From Pratylenchus scribneri (taxonomy: Eukaryota > Nematoda > Chromadorea > Rhabditida > Pratylenchidae): DNA of 64,000 bases. The notes beneath the pieces are model-generated. The model did no database searches, was not told the origin of the DNA, and saw only the letters and a program-made list of their open reading frames with translations. The position numbers and the translations under genes are program-made. Shown piece after piece: positions 1-64,000 of this stretch (the first letter of the stretch is position 1; every line of letters begins with the position of its first letter). Where the stretch lies: NCBI GenBank assembly GCA_030063045.1, contig JAQSEB010000124.1, positions 434,001 through 498,000 of the forward strand. The letters run 5' to 3'.

Positions 1-212
1 AAAAGGGGACCCATTACTTTTTTCTACTCATCTTCTAAACTACATTAATACCATAATATTATATTCGGATTCTTCATCGTCGAAAAGCGAAAACAACTAA
101 ATACAAAAATTTTTTTTGGAAAAAAATGTCTAGTACATATGTCACTATTATTATTACCAATATTTTATAAAAGAAATACATTTTTAAAATTTAATCATTT
201 TTAATATTTTAG

Positions 213-1834
213 TCAAATAGGACACATGCATTCAACAATTAAAAATGAATTAAAAAAGAAATTTGACGAAATTCACATGGAAGTCACAAAATTCGTTCAT
301 AAAAAAACTTTGAAAATTAGTAAATTAAAGGAAAATATTCATGGAAAAATTAAAAACTTAAAAATGAAGGGCGATGAAAAAAGTGAAGATATTAGAGAAA
401 TAATGAAAGAGAAAAATCTTATGGAAAGAAGGAAAAAATTGAAGAAAAAATTTACAAAAAAAGAGAAAAAGAAGGTTAAATATAAATTTAAAATTTAAAT
501 ATTTTCATAATTTCGCAGGATATTCCCCACAAATACAAAGAATTATATTTGTACAATTTGTTGAATAATGCAACTATTATTCTTTTCCATAATTTGAAAG
601 TATTAGTGGCCGAAGCTGTGATTGGTCATGAAAATGGAATAAAATTTGAAGAAAATGTTCTGGCCCTGGTAGAGTTGATTTTAAAGCCAAACTTGCGCGA
701 AGCTTTTAATGAAGCTAAATTAACTATTCCGGTCTCACCGGAAGCAATGGATTATGTCGAGGTATATATTTTGATAAAACTGATAAATTTTAGAAATTAC
801 GGTTAAAAACTCTTAATAATATTTACTATGCTTTCATCAAAATTATTAATTTTTATTTAACTGAAAAATATAAAATTAATGTTCTAAATTTTGTAAATTT
901 TATAAAAATAAATAAAGGAATGGCATAATAATGAATAAATAGAGTTACTCTCTCTGATAATTTTCATTTTAGTCAAATTTAATTTTTGTAAAAAATCAAC
1001 AAATAAGATAACATTTTCTATTGAAAATATTTAGAAAAATTAATCTGTTTCATTTCATTCCATTTATAATTAAGTCACTTATTGGAATTCCTAAAACCGA
1101 ACTGATTGAAAATGAACCGAGTAGTAGCAGTAGCAGCAATACCAAAAGTAAAAAAGACAAAGGCAAAGACAAAGTAAATGAGGAAAAATATATCCCCTAC
1201 AAATTTGAATATGATTTGGTGGCAAATATAGAAACAAATTTGGGATTGTCGTCAAAATTTTTCGATCTAGAACGCATTATCGTGGGCAATCGAGTCGGTG
1301 GAATGATAGCGCGCAAATCGAAAGTATATAACTTTTTTTTATAATAAATTTAAAGATATAATATTAATTTGCCGAAAAAATAATTAACCTGCCGATTTCC
1401 TGTCGAAAAACATTTATTTTTGAAGCCTTATAACTTGGCCATAACTAGGTATTAGGGCTCAGGGTTAGGTTCAGGGCGGGATGGGATTAAGGGCTAGGGG
1501 TTGGGGTATCTTAAAGAAGTCTGATTTGCCAAGTTATATGGCCTAAAAATATAATATTTTTCAACACGAAATATTTCAGCAAATTAATAGACTCTCTAAA
1601 AAAGTGCCAAATATATTATAATTATTGTCTCAGATTCGAATCGGTGCCGCCAAATTATTAATAGTCTATGAACGTTTGAAAAAGATGTATTATGGGAAGC
1701 GGGAATTGACTGATGATGAGAGGAAAAGTGAACAAGAAATGATCCATAATTTGAGTGAGCCAATAACAATCGAAAATTTTGGTGAATTGCTTGAAAATTA
1801 TTTTATGAATCCTCCTCCTCTTCCAAAGAATTAA
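213..1834 (+). CDS. Family A gene A1, 3' part (unrecognised secreted-family protein)
   Basis: Only the 3' four exons lie in the window: 213-474, 519-761, 1075-1323 and 1634-1834 (stop TAA). I do not recognise the protein family. The exons were assigned by alignment with the complete downstream paralogue at 3550-9524, which has the same exon order. The first is Lys/Glu-rich and helical. The second opens with DIPHKYKELYLYNLLNNA, a block shared by the paralogues. The third has a Ser run (SSSSSSNTKSK) before a conserved FEYDLV segment. The last opens with IRIGAAKLL-IVYERLKKMYY. The first exon begins in phase 2 and the others are in phase 0. The 5' end, including any signal peptide, is outside the window. 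The last intron contains a MITE copy also found in the paralogue's introns. Confidence 0.72.
1366..1606. mobile_element. MITE family I, copy 1 (intron of A1)
   Basis: This imperfect palindrome has outer arms containing aattaatttgcc... and ...gcaaattaatagac. Inner arms read cttataacttggccataac and gccaagttatatggcc. The core is a telomere-like agggctcagggttaggttc stretch. Two more copies lie at 4345-4627 and 7318-7606, all in introns of family A. No coding capacity is seen. Confidence 0.6.
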
Positions 1835-2574
1835 ATGTGAAAATGGCATATCCTCATCTATTCTTTATTTTTTTTTTTATCAAAAATTTCGGATATCATA
1901 TATTTATTGGAAGAATATGTAAATGTGAATATTTTGTTAATTTCTTTGGAATGTCTAAAAAAGTTCTGATTTATTTTTCTTCGAAATATCTATTCATTAA
2001 TTATCATTTTTTAAATTTTTAAATGATTTATTTTCATTTTTTCATTAAACATTTGAATGACTTTTTTTAAATAATTTATTTTTAATTTATGATATGCCTA
2101 AAATGAAATTGTGAATTATTTGAAGAATGCCTCACATTCACATCATTTGAATTTGAAAACAGTTTCAGCACTTATATATTGGGGATTATTAAATATTTAA
2201 GATTTGATTTTTACAAAAACAATAATGTAGATTCGGATTCGCTTAATTTATTATATATTTGAGGTTTATGGGAAAATCAAACTTAATATTTCAAAACCGT
2301 GATGTATTATCCGGTGCTAGGTAGGTCATCAGCAGATGAAATCGATTTATTCAAAATCTGTCTCTGGGATTTAGTTCAACTTTTCCGATTCTTCATTCAA
2401 TGAAATGTAAAGTTATTGTGAAAATTGTTCTGTAAAGTCACCAATAAAATGGGATTTTTATTTCTTTTTTAGTCTATAAAAATTAAAAATCGTTTAAAAC
2501 AAAACCGAGTTGAACATAACCAGCGGAGAAATCGAAACCCAGAACCGCGGAACTGGCGATCCATTATCGAAATA
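1835..2574. other. A1 3' flank, no gene seen
   Basis: AT-rich sequence downstream of the A1 stop. Short open frames here have no composition or paralogue support. I see no RNA gene or clear repeat. Confidence 0.4.
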
Positions 2575-2805
2575 TTGTTGGCAAACCGCAGACTGTCATC
2601 ACAATTTGCGCATGACTTGATCATGCCTCAAAGGACAATCAGGAGGACAGTCAGCAGGAGGATCTCGCGTGAGACCCGGATAATCGATTTATTCAAAATC
2701 GGCGGAGTAAAGGCATTTGATCAGGGGAGGAAATTGGTAGAGAAAGGGAAAATCGTGGAATTAGGCGCGCACGTCCCAAAGAATAGAACGGCGCTGAAGC
2801 AATGA
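2575..2805 (+). other. Arg-rich open frame in a GC-richer patch, possibly a transposon relic
   Basis: A 76-codon open frame starts within a GC-richer patch between two family A genes. The translation contains an Arg-rich stretch (RTIRRTVSRRISRET) that could be a helix-turn-helix remnant of a transposase, but no catalytic domain follows. No paralogue exists in the window. The reading continues upstream without an obvious ATG. It may be a degraded mobile element or non-coding. Confidence 0.2.
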
Positions 2806-2899
2806 GAATTTTGGCGGCCATTAATTTTGGCAAAGGCTAGTTATTATTTAAATATGATTAATTAATGGAAAACAATTTAATTGTCGAAATGATAAACAT

Positions 2900-3358
2900 T
2901 TGAATACTTTTATTATACTAGTAAAAAGTTTTCAAAAAATTCATGCCGATTGGCCAGAAGCCTTCAAGAATTATTGGCCAACATTCAAATTGTCCATTGT
3001 GCCGTTTATTCATTCCAGGACGCGTGCGCTCGCGCTAAATTTCTTTCGATGTCATGCCGTTTTATGTGTATTCAGCCATATTATTCTCTCTTTTACCGAT
3101 GATTATTTTTCTCTTCCACAATGGTTTCAAAGGTATATCCTCACTGCTGGCCACTATTCTAGTTTTCCTAATTGCGCCATTCTATTCCTCCAGAGTGCGC
3201 GCGTTTTAAGCGAGTGCTTTTCGTTTTGCGTCATTTCTGGCTCATTCTATTTTCCCAATCATTCAATTCCTTTTTCTCTGACCCAGTGCTTCGTCGATAT
3301 GGCCACATCTAAATCAATTGATTGTACAAGTCACGCATCCGAATACCGCGTGTTTTGA
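2900..3358 (+). other. Long open frame in a GC-richer patch, status unclear
   Basis: A 152-codon open frame occupies the spacer just upstream of the family A gene at 3550. It has no recognisable domain, signal peptide or paralogue in the window. It contains CpG-rich bits (gcgtgcgctcgcgc) unlike the surroundings. A relic of inserted DNA or a chance open frame is as likely as a gene. Confidence 0.2.
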
Positions 3359-3549
3359 GCACAAATTTGTATTCGGAATTGACTCCGAACTCCGATCATT
3401 TTTCAGTCCAGCAGTTCACCATTGGAATTGGAATTCATAAAAGATAAAACCTTCTTCTCCTTTAGGGGAAAATAAATATCGGGAGACGGTTCACAAAAAT
3501 CTGAACTCTCTACAATCCATTTTACAATTATCAAATTCAGATTCTAAAA

Positions 3550-6500
3550 ATGCTATTCAAATTTACCAAATTTATCAAATTAATTTATTCATTTATTTTA
3601 TTAATTTTACTTTTGGGCATAAAATTTTCTGAAACATATCCAACTGATAGAGAATTCATTCAATTATGCCTGGATATGTCTTGGAAATTGAAGGTTGATT
3701 TTCGTTTAATTTTTTAAATTTCAATATTAAAATTTTGTTTTTTTTATATTTAGACTGAAAAGGTAAAAGTACCGGCCACCACCAATCAAAATTATCATGG
3801 CTATTATCAACCGAAAGTTCCATCCAAAGAAGATTTCAACAGATATATTTTGAAAAAAATGGAACTTTTGGTTGAAATATTTGGAAAAATTCAAGAAAAA
3901 ACTAACAAGGAAGAGAAATCTGTATTCGACCTTGTCATAGAAAAATTCGAAACGACCGTCATGAATGCCGAAAAAGATGGCGGGAAATATGCCAGGATTT
4001 TGAAAAATGCTTTGGATGGAAATAAACGCCCCTTTTTCGACTATATTATGAAAGAATACCCAGCCTCATTTTCCCTTTTGGATGAACTTTTATGGAAAAT
4101 TGACGATGCAAATTTGAAAGAATTTAAACAGGAAGATGGCAAAATTTTGATAAAATATATAGGAACGAATGATGAGAATCATTCCTCGGAAAGTGTGAAT
4201 GCTATATTTGTGAAGGAATATATAAAATTAAGAAAAAATATCAATGAATTCATAAAGGAGCTGAAAATTGAAATTGTTTGTGGCCAAGGCATTGGGGCTC
4301 TCAAGTGAGTTTTGATTTATTTATTTTAATAATAATGGTAAAATATTAATTTACCCAAAAAATAATTAATTCACCCAAAATCTTTCGTATCATAAAATAT
4401 AATATTTTTGAGATCATAAAACTTGCCCATAACATAACTATGTATTAGGGGAGGGCTCAGGGTTAGGTACAAGGCATAATGGGATCAGAGGCTTGGGGCT
4501 AAGGATTAGGGAATCCTAAAGAAGTCTGCTAATTTCGCCAAGTTAAATGGCCTCATAAAAATGATTATTTTTTCGACATGAAAAATTTGGGTAAATTAAT
4601 TATTTTTTTGGGCAAATTAATAGACTCCCAATAATAATTGATATTTTCAGAAATATATTTTAAATAAATATAATTAATAATAAATAAATTTAATTTAAAA
4701 AATTTTAATTATAAATTATATTTTAGTGAGATCGGAAAAAAGTCCGGTAGATTTAAAAAGCAGTTCAACAATGAATTTAAAAAAATGGATAAAAACAAAA
4801 TTGAAATATTGAAGACAATTCTTGTAGAAAATTCAACAGAAAAATTTGAGAAGAAATCTATGAAAATTATTGAAGAGAAGGTAAAAAAATGAATTAAAAA
4901 GGAATGAATTATTTTACAAAATTTTTTACAGAATATTCCACGCGAATATAGAGCATTATTTTTTTACAATTTATTGAATAATGTAACCGAAAAAATTAGC
5001 AAAGAATTGATTAAATTGGTTGACAAAGTTGTCAATGACAACAATGACCAAGATGGAAAAGAGATTCGAAAAGAAATGCCAATGGCAATTTGGGAATTGA
5101 TAGAGTTGGTTTTGAAGCCGATGTTGCAACAATCATTCGATGAGGCCATCGAAATTATGAGTATAAATGGCATTTCTTTTTCCATTGAAACAGGGGAAAT
5201 TATGAAAGCGTTAAAAATAAGGACGAAGGTACTTTTTTGGTTATTAAAATTTTTATAGTTTTTAATAAATATAAATTAAATTAAACTTCATTACTTTTAT
5301 TTGTTCTCCTTATAAAGTTTTAATTTAAATAAATCTTAGTATTTATGTGATAATGATTTATAAATTTTCCTGATAAAAATAATAAAAAAATATCAATAAA
5401 AATAGAGTTGCGCATTTTTTACCGAAAAAATTACATTCTTTTTCGACATATCGTATTTTTTATAGACAAATCAGTTTTTTTATATAACTTTTTAGTGCTT
5501 GATCCTAAACCCATAACCATAAACCTTATACTTATTTTATAGAGCTCATCAAGAAAAATCGATTGATTTATAGATTGTTGGGGATTGGTTCAAAAGTAAG
5601 AGTTATAATGCAAAAAACTAAAATAAGATTTAAACGGTTTAATATTTTGAATTTTGGCCAAACTGTGAAAAATTATAACACAATCGATGCATCTCAATGA
5701 GCTTTATAAAAGGGATTAAGTTTTATGGGTCGATCAAGCACTAAAAAGTTAGGTATACTAAAAAAAACTGATTTGACGACAAAAAAATATGATTTGTCGA
5801 CAAAAATCTTTTTTCATAAAAATCGTCACAATTGACAATCATTAATAATGAATTTTAAGGTTGATAATAGCAATAAAATTATCGAATTCGATGAGAGCAA
5901 CAGTAGCAATAAAGGCGAAGAAACTATTTTAGAAGAATACCCTTTGGTGAGATTGATCGAAACAAAGTTGGAATTGCCAAGCAACTTTTTAATATTAGAG
6001 GGCGTTTTCTTGAGAGAAAAAATTACAATGGCCAATTTCGAAGACTTTAGGAAAAATGAGCTTCAAATAAAAGCAATCGAAACGACAGCTAAACGCGAAT
6101 CGGATGTAAATTTATTTTTTTTTCAGCTATTTAAATAAATTAGGGTTGATAGATTTAAAAAAATAAAAGATACAATTAGAATTTCACTTTATAGTATTAA
6201 AAAATAATAAAAAAATATGTCCATAATTTCCAATTTATTTAAGTTGTTATAAATTCTAGTATTCGAGAATATAGTGTAAAATTAGAATTTTAATATTATT
6301 GTAATTTTTGTCAATTTTTAATGCTTAATTTAATTACTCTTCGGACTCTCAAAAATATGAGAAATTAGGACATCTAGGCATTAAGGCAAAATTCTTCATG
6401 TTCCGTCATTATTTTGTCCCATTTCCCATATCGACAGATTCGATTTGCGGCTGCCAAATTGTTGTTGACTTATGAACGTCTGAAGCATATGTATTATTTA

Positions 6501-9500
6501 CAGAGTGAAGATGAAAAATTTATTGCGATATTTAATGAAATAACTGATAAATTGAAGGTCTATTTCGTTATTTTTAAATATATGGTAAAAATTTTTTCGA
6601 GGGAAAAGATGTTAGTGTAAAAATTATTTAATTATCTAAACAATTAATTTCAAAAATTAAATATTAAATCTTTTTTTTTTCTAGTCTAAACAAATTCACC
6701 GCATGCCTGTCAACCAAGTGTATAGTGACAAATCGCCTTTGGTCACAAACAAAGAATTATTCGCAAATTACATTGTGAATAAAATGAATTATTTGTCGGA
6801 AAATTTGGCAAGATTCAGTGAATTAAACAAATTATTAAAAGTTCAAAATGTGGAAGAAACGATTAATTTTGATCGAGCTCTCAGAAAATTAGATAAGATC
6901 ACCAAAAAGCCCAACAAAATTTTCGACGTTTTTGATCAATTTTTATGGAAAATGGACAATTTACACGAGGAAATAAATGAACAAGTAAATGGAAGTTTGT
7001 TCAATGAAAATATTATACCAATTGTGAAAAATGAGAGTGACTCGAATCATTCGAAGGGAAATGCGCAGCTGCGGATAATTGATGGAGAATATATAAAATT
7101 ACGAAAAATTATCAATGATTTTATTAAGGAGCTGAAAACTGAAATAGTTTATGGCCAAGGGATTAAGGCTATTAGGTAATTTTTTTTGTAATTTTTAATC
7201 AATTTGAAGTAATTGTAAAAATTTAAAAATGAAAGTCTTGCTAATAAGTATAAATTTTACGATAACCAATAAATAAATGCGGCCAGTAGCAAATGAATTT
7301 TTAAATTGGGGGCATTTATTTCGGAAAAATATTAATTTAAATAAAAAATTACTGAATTTACAAAAATTCTTTTGTGTCGAAAAATTTTATATTTTTGAGG
7401 CCATAATATAACTTAGCCATAATTAGATATTATGACTCAGGGTTAATCTCAAGACAGGATGGGATTGGGGGTAGGGGCTAGGGATTTGTGGTTAGGGAAC
7501 CCTAAAGAACTGATTTGGCCAAGTTATATGATTTCATACAACATTTTTCGACACGAAAGAATATATAAATTCAGTCATTTTTATATAAATTAATAGAGAT
7601 CCATTTATTTTTACTTCAAATCTAAATTGACAATTCAAAAGAGTTGTCTAAATTCCGAAAAAAATTTCAATATATATTAACGGTAAACTTCTATATAATG
7701 AACTGCATAAATATAAAAAATATATAATTAAAATATTTTTAAATTTATATGATATTTTAGTGAAATAAAAGATATTCATTCGAAATTTAAAAAAATATTC
7801 GCTGATAAAATTGAAGAAATGAATAATGTAGCCGGAAATTTTGTCAAGGAAAACATTGAAAATAAGAAAAAGAAAGAATTTGAAAAAAAATTAAAAGAAA
7901 TTGCTAAAAAGGAAAACAAGGTAAAGAATATAATTGCATTTTAAATTAACAAAAAATGTACACTCATCAGGATATTCCGCACAAATACAATGAATTATAT
8001 ATTTATAATTTGTTGAACAATGCAATTATTGAACTTCAAAAGAATTTGGAAGGATTGGTAGCCGATGCTATAAATGGAAATAAAAATGGAATACAAACTG
8101 GGAGTATTGTTCTGATTGAGTTGATTGTGAAACCATTATTACAAGAAGCTTTTGATGAGGCCAAAACAATGCCGAACACAGAAGAAGGATGGAAATTTGC
8201 GAAGGCAAGTATTTTGTGATTAAAAAAATGAATAATTTTTATTAAATATTATTTTTACCCATTTCAAAAAATTTACTAATTTTAACCAAAAAATTAAAGT
8301 TTATGTTCGAAATTTAATAGAGATAGAGATGCAATGATAAATGACATCTCTTTTTGTATATCTGTATTTGTCGGCAAATTTTATTATTCATTAAATTTTC
8401 AAGATATAATTAGGCAACAACAATGAATATTAAATTCGAATTATATATAGCGGAAAATATATGAAATTGATATATTTCCACAAATACACCAGCAGAGTTG
8501 GATTCAAGTTGTCTTAAAGACTATTTGGCACCTTCGACTCGACATGTTCGATTTACTATATGAAATTTCAATTTCAGACCGGTAGGAGCTTTACTTTAGA
8601 CCCCTAGCCCTTAGCCTCTAAAATCCATGCCGCCCCTACCCTAACCCGAGCCCCTAAACCAGTCTGAAATTGATTTCAAAGAGTAAATCGAACATGCCGA
8701 GTCGAATGAGCCTACTCATGAGTTTGTACGACGCCTAGGAAAACCGAGATTTCAAGAATTATCTAACCACATCACTTGGATCAGGGCTGGGGCTGGAACT
8801 CAAAAAAGCCGGAATTCCGGCAATCGGAATCGGAATCGGAATCGGAATCGCATAGTAAAGGTAGCAGCTACCTTTGCTTTTTTCATAAAATCGGAACTCA
8901 AACGCCGGAATTCCGGCATTCGGAATCGGAATTCGGAATTCCGGCCCCAGCCCTGACTTGGATAATTCCGGAATTATACAATTTCCAATATTATCAGTAA
9001 CATATATATATATTCCAATACTTTTAAGGAAATTGTTGGAATTGGAAGCAATAAAATCATAATTGAAAATGAGCAGCTTGATAGTAACAGCAACGGTAGC
9101 AAAAAAGTTAAAAGAAATAACAAAATTCCTGCTGTCCTAAAATTTGAATATGATTTGGTGAAAATGATAGAAGACAATTTGGGATTGTCCCAGGAATTTC
9201 TCAACATTGAACGATTTATCGTGAACAGCAAAAGAGAAGATATAATGGAATTACACAAATCGCATGTAATTTTAACTATAAATGATTTTGCCACAATAAT
9301 TGTAATTGTTCCCTTTATTGTCATAGATTCGAATTGCAGCCGCCAAATTATTATTGGTTTATGAACGATTGAAGAATATATATTATGGAGAGCAAAAATT
9401 GGGTGACGATGAAAAGAAAGTAGCCAATTATTTAAAGGAAGTTTTTATGAAACCGATGAAAGCAAAAAGTTTTAGTGAATTAATTAAAAAATATTGGATT

Positions 9501-9524
9501 AATTCTCCAAATTCAAAGCATTAA
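3550..9524 (+). CDS. Family A gene A2/A3: long secreted protein made of two fused paralogous units
   Basis: The model has eleven exons: 3550-3693, 3754-4304, 4727-4880, 4932-5228, 5860-6105, 6438-6557, 6685-7175, 7761-7920, 7971-8204, 9029-9265 and 9327-9524. Total is 944 codons (943 aa) with no internal stop and all phases matching. Exon 1 encodes a signal peptide (hydrophobic run FILLILLLGIKF after FTKFIK). Exons 2-6 and 7-11 are paralogous: exons 2 and 7 both end in FIKELK-EIV-GQGI, exons 4 and 9 carry YNLLNN, and exons 6 and 11 begin IR-AAAKLLL-YERLK. The second unit lacks its own signal exon, and exons 6 and 7 join in phase 0. The donor at 8205 is GC (gcaagt). A candidate trans-splice acceptor (ttcag) sits 10 bases before the ATG. 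The function is unknown. Alternatively A2 ends at an intronic stop near 6618 and A3 is a separate gene whose first exon was missed. Confidence 0.7.
4345..4627. mobile_element. MITE family I, copy 2 (intron of A2)
   Basis: Same palindromic design as 1366-1606. Outer arms are attaatttacccaaaaaat and ttttgggcaaattaatag, and the inner halves include aacttgcccataac and gccaagttaaatggcc. It lies in the intron 4305-4726. Confidence 0.6.
5440..5826. mobile_element. Foldback element in intron of A2
   Basis: The inverted arms read aactttttagtgcttgatc and gatcaagcactaaaaagtt. Inner complementary parts are aaacccataa and ttttatgggtc. The whole element lies within the intron between exons ending 5228 and starting 5860. 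It is non-coding. Confidence 0.55.
7318..7606. mobile_element. MITE family I, copy 3 (intron of A3)
   Basis: The third copy of the palindromic element, with gaggccataatataacttag and tttggccaagttatatg arms around a gactcagggttaatctc core. It sits in the intron 7176-7760, the position equivalent to copy 2 in the first unit. Confidence 0.55.
8533..8705. mobile_element. Small foldback element in intron of A3
   Basis: Inverted arms are tcgactcgacatgttcgatt and its near complement aatcgaacatgccgagtcga. The core is rich in cccctagccctta and taccctaacc. It lies in the long intron 8205-9028. Confidence 0.55.
8781..8955. mobile_element. GC-rich hairpin element, copy 1
   Basis: Arms are tcagggctggggctgg and ggccccagccctga, with ggaattccgg blocks and a short tandem array of cggaat hexamers inside. 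A shorter copy is at 32614-32693. It lies in the intron of family A upstream of the exon at 9029. Confidence 0.6.
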
Positions 9525-9850
9525 ATGTAAAAAGTAAAATGTCATTCACCGTCAAATTGTCAAAAACCTTCGATATTAATTATCGTTATTATTTAAAAAG
9601 TTCACATTATTTTTTCAATATTTAGCATTATCCATTATCATCATCATCAAAAATTCAAATTATTCATTCACCAAATTATATTTTGAATTTTTATCATTCA
9701 TGTTAAAGAATTTTTACGGTTTATTATTTTTAAAATATTAGAAGGAAAAATGATGTTTTCATATTCATTTATTGCATTTTGGATATTAGTATAATATTTA
9801 TGCATTTTTGGATTGTTAAAAATTTGAAGTGATAAATTCATTATTTCCAT

Positions 9851-9981
9851 TCATTTATCATTATTGCCTGTTTCGGCATCATCAGCATTGTCGGGCACGC
9901 ATCCGGATTGGCATGGCGGTGCGGGACATTGAGTGGGTTCCACACATTTATAACCAACACCGCATTTTACTGTTAAGCAAA
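9851..9981 (-). CDS. Cys-rich secreted-type protein, last exon
   Basis: On the minus strand a 3' splice site (ttttgtag) opens an exon in phase 1. It encodes CLTVKCGVGYKCVEPTQCPA, then PPCQSGCVPD, and a polar tail to TGA. The spacing C-x4-C-x5-C-x5-C-x4-C-x3-C and the KCVEPTQCPAPPC block resemble short Cys motifs seen in nematode secreted proteins. I cannot name the family. A minus-strand ATG at 10168 opens a hydrophobic signal-like peptide (MLFLGIPLFLFLHHW), but its available donors are phase 0 and do not join this exon in frame. The first exon is therefore unresolved. This is the best-supported coding sequence between families A and B. Confidence 0.5.
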
Positions 9982-11024
9982 CTACAAAATAAAAATGTGA
10001 TTATTTGTCTAAAGAAAGAGATAAATGAAGGCACTAAATTTTCCCAGTTTTTGAGGGGTTGAAAAATAATTCCCTAGGGGAATTAAAAGACTATACGGTA
10101 TATGCTCCTTTCCCTATCCCTACCCAATGATGCAGAAATAAAAATAATGGAATTCCGAGAAATAACATTAATTTCCCTGTTTTTCTCCAATAATTGGTGT
10201 GCACATTAGTTTATTTTATTTGTCTTAAAGTGACTAAAAAGTGAATCTAATTGTTAATTAATTAAAGCTTAATCCCCACTTTAAATGCCGTCATTTTATA
10301 TTCCTTTATTGGATCCAAATTCCATCATACTAAATACGGGAGTGGGAAGGAAGAATTGATTGTTTTGAATTTGGTCAAAGTATTTGGCCAAGGGAAGAAT
10401 TGATCGATCTGTGATTATTTAAATAACAACATTTTTGAATTAATTAAAATTTTAATTATTAAATATTTTTATTCAATTCCTAAACTAATGAATTCTACTT
10501 AATTTTTCGAACATTTTGAGCCGAAGATTGATAATCCTAGCTAAATTTTTATAAAAGTTAAGCCAAAAATTTTGAATTTACCATTTTTGTTAATTTTATC
10601 ATAACTTTGTGCCCAATTAAGATAAATTAGCCATCTTTGGGCTCAAAATGTTCGCAATATCAAGTAGAATTCAATGGTAGAAAAATTATTTTGATTACTT
10701 TTAAAGTTTAAAAATATTTTTAAATTGTAAACAATGCAATAGACGATATAATATAAACTACAAAAAAGCCAAGGGAGTGGGAAGATGGATATTTTGGGCA
10801 TTGGCTATTGGCAAAAGCTAGATTAATGGGGGAGTGGGGAATTGTTTTTATTTAAAATCATAAGACATCGCATCGAGGACATACATATTGATTTAATGTT
10901 GGACTCATAATCTCCTATCCGAATCATTCAGCTAAAATTTTTGACTACATTTTACTCGGATAAATTTATTTAAAAATTTATTCAAACAAATTCTACGACA
11001 ATCGCTCTTCAATTAATAAGATAA
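9982..11024. other. Intergenic sequence between families A and B
   Basis: AT-rich spacer. Apart from the palindrome at 10486-10674 and the possible minus-strand signal exon around 10093-10168, nothing coding is supported. Confidence 0.4.
10486..10674. repeat. Palindrome with gaattctact / agtagaattc arms
   Basis: Arms gaattctacttaatttttcg...acattttgagcc and ggctcaaaatgttcg...agtagaattc are inverted. The same arm (ggctcaaaatgttcg...gtagaattcaatg) recurs upstream of B2 (about 18548), B3 (21127), B4 (25905-26080) and B5 (28130). It is probably a MITE family associated with the B gene units. Confidence 0.5.
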
Positions 11025-11345
11025 CCAGTCCTCGCTTCGCTCGGACTGCGTTGGGGGGTTCCACCCCCCAAACCCCCGGACGCGTATGCCCAATTTAGGA
11101 GAAATCGCTTGCGGCGATTTCGACACCTAGCCTAGTTTCTCGCTCCTTCGGAACTCGAACGTCAAGAGGTTAATTTATGATGCCATCCATCAGCAATTTA
11201 TCAGCAGAGCAGCTGGTTGCGACGTCAATTCGCATGGGACTCGACTTCGCTCGCTGCGGCCGCTTCGCGGCCTCCGCGAGCTTCAGCCTCGTCCCAAGCG
11301 AACCGCCGTCGATAAGGATACCGTAGAGGCCATTTGGTAACCGTA
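11025..11345. mobile_element. GC-rich island, likely transposon relic
   Basis: Two GC-rich blocks (around 11036-11160 and 11215-11330) contrast sharply with the AT-rich flanks. They are full of short palindromes such as tcgcttgcggcgattt and gcggccgcttcgcggcc. No gene is supported. It adjoins a tRNA-like sequence, so a retroposon or foldback element is likely. Confidence 0.35.
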
Positions 11346-11386
11346 TTTTTATTTTGGAAACAAAAAGAAAAAATAAATAAAAATTA

Positions 11387-11474
11387 TATGCCCCGGCGAG
11401 GATTCGAACCCGAGACCTCCCGACCATTGCCATATAGACTAACCAAAGCGACATACCATTGCGCTAAATGGTCA
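11387..11474 (-). other. tRNA-like sequence, probably a SINE head or tRNA relic
   Basis: The minus strand carries a perfect B box (ggttcgaatcc) and an A-box-like tagcgcaatgg with a 4-bp D stem (agcg/cgct). Acceptor and T stems do not pair well, so it is not called as a functional tRNA. Confidence 0.4.
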
Positions 11475-11811
11475 CATTGGCTAATTTCTTCCTACTTCGC
11501 TATAGTCTTAAGGAGACTTAAGGAAAAACACATTTATGGCCATAACTTTACCATTCACCTATTCATGTTTGGTGTTATCACCATGCAAAATTTCAGAAAA
11601 ATCGATCCACACCCAAGCGAGAAAAAGGGAACATAAGCTGATTTGGGCATAATTTATTAATATACAAGAATTATGGGGCTATAAAATTGAGACTAACAAA
11701 CTTTATTGGTATCAAAATTTGCCATATTATGTGAAATTGTTTAAAATTTTATATTTAATAAAACATTTTATTTTTAAATTGAATTTTTCCTAATATTCTA
11801 TTTTAGTAAAG

Positions 11812-14800
11812 ATGAAAACAATTCTTTTTATTTTAATTATTTTTACAAACATTTTTGAAAATATAGCAATGCGTGAAGATAGAAGTGGACCATCAAAAAG
11901 CAAGGATAAAAGACCATTAGAAAATGAATCGCCGCCAACTGATCAATCCCATCGAACTAGGGGAAAATTTGCTGCTGGTGAACTTTCGAAGGCGGCAGCC
12001 GGAGGTTGGTACTAATACTTTCGAAAAGTAAATTATTATATAAATTGTATTAAATTAATATATTGAAATATTGAATAAATTAATTACAAAGGATTTATTA
12101 ATTTTGATGAAACAGAAGTGCCAACAGAAATTGTATCATGGCAAAAGAAACTCAAACGACAAAGAATTGTTCGCCAAAAGACAACAGAAATTATTAAAAC
12201 CAATCCTGCGGATTCCAAAGGTCTTGCTTGTTTAACAATGTATCAAAATAATTTATACTTTTTAAAATAAATTTAGAGATGAAAAAAGCAATGGAAAAAA
12301 TTGATGAAAATTTGTATAAATTGAACAAAAATTTTCATAATTTGGAAAAAGAGATAGAAAATATTTTCATATATGAAAGACAGAATGCGAATTATTTGAC
12401 TGAAGAGAACAAGAAAAAAATGGATGAAAATAAAACTAATTTGAACCGTGAAAAAACAGAACTAGAGAAGCAAATTGCGGATATGGAAAAGGAAAGACAA
12501 CAAATTATAGAGCAAATTCAGGGGAATGATGCGATTGCGATAGGCCAAGATTTGTCATCGTTCGGTGAGTCAATGCTCAATGGACATCAGGGATGGCTTC
12601 GATGTCTTAAAAAAATTCTCGAAAAATTCAGAGGGTCAAAAATTTCTCGAAATCGGAACATTCAGGGAGTCAAAGATTTCTCGAAATCGGAACATTCAAG
12701 GAGTCAAAAATTTCTCGAAATCGGAACATTCAGAGAGTCAAAAATTTCTCGAAATCGAAAAATTCAGAGGGTCAAAAATTTCTCGAAATCGGAACATTCA
12801 AGGAGTCAAAAATTTCTCGAAATCGGAACATTCAAGGAGTCAAAAATTTCTCGATCGGAACATTCAGGGAGTCAAAAATTTCTCGAAATCGAAAAATTCA
12901 GGGAGTCAAAAATTTCTCGAAATCGAAAAATTCAGGGAGTCAAAAATTTCTCGAAATCGGAACATTCAAGGAGTCAAAAATTTCTCGAAATCGGAACATT
13001 CAAGGAGTCAAAAATTTCTCGATCGGAACATTCAGGGAGTCAAAAATTTCTCGAAATCGAAAAATTCAGGGAGTCAAAAATTTCTCGAAATCGAAAAATT
13101 CAGGGAGTCAAAAATTTCTCGAAATCGAAAAATTCAGAGAGTCAAAAATTTCTCGATCGGAACATTCAGGGAGTCAAAAATTTCTCGAAATCGGAACATT
13201 CAGGGAGTCAAAAATTTCTCGAAATCGGAACATTCAAGGAGTCAAAAATTTCTCGAAATCGGAACATTCAAGGAGTCAAAAATTTCTCGATCGGAACATT
13301 CAGGGAGTCAAAAATTTCTCGAAATCGAAAAATTCAGGGAGTCAAAAATTTCTCGAAATCGAAAAATTCAGGGAGTCAAAAATTTCTCGAAATCGAAAAA
13401 TTCAGAGGGTCAAAAATTTCTCGAAATCGGAACATTCAAGGAGTCAAAAATTTCTCGAAATCGGAACATTCAAGGAGTCAAAAATTTCTCGATCGGAACA
13501 TTCAGAGAGTCAAAAATTTCTCGATCGGAACATTCAGGGAGTCAAAAATTTCTCGAAATCGGAACATTCAGGGAGTCAAAAATTTCTCGAAATCGGAACA
13601 TTCAAGGAGTCAAAAATTTCTCGAAATCGGAACATTCAGGGAGTCAAAAATTTCTCGATCGGAACATTCAGGGAGTCAAAAATTTCTCGAAATCGGAACA
13701 TTCAGGGAGTCAAAAATTTCTCGAAATCGAAAAATTCAGGGAGTCAAAAATTTCTCGAAATCGAAAAATTCAGGGAGTCAAAAATTTCTCGAAATCGAAA
13801 AATTCAGGGAGTCAAAAATTTCTCGAAATCGAAAAACAAAATTTCGTTGCAAAAATGACCGAAAATCGACATCGAATAGAAAAAAATCGAAAAAAGAAGC
13901 CATCTCTGTTAGGCATCCAAATTTATTGACAAATTTCAATTTTAAAGAGACTGGAAATGATGCAACAGTCATCAGTGAAAATGAAGAAAATGTTAGCCGG
14001 CAAAATCTATCACAATCGCAATCGCAAATTCATAAGTCAAAAATACAAAATGAAAATTCATTGAATCATTATCTTCAAGAACAAGAACAAAGATTGGGAG
14101 AACAAATTGCTTCTAGAATAGGCCAAGGATCATCTGCATCGGCTGGAATCGCAGGGCAACATCAACAAATTCAAGGACATCATCAATTGCCACAAATTTC
14201 GGTTGATCAGAAACAGCATATGAAGGGGCAAACAAATTTGTCACATCCGAGTCAAAATATGTCCCAATCTGGCAAGTTAAAATAAATTCTAATTTATGCT
14301 TTATTGTTTTATAATGAAATACAAAACAATGAAATATTTTTTGACAATTTTGCGTTTTATTTTATCTATCTAACGCAGAAGGCACAACGCACAACTATGG
14401 ATACAAAATTCATTAAAGGAAATTCATGAATGCATTGCTGACTTGTTTTCTCTTCTTCTTTTCTATGATGGGAAATTTAAGCCCGACTTTTGCGCATCTA
14501 AAAATTTAAAATGAATCCCAACCTAAAGATATACTATACACCTAAGAGACCTACAACCCAAAAGACCTACACTAATTTTTTTAAATTTCAGTTCACTCCG
14601 CCTCGTCGCTTCGCGACATTTATCCGTTCGATCCCATGCTCCAAACTCCTAACCCTAAACTCCTAATGTTGTCCTTTAGGGTTGTAGGTATTTTAGATAT
14701 TGGAGGTAGATCTCTAGGATGTGGTTCATTTTAAATTTTTGGATGCATAATAAATGTCGGTGCGAAAATGTCAGTGCTCAGAATACCAAATTTAATTGAC

Positions 14801-15180
14801 AGAGTTGCCTATCACTCTGTCCCCACCCCCACCAACCCTCTCTCCCCCACCCCAAGTCCACTACTACCTTGAAGTTTTGTATTTTTTTAAATATTTGTCA
14901 AAAATATTCATAAAAAATCAAATTTATACTTTTAAAAATAAATTCAGATGTGGGCAACGCTTTGAATAAATTAAACAAAAAATATGATAGGTTGGAAAAC
15001 GAATTAAGAAATATTCACATATATGAAATACAAAATGCGGATTATTTGACTGAAGAGGAGAAGAAAAGAATTAATGAAAATAAAGCAAAGATAGAGGCGC
15101 AAATTGCGATAATGGCAAATGAAAAACAAGAATTACAAAACAAATTGATGCAAATGATGGCTGGAAAAAAGCAGCATTAA
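11812..15180 (+). CDS. Family B gene B1: secreted protein with duplicated coiled-coil exon
   Basis: The model has exons 11812-12004, 12092-12220, 12277-12564, 13948-14271 and 14948-15180. That gives 389 codons, 388 aa, and every intron is in phase 1. Exon 1 encodes a signal peptide (MKTILFILIIFTNIFENIA) and GPSKSKDKRPLEN. B1 lacks the IIDLSS motif of the other copies. Exon 3 (YKLNKNFHNLEKEIENI...) and exon 5 (LNKLNKKYDRLENELRNI...) are coiled coils duplicated from each other. Exon 4 has NSLNHYLQEQEQRLGEQ and a Gln/His-rich tail shared with B2. The donor at 14272 is GC (gcaagt). The intron 12565-13947 contains a minisatellite that is open in the same frame, so intron retention would give a 668-codon alternative (12279-14285). 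Function is unknown; a secreted effector is an inference. Confidence 0.72.
12589..13907. mobile_element. TIR element with internal minisatellite (intron of B1)
   Basis: The ends agggatggcttcgat and its imperfect inverted match gaagccatctct bound the block. The right side (accgaaaatcgacatcgaat...) matches a shorter element at 24461-24886 that lacks the array. The interior is expanded into a tandem array. It lies in the intron with donor gtgagt at 12565 and acceptor at 13947. Confidence 0.55.
12625..13835. repeat. 34/30-bp minisatellite, about 36 units
   Basis: The core unit has the form tcgaaatcggaacattcagg then gagtcaaaaatttc (34 bp). A 30-bp variant lacks the second gaaa (tcgatcgg). Single-base alternations (ggaacattc/gaaaaattc, aagg/aggg/agag) form higher-order blocks. 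Because 34 is not a multiple of 3, successive units are read in rotating frames (SKISRNR, VKNFSKS, SQKFLEI). At least two of the three forward frames stay open through the array. Confidence 0.9.
14487..14752. mobile_element. MITE in last intron of B1
   Basis: Inverted arms are gcatctaaaaatttaaaatg and cattttaaatttttggatgc. Internal complementary halves are rich in acctacaaccc and gggttgtaggt. Confidence 0.55.
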
Positions 15181-16122
15181 ATTGGAAGAAGCAAAAATTC
15201 ATTTTTGATCATATTTTTGGGCTTATTTTAAATAGTCTTTTGTTCAATTCCATCATTTGGGGAAACAATTATATTAAATTTATAAAATTCTATCATTTTT
15301 TAATTTATTCTTTTGTAATATTTTCGGGGAAAATAGAAATTTTCGATTAACTAATTTAAAAAATTGATCAAATTTTCTATATTCTATATTTTATGGTTTC
15401 TTCATTCCCAATTTATTTTTAAAAAATTTCTATTTTATTGGCATAAATTAATGCATTTAAAAGTTATTTTTTTTATACAACCAAGAAAGTTGCAAAAATT
15501 TTCGAAACAAATATCATTTAACTAAATGATTGATCTTTTAAGCATATATTTACAAATTCGATTAATTTTGATTGAACTTTGAGGCTAAATATAATTAATT
15601 AATTAATCTTCAGCTTAGTATACTCATTATATAAAGCAGAATTGATTGGTAGAAAAAATTATTTCAACTTTCTTTATTTAATATTTAAAAGGATATGAGA
15701 TATGACAAATTAAATGCTATTGGTTTTTTATTTCTATGACAACATTAAAAAACAGTCTTTTTCTGAAAATCAGATCTTCTAAATTAAAGTTGATCCAAAT
15801 TTTTTGGCCGAATGGTTAAATATAATATTTAGTAGTCCATTGGCCTTATTTTCATCTTTGATTACCTGGAAAAGTTGCAGATGGTTACAAGAATAGAATA
15901 ATCTTCTCAATTCTCATTATCATGTTCTTTATAAACATCTGCTTTCACCCAATTCTTGGCGCCCTGTTCACACCATTTCATCAGATTTGAACAGCTGAAA
16001 ATTTGTATTCACAAAATGCGAAAAAAAATTAATCTCCCCTTGATGTCGGAACGCTTATTAACCGTACATAATTCATTGTGTGTATTTGAAACTTGTGATT
16101 AAATATTGGTTATATTTTTGAA
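15181..16122. other. B1 3' flank and spacer, no gene seen
   Basis: AT-rich sequence with weak traces of the gaattc/agtagaattc palindrome near 15590-15650. No open frame or RNA gene is supported. Confidence 0.4.
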
Positions 16123-17053
16123 ATGACTGCTGCCAAACAACAATCCCATCATTTTTGTTGTTGTTGTTGTTGTGGGTCATGTTTTGGCCTTGCCTACATT
16201 GTCGCTGTATTGGGTATTGCAATCACCGTAGGCCAATACTTCTATTTGGCCAATATCACTGAAAATGGTTACAAATTCCAATCAATCAATTTCACCTTGG
16301 CCACCACTAACCTTACTGAACAGGAAATACAAGAATTGAATGCTTTTTTCAACCAAACTTGTATTTTAAATTATTAAAAATTCAAATTTTTAAATTTTTA
16401 ATTTAAATTACTTAAAATTCAAATTTTTTTAATTTTTAAAATTATTAAAAATTCTAATTTTTTAAATTTTTAAATTATATTAAAAATTCTAATTTTTTAA
16501 TAATTTAAATTCAGATGAAGCCAATTTGCAACTAATAAAAATGGCCACCGACAATCCAAAAATGTATTTGCTTTCTGACTGAGGTGGTCATGGAAATTTT
16601 GCCCTGTGTTTTGTTGCTAATTGGTCTATGCACAAAATTTGCCATTCTTATAAGGGCATATTTGTTTGTTAAGGTTGGGAAATTGCGATTTGGGGAATTT
16701 CCATTTTTTGACATGGAAATTTCGATTTTTGAATTTTCTATTTTTTGATTCAGATTTTTCTCCTCTTCATTGCCCAATGTGTTCTCATTTTTTTCATCAT
16801 TGCCCCACTGGTTCCGCTAATTTGGCATCGTCAAACAAATGGTTTTAAATGTCAAATATTATGGAAATTGTCTAAATTTTCCACAGTTGTCCTCATTCCC
16901 TTCGCTATTTTCGTTGCCGTTTTTTTGCTTTACGATTTCCTTTGCCTATTGGCCTATTTAATAATTTACCGTGCCTATCGACAAATCAAAGGCCAAGGCA
17001 TGGTACATATTGTTGTGAACACCGGGGGCAAAATGTATGGGAATTTTGGTTAA
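16123..17053 (+). pseudogene. Small four-helix-like membrane protein with Cys-run N terminus, apparently frameshifted
   Basis: Exon 1 (16123-16360) encodes MTAAKQQSHHFCCCCCCGSC followed by a membrane helix (FGLAYIVAVLGIAITVG) and an N-glycosylation-rich loop (NITENG, NFT, NLT). It ends in phase 1. Exon 2 (16515-16673) encodes another helix (EVVMEILPCVLLLIGLC). Exon 3 (16754-17053) has two more helices (LLFIAQCVLIFFIIAPLVPL and FAIFVAVFLLYDFLCLLAYL) and ends in TAA. The topology suggests four membrane passes. Entering exon 2 in the phase set by exon 1 gives a TGA inside exon 2, while the helix and exon 3 need a frame shifted by one. A sequencing error or a real lesion would explain this. I do not recognise the family. 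Confidence 0.5.
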
Positions 17054-17263
17054 AGTCGAAAAAGAAAAGTCATTAAAAGAAAATAAAATCAGCCACAAAT
17101 TAATTTAAAAATAATCGTCAATAAATTTAATCAATTTCCAATTTTTGTCACAATATCGTCGATTTTTATATAAAATATTTGATTTAATTTTTATCATCAT
17201 TTTTCATTTTCTTTCGGATCCCTTCTTTACTCTATTTTGCATGCAGTTCCAAACCGCCTTTTC

Positions 17264-17394
17264 TCAATTAGGCCGGGGGCATACTCCTTGGGGCCCCTGA
17301 CGTTCGACCCCATCGTTGTACACTCGTCCACCCATTGCACGCACCACATTTTGCGGCTCCTGTGCATTCGGCGCTACGAAAACGGCCGACCAAG
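17264..17394 (-). CDS. Possible last exon of an unrecognised minus-strand gene
   Basis: On the minus strand a 3' splice site (tgcgcacag) opens a 43-codon exon with high GC content. Its best frame reads WSAVFVAPNAQEPQNVVRAM, then GGRVYNDGVERQ, to TGA. The base composition differs strongly from the flanks and no stop occurs in this frame. Upstream exons were not found. A second frame on the same strand is also open, so the call is weak. Confidence 0.28.
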
Positions 17395-17574
17395 CTGTGC
17401 GCAGGAAAAAAAGGATGAATTGATGGAATGGTCAATTCTAAATTTTTATATGGAAACAAAACTCAGAGTGGCCTTTTTTATAAAATTCTCTAATAAAATT
17501 GAATTTATTAGTTAACCAATTTCATCAGGTCATCAAAAACATTGGCTAATTTAGAAAATTCATCAAATTATGGC

Positions 17575-18115
17575 CAAAAAACGGCCAGAAAATAATTTTA
17601 ATTGGACCAACAGTATTTTAGCTATAAATCGGTGAATATTCAATATTAGCTAATGCTTTTGATGTTATTTTGTAGTTAATTTTATGACTAATAAAATGCT
17701 ATAAACAATGTCAAAACAGTTTTACCACCATCGGTACCAGAACGTTTCGTACACAAGTGTCGGGTACGAAGTGATTTAATACGGAACAGCAACAATGGCC
17801 ACATCCACAACAACAAGCACAACCAGCGAGAGAGTCCCAATTAGCTCAACACCGATTGACACAACCAGTGAAGCACCAACTCCCTCTGAACCTAGCAGCA
17901 ATACGCCGAACAGTCCACTAATGACTTCCGCCACAACAAAAGCGCCAGAAGGTGAGGATGAAGTGAATGAAGGAAAATTGGTGAAATGGTATCATACCAT
18001 TTGTGGAAATAAATAGGAAAGTTTATCCGACATTTACGGACGAAACGTTCTGTGCCGTGGTGGCAAAGTTGCTACTATGTCATTGCTCATTGTTTATAGC
18101 ATTTTATTAGTCAAA
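17575..18115. mobile_element. Foldback element carrying a Ser/Thr-rich open frame
   Basis: The left arm (17680-17775) contains ataaaatgctataaacaatg, accaccatcgg and gaacgtttcgtacacaagtg. The right arm (18015-18115) contains inverted counterparts cggacgaaacgttc, gccgtggtgg and cattgtttatagcattttat. The left flank (ggccaaaaaacgg...cggtgaatattcaatatt) matches the element at 39755-40083 in intron 1 of C2, which has no central open frame. Confidence 0.6.
17795..18016 (+). CDS. Ser/Thr/Pro-rich open frame inside a foldback element
   Basis: A 73-aa open frame starting at ATG lies exactly between the arms of the foldback element. The protein begins MATSTTTSTTSERVPISSTP and remains Ser/Thr/Pro-rich (mucin-like) to an acidic EGEDEVNEGKLVKW tail. 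It has no signal peptide. GC content is higher than in the surroundings. The related element at 39755-40083 lacks it. It may be a captured host fragment. Expression is unproven. Confidence 0.35.
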   Translation: MATSTTTSTTSERVPISSTPIDTTSEAPTPSEPSSNTPNSPLMTSATTKAPEGEDEVNEGKLVKWYHTICGNK

Positions 18116-18991
18116 TTAAATTTTATCTTGGTATAATTTAATTTGAAAAATAATGATTTTAAATTAATTTTAATTTCATATATTTAATTTAAAAAATATT
18201 TAATTTAATTTAATTTAATTTTAAAAAATATTTTAAATTAATTTTATGCTGGGATACATTAGTTTTTTCCTTTTTACATTAATAATGGGATAATTGGTTA
18301 ATTTTTCTTGTTCCAGTCAAGAACATGAAATGAACATCATTCCATTTCATTTATATTTTTGATATATTGGAAGTGCAATTTTGCAATTTTGGGCATAAAA
18401 ATAAAATTAGGGTACATCCATTTTCAATTTTAAGCATAAATGTAATAATTATATTGATTTTTCCAAAAGTTTCAACTTAAACAAAAAAATTGTCATTTTT
18501 GTTATTTTAATTTGTAGCCAATTAAGCTAAATTAATCGATATTGGGCTCAAAATATTTGCAATTTTGAGTTAAATCCAATGATGTAAGAATTGAATGAAA
18601 ATATTTAATAATCAAAAAGTTAATTTCAAATTAAATGGAATTGACTGGTCGGCACAAACCATAAATTATTTACGGCTGATTTATTGGAAAGATGAACTGA
18701 TTGCAGTGTGGATGGATGATTTTATTGGGTTTTGAGGGATACATTAGCCATTGTAAATGTAAATTGGGGGTGAGGGCATTTTTGAATGAACGGATGATTT
18801 ATCGACAAAGCCTTGTGTTTATGTTGGACCCAAATGCAATTGCTTTGGGTTGGGGCATTTTAAAATAGGGAGAGGGCCCAGATCACAGAATCGTGGCTTT
18901 ATTTTCATTCAAATTTAGCTGAATCAAAATTATTTTACATTTAATTGTTTTATTAAATCAAATTCATCATAATTTTTCCATTTTAGAAAAG
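18116..18991. promoter_or_regulatory. B2 upstream block with conserved family B module
   Basis: From about 18640 the sequence contains a module repeated before B3, B4 and B5: the caaaccataaattatttacg block, then gattggatgatt-like and gccattgtaaatgtaaattg blocks and gaacggatgatttatcgac. It ends with ccattttagaaaagATG, where ttttag looks like a trans-splice or 5'UTR acceptor 5 bases before the ATG. Confidence 0.5.
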
Positions 18992-20137
18992 ATGAAAGCA
19001 ATTCTATTTATTTTAATTTTATTTATAAATATTTTTGAAAATGTGGCTACTGGTGAAGATGAAGATGGAGGAGGACCGTCACAAAGAAAGGATAAAAGGC
19101 CATTAGAAATAATTGATTTAAGTTCCGAATCAAATTCGCCAAATACGGATCGGGAAGAACATATTGGAATGAATCCGGAATCGTGGCCAAATGCCCACTT
19201 TGATTCATTAACAAATACATTTGGAAGAGAATTTCTGCCCCATCAACGAGGTTAATATAATTTATTTTGACTTATATTTATTAACTTTAACAGAAATAAT
19301 TTATTATATTAATCAAATTTTCAATAGGAATTAAAATTGGCGGAGAAGATGGTCTGGCAAATCCATCCAAAAAACCAAAATTCTCTGAACCAAAAATGAC
19401 TTATATTGATAATTCAGCAAAACACATTAAAGTGGACGATCTAATGAATTTCGAGCATATTGTTCAACAATGTAATTTAATTTAATTTTTTGATTATATT
19501 ATTTGAAATTTCATTATTTATAAAATTTAAAGTAACTGGAAAGAATGCCGATGTGAAATATATCTCACAAGAACATGGCGGCATTAAAAATTCAACACGA
19601 TTATTTCCGGTATGGCCTCTACAACAAAAATTTGGCACATCGATGATAGGACAAAATATTGGACAAAGTCAACAACATTCTCAATCCGAAACTGTTGAAA
19701 ATCGGGAAAATACTCATTATCCAATTCCATTGAGTTTTTACGATCCACAAGAAGGAATGGTAAGAACGTGGCATCAATTCCCTCAGTGGCGACAAGAACA
19801 AAGAGAAAAGCAAGAAAACTTGGGACAAGATTTTGCGGGGATAATCCTAGAATCGTCATCAGCAAATTCATTGGCAAATTTCAATTTTAAAGAGACTGGA
19901 AAAAATGCACTAGTCAATGATAATCATGAAATTATTCACCAACAAAATTCATTGGAAATTCACAAAACACAAAGCTCAAATTCATTGAATCATTACCTTC
20001 AACAGCAAGAAAAAAAATTGGGAGAACAAATTGGTGCTAGAATAGGCCAAGGATCATCATCATCTGCTTTTGGAGTTGTTGGGAATCATCAACAAATTCA
20101 AGGTCATCCTTCCATCATTCATTATCTAAAAAATTGA
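18992..20137 (+). CDS. Family B gene B2: secreted protein with SIM-like motif
   Basis: Exons are 18992-19250, 19328-19471 and 19533-20137, giving 336 codons (335 aa). The signal peptide MKAILFILILFINIFENVA is followed by an acidic/Gly linker, then QRKDKRPLEIIDLSSESNSP. This is a basic cluster running into I-I-D-L followed by Ser/acidic residues, the form of a SUMO-interacting motif. Exon 2 carries IGGEDG and the basic NPSKKPKFSEPK. Exon 3 has the block shared with B1 (NSLNHYLQQQEKKLGEQ, then GQGSSSSA, NHQQIQGH). B2 ends early in LKN-stop and lacks the terminal coiled-coil exon; a FLYWCH-like relic follows immediately. Secretion is predicted from the signal peptide; host-nucleus action is inference only. 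Confidence 0.72.
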
Positions 20138-20162
20138 ATTTTCCAATTCAATTTAAGCAAAT

Positions 20163-20513
20163 ATGGAAGAAAATGAAAATGTTAAACCATCAAAACGAGG
20201 GGCAAACTACAAAGAAGTTCGTCGATTCAGCAGTGAGCAGCAATTTGTTCAGTGGATCAAATCAACAGATTGGACAAAGTAAACAACAAAAAACTATAAA
20301 TAAATATTTTAATTCTTTTTCCGATGGGATACGAAAGGAAACATTGCTTTATATAGGTGCAAATATTACCAGAGAAAAGGTTACAAATGCTTGGCCCGTC
20401 TCAAAGTGATCCGCCCAGATTCCGATATTATCATCGTTGAAGAGTCCGACATCCAACATTATCATCTACCCATTCAGCCATTTGTAGGGCAAAGCAGGCC
20501 GATGCATCCATGA
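20163..20513 (+). pseudogene. FLYWCH-like zinc-finger fragment, broken
   Basis: Frame 1 (20163-20282) reads MEENENVKPSKRGANYKEVR then RFSSEQQFVQWIKSTDWTK and a TAA. After a further open stretch (KYFNSFSDGIRKETLLY) the frame shifts near 20349. It continues as LYRCKYYQRKGYKCLARLKV, IRPDSDIIIVEESD and HYHLP to TGA at 20511-20513. The order Y-x-C, C-x-A-R-L, H-x-H-x-P fits the FLYWCH zinc-finger pattern (Cys2His2), which occurs in transcription factors and in MULE-type transposases. Two breaks, a stop and a frameshift, argue for a pseudogene or undetected splicing. It lies just after the truncated B2 end and contains its own DIIIVEESD stretch. Confidence 0.5.
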
Positions 20514-20917
20514 ATCTTCACAGAAGATATTTACAAAAATGAAAATTGTTTTTAACTACATCATTCGTGGATTGAACATTGAACTGAATATTCATTTGAA
20601 AACAATTCGATTAAATATACAAAAATTCTATCATTTTTTAAAGATTATTTCTATTTTATTAAAAAATATTATTTGTTAGCTAGTTTATTCGTATTTTGTA
20701 ATTTTTTCTGATTGCACAAATTTTTTCAATCGAATTTTTATTTCATTATAAAATCGTGAGAGTTGCAAAAATTTTTCGAGAAAATTATAGCTCTACTATC
20801 AAGATTGGTTAGTCCAATTTGACCATGAAAAATATTTCATCCACACAATGATAAAAAAAATTCATTTTAAATTTGAAATTATTTCAAGTGAAAATTTTTT
20901 TTTGATTTGTGACACAT

Positions 20918-21116
20918 TTTGTTTTTCCAAACATTTTATATTTTTGTTTTTCCAAACATTTTATATTTTTGTTTTTCCAAACATTTTATATTTTTGTTTT
21001 TCCAAACATTTTATATTTTTGTTTTTCCAAACATTTTATATTTTTGTTTTTCCAAACATTTTATATTTTTATTTTTCCAAACATATTATATTTTTGTTTC
21101 TCCAAGCATTTTATGT
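20918..21116. repeat. 25-bp tandem repeat, about 8 units
   Basis: The unit has the form tttttgtttttccaaacatt then ttata, with exact 25-base spacing (for example tccaaacatt at 20951, 20976 and 21001). The last copies are degenerate. All three forward frames are open only because of the repeat. Confidence 0.9.
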
Positions 21117-21224
21117 ATCAATCTTAGGCTCAAAATATTCGTTACATTGAGTAGAATTCAATGAAGAAAGAAAGAAATGATTTAAAAAATATTTTATACA
21201 AAAAGTTTAATTTAATATTAAAAG

Positions 21225-21614
21225 GAATTGACTGGTTGGCATAAACTATAAAAACCATAAATTATTTACGGCTAATTTATTCGAAAGTGGGTTTGTTGGG
21301 CAGTGGCATGTGGCACTGATTGAAGGGTAAACGGATGCTTTGTATTTGGTTTTATGGGAAAGATTGGCCATTGCAAATGCAAATTGGGGAGTGCATTTTT
21401 TGGATGAACGCATGATTTATCGACAAACCCTTGATCTGACCCAGAATACATTGTTTTGGGGCATTTTAAAATTATTCGCACAAAATTGTAGCTTCAGTTT
21501 TCATTCAAATATTAACTGAATCAAAAATATTATTTTGCATTTATAAATTTTTAAATTTTATTTTAAACTTTCTAAAATTGTATTAATTTAAATTAATAAA
21601 AAATTTTAGAAAAT
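21225..21614. promoter_or_regulatory. B3 upstream conserved module
   Basis: The same block order as before B2, B4 and B5: ttgactggttggcataaacta, ataaattatttacggctaat, gattggccattgcaaatgc, gaacgcatgatttatcgaca. It ends with ttttagaaaatATG, a candidate trans-splice acceptor. Confidence 0.5.
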
Positions 21615-24600
21615 ATGAAAAAAATTCTATTTATTTTAATTATTTTTATAAATAATTTTGAAAATATGGCTGCTGGTGGAGATGGAGGAGGACCTTCACA
21701 AAGAAAGGATAAAAGGCCATTAGAAATAATTGATTTGAATTCCGATTCGTCAAATACGGATCGGGAAGAAAATTCCGGCGGAATAAATCAAGCAGCAATT
21801 CGGCCTGCAGATGCCCATTTTAAGTCATTAACAAATACACTTGGAGGAGGATTCGGCCAATATCAGAGAGGTTTAATTTACTTTTGAGAAATATTAACTG
21901 TGAAAGAAATTAAAATTTTTTCAAAATAATAAATTAATCAAATTTTCAAAAGGAATTAAAATTGGTGAAGGAAGTGTTCAAGCAAATCCATCCAAAAAAC
22001 TCAAATCTTCAAAACCAATCATTCAAGTGACGCCTGTAAATTTCAGAGATGTTGTTCAAAAATGTAATTTAATTAAATTTATTGATTATTTCGATTTTCC
22101 TTTTTTGTTAAATTTTAAAATTTAAAGTGACCGACGGAACATCTGCTGATGTAAAAGATATAAATTTGGGATACAGTGGAATTCAACAACAACAACCACG
22201 ATTATACCCGGTAAACCTTTTCATAAATTAACGAAATATTTGTACTTAATAATATTGGAAAAATTTTTAATGCCGATAAAAATTTCCTATTAATTTATTA
22301 ATCAATTTATTTTTACAGGGTGGCCGAAAAATCCGTTCCCACTTTTATTTTTATTTTATTGATTTTCATTCATTCGTGGGATTATTGAATTATAGTTCAT
22401 TTTTTAGCCCAAACATTTTCCTATAATGGCTGATAAAAGAAATTCCGCTATTGCATTATTTAATTCGGGAATGGCGCCTTCAAAGATTGCAACCCAAGTT
22501 GGCCTCTCCAAAAGGGGTGTGAGCAAAATCATCAAAAAATTCCGGTAAAAAAAATTTCAAAGAAAAAGTCCAAATAAATTGTATAGGGAATTTGGCACAA
22601 TAGAGGACCTCAAAAGAAGCGGAAGACCCAAGTCAGTGAACACACCCAGAAACCGGAAAATCATCAAAATGCGAGTCAAGCGAAATTCAAGGATCTCAAT
22701 GAGAAAAGTGGCCCGTGAAACCGGAATTGGAAGAACATCGGTTCGATGCATTGCAAAATCTGAACTTGGGATAAAGGCCTACAAGCTCCAAAAAGTTCAA
22801 TTTCTGAATGATCAAAACAAAAGAATTAGAGTCCAAAGATGTCGACTCCTCCTTCAGCGGCACGCAGGTCCTGAGATTCTGTTTTCGGATGAAAAAATCT
22901 TCACCATCGAGGTGGCGCATAATCATCAAAATGACAGAATATGGACAACAAAACCTCCTCTTTCTGATAAGATTGTTTCCCATTCCCAACATCCCCAACA
23001 ATTAATGGTTTGGGCCGGAATTTGCTCATCGGGTAAGACTCCGCTGCTTTTTGTGGATCCGGGGGTCAAAATCAACAAAAACTACTACCTTCAAGAAATT
23101 CTCCAGGGGGTTTTAGAACCTTGGGCCAGGACCCATTTCGGGAATAGGGAATGGATTTTTCAGCAAGACTCTGCCCCCGCCCATAAGGCCCGAGAAGTTC
23201 AGGAGTGGTGTCGGGACCATTTGCCTGGGTTCATTTCCACCGAAGAATGGCCTCCCTATTCCCCGGATCTGAACCCTATGGATTATTCTGTATGGTCCAT
23301 TTTGGAGGCCAGGGCCTGTGCTAAACCACATAAAAATTTGGAGTCATTACGACAGTCCCTTCTTAGGGAATGGGCGAAAATTCCGGTCCAAGAGCTGCGT
23401 GCCATTTGCGAAAATTTCCCCAAACGTTTACGTCTATGTATCAAAGCCAAGGGTGGCCATTTTGAATCAATTTAATTATTGTTATACCCCTTTCTTTTGT
23501 CCATCATTTGATTGTATTTTAATCCATTTATCTTTATTTGTAATAAAGTTATGATAAAAAACAAGTGGGAACGGACTTTTCGGCCACCCTGTAGATACCA
23601 ATTGAATCTGAAGATAAATTCATAGTTAATCATCAGTCGCAACCGCAACATATTCCACCGGTGGCAGTTTCATCTATGATGAGACAAAATATTGGACAAA
23701 GTCGACAGAAACATTCATCATCAGCAGATATTAAATTAATCAACTTTCCAAAAGGCAATAAAATTGGCGGAGAAGATGGCCAAACAAATCCACCCGAAAA
23801 ACTCAACACAAATTCAAAAAACCCAAATCCACTGACTAAACCAAAAATCATCTATATTGATTCACCAAAACACTTTGACGTGGAACCTGGAAATTTCAAA
23901 ACTGTTGTTCAAAAATGTAATTTTTTTTAATCAAATTTTTTGATTTTAATCATTGTTGAAATTGAAATTAATAAATATTATAGAATAATAATATATCATT
24001 GAATTAATCTCATTAGATTTTTACTCTCCTGTTATTTTCATAATTTTCATTTTATTTAAAATATAAATTAAAAAATTTTAGTGACTGGAAAGAATGCAAC
24101 CGTCAATGATAATCAAGAAATTGCTGCTCATCATCCAAATCCATTACAAAATTTCAATCCTCAATCTCAATGGGGAGGAAAAATTCATCAGGGGCAATTA
24201 CAAAATCAACAACAATATTTTGGACATGGAATAGGCCAAGGATCATCATCATCGGCTGCCGGAATTCAGGGGCATCATCAACAAATTCATGGTCATCCCC
24301 AAATTTCACGATTTGCTCCAGCAGAATTCAATCAACAAATGTCTGCGACGAATCATCCAAATGAAAGAGAAATTGGTGAATTCAGGGAAGAAAATGACAA
24401 GTTTAAATTTAGGATGCTTTTGTTAATATTTTTCTAATTTCTGCACTGTCAGTCCAGTGCAGGGATATGTTCGATTTTCAAAAAAAAATTATCGAAATTG
24501 AAAATCGAAATTTCGGAGTGTCAAAATTTTCCGAAATCGAAGAACAAAATTTTGAACCCAAAAGTGATCGAAATTTGACATCGAATCGAAAAAATTTTCA

Positions 24601-25483
24601 TTTGAATTTTTAAAATTTTTATTTTGGAGTAAAAATTAAAAAATTTGATAGTCAAAAAATGCAAATTTATGGTCATCTCATAAGTAAGATAGTTCAAAGT
24701 TAAAATTTGGAACGAAAAAGTGATCCTTAAATATTTGAAAGGAATTTGTGCCAAAAATCATTTAGATATTCTATATAATTTTAATTTGCGATTTTTAAAT
24801 TTTTCCAAATCGAAATTTCGGTCGTAAATTAAAATGACAGAAAATCGACATCGAATCGAAAAAATCGAAAATTGAAGCAATCCCTAGTCTAGTGATTTAA
24901 AGGTCTAAATTTTGAAATAGAAAAATTCGAAAGGTATTTCCGGCGTTAAGTTAAAGTTTAAGATAAGGAAAAATTGGGAAAACTGCATACAATTAGAAAA
25001 ATAAATCTTCTTAAATTGTATATGGAATTTACATATTATTTAAAATATATATTATTTTTTATATGCTAAAATTAAGAAATATTTTTTTTGAGAAATAATC
25101 CCTTTCTAACTTTCTATACGAACGATTAAAAAATTAAATAGACTTTTAAGCTAATCTGCTATTTAATTCTATTTACCTAAAATTATATAAAATAAAAAAT
25201 TGATTTTTAAGAAATCAATGAAGCGATTGGAAAAATTGATCAAAAATTGGATAAATTAATCGTGGACGATCACAATTTGGGATTAAAATTGGATAGAATT
25301 AACCATGATTTACATGTATATGACATCAAATTAGTAAAATTGAGCGATGAAGAAGTGCAACAAATGGAGGCACGAAAGATTGAATTGAACGAGGATAAAT
25401 TGTCATTGGTCAGTCAAATTGCGCAATTGCAATTTCAGAAAGAACATTTACTGAAGCAAATTCATGAAAATATCCCAAAATGA
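21615..25483 (+). CDS. Family B gene B3: secreted protein, host of a maT transposon
   Basis: Exons are 21615-21870, 21953-22063, 22128-22210, 23595-23916, 24082-24375 and 25212-25483, giving 446 codons (445 aa) with all phases consistent. The signal peptide (MKKILFILIIFINNFENMA) precedes QRKDKRPLEIIDLNSDSS, a basic plus SIM-like stretch. Exon 4 reads through a second copy of the intron-1-end/exon-2 boundary (NFPKGNKIGGEDGQ), so part of the unit has been duplicated inside the gene and exonised. Exon 5 is Gln/His-rich and contains GQGSSSSA. Exon 6 is a coiled coil (LDKLIVDDHNLGLKLDRINH) ending HENIPK. Intron 22211-23594 contains a DD37D transposon whose target site overlaps the splice acceptor. 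Confidence 0.72.
22316..23591 (+). mobile_element. Complete Tc1/mariner-superfamily element, maT-like (DD37D)
   Basis: The element is 1276 bp. Terminal inverted repeats begin cagggtggccgaaaaatccg and end in the complement (cggacttttcggccaccctg), with the near-identical tail gttcccactt/aagtgggaac. The flanks are TA on both sides (22314-22315 and 23592-23593), the expected target-site duplication. It contains one transposase gene and sits in an intron of B3. Confidence 0.9.
22426..23475 (+). CDS. maT-like DD37D transposase
   Basis: The start is ATG at 22426 (MADKRNSAIALFNSGMAPSK). A TAA falls 42 codons in, but GT-AG removal of 22545-22586 (42 bp) joins KKFR to EFGT in frame and eliminates it. 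This gives 336 codons, 335 aa, typical for the group. Two helix-turn-helix segments (PSKIATQVGLSKRGVSKIIK and KVARETGIGRTSVRCIAKS) flank the GRPKS hook motif. The catalytic Asp residues lie in LFSDEK, FQQDSAPAH and NPMDYSVW; 37 residues separate the last two, which defines DD37D. No other lesion is visible, so the element could be autonomous if the intron is real. Confidence 0.85.
24461..24886. mobile_element. TIR element related to the B1 minisatellite element, not expanded
   Basis: The ends are agggatatgttcgatt and gaagcaatccct. The interior has gtcaaaattttccgaaatcg and accounts for the same sequence types (atcgaaatt, gacatcgaatcgaaaaa) as 12589-13907 but without tandem expansion. It lies in the last intron of B3. 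Confidence 0.5.
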
Positions 25484-26144
25484 CATCAAAATTTGGAAAA
25501 AAAAAACAAAACCTATTTTTTCATTATTTGATCAAATTATTATTCACATCACATGGACACATTTTTGGACTTTTAAATATCTTTTTCTGAACATCTATCT
25601 TTCTAATTCTGCATAAAATGGTTCATGAAATCGTGATTTTTTAAATTTTAAATTCACTAAACATTTTTAAAAAGTACTGAGCCGAGTTGCTCAAAATTTA
25701 AATTTATTTTGACTAAAATCTTTTATTTAAAATACAATCGGATTTCAAGAGAAGTTGGAGTTGGAGCGTCTTTGATGAAGGTATCAAATTGTTCGACCGA
25801 GGGAGGAATTGATTGTTGTTTTGTAAATATTTTACATACAAACAATATTTTCAACGAATTAACATTTTAATTAATTAAATATTTCTAAGCAATATTTATG
25901 CCATTGAATTCTATTGAATTTTGTGAACATTTTAAGCCCAAGATTGATAACCTAGATAATTGACCAAAATTTTTTGATCAAAAAATTAAATTTATTAATT
26001 TTGAAATAATTTTGTTACCAGTTAAGTTAAATTAATCGATTTAGAGCTAAAAATGTTCGCTTAATAGAGTAGAATTCAATGAAAAATGATATAAGAATTG
26101 ATTAAAAAATATTTGATAATCAAAAAGTTGGTTTCAAATTAAAT
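25484..26144. repeat. B3-B4 spacer with gaattc palindrome
   Basis: Around 25905-26080 lies the family B palindrome (tgaattctattgaattttgt...acattttaagcc against gctaaaaatgttcg...agtagaattca). No gene is seen in this spacer. Confidence 0.45.
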
Positions 26145-26516
26145 TAAATTGACTGATCGGCATTATCCATAAATTATTTACGACTGATTTATTCGAAAAG
26201 ATGGGTGAATTGGGCAGTGGCATTGAATGAAGCGTGAACGGATGATTTGTATAGGGTTTTGGGGGATAGATTGGCCATTGTAAATGTAAATTGGAAGTAA
26301 GGGCATTTTTGGATGAACGGATGATTTATCGGTAAAACCTTGTGTTTATTTCGGACCCTGAATGCCATTGGGCATGGGCAATTCAAATAAGGAGCGCCAG
26401 CACAGAATTTTAGCTCCGTATTTTTATTTTTAAAAATTAACTGACGTGAATCAAAAATAATTTGTATTTTATTATATATTATTTCAAATTAAATTAATCA
26501 AAATTTTTTTAGAAAA
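26145..26516. promoter_or_regulatory. B4 upstream conserved module
   Basis: Contains the repeated family B block: ataaattatttacgactgat, gatgggtgaattgggcagtg, gattggccattgtaaatgt, gaacggatgatttatcgg. It ends in tttttttagaaaaATG, a candidate trans-splice acceptor 4 bases before the ATG. Confidence 0.5.
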
Positions 26517-27746
26517 ATGAAAACAATTCTATTTATTTTAATTATTTTTATAAATATTTTTGCAAATATGGCAATGCGTAAAAATGAAAATGGACCATCA
26601 CAAAGGAAAGATAAAAGGCCATTAGAAATAATTGATTTGAGCTCCGGATCTGATGAGGAAGAATATGGAAATTCTGGCAGAATGAATCCGGCGGCATTGC
26701 AGCCAGATGCCCATAAAAGTTTTTACAAACACCAAGGAGGTTTAAACTATTTTTGGAGCTTTTATTTAATAAAATAAATAATTTACCAAATTAATTAAAT
26801 TTTCAACAGGAATTAAAATTGGTGGAGAAGGTGGCCAAGCAAATCCATCAAAAAAACACAAATACACTGAACCAAAAATCATCTATATTGAAGATGATAA
26901 ACCCATTTTTGTGGACCCTTCAAACTTCAAAAGTTTTGTTCAACAAAGTAATTTTTAATTAATTTTTTCATTCTAAAAATTTATTTTAAAGAGACTGGAA
27001 TGAATGCACCAATCAATGATAATCAACAAATTGCCCATCATCAAAATCCACTACAAATTTTCAAACCTCAACCACAAACACAAAGCATATCAATGAATCA
27101 TTATTACCTTCAACAATTAGAACAAAAATTGGGATTGGGAGAACAAATTTCACCTAGAATTGGCCAATAATCGTCGTCATCGGCTTTTGGAGTTGTAGGG
27201 CACCAAATTCATGGGCAGTCGCGATTTGCTCCTGGTTCAGGACTAAATCAACAAATGTCTGCGGCGAATCGTCCAAATGATACAGAAAATGGTGAACATT
27301 AAATTTAGAATATTAAATTAAATTTTTTTTTCCAATTTCTGCAATGGTTCAGTGCTTTAAAAAGTTAAAATTTTTAAAAATTCGCAGTAATTTCCGGGTT
27401 AAAGTTTAAGAAAAGAAGAGAAAATTTGGAATTTATTCAAATTACAGTTATTAACATTTCAAAAAAAAATCCAAAAAAACTATTGAATAAATATAAATTT
27501 TTTAGTGAATGAATCACGCCAACAACAATTTAATAACCTAATTGATAAGCGACGTGAAGCTAAAGAATTGAAATTGTATTTGAAAATGTAATTAAGAAAA
27601 TTGGAACATTACAAAATCAGGAGATGGAACAAAACAATCAGGAAATTGAAATGCTTAGGGCGTCAAAGAACGAAATTGGAAAACTCATGGATAATTTAAA
27701 TGTGGAAATTATAACATTGGAAAATGAATTAAAACGCAGAAATTAG
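26517..27746 (+). pseudogene. Family B gene B4, degraded
   Basis: Exons matching the family are 26517-26739, 26810-26947, 26992-27291 and 27506 onward. The signal peptide (MKTILFILIIFINIFANMA) and QRKDKRPLEIIDLSSGSDEE are intact, as is PSKKHKYTEPK. In exon 3 the conserved GQGSSSS block reads GQ-stop (TAA at 27168-27170). In the last exon, RRQQQFNNLIDKRREAKELK-type coiled coil stops at 27589, but the coiled coil continues in another frame to 27746 (VIKKIGTLQNQEMEQNNQEI). A truncated 179-aa secreted protein could still be made. The last exon is not closely related to those of B1, B3 and B5. Confidence 0.65.
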
Positions 27747-28627
27747 CCGTCTGGAAAAAAATTTTAAAACAGATGATAAAACCCAATTCTTTTTATATTT
27801 TATTCCATTTCATTCTCCATTCTTCCTGTCAATTTATATATTTTTGGAATTATCTTCTACTGTCATTTTATGGTTTTTAATTTCTATCTTTTAACAATAC
27901 TGAAATTTTTATACTTCTGATAAACCGGTTAAGGTACATTGTTTATAGAAGGCATGAAATGGCAGTGTCCCTAGGTCAAGGCACTATATGATCCGATTTA
28001 TTCATCATTTTATTTAATTGACGTCAGTGAATAAGGGCCCAAAAATTTCAATTTAAGTAAAAAATTTAATTGATTAAATAAATTTTGATATAAATTAGTG
28101 TCAATTTAATATAAATTAATCAATCTTGGGCTCAAAATGTTTGTCAAATTGAGTAGAATCTAATGATATAAGAATTAATTAAAAAATATTTGACATTCAA
28201 AAAAGTTAATTTCATATTAATTGGATTGGCTGGTCGGCACTCGGCGCTAGGCATAAACCATAAATTATTTACGACTGATTTATTGGAAAGATGGATTTAT
28301 TGGGCAGTGGCATTGAATGAAGCGTGAACGGATGATTTGTATAGGGTTTATGGGGATAGATTGGCCATTGTAAATGTAAATTGGGGGTAGGGCATTTTTG
28401 GATGAACGGATGATTTATCGACAAAGCCTTGTGTTTATGTGTACACTGTACACACTGAATAACATTGCTGCTGCGTGCTGCCTATTTTAAAATAGGGAGC
28501 GCAGAATTGTGGCTTAAATTTTCATTCAAATATTAACTGATTCACATTTAAAATTTTCAATTCTTTTATTTTATATTTAAAAATATATTAAAATTAAATT
28601 CATCATAATTTTTCCATTTTAAAAATG
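27747..28627. promoter_or_regulatory. B5 upstream region with conserved module
   Basis: The repeated family B module runs from about 28225 to 28490 (gattggctggtcggcact, ataaattatttacgactgat, tgggcagtggcattgaatga, gccattgtaaatgtaaattg). Unlike B2-B4, the sequence before the ATG is ccattttaaaaATG, so the ttttag acceptor is missing. Nothing else is seen in 27747-28080. Confidence 0.5.
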
Positions 28628-31450
28628 ATGAAAGCAATTCTATTTATTTTAATTTTATTTATAAATATTTTTGAAAATATGGCTGCTGGTGAAGATGGAG
28701 GAGGACCCTCACAAAAGAAGGATAAAAGGCCATTAGAAATTATTGAATTGAGTTCTGATTCAAATTCACCAAATAAGGATGAAGAAAAAAATACCAGCGA
28801 AATGAATTCAGCGGCAATTCGGCCAAATGTCCAGTTTAATTCATTAACAAATGCAATTAAAAGATTTGACAAACATCAAGAAGGTTTAAAAACTATTTTT
28901 GAGACATATATTTATTAATTTTAAAAGAAATTAAAATTTTCAATAATAAATTATCAAATTTTCAACAGGAATTAAAATTGGCGGAGAAGGTGGCCAGCAG
29001 GCAAATCCATCGAAAAAACACAAATCCTCTGATCCAAAAATCATCCATTTTCGGCCACCAAAACACATTCAAGTTAACGATCCAATAAATAGCGAACATA
29101 TTGTTCAACAATGTAATTTAATTTAATTTTTGATTATTATGATTTTTTGCTAAATTTAATTAAAAATAAAGTTACTGGAAGTGGAAAGAATGACGATGTT
29201 GATGACTTTCCAAGTCCAACAGGATTAACTCCGGTTCATTTGGTGCATCCAGTAGACTATAAAAATGTTGTTCATCGATGTAATTTAATTTAATTTTTTA
29301 ATTTTTTAAATTAAATTTTATAAAATTTAAAGTAACTGGAATATCAGACGATGTAGAAAATAAAAATCTGGGACATAGCGAACTGGTAAACTTTTTCAAT
29401 CATATAAAATTTGGAATTTATTGGTGGCAAAATTTTTTAATTGCCATAGAATTTTCCTAAAAAATGATTAATTTAATTTAGTTTCCACCACAACCCGAAG
29501 ATAAATTCGTCATTCATCAGCCACAACCACAACCTATTCAACATAATCCATTGGCGGCAGATCCAGTGATGATGGCACAAAATGTTGAACAAAGTCAACA
29601 ACAGCATTTATCATCGGCTGCTGGAAATCAAAAAATTATAGATAATATAGCAAGAACACGGCAACGTATCCTAGAGAAACGAAAACACAGAGTAGAACCA
29701 CAACATTTGGGACAATTGGGGATAGTCCAAGGAACGCCATCTTTAGGTGAATCACTAGGTGAATCACTTGGCCTTGTCGATACTTAAAAACTTTCCGGAA
29801 AAAATCGATACTTTTTTCGAAAAAGTTTCCACTTTGAGGAAAAAAAACTTTCCGGAAAGAAACTTTCCCGGCAAATAGTCCATTCCATACTTACTTTTCT
29901 GAAAGTAAATAGGAATGTTTTTATAAATTGGGACAGCACTGAAAATTTCCGTAAAGAAAAAAATAAATTGAAAAGTGGAAAGTTTTGGAACAGAAAAGCA
30001 TGGACGAAACGGGAAATTTTCTTTCAGGAAAGGAAATTTTCGTAAAGAACTTTCCTCAAAAAGTATAGACACGGCCTGATTGAGTACCAATAAATTAATG
30101 GGCAAATTTAAATTTTAAAGAGACTGGAATGAATGCACCAGCCAATGTAAATCAAGAAATTGTTCATCATCAAAATCCATTGGAAATTCAAAATCCACAA
30201 CCACAAAACAACGCAAATGCATTGCATCATTATCTTCAAGAAATAGAAAAAAATTTACTGCATTCTCCTGCTGCAAAAGGCCAGGGATCATCATCTGCTT
30301 CGGCTGGAGTCCATCATTATCTTCAAGAAATAAAACAAAATTTGGGACTGCATTCTCCTCCTGGAATAGGCCAAGGATCATCATCTGCGTCAGCTGGGGT
30401 CCATGGTCATCATCAACAAATTCATGGCCAGCATCAAATGTTGCCACAATTTGTGACCGATCCAAATCCAAATCAACAAATGCAGGCAGAAGCTAGTTCA
30501 ACACATCGATTTTCAAATGGTATGAAAAAATAAATAAATTGATATTTCTTTATTATCTAGGAAGTTTTACTTTTAATAATGAATTTTTTGCTATCCATAC
30601 TTATTTTCAAGAAAGTCAGACTTTCATGAAAGAATTTTTTCACCAAAATATGTTAGACGCTGAAAGTTTTTTCATGAAAATCTTTGTATCACACTATTTT
30701 TTCATTTTCTATCACAATTAATCATTTGCCGCTACTGGGGTTCGAACCCACGACCTCCATAAAATTATGCATTTACCAAATGAACTGTAGATGGCATGCT
30801 ATGAATGAATTAAAACTTCCCTCATATTAACTTTCATGAAAATTAGTATGGAACTATTTGTTCATGAAGTCTTTCATCAAAGAAAAAGTTAAAGTTTTTA
30901 AGTATGGACAAGGCCTGAGGGCATATGGAAAGAAAATCTATAATATAATGGATTCCATTAAATTTTTTAAAAATTTAGTTAAAAAATAATATAATTTGAT
31001 TCGCAAAGAGTAAAGAATTAAATATAATTAAATGGAAATTATATATTAATATTTGAAATGTTCCATTTTTACTGAAATATAAGAAATGATTCATTTACGA
31101 AATAATTTCTATTCTATACGAATGAACGATTAAGAAAATTAAGAATATTTTATAATAGACTTTTAAGTTATTTTTTATTTACCTAAAATATATAAAATAA
31201 AAACTAATTTTATAAAAATAAATTTTAAGAAATGAATGCAGCGATTGGAGAAATTGAGCAAGAATTGCGTAAATTAATCGAGGAAGATCACAATTTGGAA
31301 TTACAGTTTAAAACTATTAGCTACAATTTAGGACAACATGAACTCAATATAGTGAAGATGAGCAATGAAGAAGTGCAACAAATGGAAGCACACAAGATTA
31401 AATTGAACCAACGTAGAATGTCATTGAGCAATAAAATTGCGCAATTGTGA
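28628..31450 (+). CDS. Family B gene B5: secreted protein with SIM-like motif, C-terminally shortened
   Basis: Exons are 28628-28883, 28969-29112, 29172-29279, 29333-29385, 29482-29746, 30121-30519 and 31230-31450, giving 482 codons (481 aa) with all phases consistent. I chose the second of two adjacent ATGs, which aligns with the paralogues. The signal peptide MKAILFILILFINIFENMA is followed by QKKDKRPLEIIELSSDSNSP. Exon 2 carries NPSKKHKSSDPK. Exon 6 contains two HHYLQEI...GQGSSSASAGV repeats, then HGHHQQIHGQHQ. The terminal coiled coil is cut by a TGA after NKIAQL. The paralogue B3 continues for about 17 more residues, and these are still readable downstream (SQKERFLKQLHENIPK). Two foldback elements fill introns 5 and 6. 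Confidence 0.72.
29771..30077. mobile_element. Foldback element in B5 intron 5
   Basis: The arms ggccttgtcgatacttaaaa and its imperfect complement aaaagtatagacacggcc flank complementary inner parts (actttccgg, gaaagttt, ggaaattttc). This intron corresponds to the B1 intron that holds the minisatellite. Confidence 0.5.
30558..30920. mobile_element. Second foldback element in B5 with tRNA-like core
   Basis: Ends contain gaagttttac and gttaaagtttttaagtatgg acaaggcc. The outer right end matches the arm of the 29771-30077 element. A tRNA-like sequence lies near the middle. Confidence 0.4.
30728..30795 (-). other. tRNA-like relic
   Basis: The minus strand reads gccatctacagttcatttgg as a 5' end with an A-box-like part, and has a perfect B box (gggttcgaacccc). 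The anticodon arm folds with only a 2-base loop and the acceptor stem mismatches, so it is not a functional tRNA. Confidence 0.4.
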
Positions 31451-32788
31451 AGCCAAAAAGAACGCTTTCTGAAGCAACTTCACGAAAATATACCAAAATG
31501 AAGAAACACTAAAAATTGCAAAGAAAAATATTTTTCATTTCGAATCAAAATTATTCAATTTTGATATTTTGTGATTTTTAAATATTTCTTTCCTTTTTAC
31601 TATCTTTTCTGAATTTCATGGACATTTTTTTATATTTTAGCGATAAATTTTTTTCTGGAAAAATATAATTATGCCATTTATAAAATTAAATGAAATTAAT
31701 TTATTTTTAACATTGCACTTAAAATTAAATTGGATATTTTATTATCAAAATAGTCAAAACAAAACTCTTATTATTATTACACTGAAAAGCTATTTCATTT
31801 TACCGATTTAAATTTTCATTTAATTACGATATTTTTAATACCAATTGAAAGTTTTACCTATTTAATTTAATTCCCCATGAAATAAACAACAATCAATTAA
31901 ATGTTGAAAAAATAATTCCATCCAAATTGATTTGGAAATGGATGATGATGGTTTAAAAAAGACTGCATCCAAAGTTAATCTGAGGAATTAGATTTTATCT
32001 TCATTGAGCTGACTGGCTGGAAAGCTTATTTGGCCGCTGCTGATCTTCGTTTTCCTTCCTTTTTCAACAACATCCCTTTTTGTAAATTCCCTTTTTGCCA
32101 GAGCTCTGCCAGCATTTTCCCATTTGTTCAAATCAATTTCATTTTTCATTCAACATGGAAAATTTTCTTATACATTCTACATTTTGATGGGTCTTTGATC
32201 CATTCGATTGGTCTATTATTCGCAAATCCTATGGTTCATTATTCACTTATTAGGGCAAATGGCTAATAACCAATTATTGTTGCTCCATCTCCATCCGATT
32301 TCTACCAAATTCCAACTTTCCGAACACTTTGAATTTGGGATTCGATAACCATTTTTATTAACTTTACATTTCGATTTCTGTTTAACCCTTTCTGATTCCA
32401 TTCCTATCGAATTGTTATGAAAGAAAATGTGAAATATTTTTAAAAATCTTAAAAAATTCGTCCAAATTTAATACTCAGAATTCTGCAAAGAATTGTCCGA
32501 ATTTTTAAAATTAAAATTAATCCTTATAGTTAAATACAATCCTCAATTTTTTATTAGATTTCTTTCCATTTGACCCAAATCTTCCTAGAAAATGAATATA
32601 AAAAGCATTTAAATCAGGGCTGGGGCCGGAATTCCGAATTCCGATTCCGAATGCCGGAATTCCGGCTTTTTTGAGTTCCGGCCCCAGCCCTGATTTAAAT
32701 GAACCTATTTTAAAATAATATTATCATTTTTAATATTGACATATTCAGATTCAAAATATTCAATCCAAAAATAACAAATTTTATTGAA
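31451..32788. other. Spacer between family B and the Ly6-like gene
   Basis: AT-rich sequence. An open frame near 32030-32266 lacks a domain, paralogue or signal peptide and is probably chance. The only structured feature is the hairpin at 32614-32693. Confidence 0.4.
32614..32693. mobile_element. GC-rich hairpin element, copy 2
   Basis: Arms are tcagggctggggccggaatt and ccggccccagccctga. Flanks atttaaa and tttaaat may be a target-site duplication. It is related to 8781-8955 but without the cggaat array. Confidence 0.6.
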
Positions 32789-34205
32789 ATGGCAATCATT
32801 GGTCAGATGTTTGCCACCACGTTCGCCATTTTCATTTTTGCATCCGTGTTCGTGATTCCAGTCCCTGTGGCCAGCATTCGATCGCCATTTCGTGGTATGT
32901 CTGAATACCCACTCATTCACTAAAAAATAGTCAAATTTTCGATAGCCTTAAAAATAGACAAATAGTCGATGGCCTTAAAGTTTAAATGATTAATGCTCTG
33001 GGCAATGCCTAGAAGGGTTTGACAACATAAAGATGGGAATTGGATGAATATTGAGAGGGGAATGGGGAACATTTTAGAAGAAATTGATAGGATTTTATCA
33101 TGGTAGAAATGAATTAAATAAAATTAAAATAGTGTGAATAACACAAAAAATAAATAATTAAAATTGACAAAGACAGCCCAATAAAATTATTTTATTTTTT
33201 CCACATAACAATTATATTTTTTAAATATTTCACAGGCATTAAATGCTATCAACAAGAACCCGGCTGGCGTTTTTGGGATTGGGGCGAATGCATGGATCCG
33301 ACTAACATTTGTGCTCGTGTCAAAAATTGTAACCACCAAGAATCGCTGAAGATTGGGATTGGTAGAGCCAATAGGAAATTTGGAATAGGCGATGGTTGGT
33401 TTTTTTTTTATATGTTAAAAATGGGGAAAGAAAAAATTCCAAAAATATTTTTTATTTTAAAAATATTCTTGCGGATGATGATGTTTATTAAATAAATAAT
33501 TTTGTCACTACTTAATTAACGGGGGAGGGTCCGAAAATTTATTATTTTTCCTCCCCAGTTATTAAAAAGTCTTTAACACAATAGAAGACCAACCTTAAAT
33601 GCATTTTACCCTATTCTAACTTTTAAACCCTACCTATCCCAAACCTAACCCCGCCCTACTCCTAAAACCTATCCAGCCATACCCAAACCTAACCTAAAAC
33701 TACCTTAAATAGGGTCTGTCTAAATACCTAATGAGGTTTAGGTTAGGGTAGGGTAGGATTTAGGGTAGGCCCAGGAGATTTAGGAGTTGGGTTTGGATTA
33801 GGTTTAGGGTGGGTTATATTAGGCTTCTAAGGTTTAGAATTTACTTTCATATTATTTTTCGGTCCTTAAGGTATCAAGGAAGGCAAAATAATTAATTTTC
33901 AGGTGTTCCCACCCCCACCCCCCGTTAAATTTTCCCCCCTCCCCCTCTTCACCGTTAACTTTTCCCCCACCCCCGTTAATTAAATAGTATCATAATTTTA
34001 ATTAATTAAATTTGAATAAAAATGTGCTAATATTAAAGGTAAAGCACAAAAGTATTTAATTTAATTTTATTTTTTTGCAGAAGCCCGTGGATGTGCCCGA
34101 CATGATTTTTGTGATAGTGAAGAATTTGCTGGATGTGATTGCAAAATTTGCTATTCGGACAATTGCAATTCGGCATTGGGCCAGCAGAAAATGATAATCG
34201 GTTGA
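32789..34205 (+). CDS. Ly6/uPAR-like secreted protein D1, tail lost by a stop codon
   Basis: Exons are 32789-32894, 33236-33394 and 34081-34205, giving 130 codons (129 aa), phases 1 and 1. The signal peptide is MAIIGQMFATTFAIFIFASV. The mature part has ten Cys (KCYQ, GECMD, ICARVKNC, GCARHDFC, GCDCKIC, DNCN), and it ends with the CNS-type motif (SDNCNSALG) of Ly6/three-finger domains. The stop TGA (34203-34205) falls where the paralogue D2 has a Gly codon. Beyond it the same frame continues to encode a hydrophobic tail (MMMLVLAMAIPICGILG...) to a natural stop. Nematode Ly6 proteins are usually GPI- or membrane-tethered, so this allele would be secreted and soluble. Alternatively the TGA is a sequencing error. 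Confidence 0.72.
33518..33985. mobile_element. Foldback element in D1 intron 2
   Basis: Arms are attaacgggggagggtccga and complementary ccccccgttaa parts. The inner halves are ccctacctatcccaaacc and gggtttggattaggttta. It lies in the intron 33395-34080. Confidence 0.5.
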
Positions 34206-35811
34206 GGAATGATGATGCTTGTATTGGCCATGGCCATTCCAATTTGTGGCATTCTTGGCCATTTATTTGTGCCTCAAAATTTGCTGATGATGATTGGTGG
34301 AATTTGAGAGAAAGACGGAGAATGGCACAAATGCCAGGAAATGATGGAGAAAATCTAAAAATCCCTTTCCAAGTTCCAACCGATTTTTTAAATATTTTTA
34401 ATTTTAATTAATTCTATCTTAATTTTGGAAATAACAATAAATTATTCGAAAATGAAATTAAAATTATAAAACTTTTCTTGATTGGATTATTTTAAGCAAT
34501 GCAATTTAAAAGTTCCAAGAAAAATCAATTGAAAAGCGTTGAAAAAATAAAACTCCTCCACTATCAATTTGGTCATCGCCAATCTCTTCGATATTCCTGG
34601 ATCAATTACAAACCGATTTTGGAAATAGGTGAATTGAAAAGAGGCAAATTTGGCCAATTCCGCCATCTCAATGAATTTGAATTGATTTTATTCTTCTCAT
34701 TCACAGCTAACACCCTTCCCTTGTATCTTTTTAATGAATGCAAGCCTGTTTCAGCGAAAAAGTTCAGCAGTTTAATTTTATCCAATTAAGTTTTTAGTTA
34801 TTTATTTACAAACATAACCAAAAAATAATGATAATTTCGGACTGACATATTTGAAAACATACCATGTTCAAAACATTAGTTTAAAAACCTTGTTTAATTG
34901 AAAAGTTTTAAACAATTTTTTTGGTGAAATTGAGCATGCTATATTGATTTAAAAAATTTTTTGAATGAGAGATTAAGTTAAGTTGAATCTTGAATGATGA
35001 TTGATGAGTGTGAAGAGATCCGGATGCAAATATACACAACACAAAAATAGTTCTATCCAACCCCCAATCCCCATCCGTATTATTACTGCTGCAGCTGCTG
35101 GCCATTGGCCAATCGATTTTTTTTATCATGACCCATCATCCCCTTTTCCCCAATTTCATCATCATCATATATTTCCATTTGCCATTTCACATCCCCATTC
35201 CACAAATTGTTTTTTCCTTGCTATTGCCATTCACATTCTCCATTTCTTAACAATTTTATTTATCGGCCAATAAATAAAAATAAACCAACAATAATAAAGG
35301 CATGGGCACCGATTTACAACACAACCAAAAAATTTAAATATTTACGCATATTTTATTCGGTTGGGGTCATTTCGGTCTCGCCACTTCGGTCTCATCAGCG
35401 ATTTTGATGAGCTGTAGCTCATCACCAATTTAAATGATCTAAAGTGCATTTAATAGCGCTAGGTATTGGCTATCTACTGGTATATTGAACATCCAAAAAT
35501 GCAAAGTTTTGGTCATGTTGTGGCCAAAAATGTTGAAAAATCGCTTTTATTTTTGTATTTATGGCCACCTCTTGGCCGAAACATTACAATTTTGGATGTT
35601 TAATATACCAATAGATAGCCAATACTTAGGGCTATTAAATTCACTTTAGATCAATTAAATTGGTTAATTGGCTGATGAGCTATGATTCGTCAAAATCGCT
35701 GAGACCGAAGTGGCCGGGACCGAAATGTCCCCTTCCGTATTTTATTAGTTGTTTTAATTTTAGAAAAGGCTAAACATTTGAATATTCTCAACAATTATTT
35801 TGTCAATTTCA
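34206..35811. promoter_or_regulatory. D1 3' end and C1 upstream block
   Basis: After the D1 tail, the stretch from about 34800 repeats sequence found before C2 (38940 on) and C3 (42770 on): atttgaatgagagatgaatg-like, ccattggccaatcgattttt, cccaatttcatcatcat, tttatcggcc. It ends in attttagaaaaggctaaaca, where ttttag is a candidate trans-splice acceptor about 47 bases before the ATG. A 96-codon open frame at 34499-34789 is not supported as a gene. Confidence 0.45.
35360..35745. mobile_element. MITE upstream of C1
   Basis: Inverted arms are catttcggtctcgccacttc ggtctcatcagcg and cgctgagaccgaagtgg ccgggaccgaaatg. Inner complementary parts include gatagccaatacttagg and cctaggtattggctatct-type sequence. 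Confidence 0.6.
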
Positions 35812-37675
35812 ATGGAAAATAAGCAAAAGCCAGCAGAAAGTAAAGGGTCGTCGATTTGCAGTGATTTGGAACAAATGAATTTGGCCGATTTTGGACTGGG
35901 CGAAGTTGAGGCCAAGCAAAATGATGGAACAGCTGGGGAAATGGAAAAGATGAAGGTTAATATTTTAAAAAATAATTTTAAAATAAATTTAATTTTCAGG
36001 CTGAATTGGCAAAACTAATGAAGAAGGAAATGGAGATCATGAAATTGGCCAGCAAATCGGATTCAAATGAGATTTCCAACAAATTAGAAGACAAAATTGA
36101 TCATTTGAAGAAATATGTAAATTTTTATTAATTTTTACTGAAAATTTACTTAAAATGCTAGTCTTGATGAAGCTTTTAGTTTAATTCGAATTGAAATTCA
36201 AAATTAAATAATGATTTTTAATCATCTCGAAAAATTTAAAATTTTAATTAAATCTTAATTATTACAAAAATTTTGATTTAAAAAATTATTTTTCAATGTC
36301 AGCTGAATGATCAATTTCAAAAATTGGCCCAAGAGAATCAGAAGCAGCAAGGGAAAAAAGAAGACAAATCGCTCGAAGGAAAATTGGCAAAATCGGATCA
36401 GGCAATGGGAAAATTGAAGAAAGAAATTGACCGCAAGAATGAAAAATTGGCAGAGAAGGATAAGGAAATTTTTGCATTGGAAGTGGAAATTGTTGGGCTT
36501 AAAAGGGAAATTGGCCAAAATGATCAAAAGATGGAGAAGAAGGCTGAGGAAATTTGTGCACTGAAAGAAGAAATTGGCCAAAAGGACCAAAAATTGGCTG
36601 ATCAGGAAGCAAAAATCCACGGAATGGAAAATGAAATTGCCGAATTGAACCAAAAGAAGGCAGTTGATCAACAATCACCTATTGGGAAGGCGAAGATTGA
36701 TGCAGTCAAAACATGGGCAGAGGTTAATCAATATAAAATTTTAAATCAAAATTTTTATTAGTTTTTCTTATAGTACAAAATTGACAATAAAATGTAATGA
36801 AACAAAAATTTACAAAAAGAAAAGCCAAAGCCATTCTCTATTAGAAGCTTTTGTCCATTTATCTAGAATTGTGCAAAATAATTTTCAAAAATTAGTAATT
36901 TTAAAATTTCATTTTATTTATTTTTTGAATCTTTATCCATATAAAATATTTATAAATTGCATTGTTCCATACAAATTTTTTATCAAAAAATTTTATAACC
37001 AAATTTAAACTTTTCATTTAAGCTTCCACCTCCACCCGTCAGACCAACAAAAGCACCAAATTCTGCTGAGGATGCCAACAAAACTGAATTGAAGAAGGCA
37101 TATCCAAAGTAAGTTTTTGGAAGAAAAATAAAATTTTTAAATATTATTTTTTCAGTGTGTTTGGATATTGTGCCAGTTGTGAGCAAGGATTTTTGTGAGT
37201 TAAAATTAAAATTACCAAATTTTAAATGCCACATGCGAGAATTTAATTTTTTACAAATTTATTATTATTTATTGAAAAAGATAAAATATTGATGGATATT
37301 AGCAATTAGAATAAAAAAATATTATGGAAAATCAAAAACAAATTACATATAAAATATATAAAATTTTTAATTTAACACTTTAAATTCTGATTTGTATTTA
37401 AAAAAATACTATTTATCCACAGGCAAACTGATTGGGCCCGTCAAGTTGGTGATCTTCAATATCATGTTGGTTGCTTCAAATGCGAGCGTGCTTCTTGCCG
37501 TCATCAATCGATCGATTTCGATGAATTTTTCCTGCTGGTTGGTCAGCGTAGAAATCATGCACTTGGCAGGATGGTTCCCCGAATTCTTTGCAAAAAGCAC
37601 TGCAGTTCTTTTGTTTTATCAACAAAAGTGCCAATTACTGATGGTGATAAAATTATTTTTTATTCAAATTATTAG
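35812..37675 (+). CDS. Family C gene C1: coiled-coil protein with altered LIM domain
   Basis: Exons are 35812-35955, 36000-36116, 36303-36722, 37023-37108, 37156-37194 and 37423-37675, giving 353 codons. The N-terminal module is MENKQKPAESKGSSICSDLE with acidic DFGLGEVEAK. Exons 2-3 are long heptad-rich coiled coil (repeats of EEIGQKDQKLA). A Pro linker (LPPPPVRPTKAPNS) leads to a LIM domain split between YCASCEQGF and LQTDWARQVGDLQYHVGCFK. In the second finger the expected C-x2-C is C-x4-C (CERASC), and the following RRQLL-GEEF block is scrambled, so zinc binding there is doubtful. The closest LIM match I know is the second LIM of Lhx6/8/Awh. The 3' end is uncertain; a short exon at 37691 resembles the C2 last exon. 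No signal peptide; nuclear or cytoplasmic location is inferred. Confidence 0.7.
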
Positions 37676-39587
37676 TTTTTTAATTTTTAGCTCGCCAAAT
37701 TCGTATTGGTAAATACTATGCTAAATGAAGAGAAGAATGCTATATGGATATGGATGAAGATTGAAGGGCAAATTATATTTGTTTGGTGCCCAAATTTAAA
37801 ATATACATGGAACATTTTCACTTTTACACTTTGATTGAATTATCAATACATATTTGCTATAAATTCTTCAAATATTTTGATCTTTCTTTCTGGACAAAGA
37901 TTTACCTTTTTTTTTAAATATATTTAATTTTAATTAATCCATTTTCATTTTGGATAATTTAACGGTACTTGTATACTTTGTATCCGCCAGAACCCTTAAA
38001 AAATTTCGAAATTTTTTTCTACAAAATTATATACCAATCGACTCGTCTTGGCGAGCTGGTTATGAAAATGTTATTAGTTTCGCATAAAACCCAGAAATAA
38101 AAAAGTTATGACCTCAAAGAAATCGAAAAAGGTGCTTGGTCCCCCCTATGGGTCTGAGCTCGAAAAATTTTTTAACATTTTTTCGGTCGAATTATATCTC
38201 TGTCGACGCGTCTCGATGAGAGAAGCTCGAATCTGCCATCGATTTCGCATATAACATAAAAATAAAAAAGTTACGGCCATTTTAGTTTCGCTGGATGTGT
38301 TGGAACTGCGCAGACTTGCGCGACTGTAACTTTTTTATTTTTGTGTTTTATGCGAAACCGATAAGAGATTCGCATTCTGCTAGTCGAGACGCGTCGAATG
38401 AGCTATAAATTGACTAAAAAAATTTTCAAAAAATTTTTCGAGTTCAGACCCATAGGGGGGACCAAGTACTTTTTCAATTTTCATGAGTTCATAATTTTGC
38501 CAAATGTGCTGATGTTCAAAATTTTAACATTTTCATAACCAGCTCGCCAAGACGAATCGATTGGTATATAATTTTGTAGAGAAAAAATTTCGAAATTTTT
38601 TAAGGGTTCTGGCGGATACAAAGTATACAAGTACCAATTTAACTACCTAATTTAATTTTTCGAACCGGCCTGATCCAACAATTTAAACAATGCAATGCAA
38701 TTCGATCAAAAAATGTACAAAAAAATTCAAAGGCATTAATAAATTAAATACCCAATTAAAGAAAAGTTGAAAATAAATTTCAGCTCTTTTCTTTCAAAGT
38801 TAATTTGGTCGCTAGCCAATTTTTTCCATCCAGGAAAACATATTGAAATTAGGCAAAATAAGCTGATTGGCCAATATTCAGTGAAGAAAAAATTGATTTT
38901 AAATTAATTTTAACAGCTAGCCTTCTTTCCTTTTTCTTTTTATGAGTGGAAACTGCAAACGAGTTTTGCTGAAAAAAAGGCCGGTTTAAGACATTTTATC
39001 CAAACCGATTTTGGCCTATTTACAAGGATTAAACCAAAAACAAATGATGTTTTCGGATTTAGCATGTTTTAGCCCTCATAAAACCATTTAAAACACTAGT
39101 TTTTAAATTATAAATTAGTAAAAACATTGTTTATTGAAATATTTTACGACGTTTTTAATTGAAATTCGGAAATATGATGCTTTTTATGTTAATTAAAAGA
39201 TTTAAAAATGTTTTGAATGAGAGATGAATGATGATTGTGCTGAGGCAGTTGCAGATGAACACAAAAATAGCCTATTCATCCCCATCCGTCATATTGCTGC
39301 TGACCATTGACTAATCGATTTTTTATCACGAACTCAATCCCCAAGCCCCAACTCAATTTCATCATTTTCATATTTCCATTCTCATTCCTAGTATTTTTTT
39401 CCCATTCTACCACTGCCATTCACATTCTCCATTTTTTAAAGTATTTATCGGCCATTAAAAAATAAACCATTAAAGGCATCGATTAGCAACACAACCAAAA
39501 ACATATTATTGAAGCATTTTTAATTTTAGAAAAAGCTAAACATTTGATTATTCTCAACAATCAAGAATAATTATTTTGTCAATTTCA
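37676..39587. promoter_or_regulatory. C1 3' flank, foldback and C2 upstream block
   Basis: The start matches the C2 3' flank (ctaaatgaagagaagaatg, gaagggcaaattatatttg). A large foldback occupies 37964-38635. From 38940 the sequence repeats the upstream block of C1 and C3 (gtttaagacattttatcc, aaacaaatgatgttttcgg, gaaattcggaaatatgatgc, ttttatcacgaactcaatcc). It ends in attttagaaaaagctaaaca before the C2 ATG. Confidence 0.45.
37964..38635. mobile_element. Large foldback element, 672 bp
   Basis: Arms of over 100 bp begin ggtacttgtatactttgtat ccgccagaaccc and end with the complement (gggttctggcgg atacaaagtatacaagtacc). Nested inner arms include ggtccccccta tgggtctgagctcg and cgagttcagaccca tagggggg. 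Related shorter elements with ggtactt/aagtacc ends are at 41771-41968 and 59459-59665. Confidence 0.75.
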
Positions 39588-42232
39588 ATGGAAAATAAGC
39601 AAAAGCCAGCAGAAAGTGAAAGGTCGTCGATTTGCAGTGATTTGGAACAAATGAATTTGGCCGATTTTGCATTGGACGAATTTGAGGCCAAATCGAATGA
39701 TGGAAACGTTGGTGAAATTGAAAAGATTAAGGTGGGTATTTTGAAAAAAGGTTGGCCGACACTTGCGGACCAAACGGTCTGGCGCCGAGGGTGGTAAAGC
39801 TATTGACGAATTGTTTATGGCATATTATAAGGCATAAAATTAACTACAAATTGGCATCAATATAATTGGCCAATGTTGAATATTCAACGAGTTATGGCCA
39901 AAAAAATATCCAAAAACACAATTTTAATTAAACCAACGGTTTTTTGCCCATAACTCGGTGAATACTCAATATTGGTCAATGCTTTTGATGTCATTTTGTA
40001 GCTAATTTTATGCCTTATAATATGCCATAAACAATTCCCTTTACCACCAGCGGCTTCAAACCGTTTCGTCCGCAAGTGTCGGATCCGTAAGTGTCCTAAT
40101 ACGTTTTGAAAAATAGTTTAACTAAATTTAATTTTCAGGCTGAATTGGCGGAATTGAAGAAGGAAATGGAGGCCATGAAATTGGCAAGCAAATCGGATTC
40201 TAATGAGAATCAGTTGGAGAAATATGTAAATTTTTTCATTCTAATTTTCGAATCTCTATTTTAAGTTGGACGAACAATTGATTGACAAATTGCGAAAGAC
40301 TTTGGCAAATGTTGAAAAATTGGTGGAGAATGAGACGAAAATTGGCAATATGGAGATGGAAATTAATGGACTCAAAATGGGAATGGAAAATATGAAGAAA
40401 ATGATGGAGGAAAAGTCAAATGAATCAATGAAGGAAAAGTTGGCAAAAATGGAGGAAGCAATGGCCAAATTGAAAGAAGAAATTGACCGGAAGAATGAAC
40501 AGTTAGCAGAGAAGGATGCGGAAATTTGTGCTCTGAAGAAAGAAATTGGCCAAAAAGACCAGAAATTGGCAGAGAATGACGTGGAAATTTACCGAATTAT
40601 GGGGGAGACGGACGAGGAAATTTATGCAGTGCACAACGAAATTTCTGCTTTGAAAGAAGAAATTGACCAAAAAGATCAGAAATTGGCTGATCAGGAAGCA
40701 AAAATCGTCGCATTGGAAAATCAAATTGCCAAGCAAAAGAAGGCAGTTGATCAACAATCAACTATTGGGAATGCCAAAATTGAACGATTGGTTGGTTAAT
40801 TTTTTACATTAAATTGTTTTAAATTTGCAAAAGCATTAATCCAGATAAAAGCTTAATGGCAATAAAATGGAATAAACAAAAAAATTCACAAAACGGAAGC
40901 CATTTTATATCAAAGATAAAGCTATTGTCCATCATTTTCCAAAAATATTGTAATTTGAAAAATAAATTTCATTTTGCTTATTTTTTGAATCTTTATCCAT
41001 ATAAAATATTTATAATTGTTTTGGCCCATATAAATAACTCAAATTTAATCTTTTCATTTAAGCTTCCACCTCCACCCGTCAGACCAACAAAAGCACCAAA
41101 TTCTGCAGAGGATGCCAACAAAACGGAATTGAAGAAGGCATATCCAAAGTAAGTTTTTGGAAGAAAAATAAAATTTTTAAATATTATTTTTTCAGTGTGT
41201 TTGGATATTGTGCCAGTTGTGAGCAAGGATTTTTGTGAGTTAAAATTTTCCAATTTAATATGCCATTATTTTTTAATGGTTAAATTTCAACTTATTATTT
41301 CCACTAATTGATTCTTCTCAATTATTTTATAAATTTTTATTTATTGAAAATAATTCATGGTAAAAGATAAAATCTTGTTGCTTGATGGATATGGATATCA
41401 GATATCAGCAATTAAAATTAAAAAATATGATGAAAGGTCGAAAAATAAATTAAATATAATATTTTAATTAAATCTCTTCCATAGGCAAACTGATTGGGCC
41501 CGTCAAATTGGCGATCTTCAATATCATGTTGATTGCTTCAAATGCGATCATTGCCGTCGTCAATTGCTCACTGGTGAAGAATTTAGCCAGGATTCAAAAG
41601 TTCAGCGTAAAATTCGCCCACTTGGCAAGATGATTCCTCGAATTCTTTGCAAAAAAGACTACATGGAATTGGTCATCCAAAAGAAGGTAATAAAATGTAC
41701 TATGAATTATAACCAAATTTAATATAATAAAACTAAAAAAAATTATAAACCTTTATAAGAATCGGATTTTGGTACTTGTGGAGTTTATCCCCTTTTTTGT
41801 AAAGTGCTTGGTCCCCCCTATGGTTTGTAATATTTCGGGTTAGGGTTAGTCAGGGTTAGGATGGGATGAGAATCATCTTACGTGTATCCTAAACCCTAAC
41901 CCAACCCTAACACCCAAAGGGGGGACCAAGCACTTTACAAAAAAGGGGATACAAACTCCACAAGTACCCGGATTTTAATTAAGACTATATTTTCCACACA
42001 ATGACCCCAGCCAAAAAAAATATTGGCTCAAATTTTCATTATATTTCAGCTTCCACCGGTTAATGTCATCAATTCTTCCAATGCCAAACCCACAAAAACA
42101 CCAACTGCTACTGAGGATGTCAACAAAACGAAACCGAAGAAGACTTATTCAAAGTGAGGGTGGAAAAAATTAAAAATTTTGATAAATTATTATTTTTTCA
42201 GCTTTTCATATTGGGCGGATGCGGATTTATGA
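39588..42232 (+). CDS. Family C gene C2: coiled-coil protein with LIM domain
   Basis: Exons are 39588-39731, 40139-40225, 40266-40790, 41063-41148, 41196-41234, 41485-41686, 42050-42153 and 42202-42232, giving 406 codons (405 aa) with all phases closing. The N-terminal module is MENKQKPAESERSSICSDLE and [15 protein letters not shown]. Exon 3 is a roughly 175-residue coiled coil. The LIM domain shows C-x2-C (CASC), H-x2-C (YHVDC), C-x2-C (CDHC) and C-x2-D (CKKD). RRQLLTGEEF fits LIM2 of Lhx6/8/Awh. The second finger loop is about 31 residues, longer than usual. A linker exon (LPPVNVINSSNAKPT) then precedes NFSYWADADL-stop, which resembles a decayed start of a second LIM unit. No homeodomain follows. 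Confidence 0.75.
39755..40083. mobile_element. Foldback element in C2 intron 1
   Basis: Arms are ccgacacttgcggaccaaac and gtttcgtccgcaagtgtcgg. Inner complementary halves include gttgaatattcaacgagtta tggcc and gcccataactcggtgaatac. It is related to 17575-18115. Confidence 0.65.
41771..41968. mobile_element. Foldback element in C2 intron 6
   Basis: Arms are ggtacttgtggagtttatcc cc and the complement ggggatacaaactccacaag tacc. Inner parts are gtgcttggtccccccta and the complement ggggaccaagcac. Confidence 0.65.
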
Positions 42233-43431
42233 TGATGCTGATTATTACTAAATGAAGAGAAGAATGAATGATATATGAAAGAAGATTGAAGGGCAAATTA
42301 TATTTGTTTGGTGCCCTAATTTAAAATATACATGGAACATTTTCACTTTTACACTTTGACTGAATTATCAATACATTTTTGCTATAAATTCTTCAGAATA
42401 TTTTGATTTTTCTTTCTGCTGGATAAATGATAAAAGATTTACCTTCATTCAAATATATTTAATTTTAAGTAATCCATTTTCATTTTGGATAATTAACTAA
42501 TTAAATTTTTCGAACTGTCATGATTTAAATTTAAACAATGCAATTCAATCAAAAAATATAAAAAAAAAAATTCTATTGAATAATCAAAATCAAAAAGCAT
42601 TAATAAATTAAATACCAACTAAAGATGGTCGCTGGCTAATTTTTTCCAATAATTCTGGAAGACATATTTAGGTAAATGAGCTTATTGGCCAATATTCAGT
42701 GAAGAAAAAATTTTAAATTGATTTTAAATTAATTATGTTCACAACTAGCCTTTTTTCCGTTATATTTTTATGAGTGCAAACTGCAAATGGTTTTGCTGAA
42801 AAAAGCCGTTTAAGAAATTTTATCCAAACCGGGTTTGGGCTATTTACAAGGATTAAACATTAAACTAAAAACAAATGATGTTTCAGATTTAGCTTTTAGC
42901 ATGTTGGATAACCTTTAAAATCATTCAACGCTAGTTTTTAAATGATAAAACTCGTAAAAACATGGTTTGATTGAAATGTTTTAATTGATGTTTTTGATGA
43001 AATTCGGAAATATGCTGCTTTTTATGTTAATTAAAAGATTTAAAAATGTTTTGAATGAGAGATGAATGATGATGATGATGATGATGATTGTGCAGATGAA
43101 CACAAAAATAGCCTATTCATCCTCATCCGCCATACTGCTGCTGGCCATTGACCAATCGATTTTTTTTTATCACGAACTCAATCCCCAACTCCCAACTCAA
43201 TTTCATCATTTTCATATTTCCATTCCCATTCCTAGTATTTTTTTCCTATTCTGCCACTGCCATTCACTCCATTTTTAAAGTATTTATCGGCCATTAAAAA
43301 ATAAACCATTATTAAAGGCATCGATTAGCAACACAACCAAAAACGTATATTATTGAAGCATTTTTAATTTTAGAAAAAGCTAAACATTTTATTATTCTCA
43401 ACAATCAAGAATAATTATTTTGTCAATTACA
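42233..43431. promoter_or_regulatory. C2 3' flank and C3 upstream block
   Basis: The 3' flank matches that of C1. From about 42760 the C-family upstream block recurs (gcaaactgcaaatggttttg, gaaattcggaaatatgctgc, atttccattcccattcctag, ccattaaaaaataaacc). It includes a short atg triplet run near 43064-43086. It ends in attttagaaaaagctaaaca. Confidence 0.45.
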
Positions 43432-45754
43432 ATGGAAAATAAGCAGTCAGGAAAAAGTGAAGGATCGTCGATTTGCAGTGATTTGGAACAAATGAACATG
43501 GCCGATTTTGCATTGGACGAATTTGAGGCCAAGTCGAATAATGGAGCTGGAGAAATTGAAAAGATTAAGGTTATAATATTTTAAGAAAATATAAGAAATT
43601 TAATTTGCAGGCCGAATTGGTAGAAATGAAGAAGGAAATGGAAACCATGAAATTGTCAAGCAAAGCGGATTCTAATGAGATTGGCAGCAAATTGGATGGG
43701 AAAATTGATCGTTTGGAGAAATATGTAAATTTTATTGATTAATTATTTTACTAAAGCCAAAAATATAATCATTGGTGATTTTTATTCTTACTCTAAAAAT
43801 TGGAGAAATTCATCCCAATTTTTTGCGAATTTCATTTTTTTTCAGTTGGATGAAAAAATGATGGCGAATGAGACGAAAATTGGCAATTTGGACATGGAAA
43901 TTGGCCGACTCATAAATGGAATGGAAAATGTGAAGAAGATGATGGAAGAGAAGCCAAATGAATCAATGAAGGAAAAGTTGGCAATAACGGAGGAGGCATT
44001 GGCCAAATTGAAGGAAGAAATTGACCAAAAAGACCACAAATTGGCCGAACATGAAGCAAAAATTGAATCTTTGGAAGAGCAGATTTCTTCGCAGGATAAA
44101 ATTTTGGAAAAGAGAGGAGCAAAAATTTGCACATTGATTGAGGAAATTGGCCAAAAGGATGAAAAATTAGCAGAGAAGGATGAGGAAATTTGTGCAATGA
44201 AAGAGGAAATTGATGGGCTCAAAAAGGAAAATAAGCAACAGTTGGATGAGAAGGAATTAAAAATTTACAAATTGGAATATGAAATTGAACAACAGGATGA
44301 AAAATTAACAAGCAAAATTTGTGAATTGCAAAGGGAAATTGACCAAATTTGGGACGAAAAAAGCGAAGAAATTGGCCAAAAAGACCAGAAATTGGAAGAG
44401 AAGGACGAGGACATTTATTCATTGGAAGAGAAAAATGCAAATTTGAAGGAAAAAATGGAGGAGAAAGAAGCAAAAATCGTCACGTTGGAAAATGAAATTG
44501 CCAAGCTGAAGAAGGTGATGGTGGATCTGCAATCAATTATTGCGAAGTCGAAGATTGATGAGGTCGAATTGATTAGTTAATTTTAATTTTTATATCAAAA
44601 TTTTTGTAAGTTTTGCTTTTTGTAATAGTATATTTGGATAGAGGCTTCAAAAAAGTATAAAATTGACAAAACGAAAACAATTTTATTGGGTCCATACAAA
44701 TCTTTAAATAACCAGAAGCCAGAAAAAATTTTCATTTAAGCTTTCGCCCATCGATGCCACTAATTCTTCCAATGCCAAATCAACAAAAGCACCAACTACT
44801 ACGACTTCTTCAAAGTGAGTGGAATAAAAATTAAAATTTTTTAAATTATTATTTTCTTTTCAGTTTGTATGGATATTGTGCCAGTTGTGAGCAAGCATTT
44901 TTGTGAGTTAAAAATTTTTATGGTCAATTATTAATTATCTTTCATAATTGAATCTGCTTCTTACATACCTTATATGAGAAAAACAATGATTATGATTTTA
45001 AAATTTAAATTATTATTAATTGAAAATAATTTATTGGTAAAATTCTGGAATAAAATGTAAAATTTTACGATTAAAATTAATAAAATACCAAGGAAAATCA
45101 AAATTAAATTAGATATATATTTATAAAATTTTTAAATAAAATTTACTTTAAATTCGAATTGGCCTTTATCTTATTATCCATATCATAGGCAAACTGATTG
45201 GGCCCGCCAAGTCGGTGATCTTCAATATCATCCTGGCTGCTTCAAATGCGATCATTGCCGTCGTCAATTCCTCGCTGGTGAAGAATTTGGCCAGGATTTC
45301 AAAGTTCAGCACAAAAATCGCGATGGCAAGATGGTTCCTCGAATTCTTTGCAAAAAGGACTACATGGAATTGGTTCGGAAGAAGGTAAAACTCGCCCTCT
45401 CCCTTGCAAAATATAAAAGCAAAATATTCCAATTTTTGCTAAAAATAATTTTAAAAAAGCATAAAAATTTTCAAAATTCCATAGGAATTAAAATACAGCC
45501 TAAAGTCTATAATTTATTACCTCAAAATCAAAATTATTAAACAAATTAATTTTGAATGTTAATGTTAAACATGAATATTTTGCACAAATGGTACAAAATA
45601 GATGACAAATTTATGCTTATTTAATATTCCAAATTAATATTTTATATTATTAAATACTTTATTTTAGTCAACTCAAGTGGTCAATGCTGTTAAAGTGAGC
45701 GATCCTGGAAAGAAATATCCTTATGTTGGTTCCGCATGGCAAATTTATGATTGA
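43432..45754 (+). CDS. Family C gene C3: coiled-coil protein with LIM domain
   Basis: Exons are 43432-43569, 43611-43724, 43846-44562, 44741-44814, 44864-44902, 45189-45384 and 45668-45754, giving 455 codons (454 aa). It has the shared N-terminal module (MENKQSGKSEGSSICSDLEQ). Exon 3 is the longest coiled coil of the LIM-bearing members, about 239 residues. The LIM ligands are intact: CASC, YHPGC, CDHC and CKKD. The C-terminal exon is STQVVNAVKVSDPGKKYPYV then a short tail; C6 has the same exon. The donor chosen for exon 3 (after KIDE) keeps phase 0 with the linker; a stop 18 bases later gives a shorter alternative without LIM. A role in protein-protein contact in the nucleus is inferred from the LIM type. 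Confidence 0.74.
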
Positions 45755-47158
45755 GAATGAGGATTAAATGAGAAGAATGTGTTCGGATTACGGAATTAAA
45801 TATGGAAAATTTTCACTTTTACATTTAATTTATTGAATCATCAATTTAATTTGTTTTCTTCTAAAATCATCATTACATATTTTTGCATTTTCTTTGGATG
45901 ATAAACGATTTATTTTCATTTTATACAAATGCCAGATGGAAAAAAGGGTAGCAACTTAAATTAGTAAATTGAATTTGAAACCCTTTGATTTTTCCTTTCT
46001 TATAATAATTTTTTCAAAGATTAAATTATTGGTTTATTAATTATTACTATTTTCAGAAATTTTATCACTAGGTAATTTTTTCTCGATTAGAGGCCTATTG
46101 AATTATAATTTCGAAAAATTGGAAATCTTGTCTATTGACATTTTTAAACAAAATGTAATAGAGCCTCATAGCACTAAAGAAATGCAATACATTTTTTTAA
46201 GAAGTAAATCTAGCCAAGAAACACAGTGCCGTGGTGTAGAAGAAAGTGGGATCTAGTAGAGGGAATTCGGTATTTGAAAATGGCACAATTTAATTTAATA
46301 TTTTAAAAAATGATAATGATAATTGATGTCAATTCCACAATTCATTCTTTTATTTTAAATTTAAAATTAATAGTCCTTTTTTCGATAATAATCAACCTTC
46401 TTAATGCCATTTTGTCGACAAATAACATAATTTTTTATTCTATTTAAAAATTGAAATAGTCCGTAATCTGCAATAAAATTTGAATTTTTGAATGATTTTT
46501 TGTTATTGAGGATAAAGGAGGTAGAAGTAGAAGGGATGAATGAGTCCACTTCTCCACAGTACATTAAAGAGAATAGCAAAATTCCCCGGGCAATCAAGCA
46601 AAATAAAAAAAAGGAATGGGAAATTGCCTCAGGGAAAAGGGGCAAAAATGCTGCTTAAAAGGGAGGAAAGGTCAGTAATTTTGGATTGTATTGGATGATG
46701 AATGGATGGGAAAACTAAAACTTGGCTTGGGTTTTAGTTTTGGGTACTTGGGGCAATTTATAGAATAGAGGTATAAATGGATGAAGGTGAGTTGCATTTA
46801 AAATTATGAGGGAGGAAAATATATTCATAATTCCCATCTTTGACCAACATTGACCCTTAATTTAGTTCATTATTTCGTTTATTTCCCCCAAATTGCCCAT
46901 ATTTTTCTATTCATTCGCCATCCACATTTTGCCATTCACTTTCATTTCCTTATCTTCCTTAAAGTTAAACGCTTCATTATTAAACAATAATCAAAAAGTT
47001 AAAGTACGGCAATTGATGGATTAACTAAATTATGAAAATATTTATTGAATCAAAATTTTGTAGAAAATTAAATTTTAGAAAAAAAGTTTACTTATTAGAA
47101 ATTTTGATTTCTTCAACAAATCTGCAAATTATCCAACAAAATAATTTTGCCAATTTAA
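45755..47158. promoter_or_regulatory. C3-C4 spacer
   Basis: No gene is seen. The segment 46550-46980 resembles the region before C5 (51180-51600): gcaatcaagc-aaataaaa, ggaatgggaaattgcc, gatggatgggaaaa, cattttgccattcactttc. It ends with aattttagaaaaaaagttt, a candidate acceptor. Confidence 0.4.
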
Positions 47159-50100
47159 ATGGAAAATCAGCAGTCAACAGAAAGTGAAGGGTCATTTTGT
47201 AGCGATTTGGAACCCATGAATTTGGCCGATTTTGCATTAGACGAATTTGAAGCCAAGTCGAATGATGGAAACGCCGGGAAAATTGAAAAGATTAAGGTGA
47301 ATATTTCTAAAATAATTTCAAAATAAATAAATTTAATTTTCAGTATGAATTAGCGGAATTGAAGAATGAAATGAAGGCAATGAAATTGACAAGCAAGTCG
47401 GATTCAGATGAAATTTCCGACAATGATATTTTGTTATTGGAGGAAAATGTGGCAAAAATGATTATGGATAACATAAAAATGGAAAGAGAAATTACTGTTT
47501 TTGAAGAGATAAATGAAAATGACGAACGAAAATTGGGCGAGTTAAAGTTTCAAATTGGTGATTATGGAATACGATCTGTGATGGCCGAATTAAGGCAAAT
47601 GGGAGGAGAGAATGATGGAAATGGAAAGGTAATTTAACTCGAAATCTAGCAGCAGGGATATTCGAAATATTCATTAATCTTTGCATGTCCACAGTTGTCA
47701 GTCCCACTAAAATTCAAATTCAAAATCACCAATTTAATAATTATAATTAAAAATTTATTTCTGGATAATTTTTGAGAGCATAATGTAGCGTTTACATTTC
47801 GTTTAGCGCCATTAGTTCCTCCTTTATATTATATCTTAGAATAATTATTTAAGGGTTTTCGATGGTGATTGGTTTTTCCATTTTTTAACAAAAATCAAAT
47901 AAATTTCTTTTTAACATTCTGTAATTCATAATCAGCGACCATGGAACCCTCTAGTACAAAAATTCAACTCAATCCATCCTCAAAACATAAAGAAAAGATA
48001 AAACCATATGAGCCACAGAGCACAGACAGACAAACTCTTCTAAAATTTTATATAAAATAGAAGAGAATTCATTGCGATTTTTTAAAAAAAAATTGACAAT
48101 TGATTTTTATGATAATATTAAATTGCTAAAATTTAATTCCATCATTTACAGAATGTTGATCAAATTATTGAGTCAATGGCTGATGAATATGAGAAGAAGA
48201 TGATTGATGAGGTTAAAAAGCAAATTGATGAAATTGAGAAGAAACTCAGTGAAAACCGAAATAAAATCACAGAAAATTGTGCGAAGATTAATGAAAATAA
48301 GAAGAAAATTGATCAGCAAAATGAGCAAATCCTCAATTTTAAATTGGAGAAGAATAAAGAATGGGAGAATGCACTAATGGAGATGGAAGACTATTCGCTT
48401 TATCCGTCATATTCGATGAGAAAAGAGCTAAAAGAGAAGACAGGAAATGAATTGAGCGAAGAACAAATCATAATTTGGCTGAAAAATTCAGAGGTAAATA
48501 GTAGAGAGCGGATCCGTCCCATGCACGGACTGTTTTTCTATGAAGTTTCCAAAAAGGCACTATTAAATTCCGTTTAATCCGTTTTTAGTACGAGGGTCCG
48601 TGCACGGTGCCCGCAAATCAGAGACCCGTTTTTCGACAATTTTTGCCTTTTTTTAAAATTAATTTATGGATATTTTTATTCAAAGTTCGAATCCAACCAA
48701 GGGCATATAAATTTTTACTTTGATATAAATCGGGGAAAGGTTTTCTGAGCAAAATTAATTATTCAATATGACTTTTTTTAATGAAATAAATGAATAATAT
48801 TAATTTTCATTTTTTTACATGAAGAAAAAAAAACGGGTACATGCAGTGTTTTAGCCGTTTTTTTTGGAAAATTGGCACGGCAAAATGATACAGAATAATT
48901 TAAAAACCGGTTTCCGTGCACTGAAATTATGAAAAACCGCTCTCTAATATATTTAACCTAAAATGGAAAAATGATGATGAAATTAATAATTTTAGAAGAA
49001 GTATCGGGATTATCAACGAAAAAAAGATGCCATCGCTGTGCTAACATCCACTTTTGAACAAAACAAATTGTTGGAGGAAAAGTTGGAAGAAAAGGAGAAG
49101 GAAAATGGCAAATTGAAAGATGAAATCGCCGATATGGAGAAAAAGCATTCAATTTTTGAAAAGCAAATATTAATGCTGGAAACAATGGTTCAGAAAATGG
49201 AAGAAATTGGAATGGCCAAGATGGAAAAGGAAAATAGTGAGAATATGGAAAAAGTAATGGTGAAAAAATGCGAGGAACTGTTGAATGATGGAAATGGGAA
49301 TCATAAAGGCATTGGATGCGAAACAATGGTTAAAAATATTTGTCAAGCAATTAATATGATAATATTAATAGAATATCAATAAAATAGGCTGAAAACAAAA
49401 TTATTAAATTTATTTTTTAGCGAATTTTTTAAAAATAATTTTTAAAAATATAAAATGATACTAATGAAATTAATTATATATAATTTTATTCTAGGAAAAA
49501 ACTCCACAAAAACGTGAGAACAAGGTGTGTAGCAATTGCAATGCGACAATCACAATCCTATGGCGACAAGATGTGAATGGCGGATTCCTTTGCAAGTTGG
49601 AATAATAATATTAAAAAAAATTTATATTTGTGCAACTTTAAATTTAATTAATTTTCCTTAAAATTTTTAATTTTTTAACATTATTTTTTTCAAAATGGTC
49701 TGCATTATATATTATTTTTATGGATTTTTTTTTACAATTTTTATTAAAATATTATCCAACAATTTTTCAAATAATACATATTTATAGCAATGACTAAAGA
49801 AAATCCGAGTTTATTTTTTTGAAAGTAAATTAATAGAAAAAATAAAATTTTTTTAAAAATAATTTTAGTCAACCTTCAACTTAAGATTTTTTATAATTCG
49901 CATGTTTTAAATTGACATAAAAATATTCTATATATATAATGATTTATTCTAATAAATCTTTTTAAATTTTATTTTATTTTTTTGGTCGGATTGATTTATG
50001 ATTAATTGAAATATTTGGGAAAAAATAATAATATTTTTTTCCATTTATTAATTGAAAAAAAATTTTATGTGTTGCAAATTTTTAATTTTGTTTTTATAGT

Positions 50101-50307
50101 GCCTGTGGACTCTATTATCGAATGCATGGAATTTCTCGGCCATTAACAAAGAACAAAGAAGACCATTCAGGCAATGAGAATTTTTATAATCAGGAAAAGT
50201 TGCGAAAATTGCAAGAAATGGAAAAAATTATACTCGCAGTGAACAACAATAATTCCAATTCCAACTCACAGGTAAATTTACATATCCAGAATGGAAATAT
50301 GGAATGA
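47159..50307 (+). CDS. Family C gene C4: coiled coil, homeodomain remnant and GATA zinc finger
   Basis: Exons are 47159-47296, 47344-47628, 48152-48493, 48996-49328, 49495-49595 and 50100-50307, giving 469 codons (468 aa), phases consistent. The shared N-terminal module ([20 protein letters not shown]) is followed by coiled coils. The end of exon 3 resembles homeodomain helices 2-3: [20 protein letters not shown] then EQIIIWLKNSE. Trp48 and Asn51 are kept, but Phe49 and Arg53 are changed, so DNA binding by it is doubtful. Exons 5-6 form a GATA-type finger, CSNC-x17-CNAC (TILWRQDVNGGFLCNACGLY), then YRMHGISRPLTKNK, the usual basic tail. The finger is split by a phase-2 intron between LC and NACG. 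This is probably a DNA-binding protein. Confidence 0.78.
48501..48948. mobile_element. TIR element in C4 intron 3
   Basis: The ends tagagagcggatccgt and aaaaaccgctctcta are inverted, flanked by TA-like bases. Internal inverted pairs include gtgcacgg / ccgtgcac and gggtacatgcagtg near an aaaaaacgg run. Confidence 0.55.
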
Positions 50308-50740
50308 CGCTAAATTGAGAAGGAAAGAAGCAAATATGAGGGACTAAAATTGAAGACAAATTGCTTGATGATTTTAATAGTTTTAATAGTATGGAAAATT
50401 TGCACTTGAATTGTTTACTCCATTAAAATTATCAATCAATATTCAACATTAAATTCGATTTGATTTAATTCAATTTACTTAATCAAATTTCTCCCATTTG
50501 TCAATCTTTTAAATATTATTTTACAATTGACTTTTTGTTCTAAAAATCATCATAATATACAATACTGGAAAATCTTCATCACTTTCTAAAATTCACTGAA
50601 ATAATGAAAAATCTTCATCAACTCTCTTCAAAATTCATCGAAATATTTTTGGCTTTTATTAATTCACTCTTATTAAAATAATTTTCGGATAAATGATAAA
50701 AATAATTTCCTTCAAATATAATTTTAATAAATTAAAATTC
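50308..50740. other. C4 3' flank
   Basis: AT-rich; only a weak match to other C-family 3' flanks (aaattgaagacaaattgc). No gene is seen. Confidence 0.4.
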
Positions 50741-50903
50741 TGCTGGATGGATGTGAGAGGTAAGCAAAAATTGTGGCATTGGGCCAAAAGAAAATGGCCA
50801 GTGGTTAAGAAATGTTTTTTTAATTATGCTGGTTGTAAAGGCCAGTAAAATATTCGGCATCCTTGGCCATTTGAAAAATGGTTGAATTTGATAGAAAATA
50901 GGG
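50741..50903 (+). pseudogene. Decayed copy of the Ly6-like last exon
   Basis: Nucleotide similarity to D1 exon 3 and its hydrophobic tail is clear: gctggatg, gcattgggccaaaagaaaatg, ggcatccttggccattt, ggttgaatttga. The frame is broken by several indels and stops. It lies between C4 and C5, which fits a history of Ly6-plus-C unit duplication. Confidence 0.6.
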
Positions 50904-51772
50904 TAGCATAATTATCAGAAAAAATGTCGACAGTTTAATAATTTAAAATTCCATAATATTAAAATGATGATGAAAAATTCCTTTTTCAATTTATTCATTA
51001 ATGTTCATTTTTGTAATAAAATGACAATGACAATTTCAATAATATTCTTATTATAAATGTTTAGTTGTTTTTTGCGGAAATAAATCATTTTGCATTTCGC
51101 GTTATCTTATCAAATACATTTTTTAATTTATATTTTTGAATGTTTTTTTGAAAATTTATTAATGATAGTAAGTTGCTGTGAGTTCATACTCCATACAAAA
51201 TGAATATGGTAATATTGCCCCAGCGCAATCATGTAAAAAGAAAATGGAATGGGAAATTGCCCCTAGCTAAATGGGCAAAATACTGTATTAAAAAGGAGGG
51301 GGGGGGGGCAACTTTTTGTAATTCTTCTTAATTTTTGATGGATGGATGGGAAAAAATGGCTACTTGGTTTGGGGACTTGAGGCAATTTATTGAATGAAGA
51401 ATAAAATGAATGAGATGAGATGACCCATAATTGCATATTTGAATGGAATATTTGAGGAAAATATTTATATATTGCTCTTCTGTTCATTCACCGAATCCCC
51501 CAAAATAGAAAATTTCATCCTCCACATTACAATTCCACATTGCATTCTACCATTCATTTGCATTTTGCATTTCCCCTTTTTCCTAAAATTCTTCATTTTT
51601 TCCCTATCGTCCCATGCCATGAAAATAAAGTAGGACATTGAGGAGAAAAAAAAGGAAAAATATACCATCCTCAGCATTATTGAACCAAATTTTTTAGACA
51701 AGTTTATATAATAATTTTGATTTTCCTTTCAACAAATTTGTTAATCATCCAACAATAATTTTGCTGATTCAA
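50904..51772. promoter_or_regulatory. C5 upstream region
   Basis: Resembles the C4 upstream region (gcgcaatcatgtaaaaagaa, ggaatgggaaattgccc, gatggatgggaaaa). It contains a run of about 12 G residues near 51298-51309. No gene is seen. Confidence 0.4.
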
Positions 51773-54700
51773 ATGGAAAATCAGCAGTCATCAGAAAGCG
51801 ATGGATCGTTTTGTAGCGATTTGGAATTGGGACAATTGAATTTGGCCGATTTTGCATTGGACGAATTTGAAGCCAAGTCGAATGATGGAACCGTTGAAGA
51901 AATTGAAATGGTTAAGGAGAATATTTTTAAATAAATAATTTAAAATAAATTTAATTTTCAGGATAATCAGAAGGAAACCCAAATACCGCTGGAGGAGAAG
52001 GAGAAGCCTTTTTTGGAAAAGAATATGAATGAAGGAATTGGAGTTGAGAATATGGGAAAATTTGGGAAAAAGGAAGAAGCTGGACTGACCAATGAAATGG
52101 CCGAATTGAAAGGGCAAAATGAAGAAAATAACAATATTTTGTTATTGGAAGAAAATGTGGCAAAATTGGTCAAAGAAAATGAGAAAATGCAAAATGAAAT
52201 TGAAGTTTTGGAAGGGAAAATTAGCTGCAAATATAAAACCTGTATATTCCGCAAGTTGAACTCATATGAAGTAAGAAACGAAATGACTGGAATGAAGCAA
52301 AAGAATGAATATTCAAAGGTTGGTTTTCCTCAAATTTTATGGAATAGATTATTATTTTGTTTAAAATAATCACAAAAGCAGTGAAAAAAAATCAAAAAAT
52401 GAACGAATAAAATTAAAAATTTTCATATTTTAATTCATTTTTTCAAATATATTAAAGAAATAATTTCTAATTAACTTCCCCCATCGATACTTGGTGGTTT
52501 TTGCATCCGACATTTGCAAATTTAATCACCTACTGTATAATCTCTTTTAATTCCGCAATGGAAATTATTTTTCAACCCCTCAAAAATAGGGAAAATTAGG
52601 CGAAATATTTGAACAAATTAATAAGTCTATTCTGCCTGTAGCTATTGGTCAGAGGGTGGGAAATTAAAACAGGTTTTACGGTATATCTTCAACTAAAACT
52701 AGGGTACCGAACCGAAGAGATTTTTGCACCAAAATAGAAAATGAGTCTCAAAAGCCGCAAAAAACGAGAAATAAAACCCAAATGGTTTTTTTTTGATTTT
52801 GCCCTTTAACATTAATTATAAATTGGCATTTTGCTTTAAAAAAAATTATCTTAATTTAATCAATCTTAATTCACTTTCATTACAGCAAATTGATAGAATG
52901 TTTAAATTGGTGGATGATGAAAATCAGAAAATAATTGAAGAAAATCAGAAGATAGTTAATGAAGACCAGATGTTTCGGAAAATAATTGATGAAAATTTGG
53001 CCATGATTGCTGAAAATCAGAAAAAGATTGATCAACAAAATGAGCAAATTCTCAATTATAAATTGAAGAAAAATAAATCATTGGAGGAAATGTTGGAGCT
53101 GAAATTCAATCCATGTCAATATGTGGCAAAATCGACGGTAAAGGAGCTAAAAGAGAAGACAGGAAATGTGTTGAGCGAAGAACAAATTGAAATGTGGTTC
53201 CAAAATCGTCGATTGTTGCAGGCAAAACAGAATGTATTATTTTTGAAAATTTTTTAAAATTTTAATTTCCCTTTAACCCATTCATTTTTATAGTTTGGCC
53301 AACGACAAGAACAGCAGCAAATGTCCCAGATTGATACATTTCAGCCAAATTCAATTCAAAATTTGCCACAAATGCCAATGAATGGGCCCAATTTCTTGCC
53401 AAATCCAGGTAGAGGATATTCATTGCCAACACTGCCAGGTTCCGTCATTCCTCCTGCACCAATTCCTCCATATATGGTTGGCAATGTTCCAGCAAATAAC
53501 ATTCAAAAGGTACATAATTTCAATCGCTTTTATTTTACTCCAGTATGAGAATTTTTGAAGAATTATATGCTAATGATTACGCAATAAATAAAAATTAGAA
53601 ATTAACAAAAGTTGATTTTTATATTTAAAATATAATCAAAATATAATTATCTAATAAAATGATTCATCTTTCAATCGCACATTTATTATGGAATATAATA
53701 TGGATTCATAAAAACATTTCCAGGTAAATTTACCCAATCCAAATGGCATTTCAGTGGCCTTACCACATCCTCTCGTTGGACCGCCTCTTTCTTTCGGCCA
53801 ACAGATGATGCCGATGCCGAATACAACTCAAATGGTTCGTCCAATATCCTCTCATCCCTCATATAACACATTCATTTATAATAACTAATTCAAAAAATTT
53901 TAGGTAAATGTTCCAGGCCCTAATGGCAACCCATTGGCCCATTCGCAACAACCGATACCACCTTATCCGGGAAGAATTGCACCGCCTCAATTAGCCAGCC
54001 AACAACAAATAATGCTGAATATAACGACATATTTACCGCATTCATTGCAGCCTTATCATGGAAGTGGGCCACCTCCTTCATTCGTCCCACAAATGCCGAA
54101 TATGGTTCAAATGGTTAGTCAAATATCAATGATATTTATTTACAAATTATGAATTAAAAACATTACCCTTTCAGGAAAATCTGCTTGGTCCTAATTCGAA
54201 TGGTTTCACAACAGTCCCATTAAGCCATTTGCAACAAACGATGACACCTCCTAATGGAATTTTGCCGCCTCCTTCCATCGGCCAACAAATAATGCCGAAC
54301 GCAACTCAAATGGTTTGTCAGATATTCGAAATTTATTTTGAATTACTATTTCCAGGCAAATATGCCCAATCCAAATGGCATCCCATTCCCATTTGCTCAA
54401 TTTCCACCCTCATCATTGCCATTGCAACCTCCTCCTGCTGGAATTGTGCCTGCTCTTTCTTTTGGTCAACAGCAGATGGCGCCGAACATGATGACCAATA
54501 ACAATTCGAACAATGCCGAAAATGAGGGAAAATCGACAGAAAATTCGGTGCAAATAAAACCGAAAAAGGTGACCGAAAATACAAAAAAGGAAGAAACTAA
54601 GAGCCAAGAGAAACAATTGCCGGAAAAGGAGAAAGAAATTGAAGGAATGGAACAACAACAAAACAAAAAGGTGATATTTTTAAAAGAATGCGCGAATAAT

Positions 54701-57533
54701 TAGAAAAATTTTTTCACAGCACGAACAGAAGGAGGTAATCGAGGATGAATCCATAAAATTTGTGCAGGAAAATCAGCAAAAGGCGAAGGATGAAATCGCA
54801 AAATGGGCCAAGGATTATCAAAAGGAAAACCAAGAGAAGGGGAAACAGAAATTGGAGGAGGAAATCACAGTCCCAGAGCCGAAAGAAAAATTAGAAGTGG
54901 AAAATGAGCAAATTCAAAATGAGGAAAAGCTTCATGAGGATGAAGAAATTGAAGAGGAAACTAAAAATGAGAAGGAGGAAAATGCCAGACTGGAAGAAGA
55001 AATAGCCGAAATAAAGCAACACTCAGCTGATGGTAAAATTCAATTGAAATAAATTTGAATTAATAAATGATGATTAATTTAAGATGATTGGCCGTCGCAA
55101 TCATTTCGAGACCACGTCATTTACAGATTGTAAGATTAAAATCGTTTTTTAAATAAATCTGAAATTCCAGAGAAACTGAATTGGCCAGGAATCAACAAAG
55201 TGAATGGAATCCGGTTTATCAAATCAGAAATAATTAAATTAAAAGCAAATCTATACAGGTTCCTGGTGATGCTCGACAAGTTGAGGAATATGTTTTCCAA
55301 AAAAGTGGAAGCAAAGATGTATATATGCGAACAATTGTAAAGGTTATAAAAATTATTTAATAAATTTATGTCAGATTAGCGCTTTTATATTTATGTTCAT
55401 TTTTATTTCTCAGAAAAAGGCTATGATTAGCTAGGTTCCAATCTGGGTGCCTTAGACTTGGGGTTAGGTTGGCTAGGTTTTATAAAGAAGATAAAAAAAA
55501 ATCAAAAATTTTTCTACCCGGAGAGGGGACATTTACTTTTGAATAATTTATGTGTACCTCGGATTCGAATCCGCTAATAGGGAATATATATATTTTTTTC
55601 CTTTGGTAACCACTTTTATTCATTTTTTTACATCCTACTTTTAATAGAGTGTATTCAAATGAACGCGCTAGTGTTACCTGAAATTTATTAAAATTTTAAG
55701 GTTATCAATGCGATCGATTACAGTTCAAAAAGCAATGCAATGCCACCACTGTTATCCCAACAAAGTCATCAATCTTCAAATGATAATTCAAATTCCTCTC
55801 AATCAGCTCAAAATGAGGAAAAGCTTCATAAGAATGAAGAAATTAATTACGTAGGAAAAAATGAGAAGATTAAAGAGGAAAAAGAGATGGCAGAAATGAA
55901 ACAGCAAAAAGAAGAAAATAACGACATTTTATTATTGGAGGAAAATATAACAAAATTGGCTAAGGAAAACAAGAAAATGGAAAATGAGATTCATGTTTTG
56001 GGAGGGAAAATTCACAGTAAAAACCGAAAATTGAACGTGTTGAAATCAGAAATAGAAGAAATGCGAAAGGACGAGATAACCGAATTGAAACAAGGACAAC
56101 AAGAGGAGAGGGATGGAATAGGAAATACTCCGGTTAGTTTATGCTTAAAATTGAGAGCAAAAATTAAAGGGAATAAATGTAAATATTAGATTAATATAAG
56201 ATTAAAAATAGTAAAAGCGTGAATACAATTTTGACAATAATTTACTCATCATCGTCCTTTTATTCATTATTCGAAAATGAATTATATGGTTATTTTCGTT
56301 TAAAAATTTTTTAATACACTGATTTTGGAAAGCTTCTATCACAATATTAATTATTCGAAATATTTGTACAAAAACATAAATTAAATGAAAAAGTAATTTT
56401 TATAACACAGAATGTTGATCAAGAAAATCAAAAGAAGATAATTGAAGAGCTTCAAAAACAGATCGATGAAATTCAGAGGAAGATTGAAGAAATTCAAAAG
56501 AAAATTAATGAAATTCATAAGAAAATTGTTGCGAATCAGAAGAAAATTGACCAACAAAATGAACAAATTATCAATTCTAAACTGATGAAAAATAAATCAT
56601 GGGAGAACATTTTGAAGGGGATATTCACTACTCAATGCCAATATTTTGCAAGGCCATCTATAGAGGAGCTAAAAGAAAGGACAGGAATTGAATTGAGTGT
56701 GGAACAAATCGAAATGTGGTTCCAAAATCAGCGATTGCTGCAGATAAAAATATTGGTATTCTATTAAAATTAATGGTGAATTTATTATAATCATTTATTT
56801 ACTTAAGCGCAAGCAAGAACAGAATCGTCAAAAGCAGGCGCATGATAAGAATATAAAAGATGCCCTCATCTACCTAACATCCACTGTGGAGGGAAAAAAA
56901 TTGCTGGAGGAAAAGTTGAATGAAAATAAGAAAGAAATGGATAAAATTGGAAATGAAATTGTGGAAATCAATTTGATTAAGGATGAACGAATATTGGTTT
57001 TGGAATCAAAAATTCTAAAACTTGAAAGTGAATTGGAAGAAATGAAGCAGAAGAATGATAAACTGGAAGAAGAATTGATGAAAGCGCAAATAGAGTAAGC
57101 GAAGTCAAAAATTATATTACATTATTTTCTATTAATGGTAGAATGTAATTTGCATATACGAATTTTGAGCATCAAATCAATTTTTCAAATGAATTAATTT
57201 ACCAAATTTGGCCATTGAATACACATTAGACTGTTAGGAATTGATTAGAAAAAGAATTAATAACTTGATTTGATTGATAATTGACAAAAATTATGACCAA
57301 AAAGTAGCAAATAGAACAAAATCAGTCTGATTTTGTTTTTTGGCCATAAATTTCTGATCTATAATATTTTTGATAAATTATTTTGTTATCAATGTATTTG
57401 AGATTAATCAAATTTTTACAAATTTTTTAATAATAGTAATAGCTTGAAAAATTGATATGCACAAAATTTGTCATATAAAATTCAAGGATAAACCATATTT
57501 TTTATTTTCAGAAGTATCAATGGTGAATTCTAA
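51773..57533 (+). CDS. Family C gene C5: coiled-coil protein with two homeodomain remnants and a MED15-type KIX domain
   Basis: Sixteen exons: 51773-51910, 51962-52318, 52886-53233, 53294-53509, 53724-53834, 53904-54113, 54175-54312, 54356-54670, 54720-55032, 55084-55129, 55171-55213, 55259-55342, 55701-56132, 56411-56755, 56808-57094, 57512-57533. They sum to 1135 codons with every phase closing. The shared N-terminal module ([20 protein letters not shown]) leads to a coiled coil and homeodomain remnant 1 ([17 protein letters not shown]). Exons 4-8 are Pro/Gln/Met-rich ([14 protein letters not shown]). Exons 10-13 encode [70 protein letters not shown], closely matching the KIX domain of MED15/MDT-15, which binds activators in Mediator. 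A second coiled coil and homeodomain remnant 2 ([10 protein letters not shown]) follow. A transcription-related role is inferred. It could be two genes, but phases favour one. Confidence 0.72.
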
Positions 57534-58456
57534 ATGAAATGAGAAAGGAAGGAAAATATGAGGATGGTAAATTTGAGGGCAATTTGTTTGATGTTTTTTA
57601 ATTTATATGAAATTCGTAATTTGATTGTTTTAATTATCAATATTCATCAAGACACAATTTTTTATTGATTTAATTTTCTATCATTTAAAGTATAACTTTT
57701 GTTCTACAATTCAGTAATTTATAATTTATACAATAATTTTCTTCACCTTATTTTTTCAATTTTATTATTTCATTTTTTAAAAATACGTTCGAATAAATGA
57801 TAAAGATAATTTCCTCCATAAACCAATAATTCTTAAAATTCAAATCAAAGGCCTTCGATATTTTGATGAATTTTCTTGTTTATTATAAAAAATTCAAAAT
57901 TTCATGGAATTTCATAAAAATTTATTCGAAATTTTCCTACGAGAACAAATCCACTCACAAACTCAAAATCAGATTAGCCATTTTTACTGATTAAAAATGC
58001 CAATTTTTGGATGAGAATTTTTTTTTACCAAACTAACATTTTTTAAATTATATTTTCTCTTATTTGTATGCGTTTTATAATTTATTTATGATGATTTAGA
58101 TTTTATCCGGTTTAAAAATTAAGAAAATTAAATGAATTGTTTAAACAAAATGAGTGTTTATTTTGATTATAAATTAAATAGTAATTATTAAATTGATTAG
58201 AATTAAAAAACATCAAAAGAAATGATTAAATTGTTTAATGAAAATTAAAGACGCATAAATTTAAGTGAATTGTTAGAAGAAAATATTGTGAAATGCCATT
58301 TAAAATGTTGATTTTATAATAAATTAATAATTATTAAACCACCCCATTATTAGCCAAATGGAGGTTTCCAAATACAATCGAAATTTAGGGCATCAAACAA
58401 ATTTTCAATTCCGTTATCCCGCGCATATTCTTCTCCTCTTCTTGTCCTCCTTCTCA
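57534..58456. other. Convergent spacer between C5 and C6
   Basis: Contains the 3' flanks of C5 (plus) and C6 (minus). The sequence is AT-rich and I see no gene or clear repeat. Confidence 0.4.
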
Positions 58457-61400
58457 TCAATCAATTTGCCATTTGCAGCCATAGAAAGCATTCTTGGTCC
58501 AGGTATTGCTCACTTTTGTAGCATTGACCGATTGAGTTGACTAAAAATGAATTCTTTTTAATTCTAAAAGTAAAAATTTACGTTCATCGAATTAGAAATT
58601 TTGTGGAGCTAATTAGGAGTATTAATTAACTATGAATTTGTCCTCAATTTAGTCCAATTTATGTCTGTATTTCTAACATGAATATGGCTTATATTTATAA
58701 GTGTTATATTTTTAAAAATAGATAAATTTTGATTAAAATCAGGTTATATTGAAATATACCATATAAAATTAAGCAAGACATTTTTTTGAATTTTTTAAAA
58801 TTTTAATGGACTTAAATTTTAGAATTTCTATTATTTTTTTAATATTTAATTTTCTAGAAATTTTTAATAAAATTATAAAATTTTTAATTAATAGTCTTTT
58901 ATATTGTAAATTCCTATAACTCACAATAATAATAAATAAATTTTATTATCAGTTAAACCTAATTCTGCTAAATTAAATTTAATAATTTTTTTTTTGCATT
59001 TTGATATAATTGATGGATGGTCCATTTTATTACCTTCTTTTGGATGACCAATTCCATATAATCTTTTTTGCAGAGAATTCGGGGAACCATTTTGTCAAGT
59101 ACGCGATTTTTACGCTGAACTTTTGAATCCTGGCTGAATTCTTCGCCAGCAGTGAGCAATTGACGACGGCAATGGTCGCATTCGAAGCATCCAACATGAT
59201 ATTGAAGATCGCCAATTTGACGGGCCCAATCAGTTTGTCTGAGAAAAGTATTTTTCAAAGACGAATTAAAAATAAAAAATTAATAGAGGAAAAGTGTTTC
59301 ATACTAAATTTTTAAATATTTGGTTCAATTTTTATTTTTTTTGATTACTTATCATACCTAAAATTTATAGTGAATTTTTTTCAATAAATTATAATTTAGC
59401 TTTTCTTATTTTTTTTTAATAATTTCTTTTTCCTGAAACTAAAAATAAAACAAATTAAGGTACTTTTCCGTTATCTGTGCGGAGATTACGAAAAAGAAGG
59501 AAAGGTTTCCTCTTAAGGTGATTAAGGATATTAGGGTTAGGGATATGTGAAATGATAACCTATCCCCTATGGACCCTAACCCTATACCGGATGACCCATG
59601 GGGATCACCGATACCTTTCCCCAGTTGACCTAAAAAAATCTCCGCACAGATAACGGAAAAGTACCCAAATTAATTAGTGCAAAATAATAATATAAATTGA
59701 TTATCAAAAATTAAATTTTGGCATTCTAAAATATTAAATTTAACTCACAAAAATCCTTGCTCACAGCCGGCACAATATCCAAACACACTGAAAAAATAAT
59801 ATTTAATAATTTTAATTTTTTTTGTGCACAAACTCACTTTGAATAAGCCTTCTTCTGTTCCATTTTGTTGACATCCTCAACAGAATTTGGTACTTTTGTT
59901 GATTTGGCATTGGATGAATTGGTCGTATCGGAGGGTGGAAGCTGAAAATATAATCAAAATGTTGGCCAAAAATTTTAATTTAAAATAACCAACCAATTGT
60001 TGGCCATCCCACATTTTCAAATTGGCAAAATCCTTAATATTATTGGATTGTTGATCAACTGCCTTCTTTTCCTTCAATTCGGCAATTTCATCTTCCAATG
60101 CGTCGATTTTTGCTTCTTGTTCTGCCAATTTCACGTCTTTTTGGCCAATTTCTTTTCTTTGTCCATTAATTTCATCTCCCAATGCACAAATTTCCTCATC
60201 CTTTTCTGCCACTTTTTCATCCTTTTGTTCAATTTCCTCTTCCAATTTGGCCATTGCCTCTTCCATTTTTTCCAACTTTTCTTCGAGTGATTCGTCTTCT
60301 TTCTTTTGTTGAGTTTGAAAATGCATTGCCTCATCCCATTTAGCCCTAAAAAGACCATAATTTAATTTCATTTTCTAATTTAATTTACATTCTGGCCAAT
60401 TCATTTTTCTCAATATCGAGCAAAGATTGGAGTTCCTGAAAAAGTAAATAATTTTAAGGGAATAATAATATTTTATACTTAAAGGTTTTGAAAATTGATT
60501 TCCAAAAAACTAAAAATTGTGAAAAATTTTTTGAGGAATTTAAGTTGTATTGTAACCTAAAAATTAAAATTAAAAAAAATTATTTTTAAATGGAGATTCG
60601 AGCCCGAGTCTTTAAAAAATAAAATTATGAATAAAAATAACTTGATGAGAGATGGATTCAAATCCTTGATTATGAACTCAAATGATTTTATAAGAGAAAA
60701 AGAAATAAAATAAAAATACTTAATTTTTTAAAAATTTACAAATTATCAGCAGTTCTAATTTTGTTTGTTTTTTAATTTAATTTATCCAAAAATACCTCTG
60801 GTTTAAGATTTGTTGCGCGTTGAAGAGCGGCCTCAGCAGAGCTCTGATGCTTTTTGGGCATCATCGGAATTGCATGCTTGAACATTCCACTCAATCGTTT
60901 CGACATTTCCTTGTACTTTACCATTTCCATTAGTACTGTTTCATATGGCTGGAAAAAAAATAATTTTATTTAAAGCAAAGCCGATTATAAAATTCATTTT
61001 TTTCCTATATTTTCAAAAGTAAAAATTCTCTTTTAAATTTATAAAAATATATTTCTTTTTTTAAAAAGCTTTTTCGAATTATGATAAGTAAATGGATGAA
61101 TCGAAAAAAATGATACGAATTTATATCTTAAAATTTAATTTGATGAAAATGGATTCTTTCAAAATATTTATTAGTCCCTTTGGATCAAAATATGAGAGAA
61201 AGATAGATTTTAATTCTATTTCCAAATCAATTTTTAGCCAAATTCCGCTAAATAAATTGTAAATTTTCCTCTCTCAAACAATCATTACCTTCAATTGATG
61301 GCCTCCTTCTTTTTGCATTTCTAATTGGCCAATTTCATTTTGCTGTTCCACCTCCTTTATTTCTTCCAACTTTTGCTCATCATCTTTTTCTTCTTTCTTC

Positions 61401-62128
61401 CCTTGCTTCTGATTCTCCAAAGCCAATTTTTTAAAATTGATCATTCATCTGAAAATGAAAATAATTTTTTTTTTATTTTATCGAATTTTTTAATAATTTT
61501 GATATAATTAATGGCTTATAATATACTTTAAAGGAAGAAATTTATGAAAAAATAATTTCCGAAAAATCTAAAAATATTTAATTGTTTCATTTTTTGTATT
61601 TTTTTATAAGAAAAGCGGATAATTTTGTTGAAGCTTTAAGTGAAAAATAGAGTTGAGTCATTTTTGGAAAATAGAAAAGATATCTTCAGTTTTTTTGATA
61701 GTAGGTTATAGGCTAATTGTTGAATTTTTAATTTGAATTTAGAAATTCATCGCGTATAGCATTTATAATTTTCAATAAATAATTTACATATTTCTCCAAA
61801 TGATCAATTTTCTCGCCCAATTTGTTGACAATTTCATCCGAATCCGTTTTACTTGCCAATTTCATGGCCTCAATTTCCTTCTTCAATTCCACCAATTCAG
61901 CCTGAAAATTAATATTTTTATTTTAAAATTATTTTTCAAAATATTCACCTTAATCTCTTCAATTTCCCCAACGGTTCCATCATTCTCGGTAGCCACAAAT
62001 TCACCGAATGCAAAATTTGACTTGGCTTCAAAGTCTTCATCGAGTCCAAAATCGGCCAAATTCAATTGGTCCAAATCGCTGCAAATCGATGATCCTTCAC
62101 TTTTTGCTGGTTGTTGCTTATTTTCCAT
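58457..62128 (-). pseudogene. Family C gene C6 (minus strand): LIM-bearing copy with a frameshift in exon 3
   Basis: Exons in transcription order are 62128-61949, 61901-61788, 61448-61289, 60948-60796, 60435-60389, 60345-59994, 59941-59838, 59787-59749, 59238-59034 and 58540-58457. The N-terminal module is MENKQQPAKSEGSSICSDLD with a slightly longer acidic part. Exon 3 is 160 bases where phase requires a multiple of three. Compared with C1 an extra base in the ttttaaaaaa run creates an immediate TAA; elsewhere phases close. Exons 4-5 (MSKRLSGMFKHAIPMM, ELQSLLDIEKNELA) have no counterpart in C1-C3. LIM ligands are intact: CAGC, YHVGC, CDHC and CKKD. The last exon (STQSVNATKVSNTW) matches C3. 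The lesion lies in a homopolymer, so an assembly error would restore a functional gene. Confidence 0.68.
59459..59665. mobile_element. Foldback element in C6 LIM intron
   Basis: Arms are ggtacttttccgttatctgt gcggaga and tctccgcacagataacggaa aagtacc. The inner halves are aggatattagggttagg and taaccctataccgg-like. Confidence 0.65.
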
Positions 62129-63003
62129 TTTAATTGGCAAAATTGTTTTTGGATGATTATCAAAATTGTTGATAGGAAAATCAGAATTTATTAAGCTATT
62201 AAAAAAGAATTTATAAAATTTATTAATTTTAATTAATGTGGGTGAGAGATTTTGGTAATTTCGTTGGAGTTTTAGTCTATCAATTGCCCAACTTTATTTT
62301 CATAATTGGTTGTTGATTAAGGAAATGAGGAAGAACTTTGAGAATATTTCGGAATGAATGGTAAAAATGCAAATATAAGGCAATTTACAAGGGCAAAATA
62401 AATTTCGGATTGATCTCTGATTGGCATTTGAATATTGTCCGAAAATGCCAAATTTAAATATGACACAATTATTATGCACATAATTAACAAATCTCAACAA
62501 ATTCTCAATCCTTCATTTCATCGATAAAATGTCCTCAAGTTAATTTCCCCAGACATTCATTCCATCAAAAAATAATAATCCCCTCCTTTCTCTTTATTTA
62601 TTGGACTTTTTGAATGAATGTACGCCGCATTTTTCCCTGAGGCATTTTTCTCATTCTTTTATGGGGTGTATCGTATCGAGTATGGACTATGGATATGGAC
62701 TCATTCTCAGCTTCCTTCAACTTCAAATTTATCCTCAATCCACATCAGAGTCAATCAGACATTCAAAAATTCAAGTGTTAGCATAAATTTTGCAGACAAA
62801 GTAAATTTTTTTAAAACAAAAAATGCCATTCGGAGAAGGTAATTTATCGTAAAAATTATTAAAAAGAAAAAGATGAATTGGAAATGGAAATAGTCATCAC
62901 TCATCAATCATCATTTCATCATTATCGCATTTAAAATATTCTCCATTGTTTTACTGATTTATTTTATCCTTCGCCTTCATCATCTTCTTTTTATCCGTTA
63001 AAC
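62129..63003. promoter_or_regulatory. C6 upstream region (minus strand)
   Basis: Lies between C6 and D2. The complement carries traces of the C4/C5 upstream block (aatgcctcaggg, atggaat). Short open frames at 62601-62842 lack support. Confidence 0.35.
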
Positions 63004-63230
63004 TCAATCATCCCCGCCGATCAGCATCAGCAAATTGTACGGCACAAACAATTGGCCAAGGATGCCATAAATTGAAATCATGGCCAAAGCCAGCATCATA
63101 ATTCCTCCACCAATTGACATTTTTTGGTGGCCCAATGCTGCATTGCAATAGTCCGAATCGCATATTTGGCAGTCGCATCCAGCCAATTTTTTATTTTCAC
63201 AAAAATCACGGCGGGCACAACCACGCACTT
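63004..63230 (-). CDS. Ly6/uPAR-like protein D2, last exon (minus strand)
   Basis: The exon starts after a 3' splice site (catatatag) in phase 1, exactly as D1 exon 3. It encodes EVRGCARRDFCENKKLAGCD, CQICDSDYCNAALGHQ and then MSIGGGIMMLALAMISIYGI with a further hydrophobic stretch to TGA. The C-terminal hydrophobic segment fits a GPI-attachment signal or membrane anchor. The two upstream exons are not identified; exon 2 should lie at higher coordinates beyond the foldback at about 63310-63780 or outside the window. D2 lies upstream of C6, mirroring D1 upstream of C1. Confidence 0.62.
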
Positions 63231-63309
63231 CTATATATGAATAAAAATATGATTTTACAAAAATTCAATTTTTCCATTTTTCCAAAAATTTTTCAAATTT
63301 AAGAAGGTA

Positions 63310-63780
63310 CCAGAGTGTTGAGGATTTCAAAATTTGCTCGTACTCGTATCGCCCTTTTTGGATGTCTCGAACTTTTACTCATACTTTTGTATCGTTTCAC
63401 TAATTTTTTTTTCTCATATTCGTATCGTACTCGTATCTTGTACTTTCTCGTACTTTTTTGAAAAATGGCATATTTTAATATAGATTTTCATTTTTTCCAA
63501 TTAAAATTATAGATAAATGTTTGTTAATATATAATATACTTTTTTGTTGAATTACATCGATATATGGCATATTTTGACCAATTTTGCAGAAAAAGTGAAT
63601 TTTTTTCTAAAATTTTGACTTTATATCGTACTTTTGGGAAGACTAAAAATTAAATTAGTATCAAATTCGCCTATTATATTGAAATCATACCGGTGTTGAG
63701 AATTCGTACTCTTACATCTACTACTAAATATACGAGTACGGGCGATTTGAAATGGACCGTATGAGGTACGAATACTATTC
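63310..63780. mobile_element. Foldback element with cgtactcgtatcg repeats, in D2 intron
   Basis: The left part gatttcaaaatttgctcgta ctcgtatcgccc and right part acgagtacgggcgatttgaa are inverted. The interior has several tcgtac/gtacg repeats. Confidence 0.5.
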
Positions 63781-63885
63781 GATATTTTTTCTATCTTACA
63801 GAAAATGTATATATTTAAATTGTTTATAAATCAAAATAGATGTCAGATTTTCTTACTAATTAGCATTTAAAAAACCACCCAATAT

Positions 63886-64000
63886 TTAAATGAAATAAAT
63901 TTGTTGAACCACAATTTTGAAACAACCATAGTCTTTTTCCATCTCCTTCATGTGGTAGACCTCCTCCATATGATCGCCATTGATATGCAGCTCTCCAATT
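63886..64000 (-). CDS. C-terminal end of an unrecognised minus-strand gene
   Basis: The minus strand is open from the window edge to TAA, encoding IGELHINGDHMEEVYHMKEM then EKDYGCFKIVVQQIYFI. Composition and codon use look coding and the 3' flank is AT-rich. No family is recognised. It is truncated by the window end. Confidence 0.4.
   Translation of the reverse strand, partial: IGELHINGDHMEEVYHMKEMEKDYGCFKIVVQQIYFI

Follow-up and report, generated by a model that had tools for sequence, protein, structure and literature searches.

Predicted chimeric genes in the nematode Pratylenchus scribneri join one start exon to diverse unrelated modules

How do neighboring genes come to begin with the same exon and to continue with different protein modules? 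The question is raised by DNA from the plant-parasitic nematode Pratylenchus scribneri (Pratylenchidae; assembly GCA_030063045.1, contig JAQSEB010000124.1). The window, by which we mean the whole stretch that was analyzed, comprises 64,000 nt of the forward strand (contig positions 434,001 to 498,000). A sequence-only reading had proposed that six adjacent genes in it share their first exon, that module edges coincide with introns, and that the arrangement, for which no described family was known, may serve regulation or the mimicry of regulators.

Gene models and their modules

We found six copies of the start exon (MENKQ...SDLEQMNLADF) spanning exactly positions 35812 to 62128, five on the forward strand and one on the reverse strand (Table 1), in agreement with the proposal. 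Each of our models, C1 to C6, begins with this exon; no exon contains a stop, the introns are of the GT/AG type, phase is preserved throughout, and module edges fall at intron positions, as had been claimed. On sequence grounds, the start and module exons of each gene are predicted to belong to a single mRNA. C5 is probably one gene as far as position 57098, because the phases are compatible and the interval contains no further start exon. A simple gene predictor recovered most exons of C1 to C6; since it was trained on these models, it is not independent of them. Its faults were the fusion of neighboring genes, the addition of some tiny exons, and the skipping of two exons, C6 exon 3 and C5's second homeodomain exon.

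Table 1. Features of the six gene models in the window
Feature	Position	Strand	Basis
C1 shared start exon	35812..35955	+	model, start-exon search
C1 coiled-coil-like exons	36000-36116, 36303-36722	+	model
C1 LIM exons	37156-37194, 37423-37643	+	Pfam 22.3 bits; second zinc knuckle altered
C2 shared start exon	39588..39731	+	model, start-exon search
C2 LIM exons	41196-41234, 41485-41686	+	Pfam 39.5 bits
C3 shared start exon	43432..43569	+	model, start-exon search
C3 LIM exons	44864-44902, 45189-45384	+	Pfam 35.7 bits
C4 shared start exon	47159..47296	+	model, start-exon search
C4 coiled-coil-like exon with homeodomain remnant	48152..48493	+	15.3 bits, below cutoff
C4 GATA finger exons	49495-49595, 50100-50307	+	Pfam 51.3 bits
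C5 shared start exon	51773..51910	+	model, start-exon search
C5 homeodomain exon	52886..53233	+	Pfam 32.2 bits
C5 proline/glutamine-rich exons (five)	53294..54670	+	model
C5 MED15 KIX exons	55171-55199, 55259-55342, 55701-56132	+	Pfam 34.8 bits
C5 second homeodomain exon	56411-56755	+	Pfam 26.1 bits
C5 last coiled-coil-like exon	56808-57098	+	model
C6 shared start exon	61949..62128	-	model, start-exon search
C6 Groucho/TLE Q-domain exons	60948-60796, 60435-60389	-	29.4 bits (cutoff 32)
C6 coiled-coil-like exon	59994..60345	-	model
C6 LIM exons	59787-59749, 59238-59034	-	Pfam 36.0 bits

Modules were identified with Pfam profiles at cutoffs of 22.9 (LIM), 26.8 (GATA), 22.9 (homeodomain), 24.1 (MED15 KIX), and 32 bits (TLE_N). 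LIM domains had been called in four genes. Those of C2, C3, and C6 passed, each as a single LIM with no homeodomain match, unlike LIM-homeobox proteins with their two LIM domains and a homeodomain; that of C1 fell just below and is degenerate, with changed spacing in its second zinc knuckle. In C4, the GATA call held, the finger covering profile positions 1 to 34 of 36, whereas the homeodomain amounts to a remnant. Both calls for C5 were borne out. Its homeodomain pieces scored above the cutoff, the downstream one when scanned separately, and the KIX domain, missed under our first splicing, appeared with the predictor's alternative exon. Several domains are incomplete, however: the C5 homeodomain covers positions 13 to 53 of 57, KIX 26 to 70 of 72, and TLE_N 55 to 107 of 118. 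The last of these, a Groucho/TLE Q-domain piece in C6, adds to the earlier description; it scores below its cutoff but resembles the worm's Groucho-like exon; there were no WD40 repeats among the Pfam matches of C6. The sequence bears out a tandem family with diverse regulator-type modules on one start exon, but its regulatory role is putative, since several domains are partial.

A genome-wide family and the source of its modules

The start exon is not confined to the window but occurs at 51 places (52 matches) in the genome, usually followed by a coiled-coil-like exon in family members. At 36 of these places, at least one of eight modules (LIM, Groucho/TLE, MED15 KIX, GATA, homeodomain, SLBP, eIF4G MIF4G, and PDZ) follows within 8 kb on the start exon's strand, compared with about 0.07 expected when 51 random sites are placed relative to the 83 listed module places under the same strand and distance limits. 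Viewed from the modules, 48 of the 83 places follow a start exon on its own strand, one is on the opposite strand, and 34 are near none. None of the eight modules was found at the other 15 start-exon places, two of which (C95 and C192) have stops within the start exon, and ten pieces, mostly from such loci, gave no Pfam match above the cutoff. Elsewhere in the family, SLBP (65.1 bits), MIF4G (36.6 bits), and PDZ (52.6 bits) modules exceeded their cutoffs, and a multi-transmembrane group was recognized by eye. Given these members, among them the RNA-level modules SLBP and eIF4G, the family extends beyond transcription factors and Mediator. The PDZ and multi-transmembrane groups fit poorly with the idea of decoys for gene regulators. 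Identical module sets recur on several contigs (homeodomain plus GATA on three, TLE plus LIM on four, homeodomain plus KIX on three), which we read as haplotype copies. C228, which has KIX and homeodomain matches without a listed start exon, is read as a putative contig end.

Most modules have matches among the worm's other genes, and parent-like copies without the start exon exist for LIM-homeobox (L068), Groucho-like, MED15-like, SLBP, and PDZ sequences. The clearest traces of transfer come from SLBP and KIX. For SLBP, a single 463-bp alignment (89.8%) has its start at the splice donor inferred for the parent; in L069, there is no homology to the parent before roughly the donor of the preceding intron, which means that parent sequence further upstream in L083 is absent. 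For KIX, a 311-bp alignment (77.8%) includes intron sequence, and the exons are 76 to 81% like those of the MED15-like gene (MED15 being mdt-15), although in C5 homeodomain and proline-rich exons precede the partial KIX domain. Because both pieces align to their putative parents through introns, they were transferred as genomic DNA.

Source and route are less sure for LIM and TLE, whose copies are only 46 to 52% like their putative parents. The LIM exon shares 52% identity over 62 residues with the worm's LIM-homeobox gene (C20, C114, C267, and C182 copies), which is presumably of the lim-4/Lhx6-8/Awh type, and the two have an insert in common, as judged by eye. Unlike that gene, the LIM members have a different start exon and a coiled coil. 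Pieces of L068 scored 34.5 bits for LIM and 71 bits for the homeodomain; the splice acceptor of its LIM exon could not be placed, and we therefore do not claim shared intron positions for LIM. The C6 Q-domain piece is 46 to 47% like the worm's Groucho-like exon (TLE_N, 52.9 bits). It resembles Groucho/TLE (unc-37) and its short relatives such as AES/TLE5, but C6 has a LIM domain and a coiled coil in place of WD40 repeats. For homeodomain pieces, the nearest matches without a start exon are 44 to 52% alike, C228 aside, and L086 has a homeobox-like frame; no parent could be assigned to the GATA or homeodomain pieces.

Selection and competing explanations

Substitution patterns indicate that the start exon and several modules are under purifying selection. 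Pooled dN/dS of the start exon was 0.34 (36 stop-free rows, 35 places). Silent versus replacement changes numbered 3/0 and 7/2 in the TLE exon, 8/5 in the C5 homeodomain exon, and 6/0 across 39 codons of the C6 LIM exon. Meanwhile, the C1 LIM looks relaxed (0.73 and 1.12), and values above 1 occur in several linker exons (maximum 1.57). A stop and long gaps interrupt the match between the C42 copy and C6 exon 6. Totals for C1 and C2 were mixed and are left out because some best matches are paralogues rather than haplotype copies.

We propose an old multigene family that has repeatedly gained exons, its proteins competing with or tethering the regulators from which their modules derive; we give this reading as a whole a probability of about one half. 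Its parts differ in strength. We are confident that the architecture and origin, a shared start exon with captured modules, are right, and we advance the competitor function only tentatively. Pieces may have been joined through recombination inside introns, for which the many phase-0 edges would be favorable. A common partner would bind to the start exon and coiled coil, or these would relocate the protein, while partner specificity would come from the captured domain, so that each protein could be a competitor of its parent regulator's complex or a tether for it. The outcome would be a natural series of dominant-negative or decoy proteins.

The family could instead reflect nonfunctional capture, in which start-exon segments and nearby mobile elements collect gene pieces that mostly decay. 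Pack-MULEs are elements that capture gene fragments, and they likewise assemble unrelated host-gene pieces on one shared sequence. So does Turmoil-1 of C. elegans, which carries two captured gene pieces (PMC2572040). Consistent with such transduplication, introns and flanks contain inverted-repeat elements (37964-38635, 39756-40082, 41771-41968, and 59453-59671), stops occur in some start exons (three of four SLBP copies on C12 have one in common), and young SLBP copies show no constraint among themselves (1.5 silent, 6.5 replacement changes). We nevertheless consider this explanation unlikely, as the TLE, homeodomain, LIM, and start exons are constrained and module sets are retained on three to four contigs. 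Furthermore, the part shared here is a conserved coding exon with little common flank: upstream homology to C2 joined to the ATG is at most 67 bp in all but one of 16 members, the exception reaching 284 bp. The comparison of these 16 members with C2 revealed no common element edge within the upstream sequence, which was only 330 to 735 bp for members fetched as separate regions. L056 and C4 have an additional, separate upstream match to C2, about 1 kb or more away. A recent-transposon origin is weakened by the short shared flanks.

Alternatively, the proteins could be chimeric activators or repressors, with an acidic, hydrophobic start exon that transactivates, a coiled coil that oligomerizes, and a module that chooses DNA or cofactors. 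The start exon is indeed conserved (all 36 stop-free rows have the D of SDL and the F of ADF), and the GATA finger is nearly complete. Against this, LIM, KIX, TLE, SLBP, eIF4G, and PDZ modules are not known to bind DNA, the homeodomains are incomplete, and a nine-residue activation pattern did not match the start exon by eye. We regard such a role as improbable.

It is doubtful, too, that the modules drag nuclear partners into the cytoplasm. All 36 stop-free start-exon rows contain the pattern hydrophobic-x-hydrophobic-xx-hydrophobic-x-hydrophobic (4.9% when shuffled), which we take to be of the CRM1 export-signal class; such patterns are loose, though, and any amphipathic helix, whatever its function, would produce one, while the partners of SLBP, eIF4G, and PDZ are partly cytoplasmic already. 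Finally, it is highly improbable that the chimeras are only apparent, being separate adjoining genes or genes united by trans-splicing alone: the exons are joined here by models, nematodes trans-splice leaders, and acceptor-like sites lie 48 to 98 bp before the ATG in C1 to C6, but phase and splice edges agree in all models, the SLBP homology of L069 begins near an intron donor, and 48 of 49 module places downstream of start exons are on the start exon's strand.

Relation to known systems and significance

Our literature search found no description of a family with this build in titles and abstract openings, in line with the sequence-only reading. At the thresholds used, there were no homologues outside the genome for full C2 (5,700 candidates), C6 residues 1 to 98 (134 candidates), or C4 GATA residues 365 to 430 (one candidate); since even a GATA finger lacked a match, the sequence collection seems nematode-poor and these blanks carry little weight. 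The Drosophila genes mod(mdg4) and lola likewise combine a common N terminus with many C-terminal modules, but each does so from one alternatively spliced locus, whereas here each gene has its own copy of the start exon. Cassette effectors of the pea aphid are also reported to have a conserved first coding part and a divergent remainder (PMC7495047). They share a signal peptide; in contrast, the start exon showed no hydrophobic leader of the kind expected of secreted effectors, on inspection.

Plant NLRs with integrated decoys are likewise reported to carry copies of diverse host proteins on one scaffold (PMC4246468). It is very unlikely, in our view, that the family is their animal counterpart, in which a scaffold of start motif and coiled coil would keep acquiring copies of core gene-expression regulators from its own genome to serve as bait or competitor. 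A decoy would then await any parasite, virus, or selfish gene directed at these regulators, and the module set would record which of them are under attack. Unlike plant NLRs, the family is animal, has no NB-ARC or LRR match in the scanned models, and would have a putative receptor role.

Exon shuffling is usually inferred from ancient traces. Here, a single animal family combines one start exon with eight or more unrelated modules, which mostly stem from genes for gene control, and one capture is young enough to show intron sequence and a copied edge. It thus becomes possible to test directly how domain capture works, how fast it proceeds, and what selective value it has. The family may also reveal a naturally occurring set of dominant-negative regulators in a parasite of crops.

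Domain content of the six-gene cluster

The sequence-only reading had proposed that six neighboring genes (C1 to C6) open with one common exon and continue into different regulator modules, and the start exon was recovered in all six (see table). In the spliced models, all exons are open, their edges are GT/AG, and phase is unbroken throughout. A gene predictor trained on these same models recovered most of their exons, fusing some neighboring genes and adding or skipping a few exons.

With Pfam, the proposed LIM domains held for C2 (39.5 bits), C3 (35.7 bits), and C6 (36.0 bits; cut-off, 22.9), but C1, in which the second knuckle is disturbed, fell just under at 22.3 bits. The homeodomain passed its cut-off (22.9) in C5 (32.2 bits, and 26.1 bits in its downstream part) but not in C4 (15.3 bits). 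The GATA finger of C4 (51.3 bits; cut-off, 26.8) and the MED15 KIX domain of C5 (34.8 bits; cut-off, 24.1) were both borne out, the KIX score requiring the splice listed in the table. A Groucho/TLE Q-domain piece in C6 reached 29.4 bits, below the cut-off of 32; its counterpart exon in a Groucho-like gene of this genome reaches 52.9 bits, and the two align at 74% over 144 bp. When the LIM exons were compared with 15 matched solved-structure sequences, ISL1, LHX4/ISL2, and LHX3 fusions ranked highest, followed by LMO2 and LMO4, with actin-binding LIM proteins last.

Coordinates of features in the window and on other contigs
Feature	Position	Strand	Remark
Start exon	35812	+	
Start exon	39588	+	
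Start exon	43432	+	
Start exon	47159	+	
Start exon	51773	+	
Start exon	62128	-	
C5 KIX exon pair	55171-55199 + 55259-55342		Spliced to 55701-56132
C6 exon 3	61289-61448		First acceptor gives in-frame stop, later one preserves frame; skipped by predictor
Open frame	63004-63264	-	Just past cluster; cysteine-rich, hydrophobic end
String similar to open frame (by eye)	34139-34411 (near)		Opposite side of cluster
MITE-like inverted repeat	37964-38635		
MITE-like inverted repeat	39756-40082		
MITE-like inverted repeat	41771-41968		
MITE-like inverted repeat	59453-59671		
Cluster copy, whole or part	C42:691000-721500		5 start exons
Cluster copy, whole or part	C70:175000-199000		5 start exons
Cluster copy, whole or part	C11:1-8000		C6-type
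Cluster copy, whole or part	C228		C5-type stretch without start exon
Four SLBP chimeras	C12:1959319-1969151		
L064, SLBP chimera	C12:1963900-1969500		
L076, start exon	C129:116419		Apparent LIM tail remnant follows, no Pfam match

The family across the genome

The window (C124:434001-498000) belongs to a genome of 227 Mb in 276 contigs. This genome contains 27 exon matches to pectate lyase (PF03211; Pfam), a family known among nematodes only from plant parasites, which identifies its owner as a plant-parasitic nematode. The start exon matched 52 times, giving 51 places after merging. At 36 of these, a module follows downstream, on the strand of the start exon and no more than 8 kb away: LIM (18 places), TLE plus LIM (4), homeodomain plus GATA (3), one or two homeodomains plus KIX (3), SLBP (5), eIF4G (2), or PDZ (1). 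For 51 random sites, the expected number with one of the 83 module places is about 0.07, or about 0.11 if all 123 module rows are counted. Those 83 places include every match for LIM (26), TLE (6), and homeodomain (14) and selected rows for GATA (7 of 23), KIX (6 of 12), SLBP (8 of 16), eIF4G (10 of 14), and PDZ (6 of 12), the omitted rows being weaker genes or second exons. Of the 83, 48 are downstream of a start exon and share its strand, one is on the opposite strand, and 34 are near none. Coordinate mapping placed none of the eight modules downstream of the other 15 start exons (13 examined at length; L057 as 1.5-kb flanks only).

Window gene order is mostly repeated on contigs C42 and C70, where the five start exons each, versus six in the window, imply that one of C2 and C3 lacks a counterpart. 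Many start-exon places look like haplotype copies of one another, with about 15 family loci per haplotype as estimated by eye.

Outside the window, an SLBP RNA-binding domain occurs in L069 (65.1 bits) and L064, an eIF4G MIF4G piece in L075 (36.6 bits; cut-off, 30.8), and a PDZ domain in L077 (52.6 bits). L066 has the same eIF4G exon as L075 (74% identity), and another piece of L066, lacking that exon, scores only 14.6 bits. Three of the four SLBP chimeras on contig C12 are spaced by about 2.6 kb and have an identical stop in the start exon, which marks a recent amplification of what is probably a broken copy. L072, L074, and L080 combine the start exon with coiled-coil-like and several hydrophobic, by-eye transmembrane stretches and may form a membrane branch; L074, the one scanned, had no Pfam match over cut-off. 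In addition to its LIM-like remnant, L076 has an unrelated long frame, likewise with no Pfam match over cut-off.

Origin of the modules

Some module copies have no start exon on the list and resemble parents. These candidates comprise four LIM copies (52% identity), including the gene at L068 (LIM, 34.5 bits; homeodomain, 71 bits), two Groucho-like exons (46 to 47%), two MED15-like places (76 to 81%), three SLBP places (92%), and three PDZ places (70 to 72%, with an identical exon split). For the eIF4G piece, the nearest candidates are on contigs C23 and C59 (79 to 84%), with six others at 61 to 68%, all putative eIF4G genes; GATA genes elsewhere reach at most 56% identity to that of C4.

The SLBP chimera L069 matches its putative parent L083 in a single 463-bp stretch (89.8%) that starts approximately at the parent's inferred splice donor and spans intron and exon sequence, and the alignment found no further match in L083 upstream of the donor. 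The KIX piece aligns with its putative parent over 311 bp (77.8%), introns included. Such a pattern is expected from exon shuffling at the DNA level with a break within an intron. Of 16 members compared with C2, 15 have at most 67 bp of upstream homology contiguous with the ATG, and L069 has 284 bp. The MITE-like elements fall within introns of C1, C2, and C6 or in the flanks of these genes, and three of the four start at or near GGTACTT; they are possible recombination substrates for exon capture.

We put the architecture and origin of the family, as read here, at a probability of roughly 0.9. Exon shuffling and gene capture are already known kinds of event, and Turmoil-1 of Caenorhabditis elegans is reported as a gene-capture case (PMC2572040). 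The main text of a P. penetrans gland transcriptome paper contains none of the words "coiled," "exon," and "chimeric" (PMC7585316), and searches of an open-access library yielded no described family of the same build.

Constraint and proposed working

Over the 36 rows of 43 that are stop-free (35 of 42 places), the start exon had a pooled dN/dS ratio of 0.34, and two residues never vary among these rows: the D of SDL and the F of ADF. When window genes were compared with their copies on C42 or C70, silent and replacement changes numbered 3 and 0 (C42) and 7 and 2 (C70) in the TLE exon, 8 and 5 in the C5 homeodomain exon, and 6 and 0 in the 39 codons of the C6 LIM exon (Fisher P, 0.007 to 0.00003). 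Gene totals, from comparable exons only, were 0.35 and 0.50 for C4, 0.38 for C5, and 0.28 and 0.30 for C6. However, several observations run contrary to constraint: the C1 LIM exon gave 0.73 and 1.12, linker exons reached 1.57, the stretch on C42 that matches exon 6 of C6 holds a stop and long gaps, and SLBP copies show 1.5 silent changes among themselves against 6.5 replacement changes.

By inspection, the start exon has no signal-peptide-like stretch, making a secreted effector of the classical type unlikely. A loose export-signal pattern, present in all 36 stop-free rows versus 4.9% of shuffled sequences, is a lead only, since another helix, or an acidic activation motif, would give a similar picture. 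The family's common handle would be the start motif together with the coiled coil, and the captured exon its address. A chimera with a Groucho, MED15, LIM-protein, or SLBP part would most simply join, or compete for, its parent's complex, a tentative proposal that we rate below even odds. Incomplete domains are more in keeping with competitors than with full regulators. With LIM, GATA, and SLBP domains that are nearly complete, some members could be active regulators.
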